A DNA stretch of 64,000 bases from Fragilariopsis cylindrus CCMP1102. Taxonomy: Eukaryota > Bacillariophyta > Bacillariophyceae > Bacillariales > Bacillariaceae. The notes under the pieces are model-generated. The model was given only the letters and a program-made list of their open reading frames with translations. It was not told the DNA's origin and made no database searches. Below, piece after piece: positions 1 through 64,000 of the stretch. Numbering within the stretch: the first letter of the stretch is position 1; each line of letters begins with the position of its first letter. The position numbers were made by a program, and so were the translations under genes. Where the stretch lies: assembly GCA_900095095.1 (NCBI GenBank), contig FMBT01000327.1, positions 248,001 to 312,000 of the forward strand, in the 5' to 3' direction.

Positions 1-1740
1 ACATAGATTCCAAATACGAACAACCATTCACTGTTGTCGAAGATACAGCATATTCATCAATTGGCGGATAATCGTCAACCATAGGTTGGGACGTTATTGA
101 ATCCGGTGGATCGTATAGTGAATCGCTACCCACCTTTTGAGGGCTCGAAAATGGCGAATATGACACTTTTAGACCCTCACCTGAAGACATTGAATCCAAG
201 TACGAACCACCTTCTACTGCCTGAGTATCAGCGACACTATAATCATCAGATTGTACTGGCTCTTCGTATTCTATAGATAGAGAAGATGATGGTGAAGCTG
301 GAGCTTCGTATAATAAATCACTACCCACCTTTTTTGGACTTGAAAACGGAGAGTATGATACTTTTAGACCTTCAGCTGATCCTCCAGACATGGATTCCAA
401 ATACGATACACCTTGTGCTGACTGAGTAACAGATTCATCAAATCTTGCTGTTTCATCATAATCTATAGATAGAGACGATGACGAGGCTGGAGCATTGTAA
501 AGTGGATCGCCGTCCACATTTTTAGGACTCGAAAATGGCGAATATGACGCTTTTAAACCATCAATAGAACTCGAACTCGACATAGATTCTAAATACGATA
601 CACCATTGTTCACCTCGGTAGTCGCAGACGAGGCGGCTGGTGTGGGGACCATCGCTACAGAGGCTCCTTCGTTAGAACCATCCGATGGTGGAGCGTACAA
701 TGCGTCGTTTGCGGTGCCCATGTCGGTTGAAGGTTCTTGTCCGACTCCAAAGGGAGAATACGATCGAGGTTGGATCTCATCGGTGACAAATGCCAATCCT
801 TCAAGATATGGTTGTGCATCAATTGCCATAGTAGCCGATGTTGCATACTCTTGGTCAACTTGAACATTTGGACGCGGTGGTTGAATTGGTGGTTGAATAG
901 GTGGCGTTCCCGAGTACGTTTCCTCGACTTTCGATTGCTGTTCGTCATTTTCTTGCCAATTGAGGCCAACTGTCCCTACCACCATGGCGACCGAAGCAGC
1001 AGCTATGTAATATATATCGTTTTCCTTACCGATGAGGGTGGTACTAGCTTTTGAGAGCTCCGTTGTCCCGGAAATGAGTTGGTTTACAACTGGTGCCGGT
1101 GCTCCAGTAACGGACGCGGCTGTAACGGTTCCGCTAGACATCGAAGCAACCTTTTGAGCTGATACGGTTTGTTGCCATTTTTGAAACGTCGATAATTTAT
1201 CATCAGACACAATCATAGTCGATGCAGGTCGTAATGTTGATGCTCCACCTGTATGCCTAAAACCGACGGCAGCTTCTCCCACACGTGTTTCGTATTGAGC
1301 TCGTTGTTCCTCTTGCCACGCTTCGTACGTCGACAACGACGGTGACGCATAGGTTGTTTTTCTTGCAGCCTTTGCACCAATACTAGCCTTACGTACTTCA
1401 GCTGTTGCCATCGCTTGACGAGAGGCCGCTTCTTCTGCTAGTCTTTGTTTTTCGGTCGAGTCCTCTTTAAGAAATCGTTCGTTCGCAGCAGATTTCTCAG
1501 CTTCTGCAAGTTTCACGGAGAAATCTTGTGCCTCCTTTAATTGGGCCAATTCTGCATCTCGAAGCTTCCGCATGAATTCTTCCTTCGCGACAATTTCCTT
1601 TGATATCCTGTTAATATTGGGGTAGGCAATGAGATTTCGAGTAAGTTGACAACAGCATAAATCAGTAATTGGTGACTGACGACGAAGAACGGCGTAAAAC
1701 CTATCTAACTCTCTCTCTCTCTCGTATATACACACACACA

Positions 1741-1774
<34 letters not shown>

Positions 1775-3015
1775 ATAAACTTACGCCTCTTCTGCTTCTT
1801 TTTTTAATCTTGCGGTTTCTTGAGCGGCAGCCTTCTCTTTTGCAAGAGCTGCGACACGCACTTTCTCCACCTCGTCGCGGAGACGAACTGCTTCTTCCTC
1901 TGCACTTTTGGCGCGTTTTTGCGCCTCGTCTTCACGTTGAAGGATTTGTCTTGTCTGGGCATCCAATTCAGCATTTTTTCGGGTTTTTTCTTCATCGCGT
2001 ATGTTTTGCATCCTTGTGGCTACTGATTTTTCGGCTGTCGTTTTTTTCTCGATTTCTAATTGAGCATTTCGTTCCCTTTCGGCTTGTATGATTTTCTGGT
2101 CAATGTAGGGCATTGGAACACGATATGGACCTTGTCCAACGCTCGTGATTTTCTTCGTTTCAGAAGAAGGAAAGGGTAGTTTTAACCCAGCATTCCCTAA
2201 AGCGTTCCCAAAAGCATTACTGACTCCGTCGCCGAGGTTTTTTATGCCATCGGGCAATTGTGGCACGGAGAATTTCGGACTATTTGGTAGATTGATATCA
2301 GGCAACTTGATGTCTTTCATTTTTGTGTCGAACAAAGATGATTGTGGTAAGGAAACGGAAGGGATTATTGGTGCCTTCAAGGATTTGATATCGGGTAAGT
2401 TCAAGGACTTGGCCGATTTCAACACTTCGCTAGGATTGACATAAATGTTCTTCACCTTATCAAGAGATAATCCCTTATCGCTAATAATTCCGGTACCAAT
2501 AGCTGCTCCTACTACTACGGCTGACAATCCTCCTAGTAAAGGCTGTATCATTATTCCATTTCATTACATTTTTGTTTTTGTTTTTTAGATTAACGAACAA
2601 AGATATAATAATCGATAACGATATCCAATGGCATCGACGTTTTCATTCCAATTGCGAAATTAATCCGTAGGTAAAAAAATCCAAATTGTTGCCCCGAAAA
2701 ATAAAAAAAGATAAATCATGTAAGAAAAAGTTACAATTTGTGATTGTGATTGTATTTTTGTTTGTTTGTCAACATATACTGCAAAGTAAATGCTGGAAGT
2801 ATCGTAGTATAGTAATACCGGTACAGTTGACAAAAGGAAAAGATAACAAATCATTGATCAAAACCGTCATACTGTACATGTATGACCAATGGACTGATTA
2901 CGTCTAATATATCCATATGTCCATATATCCATATAGTCTTAACATAAAATGAACGCAATATGAATTATTACGTACCGTTAACAAACCGTTTTTTCGTCTT
3001 CGTCATCGAATCAGG

Positions 3016-3046
<31 letters not shown>

Positions 3047-3738
3047 AAAGGCAACGTTGCTCTTCCTTCGTTCGCTAAAGGCATCGTTGCTCTTCCTTTG
3101 TTCGCTAGATAACTTTGCAATACACGGTCTTGTGACGTCGTGGGAGTTGACATAAGATGTTGTGTCGCTCGAGCGCCGCCACGTGCACCACCACTTGACA
3201 TAAGAGGTTGTGTCGCTCGAACGCCGCCACGTGCACCACCACCCAACGTCGCTCTCGGTATTCCCAATTGATCGGCTCTTAGTTTGGTGTTTTTGTCGGT
3301 TGATGTTGTGGTTGATGCTGTAGTTGCGTCGGCGGGTGTTCCTAAACTGTATCGGCTTCCAGACACGGTTCGAATCGTAGCTTTTTCTTTCAATGATCTT
3401 TTCGGATTTTTTAATGGACTTGTCAAGACGTTGTCTCCATCGGGTGATATAACACCTTTGATCCGTCCATCGGGTAAAAGCTTCCATGAATCTATTACTG
3501 CTTTTTTGTTTCTGGAAGGAGTCGTAGATGCGTACAATCGACTAATAATGTTGTTGCTGCTGCTGCTACTACTGCTGCTACCGCCCCCAGTGATAATAGT
3601 GGTGACGGTGACCTTGTTCCTTATTCTATCCGACGGTGGTGGAGAGATAAATCCAGTCGATACAGTCGTCGATAGTGCAAGTGCAATAAGAAATACCATC
3701 ACGCTCGTCGCCATCTTCTTCGTCATCATTATTTCCAT
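1..3738 (-). CDS. Paralogue A: presequence, W/HP box, PYID box, coiled coil and SPF-repeat protein (3' end beyond window)
   Basis: Three exons read on the minus strand: 3738-2976, 2532-1785 and 1607 to the window edge. The introns are 2533-2975 (GTACGT donor, TAG acceptor, phase 1) and 1608-1784 (GTAAGT, CAG, phase 2), and the frames join exactly. The ATG at 3738 is chosen because the frame further upstream has only a GTG. The order is: signal-peptide-like hydrophobic stretch ending STGF; a W...DG.I.G...DG..LTSPL...SGSRYSLG box near residues 80-135; a Gly/Ala-rich hydrophobic segment (GGLSAVVVGAAIG) just after intron 1; PMPYIDQKI near residue 395; a charged coiled coil across intron 2; a second hydrophobic segment (YYIAAASVAMVVGTVGL); then repeats of SYLESM, GLKxSYSPFSSPK and DxLYxAP. 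The SYLESM/SPF unit resembles the tail of paralogue G. Plastid-directed membrane scaffold is my inference; function unknown. The gene continues past base 1. Confidence 0.75.
1708..1773. repeat. (CT)n/(CA)n microsatellite in intron 2 of paralogue A
   Basis: A CT run is followed by a long CA run with one interruption. It lies wholly inside the 177-base intron and is not translated. Confidence 0.9.
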
Positions 3739-4580
3739 TATTATTGTATTGTATTCTTGATGTTCGAATAAAATTATAGCTGGCTTTTTGCCAGTTTGTT
3801 TGCCTTTTGACCCCACTCACACACACACACACACACACACACTCAGAAGGAACCTTAATGTATGTCGAGTCGAGCACTCAAATCAAGTCTGCAGTATGCT
3901 ATGCTATCACAAACTTCTAATATGGAATTCTGCCTTCTCGTTTCTTTTGACACACTGCCTACCGATTTGATTCTGCTAACTACTATTGATTATAACGCTC
4001 TATTGATGGAGTAGTATCATGAAGGAATCTTGTTGATCTGTTGTTTGCTCAAGCATGCATTGCTTATTACCGTGTAAAAGCAAAAAAGTTGCTCGACAAC
4101 AAATAAATACTTCTAGGAAATAAATAGATCTTATTGGCCAAACTCTATCTACATGCCTGTAGTAAAAAGCTAGCTACGACTAGACTGACGTCATGTTGAA
4201 AGTTGAAAGTTGAGCGTCAGTCCCGAATGCGACGTCATCAAGTTCTCACATTTATGATAGTACTGGTACCTGGGCCTTCCGTTAGTATTAAAAGAAACTA
4301 ACGTAGCTCTAAAATCAGTCGTGTTTAAAAATATTGAAAGAATCGAGGGGTAAAAAACAAGGGAACAATCAGGGGTAATAATTTATACATTATTTAAGGG
4401 GAGAGGATAAAAAAGAGACATATTATTAAGGGGTAAAAAAACAAGGGAACAATGTCGTTCTCTTCGATACGTTAACTCAAGTAGAAAGAAAGAGAAGAGG
4501 TTATTGACTTAACAATCTAGCTATTTTATTAACTTGTGGCACCAGCAAGTAGTGGAAGGGGCACGGAAAATAAAAATAAG
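3739..4580. promoter_or_regulatory. Divergent intergenic region between paralogue A and the Tudor-like gene
   Basis: 842 bases separate two divergent start codons, so both promoters probably lie here. It contains a CA microsatellite (about 3818-3842). A near-identical direct repeat of about 23 bases (core GGGGTAAAAAACAAGGGAAC) occurs at 4347-4369 and again, with one extra A, at 4430-4453. I see no convincing gene. Confidence 0.5.
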
Positions 4581-5708
4581 ATGACAGAGAAGGTCGGAAC
4601 TAGGATAGCCAAAAGATTTGGACAGAAAGTCCATTTCGGAACGATTAAAAAGATATGGAAGGATGATGATGATGATGATGATGATGAATCTTCAAAAACT
4701 CAAGCAACGTCACGATGGCACATCGAATATGACGATGGTGACGAAGAAGATTTTGACAAAGACGAAGTACGAATAGCAGTAAAACTATGGAACAAACACA
4801 AGAAGGACGACAAAAAAAGTAAAATCAGTAAAAAGAGAAAAATCGACGGCATCGTTCGGGATTTGGATGATGACTTCGTCGAAGAACTTAGTGACGACAC
4901 TAATGGCGATGATGATGACGATGACGATGACGATGATGATGATGATGACGATGATGATGACGACGACGACGACGACGACGACTACGATGATGATCATCCA
5001 TTGACATCTCTGGCAGTATCAAAGACTACGAAAACTAGTGGCAATGACAACAACAACAAACTAAAGAGGGGGAAGCAGGAAGAACTACAGAAGAAGAAGA
5101 AGACGAATACAAAGAGCAAGAAAGACTCAGTCATATCGAAGAGTAAAGCTCCTCCCACGAAATCTTCTGATAAGACTGGGGATAGTAAAAATGCTGTGAT
5201 CAAGGTAGAGAGTGAGAGCAACGATGAGATAACGACGATGACGACGACGACACCGGCAACGGAAAAGCTGAACATTTTGGATTCATTCGACGTCATTCTT
5301 CCTCTATCAATCGTGAATAGTGCTGACAACAGTAATGGTGGTGGTGATCAATGTACGTTACTCGTTGAGGTTTCTGATCCAAATGATGCTATTGCTTTGG
5401 GTGAATTCGGTGGAAGTGTTGGTGCAATCGGACGATTCGAAAGTGACCCAAATGGGATTACCTTAGACTTGAAGGGAAATCAATATCGGGGAAGTTTGTT
5501 ACCGGGACCGACTTGCCTGGTCGTGGGATTTCCTTCTCATAAATTTGGATCGTCTAAAAAGGAACAACAAGAACCTATTGGTAAGTTGCGGATAGAAGGA
5601 ATCGCAGATGAATACACGACACTTGTTCAAATCGACGATCACATGAAAAAACTCGACGCCGTCGTAACAGGGAATAATAATAATAACGAAGAAGTAGACA
5701 GCGATTAA
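4581..5708 (+). CDS. Tudor-like acidic, probably nuclear protein
   Basis: 375 residues. The frame is open from 4536 but only from a GTG; the first ATG is 4581 and a stop lies just upstream. The N-terminus (VGTRIAKRFGQKVHFGTIKK ... WHIEYDDGDEEDFDKDEV) has the spacing of Tudor/PWWP-type chromatin-reader modules: G-x-R-I-x-K-x-F, then F-x-G-x-I, then W-x-x-x-Y-DDGD-E-E. Aspartate runs near residues 30 and 115-140 are encoded by GAT/GAC repeats. Lys-rich, NLS-like stretches follow. The C-terminal 130 residues form an ordered block (LLVEVSDPNDAIALGEFGG, GSLLPGPTCLVVGF, KLRIEGIADEYTTL) that I do not recognise. A histone- or DNA-associated role is inferred from the Tudor-like part and composition only. 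Confidence 0.7.
   Translation: MTEKVGTRIAKRFGQKVHFGTIKKIWKDDDDDDDDESSKTQATSRWHIEYDDGDEEDFDKDEVRIAVKLWNKHKKDDKKSKISKKRKIDGIVRDLDDDFVEELSDDTNGDDDDDDDDDDDDDDDDDDDDDDDDDYDDDHPLTSLAVSKTTKTSGNDNNNKLKRGKQEELQKKKKTNTKSKKDSVISKSKAPPTKSSDKTGDSKNAVIKVESESNDEITTMTTTTPATEKLNILDSFDVILPLSIVNSADNSNGGGDQCTLLVEVSDPNDAIALGEFGGSVGAIGRFESDPNGITLDLKGNQYRGSLLPGPTCLVVGFPSHKFGSSKKEQQEPIGKLRIEGIADEYTTLVQIDDHMKKLDAVVTGNNNNNEEVDSD
4903..4993 (+). repeat. GAT/GAC trinucleotide tract coding for poly-Asp
   Basis: An almost uninterrupted GAT/GAC run lies inside the Tudor-like gene and encodes about 30 aspartates. It is a site of likely length polymorphism. Confidence 0.9.
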
Positions 5709-8251
5709 AACTAAGTTAGGGATCATAATAATTAAGCAAACATGTTGTTTATATATTTCTATTATTTATGGCTGGCTATGTGTGTTTGCTATTATAACAC
5801 TATAACATTCGACCAATGACAAACCGTATTGTAGCACGGCAAATGAGAAAAGAAAGGATAAACACTATACAATTGCCACAAAAGATGAATCGATTCATCT
5901 TTGATTTAATAGTAAACTAGCTATTATGATGATCGTCTTCGTTTGTGTGCCGGTCGGTACAGGTAAATTGTGTAGATGATGATATGCTGCGGTGGTGGTG
6001 GTGACTAAAAAGAAGAAAAAAATATCTATAGAAAATTGCGTTGGAGAATTAGAAATGGAGCTACAAGTGCGGTTGTTTTGGTTGACCAAAACAAGAAGAT
6101 CAAAGGGCGTGATATACACTTGATAGCAGAATGAAACGGAAAGCAATCGATCTTGACCGCCGGCGATGGTTTGTATTGTTGGTTGACAGGGAGTTTTTTT
6201 TCTGTATTTGGACGAATTTACTATTCAATTATTTGTCATACACACGCCGAGTGCCGAGCGTATTTTATGAGCACTTGTTTAAATTTAAAAAAATTGTGCA
6301 GCCACACCCGTCCAAGATAGGAGGCCACACGTTCAAGATAGGAAGCCACAAAATGCAAAGTTATAATTCATAAATGGTTTTAATACCATGATGCAAAAAG
6401 AAGTACCGGTATACGGCAACAAAAAATATGCTGATTTCGCGTGAAAGCGGCCGGTCCATTTTAAAATTCAAAACATTAAAATGACGTGGATTTCGTGCAA
6501 CGCTCACAACAATCGCAACAAAACATCTTCGCTCACATCAGAACAAGAGGAACACAACATCAACACGAACAACCAACAAATCATCAACAGTCATGATGGC
6601 TGCCCTTGGTCTACTATAGATGATTCATCCTACTTTCTTTTAGTTATGGTTATTAACCCCCCCTCCCCCCCCCCCCTTAATGAAATGGACCTTCATTAAG
6701 AAAATACATTTGGTTAACTTCGGCGATGATCCTGCTACTTATAATAAGCTATCATATGAAATAACAACATACAATGAACGGGCGAAATTAAATAGATTCA
6801 ATTGAAATAAACCATTACAGTACATTATAGTGTGAGAGGAATGATGATGGAGATAAGGGTCCGCCCAAAGGCATAGAGTCGTGGGACTGATGCTACTCCA
6901 CGACCGAAACGGAGAAGAAGGACAACGACAACGACATTAAATATTGTCGAGGGCACTAAACAAAACGACGACAACAACAACAACAACAACATAATCGAAT
7001 GCATTAAATGCTGGGTTTACTATTTATTTATCTATCACGTAGTAATTGGATTCGATTCCACTTCAACACAATAAGAGGCATATCATCAGCAATACCAATC
7101 GCTTGCTTAATACTACTGTTACGGACACGGCAATAATAATATGGTATGATGATATAATAGGACTAATAAAATTCTAATGACTTTCTTTTTGATCGAATTT
7201 AAATTATTTCTTTGAACGACAATAATAATAGTAATAACAACGCAATAACAGTGCAATAATAATAACAACAACAGCAACAACAATGGTGGAATGCAAATCA
7301 AATCACCGCTGCCACCACCATCACGAAGAAGAAGAAATATGACATGCCATTAATGTACACTGAAAGGAACAAATAATGCAAATAGTGCGTGATAATATTG
7401 ATGAAGATGATGATGATGATGGGGCTTTACTTTAATTCTATGACAAAGTGCTGTTGATGATGGTATTCTTTACTTTTTTTCGGATTGAAGTAATCATAAT
7501 AATAATAGTAAATAATAATAATAATAGCAATAGCAATAGCAATAGCAATAGCAATAGCAATAGCAATAACAGAAACAGAAACAATAACAATAACAATGAT
7601 GCGATTGATGATAGGACTTACACAATATAGTATATAGTACATAATATGGATGATGATTGATAATTCAGTACTATATTATGACTATGACAACGACAACACC
7701 AAACAATGATTATTTTTTAATCAATAACTGAAAGTAATGATTATGAACGGAATAACAACCACTACTACTACTACTACTACTACCACAAGTATGAGCAACT
7801 TTGATAGGAACCTCGGAAAACTCTTGGATAATGTTAATGAGCTTCAAGCTAGAAAAATAGATAGGTTTTTTTTAAAAGGTTTATTCCGTTTATTATAGAT
7901 TAATTAGATAATATTTCTGTTATATCTAGTGTAATAGATAAATGAGTGCATGAGCAGGGACAGATACCGAATACCTCCACCTGATCTGGGCACCCTTAGG
8001 ACATTTTTATTATTAGTAGTAGTAAAGACATAGATACATTTTGTTCATTTCACAATTATTATTGATTTGAGGCAATGATAGCCAAAGTACAATTAGACAA
8101 CACAGACCATATCCATTCCTTACACCAGCAAAGGAATGGAAAAAAAATGGTCATCATCAGCTCGTTCGTTCTTGGGGTTATCATCCTCTTCATAGGATAT
8201 TTAAGTTATATAACATCATAGTGGTGGATGATGGCTATTCTTTGATTTGAT
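5709..8251. other. 2.5 kb spacer with microsatellites, no supported gene
   Basis: AT-rich spacer between the Tudor-like gene and the secreted Pro/Thr-linker gene. Open frames here are short, low in complexity and without family features. It holds CAA/AAT-type runs (about 6960-6995 and 7220-7285), a C-run near 6658-6676, an AATAGC hexamer array and an ACT run near 7760-7783. Confidence 0.6.
7523..7567. repeat. (AATAGC)n hexanucleotide microsatellite
   Basis: About seven to eight consecutive AATAGC units, flanked by AAT repeats. Non-coding. Confidence 0.9.
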
Positions 8252-11200
8252 TTACAGAGTAAAAGTGAGCGACACTTCATCTTCACACGGAAGAGCGAAC
8301 TGGTTGTTGGTTTGTCCAACAAGATCCATGCTAATTGTAACAACTTCACCGGATCGTCCATTCAAATTAACAACATTTGTCACACTCTGTAGTGTTGTCC
8401 GACTTCTGGGAAGAAGAGTGGCAGGTAGTCCCGCTACTTGGGATGCACCACCGATACCACTGTCAGCACCGGCGATAGTGTCGGTAATTATACCGCTCAC
8501 AACCGTTAGAGGGAATGCTCCAGAGTTCTCGGCAAGGAAGTTAAACTCGACTGTAGCTTCGTTGACATTGACGGTGAAGGAAGCACCATCATCTTCAGTA
8601 TCAATGTATGCGTCCAAGACAAAAGCGCCAGCGATTGTGGCTCCGAGCGTCCAAGGTCCAGGACATAAAGTAGAGACAGTTTCTTCAGCGAGGTTGTTAC
8701 CATCAATGTCAGGGTCAGCATCAGAGATGACGAAAGTGACTTCTTCACAAGAATTGGCACGGGTACGGAAAGGGAAAGTTTCACCGGCTGCAATAGGTCT
8801 ATCAATGTAGGTTGTACTCTTGTCGCAGATGACTTCAACGAAGACAACATCACCAAGAGATCCATCGTACTTGAGGTAAGCAACCAAAAGCTCGGCACCA
8901 GCAGGGCAGGTAGCAGATTTCGGAGCAAGGATTTGGTCACATTCGACGCCTTCAAGACTGAGAACATTACATGTGATTTCAGCATCAATCTCGCATGTAG
9001 TAGTAAGAGGATCAGGAGTAGGGAATGGTGTGATGGTAGGACTAGGAGTAGGAACATTGGTTGGGAAAACAGGTAGGAGATTGAAACCGATCGTACATTC
9101 AAGGAAGCTGAAACCGTTACACATGTTGGTTCCATCGAGGGTTTCACCGATGATGGTAGTGAAAAAAGTGTACCGAGTACGTTCACTCAAATCAATATCA
9201 ATTTGGAATCCAGGAAGTTCAATAACATCACCAGGACCCAAAACCATACCAGCAACTTGTGATGTGTAGTCAATAGGCTGGTCTTGAGTATTAGTAAGAA
9301 CAGTCATTTCCAACAAACGAACAGGCTTGACGATGTCGGTAGATGTGTCCAACTTAACTTCGATTGTACCAGTTTCGACATCAGATTGCTTGTCGGATAC
9401 AACACGTCCTGATGTTTCAACCCATTCAGTAACTTGACTTGCTCCGAACTTATCGAAGAGGAACAATGGTTGGGAACAAGACAAATGCAAATCAACAAGT
9501 TGTAGAACATTTCCTCCTTCTGCATCAAAAATGGTGATGGTCATATCAGCTGAAAGCTTATCGAAAACTCTGTCTTGATTCAAGGTGTACTTCTCTCCGA
9601 CAGCAACGGGACCTGCAAAATAAAGGTCGGTTCCTCCACGAGGGACAGCAGTAATGTAACTTTGTGTTCCTTCAGCTGTAGGTGCACCTAGAAAAGACTG
9701 CAGAGATCTATTCTCTACAGTCGTCGGGTTATCAGTACAACTAAACTTTTGACGAGGCTGGAGATTATCGGATTGAGCACAGCCACCACCATTGTAACGG
9801 AAGGTAATCTCCCATGGACGGCCTTGACAATCGTTATCAAGGGAACTGTTGTACTGAGGACAACCAGTGAGGTCCACATCAATGACACAAGAAGACGTTG
9901 GAGAAGGCGATGGAGCAGGACTTGGGAAAGGACTGTTGTAGTAGTAGTTGTTGTTGTTGTTGATAGTGGATATAGAATAGAGTGGAATCAAAAAGTTAAT
10001 TTGTTAGTGTATATTACGTTGGAAAGAAATGGATTTCTTCTTATTAGGTGCTGTATGATATTCTTACCTTGGGTTGGGAGTAGGAGGAGGGGTGGGTGGA
10101 GTGTCCCATCCAAATTTAAGGTCGTCGACACCAGGACAGTTAGGGGGTAATCCTGTTTCAGGGTTGGTAGCATTGGCTGTGATATTAACACAGCTTTCAT
10201 ATTCTGCACATCTGTTAACATCAACGTCATAAGTATCGTAGTAACATTCACCAGGAACTAATGTAACATCTGCAGGAGGAACATCTTGGAGAAGATCAAT
10301 TTCTTCTTTATTGAGGGTCAAGAACCAATTATAGATCTGTTCATCTTGTGTTGTTCCAGTGTTACAGACCTTGAGACCGTAGCTAACTTCTTGAATACAG
10401 TTATGAACATCAGTAGCGTCACAGCTATATCCAATCGATTCAAATGAACCATAGTCACTGATCAAGACCAATCCATTTCCACCGGCACACGCAGAGTCGA
10501 TCTCGAAGGTTTGGGTTACTTCACCAGTAGGGACAGAAATGGTAGTACTGAGACAGTCAGGGAGACATGTATCTGCAGTAGCAGCAATTGTAATGGAATC
10601 ACCTTGTTGTGCTTCTCCAGTAGCAAATACTACAGTTGGATCGGTACAGCTAGTGATTCTGTACCCTGCGATGAATGGGTTAGGTCCCTCGTCGGCGCAG
10701 TTGCCAGAGGCAGAGAATGCTGGGGAACAAGCAAGACCGGTGTACACGAATTGAAGATCACGGACACATTCAGGACAACTACAGACAGGTTTGTCTTCTT
10801 GAGGAATATCTTCACAGGCAATCTCTTCACTGTTCATGATGGCGGTACAGTTAACACATGAATCGATTGAACACTCTCCAGTAGGAGCGAGGGTAGGGGG
10901 AGGAGTAGGTGGCGGCGTTGGACCAGGAGTAGGTGGCGGTGTTGGACCAGGAGTAGGTGGCGGCGTTGGACCAGGAGTAGGTGGCGGCGTTGGACCAGGA
11001 GTAGGTGGATTAGTAGGTGCCGGTGTTGGACCAGGAGTAGGTGGCGGCGTTGGACCTGGAACTGGTGGATTAGTAGGTGCTGGAGTAGGTGCTGGAGTTG
11101 GTGGTGGCGTTGGACCTGGAGTTGGTGGTGGCGTTGGGTACGAGTCCACGTCTAATACCAATTGTTTCCAGAATCCTGCATCTTCTCCTGTTTGGGCACC

Positions 11201-11257
11201 TACGAAAGCGATAGTAAACGCCTGCAATGCTAGTAAGGTAATGGCACTAAACTTCAT
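8252..11257 (-). CDS. Secreted Cys-rich protein with Pro/Thr linkers (cell-surface or wall protein)
   Basis: Two exons, 11257-10068 and 9932-8252, joined across a 135-base intron (GTAAGA donor, CAG acceptor, phase 2) that restores the frame; 956 residues. The ATG at 11257 opens a clear signal peptide (MKFSAITLLALQAFTIAFVGA). A long TPPPTPGPTP-type linker follows (about residues 35-125). Then come three similar Cys-containing beta-rich units separated by further Pro-Ser/Thr linkers. Each unit has a front part with a DLQFVYTG / EITFRYNG / VAYLKYDG strand and a later part where a C.(D/E).(T/V).I segment and an N.L.(S/A)..G-type strand recur. There is no membrane anchor at the C-terminus. Pro/Thr-linked secreted proteins are common in diatoms and oomycetes. 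A role in cell wall, mucilage or adhesion is inferred; I assign no family. Confidence 0.8.
10880..11150 (-). repeat. Pro/Thr-encoding minisatellite (TPPPTPGPTP-type units)
   Basis: Tandem units built on the pattern GGxGTTGGxCCxGGAGTAGG (plus strand) encode the Pro-Thr linker of the secreted protein. Unit homogeneity suggests slippage or unequal exchange. Confidence 0.85.
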
Positions 11258-13426
11258 CTTGTTGCGTGTTTGTTGTGTTGTAGTTTTCACTTCGACGTGA
11301 CGTTACTTTCGATAAAGATAGAATGACAAAAGGAAAAAGAACTACTGGTGTTTGCTCTTTGTTACTTCTGCTTGGTTGCTTTGTTCTTTGTTTGAAAAAG
11401 AGAGCTTGTTTAGATTGTGTGTGTATAATAAAGATTGTGAGTTGAAAGGTATTGGTACACGCTTATAATGAATACCCGCCGTGCAAAAGATAGATTTATT
11501 TAAAAAAAAAGGGAAACCCAAATTGCTGAGCGAACGTTCCTAGAGATGTACTATCGATTTCAAGCAAAAGAAGCGAGCACTTTTTTCCTAAGTAATACTC
11601 ATTTTTTTTCGCCGGCACTTTTAACGGCTAGCGTTAAATACGTTGAACGCACATGGTAAATTGTAAAAAGCGCTTGCATAATAAATTTTTGGAATGGCTT
11701 GCTACTGCATTTTGTTCTTCAAGTGTGAATGGCGATTTAAGTTGAGCGATCGATGAGGTATTTTACTTTAAGTAAAATAGGGTCGTGCGGTGGTCACTTG
11801 AACACGAACACATACAATTATACCGTATCAGCGATCATCTGAGATTCTACAGTAGATGATTGATTCTTTCGAAAATCTTTTCTACTACTGTAGTACTAAT
11901 CGACACTCACTTAAACAACTACAGTAGTAGGCGCTGCTTACCGTTGAATGCGGAGTACAACGCACATACAGTACTAAATCGATATTGCAAATATCAAGTG
12001 TTGGTGCCTACCTCCCGGTAAGTATGGATTAAGAGTACTTCCGTATGATAGCTGAATTTATCTAGAAAATAATTATGATACAAAAAATTCTCTATTAATC
12101 ACGCTAGGTGCGGTGCGCCTTTATTTTGCGCACAACTCACTATCATTCTTTGTCATGATGTCGATCGCATACTAAAACTTAGAATGTGATCACTTTTTCT
12201 GATACAGTATCACCGCTCGCACTACTCAGTACCAGTACTCACTATTCACTATCGTTTGCCTTTACAACAATATACGGTATGACTTTAGTAACAAAACCAC
12301 CGCATTCGGCTTGGATAAAAGGAGTACCTTCTTCCTCGCGCTCTCTGCCAAAGAATGTACGTTCCGTCCTATACTACGATGGAAGTCTCTACATACTGTA
12401 GGGATATCGAGAGAGATATTCACTTATTAGATGCATTTTTCGTATGGGTAGTCAAGTCAATCCATTCAATCAATTGCAACATTTGGTTGGTATTTTACCA
12501 ATGGTCATTGCGTCGAACCTTGGGTGAATCAGAGAGAGAGAGAGAGAGAAATACCAGATACGAGCAGGGAAGTTTGTTCGTATTTTACATCTCGTTGTAC
12601 TTCCATGCATTATGTCATGGTGTCAATCATGCTGATGCTACTACATCTTATAATACCGTGAGCCTTCTAGTACAGATCAACAATCAACAATCAACCAATT
12701 GGAACTAAGTATCTCAAGGACTTTCAGCTGAGGATGTATACCGTCAAGGTTATTCAAACCCGATACGTTATTCGAGACGCCAAGAAAGGGAGTAAATACC
12801 GAGGGAAAGATAGTGTGAAAATTGACACGACAGTTTGATATGAAATGCCTCATGCTACCACTATAACGTATGGGACACACACACACACACAAACGCTGCC
12901 GTGTTTGAAAGCGACTATCAATGTACCCCCATCTTACCCATTTGTTTCGCCCTGAATATTGAGGGCGCTTCATGCGTTGATGGAATTGATCATACAGTAT
13001 TATTATTGTGTCGTTCCTCTCCACTGTATATTGGTATTATCTCTCGTTGTAGATTCAAATATCAGACTTTAAAAGATAAAGAAGGATACATATCCGGCTA
13101 GCTTGCTAGCTTGCTAGCTAGCACTAAAATTGTGCCCATAAATTTTATGTAGATAATCGCTGGTTGATTTCAAAAGTTTCCAAACCATATACTCAACTGA
13201 ATTTTGAACGAAAGATTGTTCCAGGAAGCCTATTCTTGTCCACGTTGTGCCGGTAAAATTGTAAATAAGAAACAAGAAATGAACGAATCTTCCTCTGTTT
13301 GCAGTTAAGAATAGAGATTTAAGATTTCGCATGTAGGACATAGGTAGAGTTTACCTCCAGATGATTGAATTGAATGAATTAGCCAGTGTTGTTTACTATC
13401 TCTGACATACATTTAAATCTTCATTT

Positions 13427-13820
13427 TTAAATAGAGAGGTAGAGAGGTCTGAGGATAAATATCTGCTCTTGTTGAGTCTTGGCACTACTGGATACGTTCA
13501 AACTATTTTGAATATAAACTGTATGGTTCTTTTCCGCGGCTTTAACCTTCAAGTATTCTTTGAAGGTCCTGAACTTAGTGGGTATATTATTTGCATTGTC
13601 AGCAAGGACAATTGCTTCCATGGTTCCACCATACCAGTTTGTCCTCCTTTCAAGCCGTAGTAGGCCTTTGTGGTTATTTTGTCCATTGTTCCCTTTCTTC
13701 TTCTTTTTCCTCCTTTTTTTCATGTTGTTATGGATGTTGCTTTTGCTGTTGCTGTTGCTATTGCTATTGCTATTGCCACTGCTGCCAATACCAATGCTGG
13801 AGGTAGCTTCGAAACTTAAG
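13427..13820 (-). pseudogene. Orphan exon-like open frame, possibly a gene fragment
   Basis: Reading on the minus strand from about 13820, the frame is open through an Asn-Ser repeat (AGC-AAT units), an internal ATG at 13723, a Lys/Arg run, and then an ordinary-looking protein stretch (TNWYGGTMEAIVLADN, PTKFRTFKEYLKVKAAEKN, HTVYIQNSLNV) to a stop at 13427. The last 70 residues have balanced composition, unlike the surrounding spacer. I found no convincing upstream start. It could be the last exon of a small gene, a relic, or chance. I do not recognise the domain. Confidence 0.35.
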
Positions 13821-14106
13821 ATAAGTCAACCTAGCAATTAATAATAAAGTAATAGGTTAACTGATAGTTTACTGAACATCAAACTATAGCCACTTTAGGT
13901 ATATCATTGGCTGTGTTGATGGTTGGTTGGCATCTTATGCTCTCTTATACAATGGTTGACTTTGATCTGATGATTTAGATTAGTATTATTTGGTGAATGA
14001 AGTATCTTTGAATGATTTCATTACTACTAGTAGTTGTTCTTGATTGATTGATGCCCTGATCGTTCAATAATGATGTTGAATACAAACAATTGAAACTTTC
14101 CTCCAG

Positions 14107-14138
14107 AACAAACAAACAAACAAACAAACAAACAAACA
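14107..14138. repeat. (CAAA)n tetranucleotide microsatellite
   Basis: Seven to eight consecutive ACAA/CAAA units in the spacer upstream of paralogue B. Confidence 0.9.
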
Positions 14139-14741
14139 GATAAAAAAAATACATAATTACAATGTAGTGAAGGCATAGCTGCATCATACAAGCTACAGTA
14201 CTACAATTTAGTACCGGTAGAGATAATTATTTACATCAAGCAAAATTATTGTGAGCCACGGACAGGCGAGCACTCACGCACTTCGCTCGGTAATCAAAAA
14301 TTCAAATAATATTTTACTAAGGGGTTAAGTACGAGGACACTCGCTATTTTGCTCGCGCATAGCATAACTGCCATTGTAGTAAGTGCGTTACGACGGTAGG
14401 TACCTACTTTGTGCATGTACAATGAATGATGCATGCACAAAAAGAGAAAAGACAGAACATTCATCACAAAAACAACAACTTCCATCAAACATCAAACCAA
14501 AATATCTAATCAAATACAAATACAAAGGAAACACAGCATCTCAGGGAAGGCGTGTTGACTCAACTCAACTCACACTCCCAGTACTCCCAGTGAATCCAAA
14601 AGAAAAGCATCACTTCTCTTCAAATTAAAAACCAGTAGCGCTGTTATGCCACAATAGTTGTTTTATGATCTTCCAATCCAATCAATCTACTGCACTCATC
14701 ATTAATATTGTATCCGATATAAATATAACATCAACAACAAA

Positions 14742-17700
14742 ATGAAACGACGGAGGTCAGTGACGACGACGACGAACCCAGTTGTTGAGGTTGTCGTTGT
14801 GATTCTATATTTAATTGCCATAATATCTAAATCTTCAGTTGGAATAAACTCCTGTCATGCCTTTGTAACTCCGTCATCCTCGTCATCCCTGACTTCGAAA
14901 ACAATTTCAACATCATCAACAGCAACAACAACAAGATCATCATTAATAAATACACGACTATACGCATTCAATCGACGTGGGAGGAATGATGTAGCGGAAC
15001 GTTTGAAAAGACAACGAGACGAATTAGAAGCGAAGGCTATTAGACAAGAACTTTTAGCGGAACTGAAAGAAGCCGAATTGTCAAGAAGTAGAATCGAACG
15101 TGACATTCGAGAGGCCGAATCAAGACGACGTGCCCTGGATGAACAAACATCGAATGGACGGTATCAACTTGATAGTCTTCAGAATGGTGGATTTGGCGCT
15201 GTCAACGCTGCAAAGAAATTTTTAGACACCAACGGTAAAGGTGGCAAACGTCAACAATCAAAACTCGACCTCGAAAGAGAACGTCTTGAATCTGAATTGG
15301 ATGAATTGAGATCGAAACAAAAATCAGAAGAAGCAACAATAGCGTTAGGGCGGATTGGTGGTGTTGCAGCTGCTCTGGGTGTAGCAGCAAATATATTTAG
15401 TGGAAATAGTGATCTGATAGAATTTGGTGATGCTACGGGGTTGGGACAAATTTTTCCTTCTACAAGCAAATACTTATCGGATTTGTCGTCGTCGTCGCAA
15501 ACTGACAGTACGAAACGTGATGTTGCGATGCCATATCTTGACAAAAAGATTGTAGCTGTAAAAGCAAAAGAGGAACAACTTCGTAAGGAAGAAGCTCAAA
15601 AAAAAAAGGTGATTGAAGAAGAGAATGCGAAAATTAAAGCAGCAGAAAATGAAGCTCGTATCAAATTGGAAAAAGAAGCCAAAGAAAAAAAGGAAGTTCA
15701 AATCAAAGCAGAAAAAGAAGCCAAGGAAAAGTTTGAAAAAGAAGAAGCAGCAAAAAAGAAAGTAGCGGAACAACAAGCAGGTGCAATTGTCGCTCCGAAG
15801 GCAACACCACCACCTGTGGTAGCGACGACAACAATGACAACACCACCGACCAAAACGGTATCAAAGATAGCAACGACGACCAACGCTAAGAAGAAGGTCG
15901 TTGTTGGAAAGAACTTTGACGGATTCGTAAAGCGGGTACAAAAGGATGGACTCGTTAGCACGTTCATGACATTGGATGTCCAATCGAAAGCGACAGCTAT
16001 AGCAGGTGTATTCACGACGGGAGCAGCTGTAACGGCTTCGGTGGCTTATCAATATTTTGGTGCGTTCAAGAAGGATGACGACGATGACGACAACAATAGT
16101 AATCAAAGAAGTAAGAACAACAAAAATAATGCCTTTCCGACCAATCCTTTCGCTGGTGTAAAAAATCCTTTCAGTGGTGGTGGAGGTGGTGGAGCTATGA
16201 ACGCAAATAAGGGCCAAAATCAACAAGGGACGTCTCCTTCATTTGGAAATCAAAGACAACAAAATCAACAAGGAGCGTCTCCCTCGTTTGGAAATCAAAA
16301 ACAAAGAAATCAACAATCGCCCTCGTTTGGAAATCAAAGACAACAACAAAATAAACAAGGAACATCTCCCTCGTTTGGAAATCAAAGACAACAACAAAAT
16401 AAACAAGGGACGTCTCCCTCATTTGGAAATCAAGGACAACAACAAAATAAACAAGGGACGTCTCCCTCATTTGGAAATCCAACTGGTGGGGGTGGGCAAC
16501 GACCGCAAAATGATCAAAACAAAAAAAAAGGTGCTTCTCCCTTCTCGTCTTTTTCATTTGGTGCACCACCTCCTGCTAAATCCTCTGCTCCTGGAAACAA
16601 CTCAGCGGGATTTGGCGCTGTTCCCAAAAAGGGCGGTGTGGGACCACCGGGGACAGGACAACAAACTGGAGCGAGATTTGGTGCTTCTCCAAATAAAGGC
16701 GTTGGTTCTTCTCCAGGAAAGCAGGCAAATTCTCCATTCGGAAGTGGCTTTGGGGCTTCTCAAAAGACAGGGGCGGGACCACCTAAGGTTGGAAAACAAG
16801 GAGCTTCTCCGTTTGGATCTGGATTTGGCGCTTCCCCCAAACAGGGAACTGCACCAGCAAAACAGGGGGCTTCTCCATTTGGAGCAGGAGCAACAGCACG
16901 AAAGAATACAGCTCCAGGAAAACAGGGGGCTTCTCCATTTGGAGGTGGCTTTGGTGGTCCCCCCAAACAGGGAACGGCTCCAGGAAAGCAGGCAAATTCT
17001 CCATTCGGAGGTGGTTTGGGTGGTCCTCAAAAAACAGGCGCAGGACCTCCAAATAATACAGCCCCAGGGGGAATTCGAAATCAGGCAGCAGGAGCGGCTC
17101 CAGGAAAGCAGGCAAATTCTCCGTTTGGCGGTGCTGGGTTTGGTTCTTCTCCTAAAAAGGGAACAGCTCCAGGAAAGCAAGGTGCTTCTCCATTTGGAGG
17201 TGGCTTTGGTGGTTCCCCCAAACAGGGAGCGGCTCCAGGAAAGCAGGTAAATTCGCCATTCGGAGGTGGTTCTGGTGCTTCTCCTAAAAAGGGAACAGCT
17301 CCAGGAAAGCAAGGTGCTTCTCCATTTGGAGGTGGCTTTGGTGGTTCCCCCAAACAGGGAGGAGCTCCAGGAAAGCAGGCAAATTCTCCGTTTGGCGGTG
17401 CTGGGTTTGGTTCTTCTCCTAAAAAGGGAACAGCCCCAGGAAAGCAAGGTGCTTCTCCATTTGGAGGTGGTTTTGGTGGTCCTCCAAAGACAGGCGCAGG
17501 ACCTCCAAAGAATACAGCCCCAGGAATTCGAAATCAGGCAGCATCTTCAGCTCCAGGAAAGCAGGGAACATCTCCATTTGGAGGTGGTTTTGGTTCTTCT
17601 CCTAAACAGGGAGCCACACCACCAACTAATGCAGCTCCAGGAAAGCAGGCAAATTCTCCATTTGGAGGTGGCTTTGGTGGTCCTCCAAAGACAGGCGCAG

Positions 17701-20501
17701 GACCCCCCAAAAATACAGCCCTAGGAGGAATTCGAAATCAGGCAGCAGGAATGGCTCCAGGAAAGCAAGCAAATTCTCCATTCGGAGGTGGTTCTGGTGC
17801 TTCTCCTAAAAAGGGAGCAGCTCCAGGAAAGCAGGCAAATTCTCCATTTGGCGGTGCTGGGTTTGGTTCTTCTCCTAAAAAGGGAACAGCTCCAGGAAAG
17901 CAAGGTGCTTCTCCATTTGGAGGTGGCCTTGGTGGTCCTCCAAAGACAGGCGCAGGACCTCCAAAGAATTCATCCCCGGGAATTCGAAATCAGGCAGCAG
18001 GAACGGCTCCAGGAAAGCAAGGTGCTTCTCCGTTCGGAGGTGGTTTTGGTGGTCCTCCAAAAGCAGGCGCAGGACCCCCAAAGAATACAGCCCCAGGAAT
18101 TCGAAATCAGGCAGCATCTTCAGCTCCAGGAAAGCAGGGAACATCTCCATTTGGAGGTGGTTTTGGTTCTTCTCCTAAACAGGGAGCTGCACCACCAACT
18201 AATACAGCTCCAGGAAAGCAGGCAAATTCTCCATTTGGAGGTGGCTTTGGTGGTCCTCCAAAGACAGGCGCAGGATCCTCAGGAATTCGAAATCAAGCAG
18301 CATCTTCAGGTCCAGGAAAGCAGGCAAATTCTCCATTTGGAGGTGGCTTTGGTGGTCCTCCAAAGACAGGCGCAGGATCCTCAGGAATTCGAAATCAAGC
18401 AGCATCTTCAGCTCCAGGAAAGCAGGCAGCATCTCCATTTGGAGGTGGCTTTGGTGGTCCTCCAAAAACAGGCACAGGACCCCCAACGAATACAGCTCCA
18501 GGAAAGCAGGCAAATTCTCCATTTGGCGGTGCTGGGTTCGGTGCGTCATCAAATGGTCAAAACAATGCCAGAGCAGAAAGTCAAAACAGTGTTCGAGGTA
18601 AACAGGCAGCTTCCCCCTTTGGTGGTAGAGGTGGCGCTGGTTTCGGAGCTCAATCGAAAACGGGACCAACGCAACAAGGAAATCCTGTTCAAGGCAAACA
18701 ACCGGCATCTCCTTTTGGTGGTAAAAATCCAAATGCTGTAGGGAAACAGTCGGCATCTCCATTCGGTGCTGGTGGCGCTGGTGGCAATGGTTTCGGAGCT
18801 CGCAATAAAAATCCAAATTCTGCAGGGAAACAGTCGTCAACTTCGTTTGGTGCTAGTGGTGCTGGTTTCGGAGCTACGCCAAAAACATCAGATCAATTAT
18901 CGTCATCCCCTCCTTTCGGACGTCGACAAGAACCACAAGGACGTCAGTCGTCACAGGAAAGGCGTTCCGAATCAAAACAAGCGTCTTCGCCTTTCGGTAA
19001 TAACCAACAATCTTCTCCGACATCGTCGACAACAGGTGGGTTTGGTATCGATGATCTGAAGAAACGTGTCAACCAACAAACACCTCCATCGACGATCGGT
19101 CGGAATCCGGGTGCAAATACGGGTAGTTTTTCTTCATCGCAAGATCCGAGGCAGAGGTCTCAACAGCAGACGCAGCAGCAACCAAGACGACAACAGCCCA
19201 ATGATTTTAATGCTGCAGGTGCTAACGGCGAAATAATGAATCGATCGGGTAGTAACAACGAAAGAGCGACAACAGAAAAGAAGGACAACCAAGGTTTTTT
19301 CGGTGGATTTGGAAATAAAAAAGATAATCAAAATCAGAATCAAGGCGGTTTCTTTGGTGGTTTCGGTTCGAAACAGAAACCAGCATCTCCTCCTGCTCGG
19401 TCCCAGAGTCAAGGGGAAATTAGACTCGATACCAACGCAGAAGCAGAAAGACTTCGTTCTGATGAACGAGCAGGTCGTCTGGAGCAAGCTCGTATGGAAG
19501 GCATCGAAGAAGCTAGAAGAGAAGAACAGCGAAGACGTCAAATAGAGGAAGGTCAAATGGACAAACAGCGACTGCAGGTTGAATCTCGAGCACGAATGAA
19601 AGCAGAAAAAAACATGTCGGAAGCCAAGAAATTCGAAGCGGTCAATGGTGCAATCGCTGCTAGTGACGACAATTACGTCCCACCCCAAACCGTGCTAGAC
19701 TCGAAAAATATTGGACCGCTTCTCGAACAAGTGGACGGACCTTCAATGTACGAGTACGATGGCAGAGAGAAAACGTATAGTGGACGCAGCAACAAAATAT
19801 ATGGTGGGAGTGCGTTAGATATTCCGATTCGAGTTTCGGCGCCTGGCTCTATCGTCGAATACACTATAGAAAAGAAATCCTATGATTTTGGATTAGGGAT
19901 CACTGCCAAGTTGGATCAAGGTGGGGCAACGGTAGTTAAGGTACGCATATCTGAAAAATACTGGAAAGGCTAGAATAATTTATAGTTTTTTATCTCTCAC
20001 ACTTGTTCTGTTCTTTCTGTTTATCTCGATGTCTCTCTTGATGTAACGATTACGAAGCCTATCACTCCTTTTGATGGCAAGGATGCCGTGGCGGATCGGC
20101 CAAGACAAAAGACCCAATCCGACCAGGTTTTGGTTGGTGCCGGAAGTGTTCCGTGTACGCTAAATTTCAAGTTCGAGAACAAGTTCTCGTGGATCACTGA
20201 AGTGAGTTACAAGATCCGCGTCATTCCTCCTTCGTCTGAAATGGTTTTGACTGGGCGTAGACGTCGTGCCACTGCCTGCCTGCAGGCCCTCGACAATGAT
20301 ATAGGTCAAACGAATATGAGACTCAACGAAGTGTATAACCAAGGGAGTATTTTACAGAACGAAGCCGAAGCCTTGGCCCAACAAGTGCAGATGATGGAGA
20401 GTAATTTACAGCAAACAAGAGAGACGGAATGGAACATTCGGATGTCGGAAGATGAGTCGAATGCTAGTCGTGCTGCTACTAGTAACAGATTTGAATTTTA
20501 A
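14742..20501 (+). CDS. Paralogue B: presequence, PYLD box, SPFG-repeat and GOLD-like scaffold protein
   Basis: Exons 14742-19940 and 20058-20501 are joined by a 117-base intron (GTACGC donor, AAG acceptor, phase 0); 1880 residues. Order: hydrophobic signal ending CHAF-V (plastid-type site near residue 45); charged helix 85-200; Gly/Ala hydrophobic segment (RIGGVAAALGVAANIF, about 205); AMPYLDKKI near 263; Lys/Glu coiled coil 265-350; second hydrophobic segment (AIAGVFTTGAAVTASVAYQ, about 415-440); then about 900 residues of repeats: first GTSPSFGNQ units, then about 25 ASPFG/NSPFGGGFG units with PPKTGAGPP and APGKQ linkers. A charged coil (about 1560-1640) and a GOLD-like domain follow: IPIRVSAPGSIVEYTIEKKS, YDFGLGI, intron, CTLNFKFENKFSW, VSYKIRVIPPS. 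The tail is helical. GOLD domains act in Golgi and lipid-transfer proteins; here I infer a binding module on a membrane-tethered disordered scaffold. It has no disabling shift. Confidence 0.82.
16200..18545 (+). repeat. Coding minisatellite of SPFG units in paralogue B
   Basis: Tandem units, mostly 60-75 bases, encode (A/N/T)SPFGG(G/A)(F/S)G plus a Pro-Lys-Gly linker. Longer composite units add a GIRNQAASS segment and recur at least six times (about 17070, 17520, 17730, 17980, 18090, 18285, 18385). Near-identity at the DNA level, including silent positions, points to recent expansion. Because units lack stops in other frames, both strands carry long shadow frames. Confidence 0.9.
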
Positions 20502-20958
20502 AATGGTTTGCTCTCGACGTTCGGATCGCGCTCTAAAAAAGACGCATTTTATTTGTTTTTTATGTAGTAGATATAAGTTTTATTTGATAATAGTATAGGG
20601 GGACTAAATAACGAAAGTAGAAAGTAAACAAACTTTTTTTAGGAACATTGTCATCTTTCATACAACGATAAGGCAGTATACACTTATTTAATAGGTCATA
20701 CTTCTGTCATATTTAGAAAGTTCTCCTACTTTAGAGGAGGAGTATTTTGTTACACGATTGACTATGGCAACTTTATATTAGAGACGTAAACTAAGATCGA
20801 ATTAGTTGTTTTGGGGATAATAAGGTGCTACGATTTGGTAAGATCCGCAGTAGCTGATGTTTCACACAAACTTGATTTTATAAGCTGACACTACACTAAA
20901 AACATGACTCGATCAATGTGATAGCCTAAATAATACAGCTATCAATTATTCATTTTCC
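20502..20958. other. Convergent 3' spacer between paralogues B and C
   Basis: 457 AT-rich bases between two convergent stop codons. I see no gene. The 3' untranslated regions and polyadenylation sites of both genes must lie here. Confidence 0.55.
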
Positions 20959-23900
20959 TCACTCCTCTTCATCGCGAATCACATCCATTGCTCGCTTTCT
21001 TGCCTTCTCGAGATCTTTCAAGCGATCCCGTTCCATAATTACATTTTCCCTCTCGTCACGACCATCTTTGCCACCATTTTGAGAATATGCTGATGCAGCG
21101 AATGGTTTAGGCGCAGATGTGGTTCCATAGCTTTGATTACTTGGCGCTACAGGTGGGTTATCAGCTATTTTGGGCGGAACGGGTTGATTTATTGTAGACT
21201 GAGGAAGATTTGTCGACACGGAGGATGGATTGCCCAATGAACTCGCAGGGGGTGCTCCGAAAGAGAAACTCGATGGTGCTGCTCTTGGTGGGGCATTTGT
21301 TCCGAAAGATCCATAGCTTTTGCTGCTCGCTTGATCTTGTGACGGCGAATCGTTCGATGAAATAGTGTTTTGTGAAGGCGTTGAGTACACAGAAAAGCTT
21401 GACGACGGGGCTTTTGGCTTTGTCTTCATCCCATATGGCGAGAAAGATTTCTTGCTCTCTTGACCTTGTAGAGGGCGGACGAAATTACCGCTGTCGCTAT
21501 TATTATTACTACTTCGACTCATCGGATCACCTTTTTTATCTTCCTGTGTCGATAAAGTAGCAGGATAAGGGATGGATGGAGATGTACTATCATAAGAAGA
21601 AGTAGATGAACTTGTAATTGTATCCGCAGTCGTTGATGGTTGAGGAGTCATAGGAACTCCAAAAGAAGGAGAAGGAACTCCAAATCTTGCTACGGTACTA
21701 GTAGATTGGTCGGTAGACAATTTAACCGTAGTTGATGGAGAATTGAACATGGATCGAGAAACAGGTTTTCTCCCGAATGGCGAAAACGAAGTTTTGGGGC
21801 GGCCACTTGTTGTAGATGCAGGCACAGCATTCTCGTCATTTACATATCCCTTATTTTTTTCTTGGCCGCCACCACCATTTTTGTTTTGTCTTCCTCCCAA
21901 GCTTGAATATACATCATCTAAAGACGAATAGTTGTTTGCCTTTGAAGTTGGAGCCATATAGACCGGGCCAGTTGAAGAGAATGGAAACTGACTTTTTTGC
22001 ATATTTTTCACCGACGATATAGACGACGGATTGTCTGAAGGTGCATTATTTTTAGCTCTCGTCGGCTCTTGAGAAGGAGAATCTTTGATATTCTCAAATA
22101 TTTCCTTTCCTTCGTCAACAATTCCTGATGCAGCATTGATTGCTCGCTTTCTCAGATCTTCCAGCTTTTTGAAACGTAATCTTTCTTTCTGCGCGAATTC
22201 TTCTTCGTCTCGATTTAATGCTTGTGCCGAAACACGACGATTAACCTCAGCTAGTCGACTATTTTCCGTCCGACGTTCTTGTTGTTCTTGCTCTTTTTTT
22301 GATAGTGCGTCTGAAGTAGACAACGGAGCTCTAACCGAAGGGGGGAAACTTCCAGCATTAGTTAGAGAAGATGGCTTTGCAACCCGTTCGAATGGAGAGA
22401 AAGACTGCTTAGGTTTGATCGAAGATTCGTCTTTTGTAGATAACGGACTGGTAGGAGTACCAAAGGAACTATTTGATGCCGTTTGAGACGACGGACTGGT
22501 AGGATTATTAGTAACAAGGGAACCACTTGGTGACGTTTGAGACGATGTCTTGGGAATTACCCCAAATGGTGAAAAGGATTGCTTGGGTGTTGCATCTGTC
22601 TTCACAGAACCTCCAAAGCCATCTCCAAATGGAGAATTTGCCTGCTTTAATGGAGCTGTAAACTTTGGAAATTCCGCTCCCTGTTTTGGTGCAGCTCCTG
22701 CTCCAAAAGGCGAAGCTACTCGACTAGCACCCACCTTTGGAGGAGCCCCAAACCCTGCACCAACAGGAGAAGCTGCCTGCTTGGAGTCTGTAGTTGCAAC
22801 TTTTCCTTCCTGCTCGTTAGATGTTTCAGGTGGAGCATCATATGAAGTGCTACTTCTCATTGTTGAAGGTGGTTTGATAGAACTCTGAAATGGCGAAAAA
22901 GATTGCTTGGGCTTAATTGAAGATTCGGTCTTTGTAGATAACGAACTAGAAGGATCACGTTCAAATGGAGAGAAAGACTGCTTGGATTGAGACAACGGAT
23001 TTGTAGGACTACCTGAATTTTCAGTTCGACCAAAAGGAGAAAACGATTGCTTGGGTTTGTTTGTAGTTTCATCAATCTTAATAGGTTCTTGGCTGATCGA
23101 ATCCGATGATTTTCTTCCGATTAGTGCTGTAACCTTAGGTTGGGACCATAAATCTGTTGAGGTTGTCGACTGCGAAGATGATGGTTCTTTGTTGTTGTTG
23201 TTGTTGAAGTCATCTTTATCTTTCTGTGCGTTCTCTTCTTGTATGTTGTCCTCCCTTTCTTTAGCATCGTTTAAAGACCTTTTGACAGCAGTCACGCTTC
23301 CACCAACTATTAATGTCGCAGCAGCTAATCCACCTACAACACCTGGAGATATATTTAGTTGCTGCAACAAAGTTCGTAATTTCTCTATATCGAAATCAGG
23401 CAATGATGCTCCTTTTCCGGTAACGGTAGCATACCGTTGTTGCTGCTTTGGTATCGCGGCTCTCAATTCCGCCAATCTTTCTTTTTCTTTTTGTGTAACT
23501 TGTTCCAGTCGAAGACGTTCTTCTTCGTATTTGGATGCAGCCCTCGCTTCCTCTTCCGCTCTTTTCTTAGCCTGGACTTCCGCTTTAGCTTTGACAGCAG
23601 CAGCCTCTTTTTCAGCTTGCTTATTAGCCTCGGCTTCAGCTTGCTTCTTAGCCTCGGATTCAGCTTTCTTCGTTGCTACTTCAAATCGCAAACGCTCTTC
23701 TTCATCTGAGATTGCTTTCAATCGATTTTCTTCCTGTGCTATCGACGATTCCCTTTTAAATCTGAGCTCCTCAATTTCACCTTGCCTTATTGTCAATTTA
23801 TCCCGTTTGTTTCTTAAACTATTAGTATAACGTTGTTGTTGCCGTGGATTCATCGCTGCTCTTCTGTTAGTTTCTGCTACTTTTTCTATTTGAGTTTCTA

Positions 23901-25049
23901 AGTACGGTAATTCTGGTATATCTTCCATTGTGTAAGGTTGTGCGGTTATATCACTATTAGTACCAGCCGTCCTTTTGAATCCTCCACCTTTCGTTGTACT
24001 TTTCATCAATCCTTCCAAACCCTTCCTTCCACTAAAACCTTCTAGGGACCGTACAGTAGTTGTGGCGAGTTCTTCTACAATTCCACCAGCAGATAGAATG
24101 GTTCCGACGGCAACAGATCCAATAGTTGACTGATCGATTTGTGACATGTGTGTTATGAATTATTATTATTATTATTATCATTATCATCATCGTCATTTTT
24201 ATCATTAGAGAAGGACACACACACACAAACATTAAATATGCATGGAAGAGAAATGGCACCATTATGTGAGTAACACAAACAATCATTGAGATAAATCAAC
24301 TCCTTTTTATGCTCCCTTCGAAGCTTGCATTTACATCTGGTTTACTATAATGAATATCTATGCTTTTTTTCTTCTTCCTCCTCCTTTGTGCTGCATACTT
24401 GTACAACGTACTGTATTAATTTCAATTTCAATTTCAATTTCAATCATCAATTCAATATTTGCAAATGAATGAATGTAAGTTACATTGTACGTACCAGTAA
24501 TAGATTTTTGTTTTGAGATGTTTCTTTCTGAAGTTTCGTCGTTTCAGTTTCGAGACGTTTTTGTTGTTCATCAAGTGTCGTTTTTTCTTCATCTAATTTC
24601 TTCTGTCTTTGACTGAGCATACTTCGAGCAGTCACCAACCCCCCGAGGAGCGCTATAGTACCGAACGAGACACCGACCAAAACGCCGGGCGTTAACGAGA
24701 GTGGTGTTGATAATGATGACGGCGACGATGGTGATTCCGTTGCCTTGACTTCTTGTAATTCTTCAACTTCACCCGTTGCCTCAGCCGCAAGAGTCAATGA
24801 CGGCATCGTCATCGATTCATCGTTCATCATTTGTAATTCATCACTGTTGCTGTTTATGACATCCACAACTATGCCCTCGTCGTTCTCGCCCAGAAAGAGA
24901 CTAGTGGAAGTCGCCACCGATGTGTAAATTCTTCGTTTCGTCGTTATCGTCGTCGTTGTTGCCTTCCTTACGATTGGTATCACAAAAGCGTCTATCGATG
25001 TTGTCGCCGATGCTAACACAGCGGCGAGGGCCAACGGATGAATCCTCAT
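20959..25049 (-). CDS. Paralogue C: presequence, PYLE box and SFSPFG-repeat protein without GOLD
   Basis: Exons 25049-24495 and 24129-20959 are joined by a 365-base intron (GTACGT donor, CAG acceptor, phase 0); 1241 residues. The ATG at 24147 inside the intron end is not the start. Exon 1 encodes MRIHPLALAAVLASATTSI-DAF-V, a signal plus plastid-type site nearly matching paralogue G, then an acidic region, a hydrophobic segment (GVLVGVSFGTIALLGGL, about 125-145) and a short coil. Exon 2 opens with the Gly/Ala segment STIGSVAVGTILSAGG, has ELPYLETQI near 258, a coiled coil to about 405, a second hydrophobic segment (PGVVGGLAAATLIVGGSV, about 450), and a disordered region with (K/P)xSFSPFG, ASPFGAG and NSPFG motifs. 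It ends in a short charged helix (RDRLKDLEKARKRAMDVIRD), a motif also found internally. There is no GOLD domain or W/HP box. It is convergent with B and divergent from the glycosyltransferase gene. Confidence 0.8.
24150..24180. repeat. ATT trinucleotide run in intron of paralogue C
   Basis: An ATT run followed by ATC units lies just inside the 3' end of the intron. Confidence 0.8.
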
Positions 25050-25502
25050 TATTAATTGTTCAGTACTTTTTAAGTATACGCTCTCTACTTTGGTTAGGAG
25101 CTACAGTAGATAGTGCAGATGGAGAGGTCGAAGAACTGCTTTGATTGACGGATGTGAAAATAAATGGTGATGGGATAATAATAATATCTGAACGAATTGA
25201 AAATTAGAAAAATGACAGCTTGTGTTGAAGTAATGAAAAGTGTCGTACGTTCAAAGAAATACGACAATTCGTAAATTCGAAAAAGGTACAAACATTTATT
25301 ACTATTTAGGGTTAGGGATTATCAATCAAACGCCGCTCATTTTCAATTTGACCGAATTGGCCCAAACTCCATAATTCCTGATTATTTTTAAAAGATACAC
25401 ACTTCACATCATACACTGTAGTCCATCATTTTACAGTGATTAATAATTAATTGATGTTGCATTGCATGATCGCTTGGATGGTGATATAAATAAAAATTAA
25501 AT
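25050..25502. promoter_or_regulatory. Divergent promoter region between paralogue C and the GT92-like gene
   Basis: 453 bases between two divergent ATGs. AT-rich, no gene seen. Both promoters must be here; I recognise no specific factor site. Confidence 0.5.
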
Positions 25503-27638
25503 ATGACGACAGTGTTGTCGAAAAGAAGGATTCAATATTACAATCGAGATGATCCTGCCATAGCCACCGCCGCCGCCACTGAAGACATAATATCATTAGC
25601 GGATTCACCGACGTCGTCGTCGTCGTCGGTCGTACACGATACAAGTACTAATATCGACGTCGACTTGATGAACGGCAATAACAACTTGAATAATAGTGCT
25701 GTTGCTTTGCCCGGCGGCGCTACACGTAACAACACGAATGGCAGAAAAAATGACTGGAAGGATGGACAGCAACAGCAGCGCAGACGATATAATACTTGTA
25801 CTAGTACGATCTTTTATTGTTCGTCATCATCGCCAAGAAGAAGAATCAATACCATCGTTCTGATTTGGTCGTTGATGTCTCCTTTTCTTTTGTTGTGTAT
25901 GTCGTCGTGGCGGATCACCTGGATCGACGACGCGGAGGAAACAAAATGGCCGCCATCATTGTCTTCGTTTCATACCACTATTTCTAAAATAACAACTAAC
26001 GTTAACATTAACGCTACAAGTACACGTATTATTTCTAATAATAACAAGCACGACCACTTCGACCTTCCAATCGATAATATTTCGACCAATCATCATAATC
26101 ATAGTCATCATAGTCATCATAGTCATAATCATCACAAGGTTATACCAACATCAACATCAACATCAACCCCAAAAACAATATTAAATGAAAAAGGAGGAAG
26201 AGTAAAATCGTTGACGACGAAAAAGACGACAACAAAAACTACGCTGTCGTCTGAAAAATCTTCTACTACAGATTCGTTTTCAGCTTGTATATTATGGATG
26301 GATGACAACCATCGTTTGATCGAATGGATTGCATATCATTACTATACACTCAAATTAAGATATATAGTTATAGCGGTCGATTCAAATTCGAAAACGACAC
26401 CAGATGAAATTTTACAAAGGTGGAATGGTACTACACATAGACATAATACAAATAATACAGATATACCACAGAGGATGATGATATTAAAATGGACCGATAA
26501 GGATTATATGCCGGATTCTGTTCGTTCCGATCATCAACGAACAAATAATAGTAGTTCTTCATCATTATCACATTCGCAAATTCAAGTTCTTGGTTCAAGG
26601 AAAACGGAACAATACAAAGAACGTCAAAGATGGTTTTATAAAAAATGTACACGTCATTTACAAAGAAGGAACAGAACATGGACAGCATTCGTGGATGTTG
26701 ACGAATACATTACGTTCCGTTCGTCATTATTTGCACGTAAGAGATTATCTCCCAGTAGAGAATTACGCAATGATGTCTATCAAAATGAGGCTAGGAAGAA
26801 AATGGAACGTCCGGGGATAATATTTGAAACATTACAAGAAATGGGAAAGAATAGGAATAAGAATAGGAATAATGCTACCAGTAGTATTTCTGTTGGTCTT
26901 CCACCTTCTACTGGTGTTGCTGCCAATACGGATACCGATACCGATATCGATGCTGTGGATGAAAACGTATTATCTTGTATCATTGTCAATCGGAGACAAG
27001 TCGTTGCGAAGGAAGATAAAGAAGAAGAAGTTCAACAGCAGAACGAGGATTCGAATAACACCAACAATTCCACCATCAGTTTATCGTTACCATCATATAT
27101 CAGTAATAATACTGGAAATAATAATAATATACAACTTGACACGTTTCGTTACAATTATTTGTCTCCAGGAGGTAATGGACAGCCCAAGTCGATAATCAAT
27201 GTTGGTTTGAAAGGTCCTCGAAATTTTAATGGGGCTTGGCAACCGCACTTCTTAATGAGTGAACTCTGCAGGAGGGAAGAAAAAACTCGAAGTCGAAGGG
27301 CCAAACATGCTGTGACGGACACTAATCTAGAAATTTTGCATTATTTAGGTAGTTGGCAGTCGTACAGCTACCGAGATAACGATGCACGGAAGGGCTCGCA
27401 CATAAAAAACCGACAGGTTTGGATCGAAACTTCAGATAAAACCAACGGTGAAAAATCATCCGTGATCCATCCTTGGTTACATGGGTTTACGAAATTGGTT
27501 GGTGGTGAAGAAAACGCAAAATACTTACTAAAAGATGCCGGGTATATACCATCTGACCATACAAGTGTCGCTCACAACGAAGAAGATCATCTCCAGGAAT
27601 GGGCCCCACAATATTATGCGGACCCTATGCTTGCATAA
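25503..27638 (+). CDS. GT92-like (DUF23-type) Golgi glycosyltransferase
   Basis: A single exon of 711 residues. A short Ser/Thr/Asn-rich cytosolic part is followed by one membrane anchor (TIVLIWSLMSPFLLLCMSS, about residues 117-137), giving type II topology, then a long low-complexity stem with an Asn-His-Ser run. The catalytic region starts near 257 with ACILWMDDNHRLIEWIAYHY, the ALxRNExxYLxEWxxxH-like opening of the GT92/GT2-like DUF23 group, then YIVIAVDSNS. Next come WFYKKCTRHL and WTAFVDVDEYI (about 396), where D-x-D matches the metal and sugar-nucleotide site. The C-terminal third has conserved-looking GPRNFNGAWQPHF and EILHYLGSWQSY motifs. Such enzymes add sugars such as galactose to glycans in the Golgi; donor and acceptor here are unknown. 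Internal Asn/Ser-rich inserts make it longer than usual. Confidence 0.75.
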   Translation: MTTVLSKRRIQYYNRDDPAIATAAATEDIISLADSPTSSSSSVVHDTSTNIDVDLMNGNNNLNNSAVALPGGATRNNTNGRKNDWKDGQQQQRRRYNTCTSTIFYCSSSSPRRRINTIVLIWSLMSPFLLLCMSSWRITWIDDAEETKWPPSLSSFHTTISKITTNVNINATSTRIISNNNKHDHFDLPIDNISTNHHNHSHHSHHSHNHHKVIPTSTSTSTPKTILNEKGGRVKSLTTKKTTTKTTLSSEKSSTTDSFSACILWMDDNHRLIEWIAYHYYTLKLRYIVIAVDSNSKTTPDEILQRWNGTTHRHNTNNTDIPQRMMILKWTDKDYMPDSVRSDHQRTNNSSSSSLSHSQIQVLGSRKTEQYKERQRWFYKKCTRHLQRRNRTWTAFVDVDEYITFRSSLFARKRLSPSRELRNDVYQNEARKKMERPGIIFETLQEMGKNRNKNRNNATSSISVGLPPSTGVAANTDTDTDIDAVDENVLSCIIVNRRQVVAKEDKEEEVQQQNEDSNNTNNSTISLSLPSYISNNTGNNNNIQLDTFRYNYLSPGGNGQPKSIINVGLKGPRNFNGAWQPHFLMSELCRREEKTRSRRAKHAVTDTNLEILHYLGSWQSYSYRDNDARKGSHIKNRQVWIETSDKTNGEKSSVIHPWLHGFTKLVGGEENAKYLLKDAGYIPSDHTSVAHNEEDHLQEWAPQYYADPMLA
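26091..26136 (+). repeat. CATCATAGT-type coding microsatellite (His/Ser run)
   Basis: A degenerate 9-base repeat encodes the His-Asn-Ser-rich stretch in the stem of the glycosyltransferase. Confidence 0.7.
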
Positions 27639-27753
27639 ACAAAAACTATTGAATTAGGATAAAGCTAATGTACAACTTACTTCTCTAGATCGAGAGAAAA
27701 AAGCACTTCCTGTTTTAACCTAATATTAAGCATATGTGTAGATAAAGTAAATG

Positions 27754-29019
27754 CTATAGCTTACTCGCTAACGCCATAGTATTCGGCGCAACACTTCTAT
27801 AGCAATCACCGTCATCACTTGTGCTGGGGTTGGCGTTGGTATTATTCACGCTACTGATGTTCGAGATACACCAATCGTTAACCTTTGATCTTGTAACACG
27901 ATTTTGACAAACGTAATCATGTCTGAGACCTGGAATTTTGGTAATCTTGATAGAGGATGGTAGCACATTAACAGATTGTAAGGATATAATTTCCTCCCCG
28001 TGAAAGTAAGGACACCATTGATCGTTATCACCGGCATATAGGATGAATATGGGACGTTCCCCACCACCACCACCCTTGTTTGATGACGACGATGATGATA
28101 GTAACCGCAAGGCTGTGACATCAATTTCGTTTGGTATGTCACGGATCTCTTCCGTTCCTAATTGTAGAAAGTTCTGTGGATATATAGGTTGTCGTAATAA
28201 TGTAGTAGTTAAATTTGTAATTTCATCGTCATCGCGTTTCATTCCATTACGGATCAAATTACGAACAACAGATTCTGGAAGTAATCGTATAGTTTGAGAT
28301 AATCTAGTACCGATATTAATTAAATGATTTTGATTGTTACCACAAAAATTAAGGTTCTTTTGATCTATTACATTGTTTGGGAAAGTACGGATATATGGCA
28401 TAAGAAATAAAAACCCTTCTGTACGTTTTAGAATATCCTTTCGGAGTACACAGATTCGTTGAATGATGTGACAACCAAACGAATGACCCATCCAAATAAA
28501 TTTTGGATTAGGTATAAATCGACTATGATTCGAATGTTGTTTTATCAACAATAACAAACTGTCTATGTAAGCAATTTTGTGCAAAACTTGTCCATCGACA
28601 GTCCAAGGAATGGATGCACTAGCGCTCTCTTCGTGACAACTACGACGACGACAGTGATCTTCGACGTCAACAATTGAGTTGTTGTTACTGTCGCTGCTGC
28701 TGCTACTGCTGCTGCTGCTATTGATGCTGCTGTTATTGACGCTGTTATTATTGATTAATCCATGTCCAGCATGTGAAATGGAACGAAGGCTATATCCATC
28801 TCCTAATCCTGACAAAATGTCTCTGAAGTCGGAATTATACCAATTATACTGCCCGGGGTTGCCAGGAATATGAATTATGATTGTATGAATTGTATGCACT
28901 GGATTTGGATTCGGATCCTCACCAGCAGCTGATATGTTGATTTTATCGACGCTCAGAATATCGGTCGGCCATCCGAGAAGAGTAGTAGATTGATGATGTT
29001 CTATAAATCGCGACGACAT
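27754..29019 (-). CDS. LDAH: Lipid droplet-associated hydrolase (LDAH, DUF2305 family)
   Basis: A single exon of 421 residues; the ATG at 29019 is well placed. An alpha/beta-hydrolase core is visible: the HIPGNPGQYNWY loop near 50-61 (the GNPG signature of the LDAH/DUF2305 family, corresponding to the oxyanion region); SLRSISHAGHG; the nucleophile elbow FIWMGHSFGCHI near 178 with catalytic Ser in G-H-S-x-G; FLFLMPYI after it; YAGDNDQWCP near 330 supplying the acidic residue; and GLRHDYV near 363 supplying His. Family members sit on lipid droplets and have been linked to sterol and triacylglycerol turnover. A Ser/Asn-rich insert of about 60 residues follows the second strand and is probably a loop. 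The gene is convergent with the glycosyltransferase, 115 bases apart. Confidence 0.85.
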   Translation of the reverse strand: MSSRFIEHHQSTTLLGWPTDILSVDKINISAAGEDPNPNPVHTIHTIIIHIPGNPGQYNWYNSDFRDILSGLGDGYSLRSISHAGHGLINNNSVNNSSINSSSSSSSSSDSNNNSIVDVEDHCRRRSCHEESASASIPWTVDGQVLHKIAYIDSLLLLIKQHSNHSRFIPNPKFIWMGHSFGCHIIQRICVLRKDILKRTEGFLFLMPYIRTFPNNVIDQKNLNFCGNNQNHLINIGTRLSQTIRLLPESVVRNLIRNGMKRDDDEITNLTTTLLRQPIYPQNFLQLGTEEIRDIPNEIDVTALRLLSSSSSSNKGGGGGERPIFILYAGDNDQWCPYFHGEEIISLQSVNVLPSSIKITKIPGLRHDYVCQNRVTRSKVNDWCISNISSVNNTNANPSTSDDGDCYRSVAPNTMALASKL

Positions 29020-29523
29020 TTCTTGTCGTTGTGTGCTATCATTTCTCCTTGTCTCTACGCTGTAGTGTCTGTAATGGCTGTAATGGCTGTTATGATGAGT
29101 TTTTCAATCTATTTCTTTGGTGTTATTGTTATTGTTATTGTTATTGTTATTATTATTATTATCATTATTATTATTATTATTATTGTTGTTGTTGTTGTTA
29201 TTGTTGTTGTTGTTGGCATCAAGAAACAAGATTCATTCGTCGTCGTAGATATACTGTACGGGACTGAATTTGATCACGGACTATTGCCTTTATTTAGTTT
29301 TATGTTTTATCTAATACTGTACATGATTATTTCCTTGCAAACTGTAGGTCCAAATGTCAAATGTTTTAGTTGAGTCGATTGATAATAGTAGCACGAACAA
29401 GAAAAATATGCAATGATATGGCAGAGAAATGAATTGACAGTGTTTTCTTCTATTTATATCTATTACATATTATGTTTACATATTCTTACAATTAATTTAT
29501 AGCAGTGTTTCTCCATGTTCGCC
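29020..29523. other. Spacer with TTATTG/TTG microsatellite
   Basis: 504 bases between the LDAH start and the paralogue D stop (same strand). About 29119-29215 is a compound TTATTG, ATT and TTG array. No gene is seen. The LDAH promoter should lie in the first part. Confidence 0.6.
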
Positions 29524-32500
29524 TCACGTCGAAGCAGCGTCTTTTTTTAGGTCTGTAACTTTGTCCATCTTTGCAATCAACGATTCCCATCGTCGTTCCT
29601 CCTTCATCACCGAATCAATTTCTTTCGTTTTTTCCTCAACAAGAGCTTCCAAATCTGCGACCTCCTCTTTCAAACCAAACGATTTTCCTCCTACAGTCAT
29701 CGTTCGTATGTCGTCTTCAACTACTTGCAAACAAGATTCCGTTCTAAGTCGTCGAGTCTCGAGGAGTAGGTCCTTGCTTGGTGAAGTGACCTTGATTTCG
29801 TAGGTCACGATCACCTTTTCTAGCAACGTCGAGTGCTTGTTTTCGAACTTGAAATACAACGTGCAAGGAGCTATAGCGGCACCAACTAAAATGGTATCTC
29901 GATACAGATTTTGACCCTTGCCTCCGACCTGAGCGAACGGAGCTAGTTTCTGTATGTGTATGATACATATTTATATTTATTAACGATAGTAGCAATACGT
30001 GCAAGCAATTTAAAAAGACCCAATTGTGTTAGGAGTAAATACTTTAAGCAACTTGTTTTTCCTTTAAAAAGTAACAGCATATTTACCTTAACATCGACTG
30101 GATACCCATTATCCGGGACGGCTAAGATCCCAAAGTCAAATTCACTAGCTTTTTTATTTATAGAGAATTCAACGAAGGTCCCAGGGGTTGATACCCGGAC
30201 AGGGATAGACTCGGTTCTTCCAACGTAGACGCTAACGTTGCTTTTCTTATAAAGCAATTCTTTGTTACCCTTGTAGTTTGTAATAGAGGTCCCACAAACT
30301 TGCTTAAGCATCATTGATGTATCTACAAGAGCCTCCACACAAGGCTTATACGATCCATCAATTTTCATGACCGCATCGGCTACCACCTTTTGTTGCTCAT
30401 TTAATACAATTCGACCCTGTAATTGCGGTTCTGTCTGCAAACGATTGGGTTTATCATCTCTTTGCGTGTGCTCTTCTATCACTACAGATCTTGTAGTGGT
30501 AGTGGCTTTCGATGAAACTCCTTTCCCACAGTATCGCTATTAACTTCGCTCGAAGCGTTCCGTTACGAAGAGACTGTTGTTTGGACCGTTGTCTTGCTTG
30601 CGCTTCAAGCTCTAGCCGGTTTTTGCTCTTTGGGTCCATCTTTTTCTCATTATCGTTCTCGATACGTGTTTTTCCATTCTCAAGCGATTGTTGACGAGAA
30701 CGAAGGCGCGCCTTTTCTTCGAGTTTGCGCTTTTTTTCGTCTTGTTCTGTTGTGTTGCTCTTTTAGCTGTTCCTCCTTCCGTCGAACTTCTTCCTGATCC
30801 TGTTTCGTGCCTTTTTTTTTCTCAGTTATATCTTTCTCTTTGTCGTCGTCTAGCGTGAATACTTCCACATCAATGATCTGCTCATTTAACATTTTTCTGT
30901 ACAATTCTTTTTCAATTGCCTTCTTGTTCTTAGATTGACGAGTATCGTTTGCGGAAGTAGTTCGATCGGTTTTAGATCGAGCTTGATTTGTTGCAAGGTT
31001 TTCCAATTGGTCCAGTCTTGCCCTTTCTTCTTGCATTTTTTCTTCTTTTGAGGTAGAACGGGCACTTTGAAATGTATTAGCTCGATCTTGAGTTTTCTTC
31101 TTTGTCCCTATGAGTACGTCGTCCTTCTTTGAAACTGTACTCTGTTGTCTAACTCGTTCCTGCATTTATCTTCATTCGAGGGCGCGTCAGCTGATTGAAA
31201 TGGTGTGGAATCGTTCTGCGATTTAACGTTCGCTCGATCTTGCAATTTATCTTCATTTGAATTAATTGTGTTAGTTTGATCTTGAGTTCTCTTTTTTGTC
31301 CCAATGAGTACGTCTTCTTTCTTTGAAACCGTGCTTTGTTGTCTAACTCGATCTTGCATTTTATCTTCGTTTGATGGTGTGTCAGCTGATTGAAATAGGC
31401 TGGCGTCTTTCTGCGGTTTAGTATTCGCTCGATCTTGAGTTCTCCTTTTTGTCCCAATGAGTACGTCTTCTTTCTTTGAAACCGTGCTTTGCTGTCTAAC
31501 TCGATCTTGCATTTTGTCTTCGTTTGATGGTGTGTCAGCCGATTGAAATAGGCTGGCGTCATTCTGCGGTTTAGCATTCGCTCGATCTTGAGTTGTCTTC
31601 TTTCCCTCAATAAGTGTGTCTCCTTTCTTTGAAGCAGTACTACTTTGTCTAACTCGATTTTGCATTTTATCTTCGTTTGATGGTGTGTCAGCAGATTGAA
31701 ATAGGCTGACGTCATTCTGCGGCTTAGCATTCGCTCGATCTTGAGTTATCTTCTTTCCCTCAATAAGTGTGTCTCCTTTCTTTGAAGCAGTACTACTATG
31801 TCTGACTCGATTCTGCATTTTATCTTCATTTGAGGGTGTGTCAGCCGATTGAAATGGGCTTGCGCTATTCTGTGAATTAAGACTCACTCGATCTTGCATC
31901 TTATCGTCATTCGATTTGACATCGGTACGCTTTCTATCATATTCAAATTGAGCTTGTTCTCGTGCCAATTTCTGCAGTCGATCCATTCTTGTTTTTTCTT
32001 TCTTTGCTTTTTCTTCTTTTGTAAATCCGCGCTCCCGGGCTTCTATCTCGAATTTTGCTTGCTCTCGTGCTAGCTCCTTAATTTCTCTCATCCGGTATTC
32101 TTCTTTTTGATCTTCGTTGCTAAATTCTGTGCGCTCGTCTTCTATTTTATTAGCATGTTTTGTCCTATCTTCTTCTAGCTGAGCCCTCTCCTTTGCAATG
32201 AGGCGTCGATCTTCTTCTATCTCAGCTGCTTCTTTGGCAAGTTTTCTTTTCTCTTCTAGACCAGCGTCTACTTCTACCACCTGATATGTCGTTCCTTCTG
32301 ATTCCTTTGCAACACTCCTTTCTTTATCAGCTAGACTGGGCGACGACTTATCATCAGATATTGGGCTAGAACTGTCATTATTGGATCCAGCAGACGACCC
32401 GTTGTTCCCTTCGACCTTTTTTCCTTGCTCTCGATCTTCATCACGTTTAGCCTGTTCTGATAGCATTCGCTCATACATGTCCTCTTGGGGCTTTGACGGG

Positions 32501-35500
32501 ATTTTTGGTCTAGAGCGGGAGCTCGAAGCACTTGGTTCAGAGGTATCGAAGACAGTAGAGACCGATGCCGCTTCCTGTTTAGGTGCTGATTCTGCTCCAA
32601 AAGGAGCAGCTGATTGTTTTTTATCTTTGGCAGTGTCGCTCCTGTTCCAAACGGAGATGCTGTCTGCTTAGGAGAAGAACCAAAACCACCTCCAAACGGA
32701 GAATCTGTCTTCTTTCCTGGAGCTGTAAACTTTGGAAATGCCGCTCCCTTTTTAGGTGCAGCTCCTGCTATAAATGGAGAAGCCCCTTGCTTTCCTATCT
32801 TTGGCAGTGCCAGTCCCTGTTTAGGGGGAGCCCCAAATCCAGATCCAGACTTAAATGTTCCAGCTGCGCCTGTCTTTTGAGAAGCCCCAAACCCAGCACC
32901 TGCTCCAAATGGAGAAGCTACTTGATTAGCACCAACCTTTGGAGGAGCCCCAAATCCTGCACCAAAAGGAGAAGCAGCCTGCTTGGAGTCTGTAGTTGCT
33001 ACTTTTCCTTCCTGCTCGTTAGATGTTTCAGGTGGAGTATCATATGAATTGCTTGTACTCATCGTTGAAGGTGGTTTGGGTGAACTCTCAAACGGCGAAA
33101 AAGATTGCTTGGGTTTGATTGAAGATTCGGTCTTCGTAGATGACGGACTGGTAGGAGTATTAGCACCAAAAGAACCACTTGGTAACGTTTGAGACGATGT
33201 CTTGGGACTTGTCCCAAATGGTGGAAAGGCTTTCTTAGGTGCTGCGTTTGTCTTCACAGAACCTCCAAAGCCTCCAAATTGAGAATTTGCCTGCTTTCCT
33301 GGAGCTGTAAACTTCGGAAATTCCGCTCCCTGTTTAGGTGCAGCTCCTGCTCCTGCTCCAAAAGGGGAAGCTACTTGATTAGTACCCACCTTTGGAGGAG
33401 TCCCAAGACCACCTCCAAATGGAGATGCTGCCTGCTTTCCCAGAGCTGAAGATGATGCTTGATCTCGAATTCCTGGGGATCCTGAGCCTGTCTTTGGAGA
33501 ACCACCAAAACCACCTCCAAATGGAGATGCTGCCTGCTTTTCTGGAGCTGTATTTGTTGGGGGTTCCGCGCCTGTCTTTGGAGGACCACCAACACCACCT
33601 CCTCCAAATGGAGACGCTACCTGCTTTCCTGGAGCTGAAGATGCTGCTTGATCTCGAACTCCTGAGGGTCCTGCGCCTGTCTTTGGAGGACCACCAAAGC
33701 TACCTCCAAATGGAGAATTTGCCTGCTTTCCTGGAGCTGTAAACTTTGGAAATTCCGCTCCCTGTTTAGGTGCAGCTCCTGCTCCAAAAGGGGAAGCTAC
33801 TTGATTAGTACCCACCTTTGGAGGAGTCCCAAGACCACCTCCAAATGGAGATGCTGCCTGCTTTCCTGAAGCTGAAGATGCTGCTTGATTTCGAATTCCT
33901 GGTGCTTTATTCTTTGGGGGTCCTGTCTTTGGAAGACCACCAAAGCCACCCCCAGATGGAGCTCCTGCTCTAAAGGGGGAAGCTGCTTGCTTTCCTGTCT
34001 TTGACATTGCCAATCCTTGTCTGGGGGGAGCCTCAAATCCAGACCCAAACGATGAAGCTCCCTGTTTTCTTGCCTTAGGTGGTTCTGCGCCTGTCTTTTG
34101 GGAAGGTCCAAACCCAGCTCCTGCTCCAAATGGAGAAGCTACTTGATTAGTATTCTTTGGAGGAGCACCAAATCCTGCATCAAAAGGAGAAACCGCCCGC
34201 TTAGCGTCTGTGACTACAACTTTCCCTTCCTGCTCGTCAGTTGTTTTAGGTGCAGCATCATATGCATTATTCGATCCCATTGAAGAAGATGACGCTGTGA
34301 CACGTTCAAATGGAGAGGAAGACTGCTTGAATTGAGATAATGGACTCGTAGGAGCACCAAAAGTGTTACTTGATGAAGATGTCTTTGGGGTGGCCCCAAA
34401 GGGTGAGAAAGACTGCTTTGGTCTGTCATTTTTTCCCTGTTGATCCGCCTTCATCTTTTCAGAAGAAACCCCAATTGATGGAAAATTTTGTCTAGTTACA
34501 CCGTTCGCATCCGATCGATTCATGGAACTTGGTGTTTTTGTTATCGTTTTTCCTTGATCTTTCATACGTTGCTCTTCATAAACGCCTTCCTTAAAGTCTT
34601 TACTTGCGGTGGGCGTGATCGGAACACCAAAAGAGCCAAAGTCGTCTCCACTTTCGCCATTAAGTTGAGAGGAATCCACATCGGCACCATAATCCTCAAT
34701 GTTGGATTCATTCATGATATCCGCCTGTGTCTGTGCTTCAGTCTCTGGTTCAACTTGTCCACTCATCGATTGTGAGTAAGGGGTCGTCAGAGATTGACCT
34801 GTTGTAAAGTCGTCACCAACTATGCTTGATTTGAACATATCACCACGGGGATCAGGTGTATCATATGCATTGTCTCCTTCGATTTGATTCGAAAACATAT
34901 CTTCTTCCGATGACGATGGATCTGACCAAGTCGAAGACGAAGCCGATGTCGCAAATGGAAATGGATTCGGGTTGACGCCATTTGCGTAAGTTTCAGTGGA
35001 GAAATCCGTCGCTGATGCTTCTGGTTGCTGCTGTTCGAAATCTGGTTGAAACGATGCAAACGACGCATCACTGTCTATATCTGAATACGCCGGGATATTC
35101 GAATATTCTTCTTGGAAATATTCTTCTGAATTTTGAAAATCGGTATCACCAGTTTCAAAGTCTTGTTCCTGATTTGGACTCCATTGCGATCTTAAAACGG
35201 CGGCGGTAACACCGGCGATTGCTACCACAGAGGCAGCGGTGACTAGTTGGGTCTTCTCTTCATCGCTGTAATCGGCGTAGTCCTTCTTTAATAAGTCTGA
35301 AATCTGAGGATTTGCTATATTTATATTCGAGGACAATTCTGTCCAAATCTGACTTATGGAATCGACGTACGCCTGGCTTTGATCCAACGACAACGCATCG
35401 GAGACTGTATTCATCGCGTCCGTTGTATATTTGTATAACAAGGCGACACCATCTTCACCAAATACGGAAATCGCCGAAGATGCCGATTCCAAATAGCTTT

Positions 35501-37238
35501 TATCCGAATCACTCGCCCCATCACCCAATTTCATTGCGTCAGCTTCCAGAACTTTTTTACCTGCCCAAGCTAGATCTGATATGACCTTTTCAAATTCTTT
35601 TGTTGTGTCTTCCCGAATAAGATTCAGATCGTTCGCGATCTTTTTAGTTTCTTCAAAGATCTCCCTTTGCTTAGACTGAAGTAGTTGCTGCTGCTGTTCC
35701 TTTGACTGCAACGTATCTATTACCACTTCATTTTCTCCTACAGGTGATGATTTCTTTTCATTGTTCTCACCAAGTTCGGATTTTTGCTCAATCTGAGCAT
35801 CTTCTGTTTGTTGCTCTAAAGACTCCTTGATCTCTCCCATCACTTTGGTCACACTCTCTTGTATCGTTGCCATTGAAGTGGTGGGTTCACTTTCTTGTGA
35901 ATTAGGTATCCCATTAATTGATTCTTTTACTTCATCTCGAACAATTGATGATGATTCCGTTTTCAGTAAAGAATCATCCTCGTTATTGACAACTTCGTTC
36001 AATGCTGATGACTTTTCTTCCTCGACTTTTGTTGCAGCCTTACTATTATTGTCGTTATCATCAGCTATCTGTTCCTGCTGCTGCTGCTGCTGCTGCTGCT
36101 TTTGTTGTTCTTCTAAAGATTGTATTCGTTCCTCAAGATAAGGCAAGACGACTTTTGCCTGCTCAGCAAACATTTTTGACTTGAGAGCATCATCAGTTTT
36201 CTCGTCCATACTTGTTGTCTCTCCCTTTTTTACACCATCTGTAGTCCTGACATTCATTGCCGATGGTGTTGTCGTTGTCGTTATGGTTGTATCATCTATT
36301 TTATCCAAGAAGGTGTTCACGATATTATCTATATTAACCCCATCCCCAACAATGGACGACGCTCCTATGACCATAGCCGCGATAATTCCCGTGTTACGTA
36401 TTATTTCTTGTGATTTTCGTTCTTCTTGGAGTTCGTCCTCTCGTTTTGCTAATAATCTTACGACCTCGATTTGTTCTTCTAAATATACGAGTTGTTGTTT
36501 ATATGGAAAATCAGTCGTGGACAGGCTAGATTGTTTTTTTCCATAGGGATCTTTCCCTCTAGATAACAGTCCAGCATCACCTATTCGCATATTGGGTGGC
36601 AACAAGGAGTATGTCGTACCGGAAATGGTGGTAATCGATTTTGTATGTTTCGAAGAATGTCTTCTTGGAATGAATTTTCTTGTGTTCTTCTCTATAGATA
36701 GTAATTTAATGGCAACATCTATATTCTCGTCCTCGAGAGGTGCTGTTGTGATGATCTGCCCATCAGGTACCGCAGGATGTCCCGTAACGGTTCCGATCAA
36801 GGTGTAAGTTTGTTCGTCTAATGACCAATCTTGTAATACTGGTGCATTTGATTTACCGTCGTTGGAACGACCGTTGATGAGATTATTCATAATACCGGGT
36901 GGTTTGGGAAATTTAAAAGCAAGAGCGGTTACGACTTCTACCTGTAGAAAAATCGAATTCGATAACAATAATACGGCCGAGTACGTAAATATCGCGAGCA
37001 GATAATAAAACGCCATTATTGCCGAGCGACGACGACAACGACGACGGACGAATTTGTTCCTTCTTCCAGGGCATAATTTCAAATCATTATCATTATCATT
37101 ATCGAAATCTTTCTGCTGCGAATATTTTTGATAATAACGATGATTCTGTGGGTAAGGCGCATTCGTCGTCGCAATCGCCGCCGTTGTCATCGTCGTACAT
37201 ATATTTCCGTCGTCGTTTCTTTTCCTGCTTCTCTTCAT
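29524..37238 (-). CDS. Paralogue D: presequence, W/HP box, PYLE box, SPFG-repeat, coiled-coil and GOLD protein with four single-base frameshifts
   Basis: Exons 37238-30087 and 29949-29524, phase-0 intron of 137 bases at the same GOLD position as in B and E. The frame breaks four times: about 32617-32622 and 31166 (each one base short), about 30731-30737 and somewhere in 30482-30640 (each one base long). The net shift is zero and the gene would encode about 2525 residues. An internal ATG at 37016 gives a better signal peptide (MAFYYLLAIFTYSAVLLL), ending TALAF-K. Then come the W/HP box (DWSL, GTVTGHPAVPDGQIITTAPL, SGTTYSLLPP), a first YLEEQI, a Gly/Ala segment, a second VLPYLEERI followed by poly-Gln, a Ser/Glu-rich coil, and a second hydrophobic segment (VTAASVVAIAGVTAAVL, about 680). 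Repeats KQSFSPFG, NQVASPFGAG and ANSPFGG follow, then five to six units of a 45-residue coil repeat, a charged coil, and the GOLD-like domain (SIPVRVSTPGTFVEFSINKK, FDFGIL / CTLYFKFENKHS, VTYEIKVTSPS) with helical tail. Either a real gene with consensus errors or a decaying one. Confidence 0.7.
31060..31880 (-). repeat. Tandem repeat of about 135 bases in paralogue D
   Basis: Five to six units encode about 45 residues each: FQSADTPSNEDKMQDRVRQ, then STVSKKxDVLIGTK, then TQDRAN. The last (left-most) unit carries a one-base loss that breaks the frame at about 31166. Confidence 0.85.
32880..34200 (-). repeat. SPFG/VASPFGAG coding repeats in paralogue D, near-identical to part of paralogue C
   Basis: Units encoding NQVASPFGAG, GKQAASPFGGGLGTPPKVG and GAEFPKFTAPGKQANS recur several times. 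About 32960-33140 matches 22760-22940 of paralogue C almost base for base, including a segment encoding SNEQEGKVATTDSKQAASP. Confidence 0.8.
36070..36099 (-). repeat. CTG/CAG run coding for poly-Gln
   Basis: A pure trinucleotide run encodes the Gln stretch just after the PYLEERI box of paralogue D. Confidence 0.85.
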
Positions 37239-37706
37239 GACTATTGTTACTAGATACTATTTTCGAGGTATGCAAAGATGCATCATTACAAATCAAATCA
37301 CAATTATTTGATGCTTTCACATACATTAAACCAAATCATGTACTTGGGTACTTTTCGTTTCAGTTCACAATTCTCCGTTCGAAGTCGACATCAATTGACT
37401 TTCTACAACAGTCGTTCTGGATGCGACTTTTTTCGAGCGTGGTGACACAGAGATATTCTGTCACGTAGTTCACTTTTTTACTCATTTGAGTATGCGTAGT
37501 CCGTGATCAAATCCAGTCCCGTATAACCACTATCTAGCATCGTACAATACTAACAATATATATATCCTATAATGAGAGACAAGCAGTACTGTACCATCAG
37601 TTTAGCTACCAAGGAAAAGAACCGTTTACCTCAGTATTTAATTGATCGTTTATAGTCTTATAATATTTAAATTGTTTATTCTTTTTTTGTCATTATTATG
37701 TATTTA
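37239..37706. promoter_or_regulatory. Spacer between paralogues E and D (tandem, same strand)
   Basis: 468 bases from the stop of E to the first ATG of D. It holds the 3' end of E and probably the promoter of D. No gene or clear motif is seen. Confidence 0.45.
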
Positions 37707-40700
37707 TTAGTCGAGTTCGTTCAGATACTTATTGTTGTTATTATTTTTTGGTCGCTGCTGTTCTGTAACTCCCAACATTTCTCTAAATCGTTCTTCATCA
37801 GCTCTGAGTGATTCAATTTTGCCAATTTTTTCATTCATTTTGTTTTGCAATTCGGTCGTCTCTCCTTCTAACTCTATCACTTTAGCACTTGTTGTTACAA
37901 TAATTTGACGTTGAGATAGCAACTTCGATTCGAGCAAATTGAGCGTAGCTTCCGCACGCCGTCTCCGACCAAGTCGTATAGTCTCCACAGAAGGAGGAGT
38001 CACTTTTATTTTATAACTCAGACGAACTTTCTCCAGCAAACTTGAATAGTTGTTTTCAAACTTGAATTGCATTGTACAGGGAGCACTACCTGCTGGGATC
38101 AATATCTTTTCGGTGTTGCTTCGCTTCAGGAAGGGTGTTATTTCCTATAGTGAGTGTAGTAAGAAATTGTTAACAGTGAGCAGTGAGCAGTGAGCAGTGA
38201 GCAGTGAGCAATGAGCAATGAGCAATGAGAAGTGATATGGTATTACTTTTGTTCCAATTTAAAAGAAGAAGATCAAAGATGGAAGTTTTTATCATCATAT
38301 TACGTACCTTTACTTTTGCCACCTGTCCATTATCTAGAAACGCCGTTATACCAAACCCGAAATCATATGACTTCTTTTCAACAGTGAACTCAACGATAGT
38401 TCCTGGGGTGGATACGCGAATGGGTACTGATAAGGTCTTTCCAGCATCGACTCCAACATCTCTTCCAGTGAAATATCCTTCTTTGACATCGTACGATGTC
38501 AAAGAAAGACCAGCTATATCATTCATTAACAGTGACGTATTTTCCATTACTTTGTCAGATGGCTGATATGATAAGTCGCTCTTTGTAAGCATGTCTGCTT
38601 GTTTTTCAGCCTCTGTGTCAAATTATTTTGCTCGGGAGATATTACTACTTCTTCATTTTGTTGTGATTGTTCTTCCTCGACACGGCTAATATCTTCAAGA
38701 CGTTGGAGCTCCTCCAAACGAGTAGATGCTTCCTCATTTTGTTGTAATTGTACTTCCTCGACACGGCTAATATCTTCAAGACGTTGGAGCTCCTCCAAGC
38801 GAGCAGATACTTCCAACTGCTCTTTTTCTATCGAATCGAATTTCTCTTTGGTCCTTGCTGATGATTCGGTGTCATCATCGTCCGTTTCTTGAATACCGAA
38901 TTCTGCTTCCAACTGTCCTAGCTCCGTCATGCGAGAAGATTCTGTGCTGCTGATCGCTTCAGCCTCCTCAGCTTCCAGTCGCAATTTTTCTTCCTTATCT
39001 GCAATTGCCTCGGCCTCTTCCCGGATTAGGTTTATTTCTTCTTCAGCTATTCTTTCTTTCTCTGCTGTTACAATGTCATCAAGCCGTTTCTCTTCAGCTA
39101 ATCTTTCTCTCTCTGCTATTGCAATAGTCTCGAGCCGTTCCTCTTCAGCTAGCCTTTCTTCCTCTGCAGTGGCTTTGGCAACAGCCCCAAGCCGTTCTCC
39201 TTCAGCTATTGCTTCTTTTTCTGCAGTGGCTTTGGCAACAGCCTCAAGCCGTTCTTCTTCAGCCAGCCTTTCTATCTCTGCTTGTGCAACAGCCTCAAGT
39301 CGTTCCTCTTCAGCTATTCTTTCTTTCTCTGCTACTGCAATAGCCTCAAGCCGTTCCTCTTCAGTTATTCTTTCTCTCTCTGCGATTACAACAGCCTCAA
39401 GCCGTTCCTCTTCAGCTATTCTTTCTTTCTCTGCGATTTCAACAGCCTCAAGCCGTTTCTGTTCCTCATCAGCTTGAGCTTTTGCAACAGCCTCAAGTTC
39501 CTCCTCACGCTCACGTTTCAATTTAGCTAGTTCATTCCGTTCCTTTTCTTTTCGCGCAGACTCTAATCTACGTTCATATTTCAGTCGATTACCTATCATT
39601 TGTTGTCTGACTCTTTCCAGTGCCTTCTCGGCTGCAGCCTCGGCCTCTAAGTGCTCCCGGTTTTCCTCAAGTCTTACTCGCTCCGCTGCAGCTTGCTTCT
39701 TTTCTTTAGCCCTACGCTCTTCCTCGCGTTCACGTTCCAATTTAATTACTAATTCGCTTTGAATGGCTTTTTGTTCCTCTACTCGTATTGCTTCCAATTT
39801 TCGTTCATGTTTCAATCGAGTACCTAGCAGTTGTTGTCTGACTCTTTCCAGTAACTTCTCGGCTGCAGCCTCGGCCTCTAATAACTGCTTCCGTTCTTCC
39901 TCAAGTCTTACTCGCTCGGCTTTAGCAACAGCCTCTAGACGTTTCCTTTCCTCGTCAACAGCTCTAGCTTTTGACTCGATTCTTTTACTTTCTTCGTCAG
40001 CCTTAGCTTTTGCAACAGCTTCAAGTCGTTTCCTTTCCTCGTTAGCCTTAGCTTTTGCAACAGCCTCAAGACGTTCTTCTACAGCTAGTCTTTTTTTCTC
40101 TGCTTTTGCAGTAGCCTCAAGCCGTTTCTTTTCCTCATCGGCTTTAGCTTTTGCAACAGCCTCTAGACGTTTTCTTTCCTCTTTAGCCTTAGCTTTTGCA
40201 ACAGCCTCAATACGCTTCTGTTCTTCTTCAGCTAGTTTTTCTTTCTCTGCTTTTGCAATAGCCTCAAGCCGTTTCTTCTCGTCGTTAGCAGCTTTAGCTT
40301 TTGCAACAGCCTCAAGACGACTTTTCTCCTCGTTAGCAGCTTTAGCTTTTGCAACAGCCTCGATACGATTTTTCTCCTCGTTAGCAGCTTTAGCTTTTGC
40401 AACAGCCTCAAGACGTTTTTTCTCCTCAGTCTTAGCTTTGGCGTCTAACTCGAGACGTTTCCTTTCCTCGTCAGCTTTGGCCTCTAACTCGATTCTTTTC
40501 CTTTCTTCGTCAGCCTTAACATCCTCTAGACGTTTTCGTTCTTCTTCAGCTATTCTTTCTTTCTCTGCCTTTGCAACAGCCTCAAGTTGTTTCCTTTCCT
40601 CGTCAGCTTTGGCTTTTTCCAAAGCATCGGCTTTTGCTTCTGACTCGATTCGTATCCGTTCCGCTTCAGCAGCTTTTGCTTTTGCTTCTAAATCAAGTCG

Positions 40701-43052
40701 GTTACGTTCCTCGTCAGCTTTTGCTTCTGAATCGAGACGTTTCCTTTCCTCGTCAGCTTTGGCTTGTGCCTCTATTCTTATCCGTTCCTCGTAAGCAGCT
40801 TTAACTTCTGCAACAGCATCAAGCCGTTTCCGTTCTTCCTCAGCTTTTGCTTCTGAATCAAGACGTTTCCTTTCTTCGTCAGCTTTGGCTTGTGCCTCGA
40901 TTCGTATCCGTTCCTCGTCAGCAGCTTTAGCTTCTACAGCCTCAAGTCGTTTCTGTTCTTCCCCAGCTTTTGCTTCTGAATCAAGACGTTTCCTTTCTTC
41001 GTCAGTTTGGCTTTGGCTTGTGCCTCGATTCGTATCCGTTCCTCGTCAGCAGCTTCAGCTTCTACAGCAGCCTCAAGCCGTTTTCGTTCTTCCTTAGCTT
41101 TAGCTTTTGCAACAGCAAGATCCTCAGTAGGATTTGAAACTTGGTCTGAAACTTGGTTTTGATCACCATCTCGAAATCTTCGTCGTATTTCGAACGACGT
41201 AACTAAAGCCGCACCTCCAGCTACTCCTGCTGTTGCTACTGTTTGGATTCCATTTTGAATCTTTTCCAAAATAGACGATTTTTCATCCGTTTTCCGATCT
41301 TGTTTTATTTCTTTTGCGGTGGGGGTATTGACATTTTTGACCGATCGTCCTGTTTTCCGTTGTCCTAGTTCCTTCTGCTGCTGCTGTGAGCTGTTCTTGT
41401 TGTCTTAAGTCAATTTTGGCTTTCTCATTAGCCCTCTCTAGCTGCTGCTGCTCTTGTTGTTGTTGTAAACGTTGCTGTTCTTCTAGTTTGGTTTTTTCAG
41501 TAACTCGTCTTGCCGTTTCTTCTTCTTGTCGTAGTTCCTTCTGCTGCTGCTGCTGCTGCAGCTGTTCTTGTTGTCTTAAGTCAACTTTGGCTTTCTCGTT
41601 AGCCCTCGCTTGCTGCTGTTGCTGCTGCTGTTGCTGCTGCTGTTGTTGTAAGCGTTGCTGTTCTTCTTCTACGAGTCGCATCTGTTGTCGTTCCAATTCC
41701 TTTTGCCTCTTCTGGAGTTCAATTTTTTCTTGCTGCTGCTGCTGTTCTTTTTGTCGTAAGTTAACTTTGGCTTTCTCCTTGGCCTCCACTTGTTGTTGTT
41801 GAAGCCGTTGCTGTTCTTCTCGTCCGAGTCTTGCTTTTTCAACAGCTCGTCTTGCCGTTTCTTCATCTTCAAGTCGCGTTTGTCGTTCCAATTCCTTTTG
41901 CTTCATCTGATGATCGAGCTTCTCTTGTTTTAATTTCTCTACCTCGGCAGCTTTACCCTTTTCCTCCTCTTCTTTTATCTGTAATTGCTGTTGTCGTTCG
42001 ATATTTGTCTTCTCAGATATCGCAGCCGCTCTTGCCTTTTTTTCTTCTTCTATATTTTGTCTTTTTTGTTCTCGTTCAATTCTGGCATTTTCAGCCTCCT
42101 CTTTCGCAGCCGCTATGCTAGCCTTTTTATCTTCCTGTTGTTTCTGGTCCTGCTCACGTACAAGTTTGGCTTTATTTGTGTTGACCGTTGTTGTCACCGT
42201 CGTTGCAGGCGAATCAAAATTAGCAGCATCAATAATACCACCTGGGTCGTTTGCTACGTTCAGCCCAATAACTCCCGCAACTCCAACAGCAGCAGCAACA
42301 CCCAAGGCATTAAAGCCACTTTTTGTTTCTGACGTCTCTAGTTCCGTCATTTGATCGACGATTTGACGTTGGTTTTTCGATGATGTCGTCGATGGAGGTT
42401 TGGGACTCATTTTGATGCTGTTGCTGTTTTTATTCCTACCGAAAAGACTTCTCCTCTGAGGCTTTTCCAATTTGTAACGACTACCAGTTTCAGTGGTAAT
42501 TACCATACCTTGTTTTAAATTATTTTCTATAGGAGCGGATGCTGAAATGACATCCCCATCCGGGAGTACAGGATGACCGGTAACAGTACCAGTCAAACGA
42601 CCGGTCGTTGAATCAATCTTCCAATCGTCGATGATGGGTATTCCACCTTTTCTTGGTAGGGTTTGTCTCTTGAGTTGTAAAGGTGGGCCTGGTGGTGGCA
42701 CAACATTCTTCGCTTTTCTCCTTTTTTTCTTTGGTGTTTCCAATTTGTATTCACTTCCCGATAATGTTGTGACGATCACCCCCTTCCCTCCTGCAGCGAA
42801 ATCAGGATTCGATAATGGTGAAGTCGTAATTTCTTCAAAATCATCCAAGACAGGATGTCCCTTTACAATCCCAGTCAATGTTCCATCTTTCAATAATTCC
42901 CATTGATCAATTTTTGGTATTTTCTTGTTATTATTCTTACTTGAAGAGAAAGACAAAGCGTCAACCGTCGTCGTCGTCGTCGTCGTGGCAATATACACCA
43001 TGATAGTGACGGCAATGACGTCAAGCAGCATTTTCTTTTTCCCGATCATCAT
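37707..43052 (-). CDS. Paralogue E: presequence, two W/HP boxes, long coiled coil and GOLD protein with three single-base frameshifts
   Basis: Exons 43052-38308 and 38144-37707, phase-0 intron of 163 bases (GTACGT donor, TAG acceptor) at the shared GOLD position. The frame above the ATG at 43052 has only a TTG. Signal plus VDAL-S site; two W/HP boxes in tandem (DQWELLKDGTLTGIVKGHPV and DDWKI ... GTVTGHPVLPDGDVI), each ending SGS/TGS-x-Y-K-L-E-x-P; a Gly/Ala hydrophobic segment (NALGVAAAVGVAGVIGL); Gln-rich then Lys/Glu coiled coil; a second hydrophobic segment (TVATAGVAGGAALVTSF); then about 800 residues of AKADEERKRLEAVAKA-type heptad repeats in place of SPFG repeats; then the GOLD-like domain (SVPIRVSTPGTIVEFTVEKK, YDFGFGI / CTMQFKFENNYSS, LSYKIKVTPPS) and helical tail. 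Frame breaks: one extra base near 41388, one missing near 41005, one missing near 38625. The corrected length would be about 1727 residues. Confidence 0.7.
38168..38232. repeat. 7-base minisatellite inside the GOLD intron of paralogue E
   Basis: About eight units of GTGAGCA, grading into ATGAGCA, lie inside the 163-base intron 38145-38307. Each unit contains a GTGAGC donor-like sequence on the plus strand but not on the transcribed strand. Confidence 0.9.
38930..41100 (-). repeat. Coding repeats of EERKRLEAVAKAKA type in paralogue E
   Basis: Degenerate 30-60 base units encode alternating Glu/Arg and Ala/Lys heptads, giving an uninterrupted predicted alpha-helix of several hundred residues. 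Two frame breaks lie at or beside its ends. Confidence 0.85.
41470..41800 (-). repeat. CAG/CAA tracts coding for poly-Gln in paralogue E
   Basis: Several Gln runs, the longest of about 14 codons near 41610-41650, lie inside a Glu/Lys/Gln coiled coil. Confidence 0.85.
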
Positions 43053-43631
43053 CTCCGTTTTCCAATTGCCGTATGACGGTAGCAAGTAATGAACTTAGAA
43101 TATAAAGCAAGAAGGGAATAAAATGATGGCACTTCCCGCCCTACCAATCATAATTTTTGCTAATGCTTTGATTTTTGTTTGCTTTGATGGATATCGTCTT
43201 AAAAATCTTTTTTGTCCTCATTTAATTTCAAGTGTAGTTATTAATGGGGCGGAAAATATCCACGTAGTATTAATGAGTACATATCTATCATACCTACCTT
43301 GACATGATTGTATTCATAGGTAAAAAATTAAATTAGCGTTTTTTGTGACGTCACTGAACGGTATGCACGCAAGACATAAAAAAAATAAAAAATACGGCGA
43401 TTTGAATTTTCGTCCGTTTGTTAAATTCAAATGTTGTGTTATTGTTGCCACAGTTGACACGGTCTGCACATCACATACTGAATACTACCGGAATAAAAAG
43501 GAGAGAGTCGAATGAGGTCAAATTGAACATTACAATCTGAATAAAAAATAATATCGTAAATTGAATGGCTGAATGAAAGAATTTGAATACGAACAAAAAT
43601 ACGAATCGAACGAACGAACACGACCAATATA
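43053..43631. promoter_or_regulatory. Divergent promoter region between paralogues E and F
   Basis: 579 AT-rich bases between the ATGs of two divergent family members, so co-regulation from a shared promoter is possible. No gene is seen. It includes a perfect CRE-like TGACGTCA at about 43347-43354. Confidence 0.5.
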
Positions 43632-46600
43632 ATGAATGCCATGAACGAAAACTGCGGAACCAAAGAACAAAGGGGAGGAAGAATAAGAAGAAATTATCCT
43701 CGTCGTTCGTCACCACAGAACAATAAGAAAAGAAGGAAAGATAAGACCAAGTTCTTACTCGCGGCTGCGACCACTGCTGCTGCTGTTACTGTTACCTGTT
43801 GCCTTTCTGCGTCTATGAATACGTTGACATCATCATCATCATCATCAAATAGAAATATTGTTGCCGTGGATGCCTTCTCTTTCAATCCATTCCAACAACG
43901 CCACAGCCGGCAGCAGCACCGTACGAAGAACACTGTTTCTATTTCATCTTCTTCTACTTCTAATGAAGAAATTCAAGAAACTTCTAACGGAGAAAATCAA
44001 GAAAACACCAACAGCAATAGCATGAATCCCTCTCTTGTTGATTGGAAACTCGAAAGTAACGGAAAACAAATCACGGGAAGATCTGCGAATCATCCTCTAA
44101 TACCAGATGGTGAACTATTGACGACTGCGTGTTTGGACTTGAATTGTTTCGATAGCGATAGCGACAATGAAGATATTAACAACCTTCAAGCCGGGGACGT
44201 CATAACTACGATCAAAGGTACAAAATACGAATTGCTCAAATCTTCACCAGAATCTGATTTTGATTTTGATACTGCTAGTAGTGCTTGTCAACCAGGACAA
44301 GTGTTTAAAGAAGATGTGTTTTCATACAGCACAGGATTACCATACGAGGATCAACTAGCTTTCTTAGATGAACTAACTGAAATGGTGAAAACATTGCAAG
44401 CGGCGGAAGCGGGAACTACAAGTACTCCGATGTCTAGTAGTACTGATAGTGATCCACAATCACAAACCAATATGAGTATGCCACCAGAATCACCCGTAAG
44501 TCCTGATTATTATGAACAACAAGGTAGTAGCAGTAGGTACAAAATGTATACTTCACCTGCTATTGATACCGTTGCTACCGTTGCTGTATCACCTGATAAA
44601 AATCGAAATAATAATAATAACGATCGTGGTAGTGATAGTGATAGTGGTAATGGTATGTCTCCCGATAGTGATAGTGGTAATGGTATGTCTCCCGACAGTG
44701 ATAGTGATAGTGGTAATGGCATGTCTCCCGATAATAACAAGTTTAGTAGTAGTAGTAGTAGTAGTAGTAGTGCAGGTAGTGGAACAGCACAGCAGCAGGG
44801 ATTGGAAGAGTCGCAACGGCCGACATTTTCAGACGACCAATTGAAGCAACAGCAACAGCAAGAATCATTGTCTACCAATAACAACAATCGTATTCTCGGT
44901 GGTGCTGGTGTTGTTAACTTAGCGGCAGCTACAGCAGTCGCAGCCGTTTCACTTGGTGGTGGAACACTACTATCGGGAATAGGAACTGATATAATGGATG
45001 AAGCTAAAAGACAAGCGGAAGCGTCATTATCACCTCAAGCAAAAGAACTACTTGCATCTGTTACTACTAAGGTCCAAAAAGAATCGAAGGTTGCTCTTCC
45101 TTATCTGGAAGAACAAATTCGTATCGCCGAAATGAAACTTGAAGAATCGAGAATAGAAGAAAAAGCTAAGAATGTATGGAACGAGATAGCGAATTCTTTA
45201 AATACACCATCATCTCCAAGGATGGAAACGGAAACTACAACCACAACAATAGCATCCGCAACAACTACGACCGCAAATGAAGAAGCGGCTGCAGTGATAC
45301 CTGAGTCGATCGAATCAATATCAACAAGAGAACAGGCTATCACTGATACTACTGAAAAACCTGGAAAAGCTGTATCTGAAAAAACAGCTAATATTGAAAA
45401 TGATGCTGGAGAACAACCGTCATTGTTGGAAAGTAAGAAAGTTGCGATGGTAGAAGAGTCGTTGTCATCGACACCATTGTCATCGACACCATTGTCATCG
45501 ACACCATTGTCATCGTCATCATCATTAGTTGCTAATACCGCTAACGAAGAAGAAGCGGCTGCAATTATCCCCGAGTCAGTCGAAGTAATATCAGCAATAG
45601 AAGAGGCTGTCCCAGCTACTAACTCTGCCGAGCAGTCAATGGGGTCATCCAGTGTTGACAATGCGGTCGTTGACGATGTATCGATGGCGTTGAAAGACGA
45701 GGGAGGAATGGCATCATCTGCAACAGCAATCTTCGAGGAAAAGGCATCAACGTCGATTGATGCAGAAACGGATTTGACTGCAAAGGAACAAGCACCGATG
45801 GCAAACATTGCTGATAGTGACGTCGCGGACAAAGCAACAACAGATACAAATGCGGAGGAATGGTCAGCGATTGAAAATAATGCAGCGACGGAGATGGTTA
45901 CGGAACAAGCACCAATGATGAACGTTGAGAATGAGGAAGGTGAAAGCGATACAATTCAAGCACAAACTGCAGGAGAAGAACAAGAATTGGTCGATACTAA
46001 TCGAATCGTTTCGGAACAATTGGAGGCAGCCCGTCTTGAAGTGGAGAAAGCCGACGGTAACGATAATGACAACAATAACAATATCGAAGCGGCTACTACG
46101 ATTGCAACTGTCGAAGAGAATAAAAACTCCTTTGAAAAATCTTCTCCTTCTTTGATTGAAACCTTTGGTGGTAATTTCGTCGTCGTTGAAGAATCACAAC
46201 CCGGTGATGTCCGAGAACCTATTCGTCTTTCGGTAGACAACACCTTTCTCAACGAAGATTACGATGTAACGACTTCAGATAACTCTATCATCGATAACAC
46301 TGTAGGATCCGATACGGCTTCAAGTAAGAGAACTGTTACCGGTCAAAATCCCACTCCGGAAATGATGAAAGATGCTATCACGGTAGAAGTAGAAAGGGTC
46401 GTTGATTCATCAAGCAATAAAGAAGGAGCTATTTCAACCGAGACGACGACGACTAAAATGCCTGAGATTATTGTTGTTGCGGGCGGAGTGTTTGAGAATG
46501 GAAGACATATCATTGACACCGTGAGCAAGAATTTACCGGAGATGATTGATACAGGAAAAAAGACAGCACAATCGATCGCTGACACCGGACGAGAGGTAAT

Positions 46601-49418
46601 AGATACGGGAAAACGAACATTTCATACTATTCAGACCGAAGTACCGGGTATGATTGATACAGGGAAAAGGACGGCAGAAGCAATAGGAGATACTGCTCAA
46701 AAGGCCGGTGTAAAGGGAAAGGAAGTATACGAAAATGGTCGGAAGTACGCCGGGATCGTAAACGAGAAAATCCCAATACTAGTAGAGACGGGACAAGCTA
46801 TCTTACAAGACGAACAAAAGGTGAAGACTATTGCCGCTGGTGTCACTATTGGTGCCACTGTTGTTACTGCTTCCGTTGCCACCTACCAAGCAGAACAACT
46901 ACTAGAGAAAAAGACAGACGAAATAGACAAGGGCAGCAGCGACGGTCCTGTGCGAGAGCCTCCAAATTCTGTCGTTTCCGCCAAATCCACCAGGGAAGGG
47001 CCATCCCTCACGAATCACGATAAATCGACATCAAACCCCAATGTAGGGCCTTCGACGCCGGATAAGGAGAAGTTGATTCTCGCCTCAAAATTAAATACAA
47101 CAGCTTCAGCGACTCAAGAAATGACAAAAACTGAAACAACGGCATCTGTAGCGCCCGTGAAGAAGGTATCATCTCCAAGCTTTGGAATGCTTGGAGTGCA
47201 GAGTAATAAATTCGCTACTCTAACGACGCCCAAACCTATGCCAAAAGAAGCAACCAACGGAGATGGCGAAAACGAAACTAGCTCTGCTCCAAAACCTTTC
47301 CCTAGTCAGATCGGATCGAATGGCAAAGTCACGTTTCAACCTATAAATAATAGTACTGTATCGAAGGAAGATGTGGATGTGTCAAAGATCAATGTGCCTA
47401 AGATTAATAATATAATTTCCGCTCCTCAAATTGTTCCGGAGAAACAAAACTTTCCATCGACTGATGCAAAGAATAATCCGTCCAAGCCAATCTTTAATAG
47501 TACACAAGTTAAACCAGCATCGGAAGGGGTGATTGATGTTACTCCGAGCTTTGGGATACCCAATTTAAAGAATAATACCATATCAAACACAACGAAGGCT
47601 AAGTCCTCTACATCATTATTCGGAGTGACGCCGTCCACGGCATCTCACGGTCAAGATCAAGGTAAAAAGCTGTTCCCATCAATTCGGCAAAAGATGGACG
47701 GAAACAATAATAGCGAGAATATAAAGTCTCGCCCATTCCCTGTACAAGATAGGAAGGATTCTCCTTTTCCAGCGACAGGCAAAGCGAACCCAACAGTGGC
47801 ACTTGCCCAAGATGAAAAGAAGTTCCCATTGCCAACTGCGAATACAACATCAAAGAAGACTGATAGTACGCCGAGCTTTGGGATGCGTTATGCAAAAACA
47901 AATACCTCATCAAACAGTACAAATACTAAGGCCTCTACGCCATCGTCTACACCATTCGGTGTAACGTCGTCCTCGGCATCTCAAGGTCTAGATCAAGGTA
48001 AAAAGCTGTTCCCATCGTTTCCGCAAAAGATTAATGGTAATAATGATAGCGAGGATACAAAATCTCCCTCATTTCCTGTGCAAGATAGGAAGAAGTCTCC
48101 TTTTCCAGCTACAGGAACATCGGATCCAATTGAAAAGGATAAGTCTCCATTCCAATCAACTAATTCGTTTCCCGTAAAAGAAAAGAATAATTCTCCTTTT
48201 CCAGCGACAGGAACGCCGAATTCAACTGTGCCGCTTGACCAAGATGAAAAGAAGTCTCCATTCCCACCAACTAATCCAGCGACAGGAACATCGAATCCAA
48301 TTGAAAAGGAAAAGTTTCCATTCCCATCAACTAATTCATTTCCTGTAAAAGATAGGAATAATTCTTCCTTTCCAGCGACAGGAACATCGAAGAATTCAAC
48401 CGTGCCGCTTGCCCAAGATGAAAGGAAGTCTCCATTCCCACCAACTAATTCATTTCCTGTACAAGATAGGAATAAGTCTCCTTTTCCAGCGACAGGAACT
48501 TCGAATCCAACAGTACCGCATACCCAAGATGAAAAGAAAAAGTCTCCATTCCCATCACCATCGGGACCGGCACCCAATTTTGGAGTCTTGCCAAAAAAGA
48601 CCGAGACTTCTACTAATTCATTTCCTGTACAAGATACGAATAAATCCCCTTTTTCAGCGACAGGAACATCAAATTCAACCGTGCCGCTTGCCCAAAATGG
48701 AAAGCAAAAGCTTCCATTCCCATCACATATGTCATCGGGACAGAGACCTAATCTTGGGGTCTCACCAAAAAAGACCGAGACTTCTACCAGTCCATTTCCT
48801 GTACAAGATGAAAAGAAATTTCCTTTTCCATCGACAGGAACGTCGAATCCAACCGTGCCGCTTGCCCAAGATATAAAGAAGAGAAATCCATTCCCACCAC
48901 AAGGAGCGAGACCCAATTTTGGGGTCTCATCAAGAAATAACGAGACTTCTACTAAGAATTTCTTCCCAGGGGCATCTAATTCAAAACCAAATTTCGGGAT
49001 GCCGTCCACGCCAAAGCCCAATTTTGTTGTATCGAAAAATACTGAGAACAAAACAGCCAAGAAAGATCATCGATCTTATTTCACCGACACTTCCACTAGC
49101 GGATATGACGTGTCGCCAAATTTATCATCATCTTATAACACCAGTCCTTCGCCAGTGGAATCCGTCGTGGAGACCGCAGTGTCGGCGTCATCGGCGTCGT
49201 CGTTTCCAACTTATAACACCGGTCCTTTACCAGCGGAATCCGATTACATGTCACAATCTTCAACTGAAGAGAATCAAGAAAAGAGAAATAGTCCACGTAT
49301 AAGACCGCTCGAAGAAAGTTCTTTGAACAGAAACGAAGGAATGTATGGAAAGTCTCCCGATGAGCTTATGGCCGAGGTGATGAGAATAGCTCGTGAGCAA
49401 GAAAGAGAAGCTCGATAA
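43632..49418 (+). CDS. Paralogue F: presequence, W/HP box, PYLE box, amphipathic repeats and SPFP-repeat protein
   Basis: A single uninterrupted exon of 1928 residues. A basic N-terminal tail precedes the hydrophobic signal (KFLLAAATTAAAVTVTCCLS, about 42-62) and the VDAF-S site near 82. The W/HP box follows (VDWKLESNGKQITGRSANHP, DGELLTTACL, KGTKYELL), then SGNGMSPDSDS repeats, a Gly/Ala hydrophobic segment (NLAAATAVAAVSLGGGTLLSG), VALPYLEEQIRIAEMKL near 492, a Ser/Thr/Glu-rich region, and an amphipathic stretch of DTGKRTxxxI-type 11-residue units (about 960-1060), resembling late-embryogenesis-abundant helices. After a second hydrophobic segment (TIAAGVTIGATVVTASVA, about 1070) comes a long disordered tail with SPFPATGTSNPTVPLAQDE and SFPVQDRNKSPFP units. 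The motif here is SPFP/SPSFG rather than SPFG. There is no GOLD domain. It ends in a short charged helix. Confidence 0.8.
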   Translation: MNAMNENCGTKEQRGGRIRRNYPRRSSPQNNKKRRKDKTKFLLAAATTAAAVTVTCCLSASMNTLTSSSSSSNRNIVAVDAFSFNPFQQRHSRQQHRTKNTVSISSSSTSNEEIQETSNGENQENTNSNSMNPSLVDWKLESNGKQITGRSANHPLIPDGELLTTACLDLNCFDSDSDNEDINNLQAGDVITTIKGTKYELLKSSPESDFDFDTASSACQPGQVFKEDVFSYSTGLPYEDQLAFLDELTEMVKTLQAAEAGTTSTPMSSSTDSDPQSQTNMSMPPESPVSPDYYEQQGSSSRYKMYTSPAIDTVATVAVSPDKNRNNNNNDRGSDSDSGNGMSPDSDSGNGMSPDSDSDSGNGMSPDNNKFSSSSSSSSSAGSGTAQQQGLEESQRPTFSDDQLKQQQQQESLSTNNNNRILGGAGVVNLAAATAVAAVSLGGGTLLSGIGTDIMDEAKRQAEASLSPQAKELLASVTTKVQKESKVALPYLEEQIRIAEMKLEESRIEEKAKNVWNEIANSLNTPSSPRMETETTTTTIASATTTTANEEAAAVIPESIESISTREQAITDTTEKPGKAVSEKTANIENDAGEQPSLLESKKVAMVEESLSSTPLSSTPLSSTPLSSSSSLVANTANEEEAAAIIPESVEVISAIEEAVPATNSAEQSMGSSSVDNAVVDDVSMALKDEGGMASSATAIFEEKASTSIDAETDLTAKEQAPMANIADSDVADKATTDTNAEEWSAIENNAATEMVTEQAPMMNVENEEGESDTIQAQTAGEEQELVDTNRIVSEQLEAARLEVEKADGNDNDNNNNIEAATTIATVEENKNSFEKSSPSLIETFGGNFVVVEESQPGDVREPIRLSVDNTFLNEDYDVTTSDNSIIDNTVGSDTASSKRTVTGQNPTPEMMKDAITVEVERVVDSSSNKEGAISTETTTTKMPEIIVVAGGVFENGRHIIDTVSKNLPEMIDTGKKTAQSIADTGREVIDTGKRTFHTIQTEVPGMIDTGKRTAEAIGDTAQKAGVKGKEVYENGRKYAGIVNEKIPILVETGQAILQDEQKVKTIAAGVTIGATVVTASVATYQAEQLLEKKTDEIDKGSSDGPVREPPNSVVSAKSTREGPSLTNHDKSTSNPNVGPSTPDKEKLILASKLNTTASATQEMTKTETTASVAPVKKVSSPSFGMLGVQSNKFATLTTPKPMPKEATNGDGENETSSAPKPFPSQIGSNGKVTFQPINNSTVSKEDVDVSKINVPKINNIISAPQIVPEKQNFPSTDAKNNPSKPIFNSTQVKPASEGVIDVTPSFGIPNLKNNTISNTTKAKSSTSLFGVTPSTASHGQDQGKKLFPSIRQKMDGNNNSENIKSRPFPVQDRKDSPFPATGKANPTVALAQDEKKFPLPTANTTSKKTDSTPSFGMRYAKTNTSSNSTNTKASTPSSTPFGVTSSSASQGLDQGKKLFPSFPQKINGNNDSEDTKSPSFPVQDRKKSPFPATGTSDPIEKDKSPFQSTNSFPVKEKNNSPFPATGTPNSTVPLDQDEKKSPFPPTNPATGTSNPIEKEKFPFPSTNSFPVKDRNNSSFPATGTSKNSTVPLAQDERKSPFPPTNSFPVQDRNKSPFPATGTSNPTVPHTQDEKKKSPFPSPSGPAPNFGVLPKKTETSTNSFPVQDTNKSPFSATGTSNSTVPLAQNGKQKLPFPSHMSSGQRPNLGVSPKKTETSTSPFPVQDEKKFPFPSTGTSNPTVPLAQDIKKRNPFPPQGARPNFGVSSRNNETSTKNFFPGASNSKPNFGMPSTPKPNFVVSKNTENKTAKKDHRSYFTDTSTSGYDVSPNLSSSYNTSPSPVESVVETAVSASSASSFPTYNTGPLPAESDYMSQSSTEENQEKRNSPRIRPLEESSLNRNEGMYGKSPDELMAEVMRIAREQEREAR
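44629..44730 (+). repeat. 30-36 base coding repeat (SGNGMSPDSD units)
   Basis: Three to four near-identical units encoding DSGNGMSPDS, followed by an AGT run coding for poly-Ser up to about 44773. Confidence 0.85.
45462..45520 (+). repeat. 15-base coding repeat (STPLS units)
   Basis: Four copies of a TCATCGACACCATTG unit encode repeated S-S-T-P-L. Confidence 0.9.
48050..48900 (+). repeat. SPFPATGT coding repeats in paralogue F
   Basis: Degenerate units of 100-150 bases encode FPVQDRNKSPFPATGTSN and TVPLAQDEKKSPFP. They form the sticker-like part of the disordered tail. Confidence 0.8.
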
Positions 49419-50083
49419 AAAAGTCGAATATAAAAAAGATTTATACAACGGAATGACACCAAAAAAGCGAAGATAAAACGATTCATTCGTTGTAGATGCT
49501 TTATCGTCGACTCCAATTTATTATTTATGTTCAGGCATTGGATGCCTGCTTCTGCGATAGAATGAAGTTGAATGGTTTTACTATCTCTGTTGATTCACTC
49601 CCTCGAAGTCTAGTAAGAATCGAATCTGATATAATGATGCATACAATACTAGCTAGTAGTTTGAATCGAGTATAAATATAAGTCTAAAGCATTAGCTTCG
49701 TGATTTTAAATAATGCTTTTACTATGTGAACTGAAAACAACATCCATCTTTGGAGAGTAATAATGATCTATTTTGTTTTTAAATAGAATATTATTTTGTC
49801 GAGTCGTGATAAAAAGGTACGCTTTAATTATGCACGACTCACAATAATAGTATCTTTAGATATTTATTTTTATTCTTGCTGTATCGTACTTCAAGTATTC
49901 TCACTAGCAATCTTGTATTGATATAAACTTCAATCGCACTACGTGTTGCTTGCTAAGCAAGAGGAAAAGGGAATGAATCTATTTATTACTTGATGATCAT
50001 TGGTATCGCTCCTAGTGTAGGCAAAGAATAGGAGACTTGAAAAGAAAAAGATCAGCAGGGGTATTATAGAAAGCAACGCTAAG
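49419..50083. other. Spacer between paralogue F and the small presequence gene
   Basis: 665 AT-rich bases; no gene or notable repeat seen. It should contain the 3' end of F and the promoter of the next gene. Confidence 0.5.
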
Positions 50084-50716
50084 ATGACTAGTATACGAAC
50101 GACGGTGTTATCGTCTCTATTACTGTTCACAGTAGTCGTGCTGATGATTCCTCACGATGCAATAGTCGTAGACGCCTTTGTAACAAGCACATTCATAGTA
50201 AGAAAGACGCGACAATATGATTCTATTCTCGGGAGGAGGGTGCCTCTATTGCTTGTGTCTGTATCTCCCACCGAAGAAGACCAAACGACGACGAAGGAAA
50301 TAATAGTGAACCATCGGTGGTGGAATCAATCGGTGTTGGCGACGACGAAGACGACGACGACAACATCACCAGATGTGAATGGATCAGACGAGAAGGATGT
50401 AGCTGCCATTGACGACGACAACGACAAAGTTGACGAAGAAGACGAAGAAGACGAAACCACCAGAGGTCGTTTCCGTTTCCGTATTATTAATCGTATTGGG
50501 AATCTTACTAATCGTATTTTGAGACGTAACAGTCTATCTGAGGGGGCAGTTAATGAGGAAGAAGAGAGTTCCACCGAAGAAGAAGAAACGACGCCGAAGA
50601 AAATATTAACGAACAATCGGTGGTGGAATCAATCGGTAGCGGCGACGACGGCGACGACGACGGACATTGACATTGACGTTGACAACCTCGATGAAGACAA
50701 CATCAGCAACAAATAA
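50084..50716 (+). CDS. Small presequence protein with a duplicated RWWNQS module, second copy cut by an in-frame stop
   Basis: 210 residues from the ATG at 50084. A hydrophobic signal (SSLLLFTVVVLMIPHDAIV) ends in VDAF-V, a plastid-type site. An acidic low-complexity region follows with two copies of a module: copy one has NHRWWNQSVLATT, an acidic linker, then RGRFRFRIINRIGNLTNRIL and RRNSLSE; copy two has NNRWWNQSVAATT, an acidic linker, and stops at TAA 50714-50716. The same frame continues after that stop with a poly-Glu run, RGRVCILNPSGNLTNRIW and RRNNLS to the next stop at 50846-50848. The missing half of copy two therefore lies directly 3' of the stop. Function is unknown, and I recognise no family for the RWWNQS or GNLTNRI segments. 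Confidence 0.65.
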   Translation: MTSIRTTVLSSLLLFTVVVLMIPHDAIVVDAFVTSTFIVRKTRQYDSILGRRVPLLLVSVSPTEEDQTTTKEIIVNHRWWNQSVLATTKTTTTTSPDVNGSDEKDVAAIDDDNDKVDEEDEEDETTRGRFRFRIINRIGNLTNRILRRNSLSEGAVNEEEESSTEEEETTPKKILTNNRWWNQSVAATTATTTDIDIDVDNLDEDNISNK

Positions 50717-50848
50717 GAAAAAGAAGAAGAAGAAGAGGAAGAAGAAGCAAATCCCAGAGGTCGTGTTTGTATACTGAATCCTTCTGGGAATCTTACTAAT
50801 CGTATCTGGAGACGTAACAATCTATCTCAACAAACAGAAAAGGGATAA
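50717..50848 (+). pseudogene. Stranded 3' half of the second RWWNQS/GNLTNRI module
   Basis: 43 sense codons in frame with the upstream gene follow its TAA. They match the second half of the first module (RGR, GNLTNRI, RRN-x-LS). They are untranslated unless the stop is a sequence error or is read through. Confidence 0.6.
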
Positions 50849-51271
50849 GATGATAACCAAGACAATTGTGGTCTCTTAGTTGATAACGACAGAAATGGAT
50901 GAATCGTATGCGACTCTCGTATAATGCTGTGTGTATGTGGTAATACTTCAAGTAGTCTAATAATATTATAATATTTGTGTTTAATAATATACGTTTAATA
51001 AATTACTATATGACCTTGATTACAAATAATGTATGAGGAGCGCTAATCGCTTCATATGGTGTCGAATCCATTTTTTTCTAAATACACTAAAGAATACAAG
51101 GAATGTATCAATCGTAAATGAAAATGTCCACAGTTATGATCGAATAAGGAAAATTATCTATTAAGTAAGTATATCTAAAATTTATTGGATGCCTCAAAAT
51201 AGCGATATATTACACACATTATCATATATTAGTTCATTCCACTTGATTGTCGTGGTGACATTATTGTACCA
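50849..51271. other. Spacer without recognised features
   Basis: 423 AT-rich bases between the small presequence gene and the stop of the next minus-strand open frame. Nothing else is seen. Confidence 0.5.
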
Positions 51272-51739
51272 TCATAGATCCACGAAATGACCCCACGGAC
51301 CTCCTTCTTCGTCTTCGTTGCTGTTATTGATACTGTCGCTCTTATCTTGTTCCTGCCACTGATATTGATACTGCATGGCACGACTACTACCACCACCACC
51401 ACCACCACCACCACCGCTATAACGCCCTGGAACCGAAAACGATGATGCTGGTGATATAAATGGTACTGAACAAGAATTCGGCTTTTCGTATAAATAGCGT
51501 CGATTATTGTTCTCGTTCATACTACCGTTGATATTTTCGTCACTATTGTATGGGCCTAACCTATCACGAACACGGATATCGCTTCTTATTGTAGTGCATT
51601 TTTGCGTTCCTGTTTCATCGTTATTATATTTTCTCATACTGGTACTGCTCAAAGAAAGGAGACTTATTCTTCGTTGTCGGCGCCATTGCGAAGAAAGGGA
51701 AGAGCTAGAAGAAAAGCTGTTCATCATAATCCCAGGCAT
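51272..51739 (-). CDS. Small hypothetical protein
   Basis: 155 residues from the ATG at 51739. The N-terminus is Ser/Arg-rich (QWRRQRRISLLSLSS), the middle is mixed (SDIRVRDRLGPYNSDENING), and a poly-Gly run precedes the acidic C-terminus ending GPWGHFVDL. It has no signal peptide, membrane segment or known motif. The defined C-terminal end and mixed composition make it more gene-like than other spacer frames, but an extra exon or chance cannot be excluded. Confidence 0.4.
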   Translation of the reverse strand: MPGIMMNSFSSSSSLSSQWRRQRRISLLSLSSTSMRKYNNDETGTQKCTTIRSDIRVRDRLGPYNSDENINGSMNENNNRRYLYEKPNSCSVPFISPASSFSVPGRYSGGGGGGGGGSSRAMQYQYQWQEQDKSDSINNSNEDEEGGPWGHFVDL

Positions 51740-53967
51740 GGTTGGTTCAATGCTGTTGATTGTATGTTTGACTTTTCTTTTGTTTCTGCTTTTTGCAACT
51801 GTACGAATGTAGATTCTTTTTTTATGTAGCTACTACTTCCGAAGTTTGAATGTATCATAAAAAGTAGACTGTTTGTATCATCACTCATTCTATGGAACAG
51901 ACATCTGACGCTTCCCCCTTACACATTCTCAATTGTGTGGCGTCGCATTAGGAACACATATTTTGAGAATGACGAGAACAATTGAAGGCGTTTGGATATC
52001 GATGGTTTGATGTGACTTTTCGCTTAAAGATGCGTTGATTCTAGACGATTGCGCCACATCACTCACCGTGTCGAAGCAATTTTGTCAAATCAATCAAACG
52101 GTGCCGAGAAAAGCTGCTACAAGCTTGTATGATAATATCTCCTCCCCTGTTTCCTATCATAAAACGATTGCGCCACATCGCTCACCGTGTCGAAGCAATA
52201 AATGTTACCATAAAGAACAGCTGGCTGTGAGATCTCTTACCGTTTCCTATTGTGATGGTTGCCTTCAAATTCTTTCGAATGAATTACAATTAAGCCTTTC
52301 AGAGGACAAAAGAATGTTCTGTGAATGGCGAAATACGTAGATAAAAATTTATACGAGATATTTAAAAAATCGCAACTCCCTAATGAAAACACTATTGTTT
52401 GAAAAATATTGCTTGTCAAGCCCCTTTAATATTTTTTACTTAAAGACTAAACTCTCTTTTTGAATAAACAAAGTAGGCATTACTGTACCCTAAGTTAGTC
52501 TCAACATTGTATAATATCTTATAACATGTGGGGGCATTCTACTACCAAACAATGAAGCTGAATATCATCTTTCCCTTTCCCATCTCTACTTCTTGGATGT
52601 TCTTTTCCCTAATTCAACAACATTTATCTTCTATTTCTAAACCACCGCATGTAATTTGTGTAATGTTCAGTTTACCATCACATGCTTGTCATAAAATATT
52701 ACCATCACACACAAGATAATAATGGGGTAATCACACGGTATTATCAGCTACGCAAAGGTAAGATCAAAGGAGGCAAGTTTGCATCATACTCATCTGGATT
52801 ACCTGCTAGACGATAGTCCTCATGCCGGCGTATAGTATAGTATAGTAAGTATCCTTCATGAACTACACCCTTTTGCATGTTTTTGGAGTTTGTTGGCTGA
52901 ATCAATATCAACATTCATTTGATAAGAGTGGAAAAGGAGCAATGATGTTGTTCAATTTTCATGCCATGGAACAAGAATAATCTCGAAGTAGTTGGTCGGA
53001 AGGGGAACATATTCTCGTTGAAGGTTTGGTGGATCAACTAAAAGACCCCTATAGCTTGAGAGCTGTTAAACATTTAAAAGAGCTAGAACTTAAATTTACA
53101 CAAATAAAAATAGTTGTCAAAGGGAATAAATCTGTCAAACCATCCTCTTCTTTGTTGAGTGCTGAACTAGACAATACTAGCAATCAAGCAGAGAAAAGGA
53201 AAAGGAATTATGTGTGTAGTGCTCCCACTGTGCATGTAGGAGTAAGGCCTGAGTACCTAGGGAAGGACTGACCAAGGACTGATCATACAAGTAGACATGT
53301 TTATGGGTTTCCATGGTCAGCATAAAATGTTCTGAATGATTCAAGTGTTCCTGGAGGTCTCTTCTCTCCTGGTTCTATATATAACTTGTTATTTAAAAGC
53401 TGCCGCGCCAGCCACTCTTCCCCGCCTTAGAAAGGCTAACGAGACAACGGCCGACCTGCCTTTTCCTGGTTCTATGATAACTTGTTCATTGTTATCATCA
53501 AGGCACACTTGTTTTATTTCATCTGTGTAAGCAACAGTAATAGGGTTGGTTGACCTTTTTTTGCTGCATGTTGCTTTCCTCGGAGGAAGAAGCACGTGGT
53601 AACGTCCAAAAGTTGTTGTTGTCGGGCTTTGTTTGTGCTTTGTTTTTACCTGGAGAAAGTTTTTTTTGATGACGTCATGTGCACTCCGTTGCGCGCCAAG
53701 CTCAGTCCCCGCCGCGCCCAAGTTCGATTGATCCTTTCAATGTAAACATCAACATGTGTACTATTTTGTACCGGCAGGCAAGTGCATCATCAAATAACAA
53801 AACAAAAAGACAAAAGACAACAACCACTAACTTCAAAATCGAGGGATAATACTTGTAGGACATAAGTTACCGTAATCGTAACCAAGAAGGAAGGAAGGAA
53901 GGAAAAAGAGAACATTATCGTTCCTCTCTCAGTTGTTCTATCCACTCTTTTTGCTGTTGATGATAAA
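51740..53967. other. 2.2 kb spacer with short direct repeats and possible relics
   Basis: Contains a 36-base direct repeat (52045-52080 and 52164-52199), a partial repeat of a TCCTGGTTCTAT...ATAACTTGTT stretch (about 53367 and 53463), two low-support open frames (53026-53271 plus and 53389-53721 minus), a GC-rich patch near 53680-53715 and a GGAA run near 53888-53904 just before paralogue G. Confidence 0.5.
52045..52199. repeat. 36-base direct repeat pair
   Basis: Positions 52045-52080 and 52164-52199 match over 36 bases with one difference (core GCGCCACATC, CTCACCGTGTCGAAGCAAT), start-to-start distance 119. No open frame explains the conservation. Confidence 0.85.
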
Positions 53968-56900
53968 ATGAGATTTCATCCGTTAGCGGTATCGGTCGTC
54001 GTAGGCGCATTGGCATCATCTTCGTTTTCTTCTTTTTCGACAGTGGTGTATGCCTTTGTGGTACCAACATCGTTATCCCAAACTACTGCACAACGGTATC
54101 TAACAAAATCAAAAACAACGGCACGCTATTTGGGTGATGGTGGTTTTGGTGGTGATTCCACGTACCTGTCGTTAGATGACGATACCCCCACATCGTCGTC
54201 GTCGTCGTCGTCGTCATCATCACCATCACTATCGCCAACAACAAGGAGAAAACCAGAACCAAATGCACGTGTGCAAAATAGACGTGCCCAACTCGAAGCC
54301 GATCTAGCTGCTGCCGAAGAATCTAAAGCTCGTACAGCACAACAATTGTCAGAAGCGGAAGAATTTCGTTCAGCCTTAGCTGCACAAGAAGCAAAAGCTA
54401 TTAAGGAAGCAGAAGCGTTAGATGCGAGACTGAAAGCCTTTGAAGAGAGACAAGCCAAAGCTGCTAAAACCGGTGGGAGCATTAAAATTTTTACCACCAT
54501 CGGTGAAATTGCAGGTACATTTACTGCAGTAATTGGTGCACGTGCCGTATTGGCAGAACGTAGTCAAAAAGTCGAGGAAGAACGTTTGCGAAGAGAAGAA
54601 GAACAACGGATAGCCGAAGAAAAAGCGGAGAAGCTAGCGAGACAACAGAACTCGAGGGAAAATGTGTTACCTATAGTAGTTGGTACGGTTGGGCTAGGTG
54701 CATTTGGAGCTTTCTTTGGTGGAGGCATTGGTGGTGGGGGAAGTGAATCCATCGTCAACAGCATGAGCAAGAATGCTCTACAGAACACCATGGGCAACCA
54801 ACAACAATCTGTAGGTCCTGACAACTCTCCAACTGTTGAAATGCCATACCTCGAGAAACAAATCGCTAAAGCAGAAACGAAATCAAAACAAAAAAGAATA
54901 TCGACAGGACCAAAATCGAAACGGACATTAGCACGAGAAGCCGCAGAAGAACAAAAGGCTATAGAAACAAGATTGGAGGCTCGTTTGGTACGTACAAAAA
55001 TTATGATGTATTTATTATTTTTATCTCGCTCTGTAATCTTTATCTTTGGCGTATCTTATATTTCTAAAATTTCGACTTCCGGTATGACGAATTAACATTG
55101 ATTTTTCAAATCTATTCTAAAGGCTGATGCACCCGATCGAGAAGCAGCCGAAGTCGAGTCACAAGCTGCTGCAGAATCAGCTACTGCGGAGGAAATAAAG
55201 ATCGAGGCAGAACGTAAAGCATTGCTAGAGAGACAGGAAGTAGAGCGCACAGTGGCCGAAGAAAAACTTGCTGCCGAACAAAAACTTGCTGCTGAACAAA
55301 AACTTGCTGCCGAACAAAAACTTGCTACCGAACAAAAACTTGCTGCCGGACAAAAAGCCCTAGAAAAAAAACAGCGAATTGCAGCGGAAGAGAGAGCTCA
55401 GGCGGATAAACTTTCCACTGAAAATCGAATTAAAACAGAGAACATAGCTCGTAATAAAGCAGAAAAGGAAGCTAAACAAAAAGAGGAAGCTCAAAATAAT
55501 GCAGAAAAACTTGACGCCGTCAAACGGGAAGCCGTTGCCCTGTAAGTTTTGGTATATCACAAACCACCCTTCTTGTTTTTGAAATACTGTATACAAAAAC
55601 CAACCAACAAATATACACAGTCGCTAGGTTGCTGTTCGAGACGCTCGTTTTGTTCCAATCCATTCATTCGTGCGAGATGTATGTGGCTTTATTACCTGAC
55701 TTACCCTTCACCCGACATCTGGTTATTTTTCTCTCTACTTTTGTTCATAACATTTAATCTATATAACTGCATGGTGGTGTAGTGAGTTGTTAAAAGAACA
55801 AAATGCTGAATCAAATGGTTATTTTCCAAAGGTACCGGCAGTGTCAGAAATGTTGTTTGGAGACAAAAAGCCATCACAGGTCACCGACAAAGGATTGTCA
55901 AATATTTTTAATGGAATCCCGATCGTTGTGGGAGGAGTTGCGTTAGCCGGGATAGCGGTAGCAGCGGCCATTATAGCCGCAAATGAGTCTCCATCTGTTA
56001 GTAGGTAAGTTCCGACAAGAAACGAATGAATCGACCCTTTGCACTGCGATTTAATTGCCAAAATTTATCTACCACTAGTTGATTCAATTAAAGAATACTC
56101 TAACATTATATGATGACGTTATCTATTTTCCAGTACATTCAAGGTAACTGGGAAATCACCCAAAGATTATATGGAGGCACCTGGTGCTGATACTACATCT
56201 GCACCTAAAAGTGCACCTGCACCTGCTCCACGAGGGACTGTTCGTATTCCACAACCTGAAGAGACTGTATCATCATCGTTACCTAGCCAAAGCAAAAACA
56301 CACTTCGGGATGAATTGTCCAAACAAAGGGCCAATATTAATCAACAAGCAGCAGAAAAATCGTCAATTGCTTCTAGTCCTTCGTCGGATTCTGCTAATAG
56401 CTTCGCACCACCTCCGACCAGAAAATCGTTCTCGCCTTATGGAAATATGAAGCCTCGAGCGGCATCAAGCGATCCTCTCTCAGCTTCGATGACACCAACA
56501 GTAACAGCTTCGAGCCCAGCATTCGCTGAGACTGACGCCTCCTCTTCTTCGTGGTCACCGTCACCGTCAACGTCGGATACCGCAGCTACCGGTGCGTTCT
56601 ATCTCGAGGGTATGGGCAGTGGAGGACAATCAGATGTTCCTCTTCCTGCGAAGAATTCCTTCTCTCCCTTCGGAGGAAAAAAACCTACATCGATCATGAA
56701 TGATCCATTGTCTTCTAATACAGCTTCACAAGATTTGATGGGTGGCGGCGGCAACATCAGCAATCCAGTAGTTCAGTCATCTCCTGTATCCCCCCAGCCA
56801 TCTCTTCCTGAACCCGACTCTTCCGGTCCAGTATCGTTATTGCTTAATGGATCTTATATGGATACAATCGGAGCGGGGTCATCCTCTGCAGCTCCTAAAA

Positions 56901-57544
56901 GGTCGTTCTCTCCATATGGAAGTTCCAAGCCTGTGGCTGCTAAGAGTGACTCACTTTATTCTGCTCCAGCTTCACAGATTACAGAAACACAGGTACCGGT
57001 GCCAACAAAGGTAACTGAGTCTACATATACTCCATCCAATGAATTTGACACAAGCGATATTGGAGGAGTAGGACCGATCGCTTCTACTCCAGGAAAAATT
57101 TATTCTCCTTTTCAAAGGTCCAAGCCAGTAGCTGCTACAAATGACTCTTTGTATTCTGCTCCATCCGTACAACGTATAGAGAATGAAAGTAATAATTATG
57201 ATATTCCAGATATCGAGTCATCCTACACAGCTCCCGACTCGTCATCGATCGCACCCAACGTATCTCCGCCACGTAAAAGCTATTCGCCCTTCGGTGACGC
57301 CAAGCCCGTTGCTGCTGGTAGCGATTCGTTGTATTCTGCTCCCGGTGGTGGAACAGAAGAATCTTCGACTTCGACCATGCCTTATGCGGCAAGCGGTCTT
57401 GACGACACATCAACTGTCTTTCCAGAAACTACTGCTTTCCGAGCGACTGCTGCTGTTAAAAAGTCTTTTTCTCCGTTTGGCTCTAAACCTGCAGCACCTA
57501 GCAAATCCAACAATACTGGCGGTGGATACTTGGATGAACTTTAG
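53968..57544 (+). CDS. Paralogue G: presequence, PYLE box, AEQKLA repeats and SFSPFG/SLYSAP-repeat protein
   Basis: Four exons: 53968-54987, 55123-55541, 55783-56004 and 56134-57544. Introns are 135 (GTACGT/AAG, phase 0), 241 (GTAAGT/TAG, phase 2) and 129 bases (GTAAGT/CAG, phase 2); all frames join, giving 1023 residues. MRFHPLAVSVVVGALASSS ... VYAF-V is the signal and plastid-type site, nearly the start of paralogue C. Then: coiled coil 95-170, hydrophobic segment (IFTTIGEIAGTFTAVIGA), a short coil, a Gly/Ala segment (VVGTVGLGAFGAFFGGGIG), EMPYLEKQIAKAE near 293, a coil with five AEQKLA units in exon 2, a further hydrophobic segment (IPIVVGGVALAGIAVAAAIIA) in exon 3, and a disordered exon 4 with five to six KxSFSPFG / KPVAAxxDSLYSAP units. 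It ends FSPFGSKPAAP and YLDEL. No GOLD domain or W/HP box. Confidence 0.82.
55256..55355 (+). repeat. 18-base coding repeat (AEQKLA units)
   Basis: Five consecutive units of the pattern GCTGCCGAACAAAAACTT encode AAEQKL in the coiled coil of paralogue G. Confidence 0.9.
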
Positions 57545-59309
57545 ATAAAGTAAGAAAACTAAACGCAGAAGGACGAGGTATACTGATCGTGATGATGATT
57601 ATGTTATCAAAATCCCATTTAACTCTCTCCCTTACACACCGTAGCTTTCCATCGACACCATACCGCGCACACATACACACACATACACATAGATATGCCT
57701 AAATAGTCCAAAGAAGCTTTGTTGGGTGCTAGCTAGTGTACCATTCGACGGACTAGTATCTGAAGTAGTTATTCTCAAGATGTAGTAACAGAACAATCCC
57801 CGATCCTCGAAATTCAATTTGTAAAGAAATAATTCGCTAATAATATACAAAATTTATCCCTACAACTAAAAGCTGGTATCAGAATATCGTCTTAAAATAT
57901 TTTATACTAATTATACATGGCAGGAGCGATCGCCGAATACCAGCACAAACTTCCAAACATATTCCTTCCGGCCGTCAACTCCCAGATTCGAATAGGTTCC
58001 TCTCCATTTCATCCTCCTATCCCATTCAACTAAAACAATATCAACATGGTTCCAATTATTAGGAGAACCTGCAAAACAACAGCATTCTATATAATTTATT
58101 GTTGTTGTCACTTTTTCTGTCCATTTTTTGGAGATTTTTCCAGAGCCAGTGTGCATAGAAATAAGTATCTCTTAGATCCTAATATTCTAACTAGCTTTAG
58201 TAAAATGCTTCCCATACATTTCTAAAATAACTTATTTAATCCCTTCCCGAGTTTCAAAGTTCTTGGAGGATCAACAATAAGTCAATGTCATATTTAGGAT
58301 GATGATGATGATGATGTTTAGGAATTTATACAACAAATACTGACGATGGCTCATTTTGCTCTCTCCAAGAGCAATGTTATTTGGTAAAGTAATGTAAATT
58401 ATCCTCCTTGGTTGCTGTTGTTGTTCAACGTTAGCTTAGCCTAGTCATTTGTTCTAGCATCATCTACTACTGGATTAAGAACTATTTCATTGGGGTATTT
58501 TTAACCTCCACATCAACATCAACCTCAACTTCAACTTCATCTTCACCCTTATTTTCATCGAATGGGAAACAATCACACACCCCTGCTGTCAACTTTGCCA
58601 GCATCTCAAGATAAGAAGAAGTGCAACAAGCACTGATCACAAGATGTGGTAGACATATTTCTCTTTCTCTCTCACTCTTCAACATGAAAGAAAGATATAT
58701 AGCGAGCTAGCATAGCTAATACGAGTACTATGAAAAGTTCGCGGTTATCAAAGGGAAACCAAATCGATTTGTGGACTGATTTTGTTGATACTCCGCGAAA
58801 AAAAAACGCCTATCGATATCGGTTGATTAATTTGTCCACATATCTTGCTTTAAGGCCTTAATGTAAGGCCTTAAACACGTGTTAAATTGTTTCAAACTTC
58901 CAACTTCCGATAAAAAATCTGGACTTGCAGTTGTTTTTGAAATCCTTCATCTTCTTCGCCGACAAAAACAGAAGATCGAAAAATGCCGATGAATCTTTGT
59001 TCAGGAGTAATAAATTTTTTTTATGACCCCTATCTTTGTTCTGGTACTGAAAGATGTTTTGCTCGAAGTTTTACTACCATGACATAATACTAATACTATA
59101 TATTTAAATATTGTATTTATTATAATCGTCGAAGAAGAGGTAAGACAAAAGCTAGGCAGAATGGTATTAAGAAAACAAGATACGAGTACCATCTTTTGTT
59201 CCTGTAACGATATTGTTGACTAACAAAATCCCGTCCCATCTCTGCTTCTGTCTTCTTTGCAATTTTGGTTTTGGTGTTCAGATTTCAGATCAAAATCATA
59301 TCAATCATC
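57545..59309. other. 1.8 kb spacer
   Basis: AT-rich, with a CA run near 57666-57689, a GAT run near 58300-58317, a TCAACx hexamer run near 58508-58545 and a double AAGGCCTT palindrome at 58849-58883. Open frames here are short and unsupported. The promoter of the downstream gene is at the right end. Confidence 0.5.
58849..58883. repeat. Clustered palindromes: two TAAGGCCTTA and one AACACGTGTT
   Basis: Two copies of TAAGGCCTTAA flank a short centre, making a near-perfect larger palindrome, and a CACGTG-cored palindrome follows at once. CACGTG is the core of bHLH/bZIP (G-box, E-box) sites; any role here is inference. The nearest plus-strand start is about 430 bases away. Confidence 0.6.
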
Positions 59310-61604
59310 ATGAAGTGTTCAACCTTAGCTCTTTCTACTGTCCTCTTATCTTCCAACGTCGCTGCTAGCAGTAGCAGCTCGGAGGTCTTTAATCCACATC
59401 GGATTGACTATGAAGATCTTCTCCATGATCGTTTCTCCTTGTTGGATGCTCTCGAAGATTCCTCTGGAATTGTTTCGATGACCAACCTCCCGGAGGATTT
59501 CGCTTCGATTAAGAAAGATGTAATGACTCATCTCCATTCTTGTTTGTTGGAACAAGAAGACGAAGATGGCACATTTGCAGAAGAATCCTTTCCGGATGGG
59601 ACTGTTCGTCGTACGTTCGCAACAGCGACTACCGTTGAGGAAGGACCATTACCTTTGAAACTAAATAACAGTAATGCTTGTCGATCCTTCGAAAAAAAAT
59701 TAGAACGTTTTCGATCGATTGCAAACAAGGCTACCAATAGATTCGCCAGTGCCTTATCTCGTGAAATGGAACCCACTTTGTCGAAGCCACTGTTGAACAA
59801 GAAGAATAATCCTGTTTCGTTTTACGATACCATCGAAGACCTCGTATCAAATGGAGAAGTGTTGGAGCATTTTCATTCATACCAAAAGATTGGTAAAAAC
59901 TCTGACAAAACTTGGTTAGGCGAGGTGTATGATGAGAAGAAAAAGATGAATACGATAGATCTTCACGCTGATCAAGGTTCTTCATTGCATTTACTCCAGG
60001 ATTGATGATTTCGCCCAACGATGAAAATGCTGCTGTCTCTTCGTCAGAGGGATTTTACATCGTAGAAGAAGGGTCTGATTCTCGCAACAACCCCATTCAC
60101 GTTGATTTCAACGTTGATACTGATGATCTAGTTTTTATGTTGGGTGATGGTGTGAATCAATAGTAAGTCTAATTGTTTTTCCACAAACTTTTCTTCAACG
60201 GATTTTTTCTACTCTTTCTTGTTTTGATCCTTCCGACTCAAGCTTTCCGTTGTTATCTTTTCTCTGTAAAGCATCAACAATCGGCTCAATGGTAGCGATC
60301 GCCGCCGTCTCCGTGCAACGCCTCATGCGGTATCTTTGAAGTATCACGATGAATCTCTCGCAAGGGTTTGGTACGGAAGGATGGTGTTGCCTCCAAATGA
60401 TGCTCTCGTTACTACCACAGAAACACAGACCACGTTGACTTACGGAGATGTTCGTCGTCGATTGGTAGAAACTCCCGATGAGTACATTCCTGCTGGTTTA
60501 GGATGCTCCTCGCCAACCATGAGAGCCCTACAACACAACAGCGAGGAATCATCGGCGTGCGCAAAAGGAAGTCTACTCTGTTGGGCACGTTGTATGGAGT
60601 TATCGGAATACGATATCACAGAAGAAATGTGTGAGGAACAAAATCTTGGATTGAAATGTATCAACCCACGGGGACAATTCACAACTGGAGAATCCCATGG
60701 AGATTACTGGCCAGCTTGTACCAACACCACTAAGGAAAGCGCACCGTATCCCGAAATCCCGCAAAAAGACGAAGAAGTTTGTTCATCCGACGCTTGGGAA
60801 ACCTTCATGGCGGCTGGTACTGATGGTGTGACCTATGATCATTCCTTCGATTTAACTAATGAAAAGAACTCTGGAGCCGCCTTCCAATGGTCGGTCGTGG
60901 ATGAAGATAAGGGAATTGTGAGAGGCCGTATTGTCTTCGGCGACATTTTCGGATGGTTGTCGACTGGATTTGCCAATCCCCTTGGTAAGCACAACGGTAT
61001 GAACGATGGAAACATCTTGATGGCCCTACCCGGTGGCAACTACACCGCACTGTATGGTTTGACTGTGCCAGGATTGACTAACAACGATAGCGACGAAATT
61101 TCCGTTGCACTTGCAAAGAAGAGGTCTTCGGCGATTGTAACGGAATCCAATCCTGAAGGCTCTACAGTTTACGAATACCACATCGACCCCGACGGTTCGT
61201 CTTTTCGTCATTGGTCGGAACCTGTAGGAACCGGCAATGACAACGCGAACGTGATTGTAAATGATTGTTTCACTGCAATGACTTTTGAAACCGATAACAT
61301 TGATGGCAAATATTTTAATGTGAGCGGAATTGATGAAATGATGTGGGCTGGCAACTCCAAAGATTATCATGTCGGGTACCACGGTCGAGGTAACCGTGCT
61401 AGATTCTCTATTAACTGGGAAACCGGTGAGGGGACTTTCTGGACCGAAGAAGAAGAATTGATTGAGATTGATCATGGTGGTGATGAGCATGATCACGATC
61501 ACGAGGATAGTGGAGCCGATGAAACCCATCGTATGGGATCATTCTCGATCTTGGCTGCCACCGCAACTACTCTGTTGGCTCTGAACGGAATTGCGTCGTT
61601 GTAA
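59310..61604 (+). CDS. Secreted 2OG-Fe(II)-oxygenase-like and DOMON fusion protein with one frameshift
   Basis: Exons 59310-60162 and 60272-61604 with a 109-base intron (GTAAGT/AAG). The frame above the ATG at 59310 has only a TTG. A signal peptide (MKCSTLALSTVLLSSNVAAS) is followed by an isopenicillin-N-synthase-like region: RIDYEDLLHDRFSLLDALED, then LHADQGS near 217, where H-x-D would bind iron. The frame then breaks: one base is missing at about 59979-59984, after which IAFTPGLMISP, VFMLGDGVNQY, TPHAV (candidate distal His, about 302) and VWYGRMVLPP continue the fold. Next is a Cys-rich linker and a DOMON-like domain (FQWSVVDEDKGIVRGRIVFG, WLSTGFANP, MNDGNILMAL; about 480-620), then an acidic His-rich stretch and a hydrophobic tail suggesting a GPI anchor. 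About 728 residues if corrected. The typical 2OG-binding Arg is not obvious (an R-V-W-Y-G-R segment is present), so catalysis is uncertain. Confidence 0.65.
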
Positions 61605-62110
61605 TAGTTTTGGTCGGTGACACCCTTAAAATATTAATAATTTAGTGCAGTAAGTAATTCTACATATTAAAATGGAAAATATAACTCCGTGTGCTGTCTG
61701 CGAGTGAGTTACAGATACGGGAGTGAGTGGCGGGTCGACGTTGAATTGAAGGCTTTCTAGGCGGTGATGAGGAAATGGCAGCTACTACTATAATAAATGA
61801 TTAGTTATATTATAAAAAGAAAAATATTTGTTAAAATTTGACTAGATTTGTTTTTGTCTCGTGCAGATATAGTTTGACTACGTTGTATATGCATGGTATT
61901 AGTTGCATTACCACAAAAGCACATGTTCCATTTCAAATTAGTGAATACCTAAGGTATGTGATGAATCAATGCAATTGATATTTTATTATTATTTTTATTT
62001 ATTATATATTTTTAAGTTAATTCTATTGTTACTGAATGAATCGAATCCTCCCGTACGTTCATTGATTATTACTATCATTATTGCTCAAATCGGATCTTTA
62101 TTTATCCATC
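61605..62110. other. Convergent 3' spacer
   Basis: 506 AT-rich bases between two convergent stops. It holds an ATTATT-type run near 61983-62010. No gene is seen. Confidence 0.55.
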
Positions 62111-63800
62111 TTACATAAAATCTTTGTCTAAAAAGAAATTGGAATCCCGTTTTTTACCATGACCACCGGCTTCCAAAGGAGGAGGCGTTGTTGTTGACGA
62201 AGACGAACGAAGCATACCACCCATTGCTTTTGCGGCACCACCAACACCACGAAGATTTATACTACTATTATTATTATTACCATTGCCGTCAAATCCACCA
62301 ATAGCATCACCATTATGACCACCAGATAATTCAAATAATGGCCTGTCACCAGGTTTTTCAATATCCCATGGTGCACAAATTGCAGAAAATGGAAATTCCA
62401 TAGTAGATGAATTAACGATACGTACAACACCATTAGAATTTCCTGGTGTTTCAACAATACAATAAAATGGTCGGACACTACCCTCTTCACTATATACCTC
62501 CATAACTTGTTTGACATTATTTGGTCCCTGTAATAATTCAATCCGACAATTTAATGGTCGGCCTTCACTTGATAAGAAAATTTGTACAGACTGGACGTCT
62601 GGTTCAAATCGTTCTGTAATGACAGCACCACCCTGACACATTTTTGGTCTTGTTGTTTCAGTACGTTTCATTTTTTCTTTTGTTTCTGGATCGTCCATAC
62701 CAACTTTGCCACCCTCTAATACAGCCTGTATTGGATATTCTAATGTATTCGTATTACGGATTGAAATTGAATTCTGTCCATATGGTGTTGGGAAAAAGCA
62801 TTGGAATGGACGTTCTCTTCCATCTTCGACATATACAGCAACCTTCATGGGAACATTGTCTGGTCCCTGCCACAAATCGACTGTTTGTTAGTAGTAATAT
62901 TTTGATTCATTCATACACGTAGTGAGGAAACATAATTAATATATATACAAAGCGAGAGAGGCGTTCCCGAATAATTTTTCAATTTATAACAATTAAAAAA
63001 ATAAAAATAAAGTGTAAGATAATGATAATGATGATGAAAGTATTGAAAATAATAGAGTCATACAAATAGAATAGATTTATGAACGAATACACGATATTAT
63101 ACATACCATTGGCATTCATTGGTCGACCATCAGTTTTCATATGTACTTGGACCATATCCATTTTATGTTGATGTGCAAAGGACCATGTCCTTAAAGAACC
63201 ACCTTGAATATCAACAGCTTTATTACGTTCCCATACCGATTGTTGTTCTTCTTTTTCTTTATCATCATCACCAGTATCGACCGTTGGAGGAGGAGCTGTC
63301 ACTTGAGCTTTTGCTTTAGGATCAGCAAGCGCAATTTTTGTATTTTCATCAGGCCGAGCAATAACTGGTGGTGCAATAGCTACATCTGCATTTTTTTCAA
63401 TTGTACGTACTAGTTGTACATCATCTATTTTACGTTCAAGTTCTTCAAGTTTTTGTCGTAGAAGTTTGTTTTCTAATTCAATTGGATTTTCTTTTGGAGT
63501 TTCAACAGCACTTTCAGCTGCAGGAGCAGCAGGTTCAGCAGGTGGTCGAGCCATAGGAGGTGGTTTGGGTAGTTGAACTGCATTATCCTGTGAAACAGAT
63601 GACGTCGATGATGACTCGGCGAACATTTCATTTTCAACATATACACCACCATTGCTATCTTTGGAAGCATGAATTCTTGTACTACTTGAAGAAGTAGTAA
63701 GCGACGGCGATGATCGTACTCCTAAGGAAAAGGCGTCACACACTGTTCTTGATGACAGTAGCAGAGCCATCATCATCTCTTTATTACCATTCATCTTCAT
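62111..63800 (-). CDS. Presequence protein with two copies of a DGRP...QGP(D/N)N beta-type domain
   Basis: Exons 63800-63107 and 62880-62111, 226-base intron (GTATGT/CAG, phase 1) that falls inside the first domain and restores the frame; 487 residues. The N-terminus (MMMALLLSSRTVCDAF-S) has a short hydrophobic stretch and a plastid-type DAF site. A Pro/Ala-rich linker and a leucine-rich coil (ELENKLLRQKLEELERKI, about 105-125) follow. Then two homologous units of about 75 residues: VQVHMKTDGRPMNANVDLWQ, GPDNVP, RPFQCFFPTP, SISIRNTNTLEYPIQAV; and VQIFLSSEGRPLNCRIELLQ, GPNNVK, RPFYCIVETP, VVRIVNSSTMEFPFSAI. The tail is Gly/Asn-rich and ends NFFLDKDFM. The strand pattern suggests beta-sandwich units. 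I know of no assigned function. A plastid location is inferred from the presequence. Confidence 0.8.
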
Positions 63801-64000
63801 ATTATTCGTATTCTTCTTGGCTTGTCTTGACAGCGTAGAATATGAGTGTGCTTCTTTTTTCGGTGTACCGTAGTTATTTTATATCTTGTCAATCAATGCA
63901 CTAATAGCAATGGTCGATGACTAAAAAAAATTGTTCTGTTGAGATATCGTCTCTCGACTCGACCGTGACATCAAAAAAAACTAGCGATCGTGTACGTCAT
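63801..64000. promoter_or_regulatory. 5' region of the two-copy beta-domain gene
   Basis: 200 bases upstream of the minus-strand start, up to the window edge. AT-rich, no gene or specific motif seen. Confidence 0.4.

Follow-up and report, generated by a model that had tools for sequence, protein, structure and literature searches.

An array of seven modular genes with recurrent SPF units next to a pyrenoid shell gene in a Bacillariaceae-like diatom

Seven related genes, A to G, lie on both strands within positions 1-57544 of the window, a 64-kb stretch of diatom DNA (contig C68, positions 248001-312000; Table 1). They form a real modular gene family, outside the curated libraries searched, in a Bacillariaceae-like diatom and its relatives. 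The products are probably membrane-anchored chloroplast scaffolds with repeated sticker units. A role in the pyrenoid is leading but unproven: with a little less than even confidence, we read the proteins as nucleus-encoded, membrane-anchored, multivalent chloroplast scaffolds, whose most probable site is the pyrenoid or its edge. Diatoms are major carbon fixers and fix carbon dioxide in the pyrenoid, which raises the question of how their Rubisco, thylakoid and shell are held together. A shared motif on clustered genes next to a shell gene opens this question to a direct test by peptide binding and localisation.

Structure of the array

Gene models were assembled from open reading frames and frame-keeping GT-AG junctions, and are clean for A, B, C, F and G. 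Gene A extends about 300 bases beyond the left edge of the window. The lengths of D and E are uncertain, since several frame shifts are needed in each. The second haplotype is represented by contigs C618 and C578. The match of C618 is 99.9% over the stretch from D to F and 99.1% from G to the shell gene; C578 matches the first 14 kb, including gene A, at 97.2%. The C618 copy of G is likewise frame-shifted in places, which points to assembly error no less than to decay. The dN/dS ratios between the haplotypes were unusable: D, E and F are identical over the compared codons, A gives 0.48, and G gives 0.91 against the frame-shifted C618 copy.

Table 1. Genes and domains in the window. Positions are those of the 64-kb stretch unless a contig is named; H1 and H2, hydrophobic segments.
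Feature	Position	Strand	Exons or frame changes	Length (aa)	Parts and remarks
Gene A	1..3738	-	exons 3738-2976, 2532-1785, 1607-1	1139 (including part past left edge)	signal with GF site, W box, H1, PYIDQKI, coil-like part, H2, tail with six [FY]SP[FY] units and SYLxxM / LYx[AP]P partners
W/HP box of A	3334..3498	-			C68:251334-251498
Gene B	14742..20498	+	exons 14742-19940, 20058-20498	1879	signal with AF, coil-like part, H1, PYLDKKI, coil-like part, H2, 26 SP[FY]G repeats, C-terminal GOLD and coil
GOLD domain of B and following helix	19809..20459	+			region split by intron
Gene C	20959..25049	-	exons 25049-24495, 24129-20959	1241	signal with AF, two hydrophobic segments, PYLETQI, coil-like part, H2, KQSFSPFG repeats
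Gene D	29692..37238 (left end approximate)	-	frame changes near 32600, 31150, 30700		signal with AF, W box, H1, PYLEERI, H2, SPFG repeats, coil-like part, GOLD
GOLD of D	30087-30209, 29692-29913	-			
Gene E	37700..43085 (left end approximate)	-	frame changes near 41400, 41045, 38620		signal with A-L site, two W boxes, H1, H2 (shifted frame), giant charged coil-like part, GOLD; no PYLE box
W boxes of E	42729-42920, 42456-42641	-			
GOLD of E	38308-38436, 37830-38123	-			
Gene F	43632..49418	+	one exon	1928	signal with AF, W box, H1, PYLEEQI, acidic stretch, H2, SPFP-type repeats
W box of F	44028-44252	+			
Gene G	53968..57544	+	exons 53968-54987, 55123-55541, 55783-56004, 56134-57544	1023	signal with AF, two hydrophobic segments, PYLEKQI, coil-like part, strong hydrophobic segment IVVGGVALAGIAVAAAIIA, tail with six [FY]SP[FY] units
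DiatomPyrShell gene (PF25192)	62111..63803	-	two exons		own signal and AF site; does not belong to the array

In hydropathy profiles a signal segment is accompanied by Gly/Ala-rich segments, one or two of them ahead of the PYLE box and another past the coil-like part. A signal-like segment and Gly/Ala-rich hydrophobic segments flanking a coil-like part are present in every gene, in line with an earlier note on this DNA. The same note assigned one order of parts to all seven genes. This does not hold for E, where neither the PYLE box nor any SP[FY] occurs in any frame. In each of the other six the pattern PY[LI][DE]xx[IV] is found exactly once, compared with at most 0.0025 occurrences per shuffled protein. 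The AF-type site, read by eye, is AF in B, C, D, F and G, but G-F in A and A-L in E; that is, phenylalanine occupies position +1 after the likely signal cleavage in six of seven proteins, and leucine in E. The giant coil ascribed to E is a charged coil-like stretch within an open frame of 832 aa.

Comparison by blastp with the SEG low-complexity filter joins all seven genes in one chain (E-values: A-G 1e-13, A-E 3e-7, B-D 1e-13, C-D 1e-43, D-E 2e-9, D-F 6e-6, E-F 2e-8). The values for B-D, C-D and A-G are inflated by composition, since these matches rest on the repeat tails. The closest pair is C-D, and one tail stretch of C is 79% identical to D, which suggests a recent exchange. Judged from these matches, the array is a chain of shared modules, in which not every pair matches.

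No Pfam family reaches its cut-off in the scanned ORFs and pieces of A-G, and no NCBIfam family was found for B and F. Weaker Pfam matches, to coiled-coil families, DUFs and the Luciferase domain (the latter in two of ten W boxes), were set aside. The proposed array of modular paralogues outside any named family is borne out by this result and by the part order shared with relatives. Among the papers listed on diatom pyrenoids, linkers, GOLD and PyShell, none was recognised as a description of the A-G family; recent papers on diatom pyrenoid proteins may list it.

Relatives in other genomes

Relatives of G (P0001-P0019), A (P0032) and D (P0042-P0047) are found elsewhere, among them proteins with the same order of parts. 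The named relatives of G's protein belong to Pseudo-nitzschia, to Nitzschia inconspicua and to a Bacillariaceae MAG, whose protein has 88% identity over 59% of the query; on this basis the diatom is placed in or near the Bacillariaceae. None of the named relatives of G, A and D comes from Phaeodactylum or Thalassiosira. The strong hydrophobic segment is retained in the two G relatives examined, with mean hydropathy of 2.4-2.5. A Nitrospirota histone-like protein (P0039) was dropped as a composition match.

The relatives bear on two alternative explanations. One possibility is that A-G are fast-evolving repetitive genes, partly decaying and having no function in common, as the frame changes in D, E and the C618 copy of G might suggest. 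However, assembly error is also expected to yield frame changes that sit at simple repeats and are not the same in each copy. Moreover, the D relative P0042, with 81% identity across the part searched, has an open frame of 2229 aa, the start of G is open in close relatives (P0033), and the motif, the part order and the C-terminus of G are retained across genera. We consider this explanation very unlikely.

The other possibility, also improbable but somewhat less so, is that these are secretory or cell-wall (silica vesicle) proteins with signal peptides merely resembling the plastid type. Against it speak the phenylalanine immediately behind the probable cleavage site in six of the seven proteins and the recurrence of AF in the relatives: in those of G whose start is complete (with TF in P0017) and in five of the six relatives of D, the remaining one being without its start. 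The signal peptides and the low-complexity tails rich in Ser, Lys and Pro would agree with secretion, and the window also encodes a Pro-rich, secreted-looking protein at 10064-11290.

Repeat units of the tails

In the tails of G and its relatives, the unit K-x-S-[FY]-S-P-F-G recurs. SPF repeats had been reported for every gene but E. In A, B, C, D and G they are far more frequent than in shuffled sequence (SP[FY]G observed against shuffled: 5 and 0.06 in G, 26 and 0.14 in B, 13 and 0.10 in D), but the repeats of F are of the SPFP type, with no SP[FY]G. Most relatives retain SP[FY]G. The exceptions are the G-like P0020 and P0028 and the D-like P0046, where a long stretch rich in Ala, Glu and Gln replaces the repeat array.

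A DNA pattern for S[FY]SP[FY]G, covering TCN serines only, matches the genome (67.9 Mb, 818 contigs) 32 times. Twenty matches fall in the cluster and its haplotype copies on C578 and C618. The remaining 12 are single matches, one per contig; the reversed-pattern control gives 8. Only the contig of the cluster and its haplotype copies have more than one match.

The surroundings of the unit were compared in 53 windows from 13 G-like proteins, picked among the relatives of G and A with near-identical ones excluded. Positions -2 to +3 are largely fixed by the search pattern. Lysine occurs at -4 in 42 windows and at -3 in 44, alanine at +9 in 41, leucine at +15 in 30 and tyrosine at +16 in 29. Five D-like relatives (32 windows) have proline at -5 in 26 and lysine at -4 in 28. 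The median spacing of the repeats in 15 tails is 64 residues (range 22-147), with 65 of 70 spacings between 48 and 108. Most units in gene A, P0032, P0029 and P0019 are preceded by a SYLxxM/L element, and in G and A the sticker unit has a partner, LYx[AP]P. In the 13 G-like proteins, with P0029 taken whole, net charge per residue is +0.176 in the motif stretches and -0.086 in the spacers; the G-like tails are acidic overall (pI 4.3-6.0). Comparison of the sequence of a G-like tail with solved structures gave nothing meaningful.

GOLD and W/HP modules

The GOLD domain reported in B, D and E is confirmed: its beta-sandwich fold, assessed on the relative P0044, superposes on solved GOLD domains. 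In a scan of the B domain no Pfam GOLD model matches the region at E 0.1, and a sequence search of the region against solved structures gave nothing meaningful. GOLD is a known fold, and a protein encoded separately at L005 carries it as well. Near the C-terminus of B, D and E it recalls p24/TMED, ACBD3 and SEC14L, which share the fold; however, B, D and E have a plastid-type signal and an otherwise unrelated architecture.

The W/HP box, which is small and folded and lies near the N-terminus, was likewise found where it had been reported, in A, D, E and F, with two copies in E. It is common in this genome, including in proteins with regions read as kinase-like. Assignment of the box to SANTA (PF09133) is not supported: none of ten W boxes matches the model at E 10, and a genome search with PF09133 gave a match at only one other place. 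Two of the ten match Luciferase (PF17648), the best at 18.8 bits and E 0.0019, below the cut-off of 23.7. The best match of a W-box profile among solved structures, ribosomal eS8 (E 0.005), was taken as chance. The reading as an unnamed modular array survives, but GOLD and the W/HP box are not specific to the family, nor is the PYLE box universal in it.

Linkage to a pyrenoid shell gene

The Pfam family DiatomPyrShell matches twice at 63803-62111 (E 5e-64 and 3e-11). This shell gene lies 4.6 kb beyond G on C68, and the same linkage is found on C618. The earlier note named no function and omitted the shell gene, which falls outside 1-57544. Genome-wide, PF25192 matches 19 stretches, counted as 15 gene copies over both haplotypes since four are first exons of others. 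The chance of a shell gene in a 64-kb window is about 0.014 (15 copies per 67.9 Mb), a post hoc estimate. Linkage to bestrophin is absent, its matches being on other contigs.

The neighbouring shell gene has an AF-type site, as read by eye in most of A-G, and the same organelle is expected if the pyrenoid reading is right. However, shell proteins have a folded shell domain (PF25192), for which the scanned ORFs and pieces of A-G gave no match, and the three distinct shell proteins that were read contain no SPF array.

Possible function and comparison with known pyrenoid proteins

PYCO1, a plastid repeat protein and Rubisco linker of the diatom Phaeodactylum tricornutum, binds Rubisco via KWSPRGGS and condenses via tyrosine motifs (PMC10288592). 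Its repeats are of about 80 residues, with the KWSPRGGS sticker at regular spacing and a second tyrosine motif, GTGYNP; the protein has a pI of 10.03, and positive charge lies in the conserved half of the repeat (PMC10288592). The motifs SYSPFG and SLYSPP of the A-G family may be compared with KWSPRGGS and GTGYNP, respectively. The SPF unit and the PYCO1 sticker have a similar core order (lysine, aromatic residue, Ser-Pro, one residue, glycine), a likeness of few residues seen by eye. Database searches found no link between the two, and the KWSPR/Q sticker is absent from A-G, which have the SFSPFG type instead. No PYCO1 orthologue was found by motif: the KWSPRG DNA pattern occurs once in the genome (C299), as does its reversed control. 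PYCO1 is basic, with Trp and Arg in the sticker, whereas the SPF unit lacks the tryptophan essential to that sticker and G-like tails are acidic. The accessible part of the report does not describe PYCO1 as membrane-anchored (PMC10288592), whereas A-G have hydrophobic segments. The acidic tails, the absent tryptophan and the motif-less members argue against simple equivalence with PYCO1.

Membrane scaffolds with another role in the chloroplast are a substantial alternative, to which we give less weight than to the pyrenoid. Here the tails would form an FG-like meshwork organising thylakoids, envelope or plastid division, with no link to Rubisco or the shell. The plastid-type and hydrophobic features are the same under both interpretations. 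The SPFG-rich tails, richest in B with its 26 SP[FY]G, could cohere with themselves, their acidity in G-like proteins is unlike PYCO1, and the W box also occurs in other proteins with plastid-type starts, some of them the kinase-like ones. However, the shell neighbour would then be a coincidence, and the lysine-flanked aromatic-Ser-Pro unit resembles a known Rubisco sticker.

For the pyrenoid interpretation speak the plastid-type N-termini, the hydrophobic plan, sticker units far in excess of shuffled sequence, their retention in most relatives, the concentration of their DNA pattern in the cluster and its haplotype copies, their charge pattern, the shell neighbour and the likeness to PYCO1. 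Against it stand the acidic tails, the small number of residues in that likeness, the post hoc nature of the linkage (about 1.4%), the members lacking the motif, the lack of named matches from Phaeodactylum or Thalassiosira and the location of bestrophin elsewhere.

If A-G are pyrenoid scaffolds, they may act as follows. Firstly, the N-terminus would target the protein to the plastid, and the hydrophobic segments would anchor it in a plastid membrane. Secondly, the coil could oligomerise the protein, and the tail would be disordered, with repeat units that would bind a common partner: Rubisco, the shell or each other. Finally, GOLD and the W boxes may serve as additional docking domains. One sticker on several anchors would link the matrix to membrane and shell, in the manner suggested for Chlamydomonas, where a single Rubisco-binding motif, carried by proteins of the matrix, the tubules and the sheath, is proposed to keep the pyrenoid together (PMC10473226). 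There EPYC1, RBMP1/2 and SAGA1/2 carry one short motif on different anchors (matrix, membrane, sheath), the arrangement suggested here for A-G. However, the motif and the Rubisco type are different, the accessible part of that report does not describe the proteins as an array of neighbouring paralogues, and binding of the Chlamydomonas motif was tested in that work (PMC10473226). We speculate that red-type (diatom) pyrenoids use the SPF box as a common sticker for Rubisco or the shell, placed by a family of paralogues on linkers, membrane tethers and coiled-coil spacers and encoded beside a shell gene; it would then be an independently evolved counterpart of the Chlamydomonas Rubisco-binding motif.

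Genes neighbouring the array

The pyrenoid shell gene lies 4.6 kb beyond G, the rightmost of the seven modular paralogues (A-G), and the second-haplotype contig C618 likewise has a DiatomPyrShell gene beyond G. By our own count, the entire assembly contains approximately 15 shell gene copies. Unrelated genes also separate the array members.

Unrelated genes between and beside the array members (window coordinates)
Gene	Position	Strand	Remarks
DUF7467 protein	8252-9991	-	
Protein with PTPPPTPGP repeats	10064-11290	-	secreted-looking; adjoins DUF7467 protein
Glycosyltransferase-like ORF	within 25503-29019	 	between C and D; Pfam score slightly under cut-off
Lipid-droplet hydrolase-like gene	within 25503-29019	 	between C and D
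Pyrenoid shell gene	62111-63803	-	Pfam family DiatomPyrShell (PF25192)

Genes D (within 30600-32700) and E (within 38600-41450) contain frame changes, as does the counterpart of G on C618 (C618:31650-32750). These changes may reflect either assembly error or real decay.

The W/HP box, a small N-terminal box of A, D, E and F, is a widespread domain in the F. cylindrus genome (loci L006-L009 and L020-L029). There it is combined in some proteins with a region that by eye reads as kinase-like, occurs in tandem, or is the sole box, following a plastid-type (AF-type) signal and accompanied by a hydrophobic segment. The C-terminal GOLD domains of B, D and E are related to a GOLD and coil-like protein, distinct from the array members and without an evident signal peptide, encoded at L005:4098-5386.
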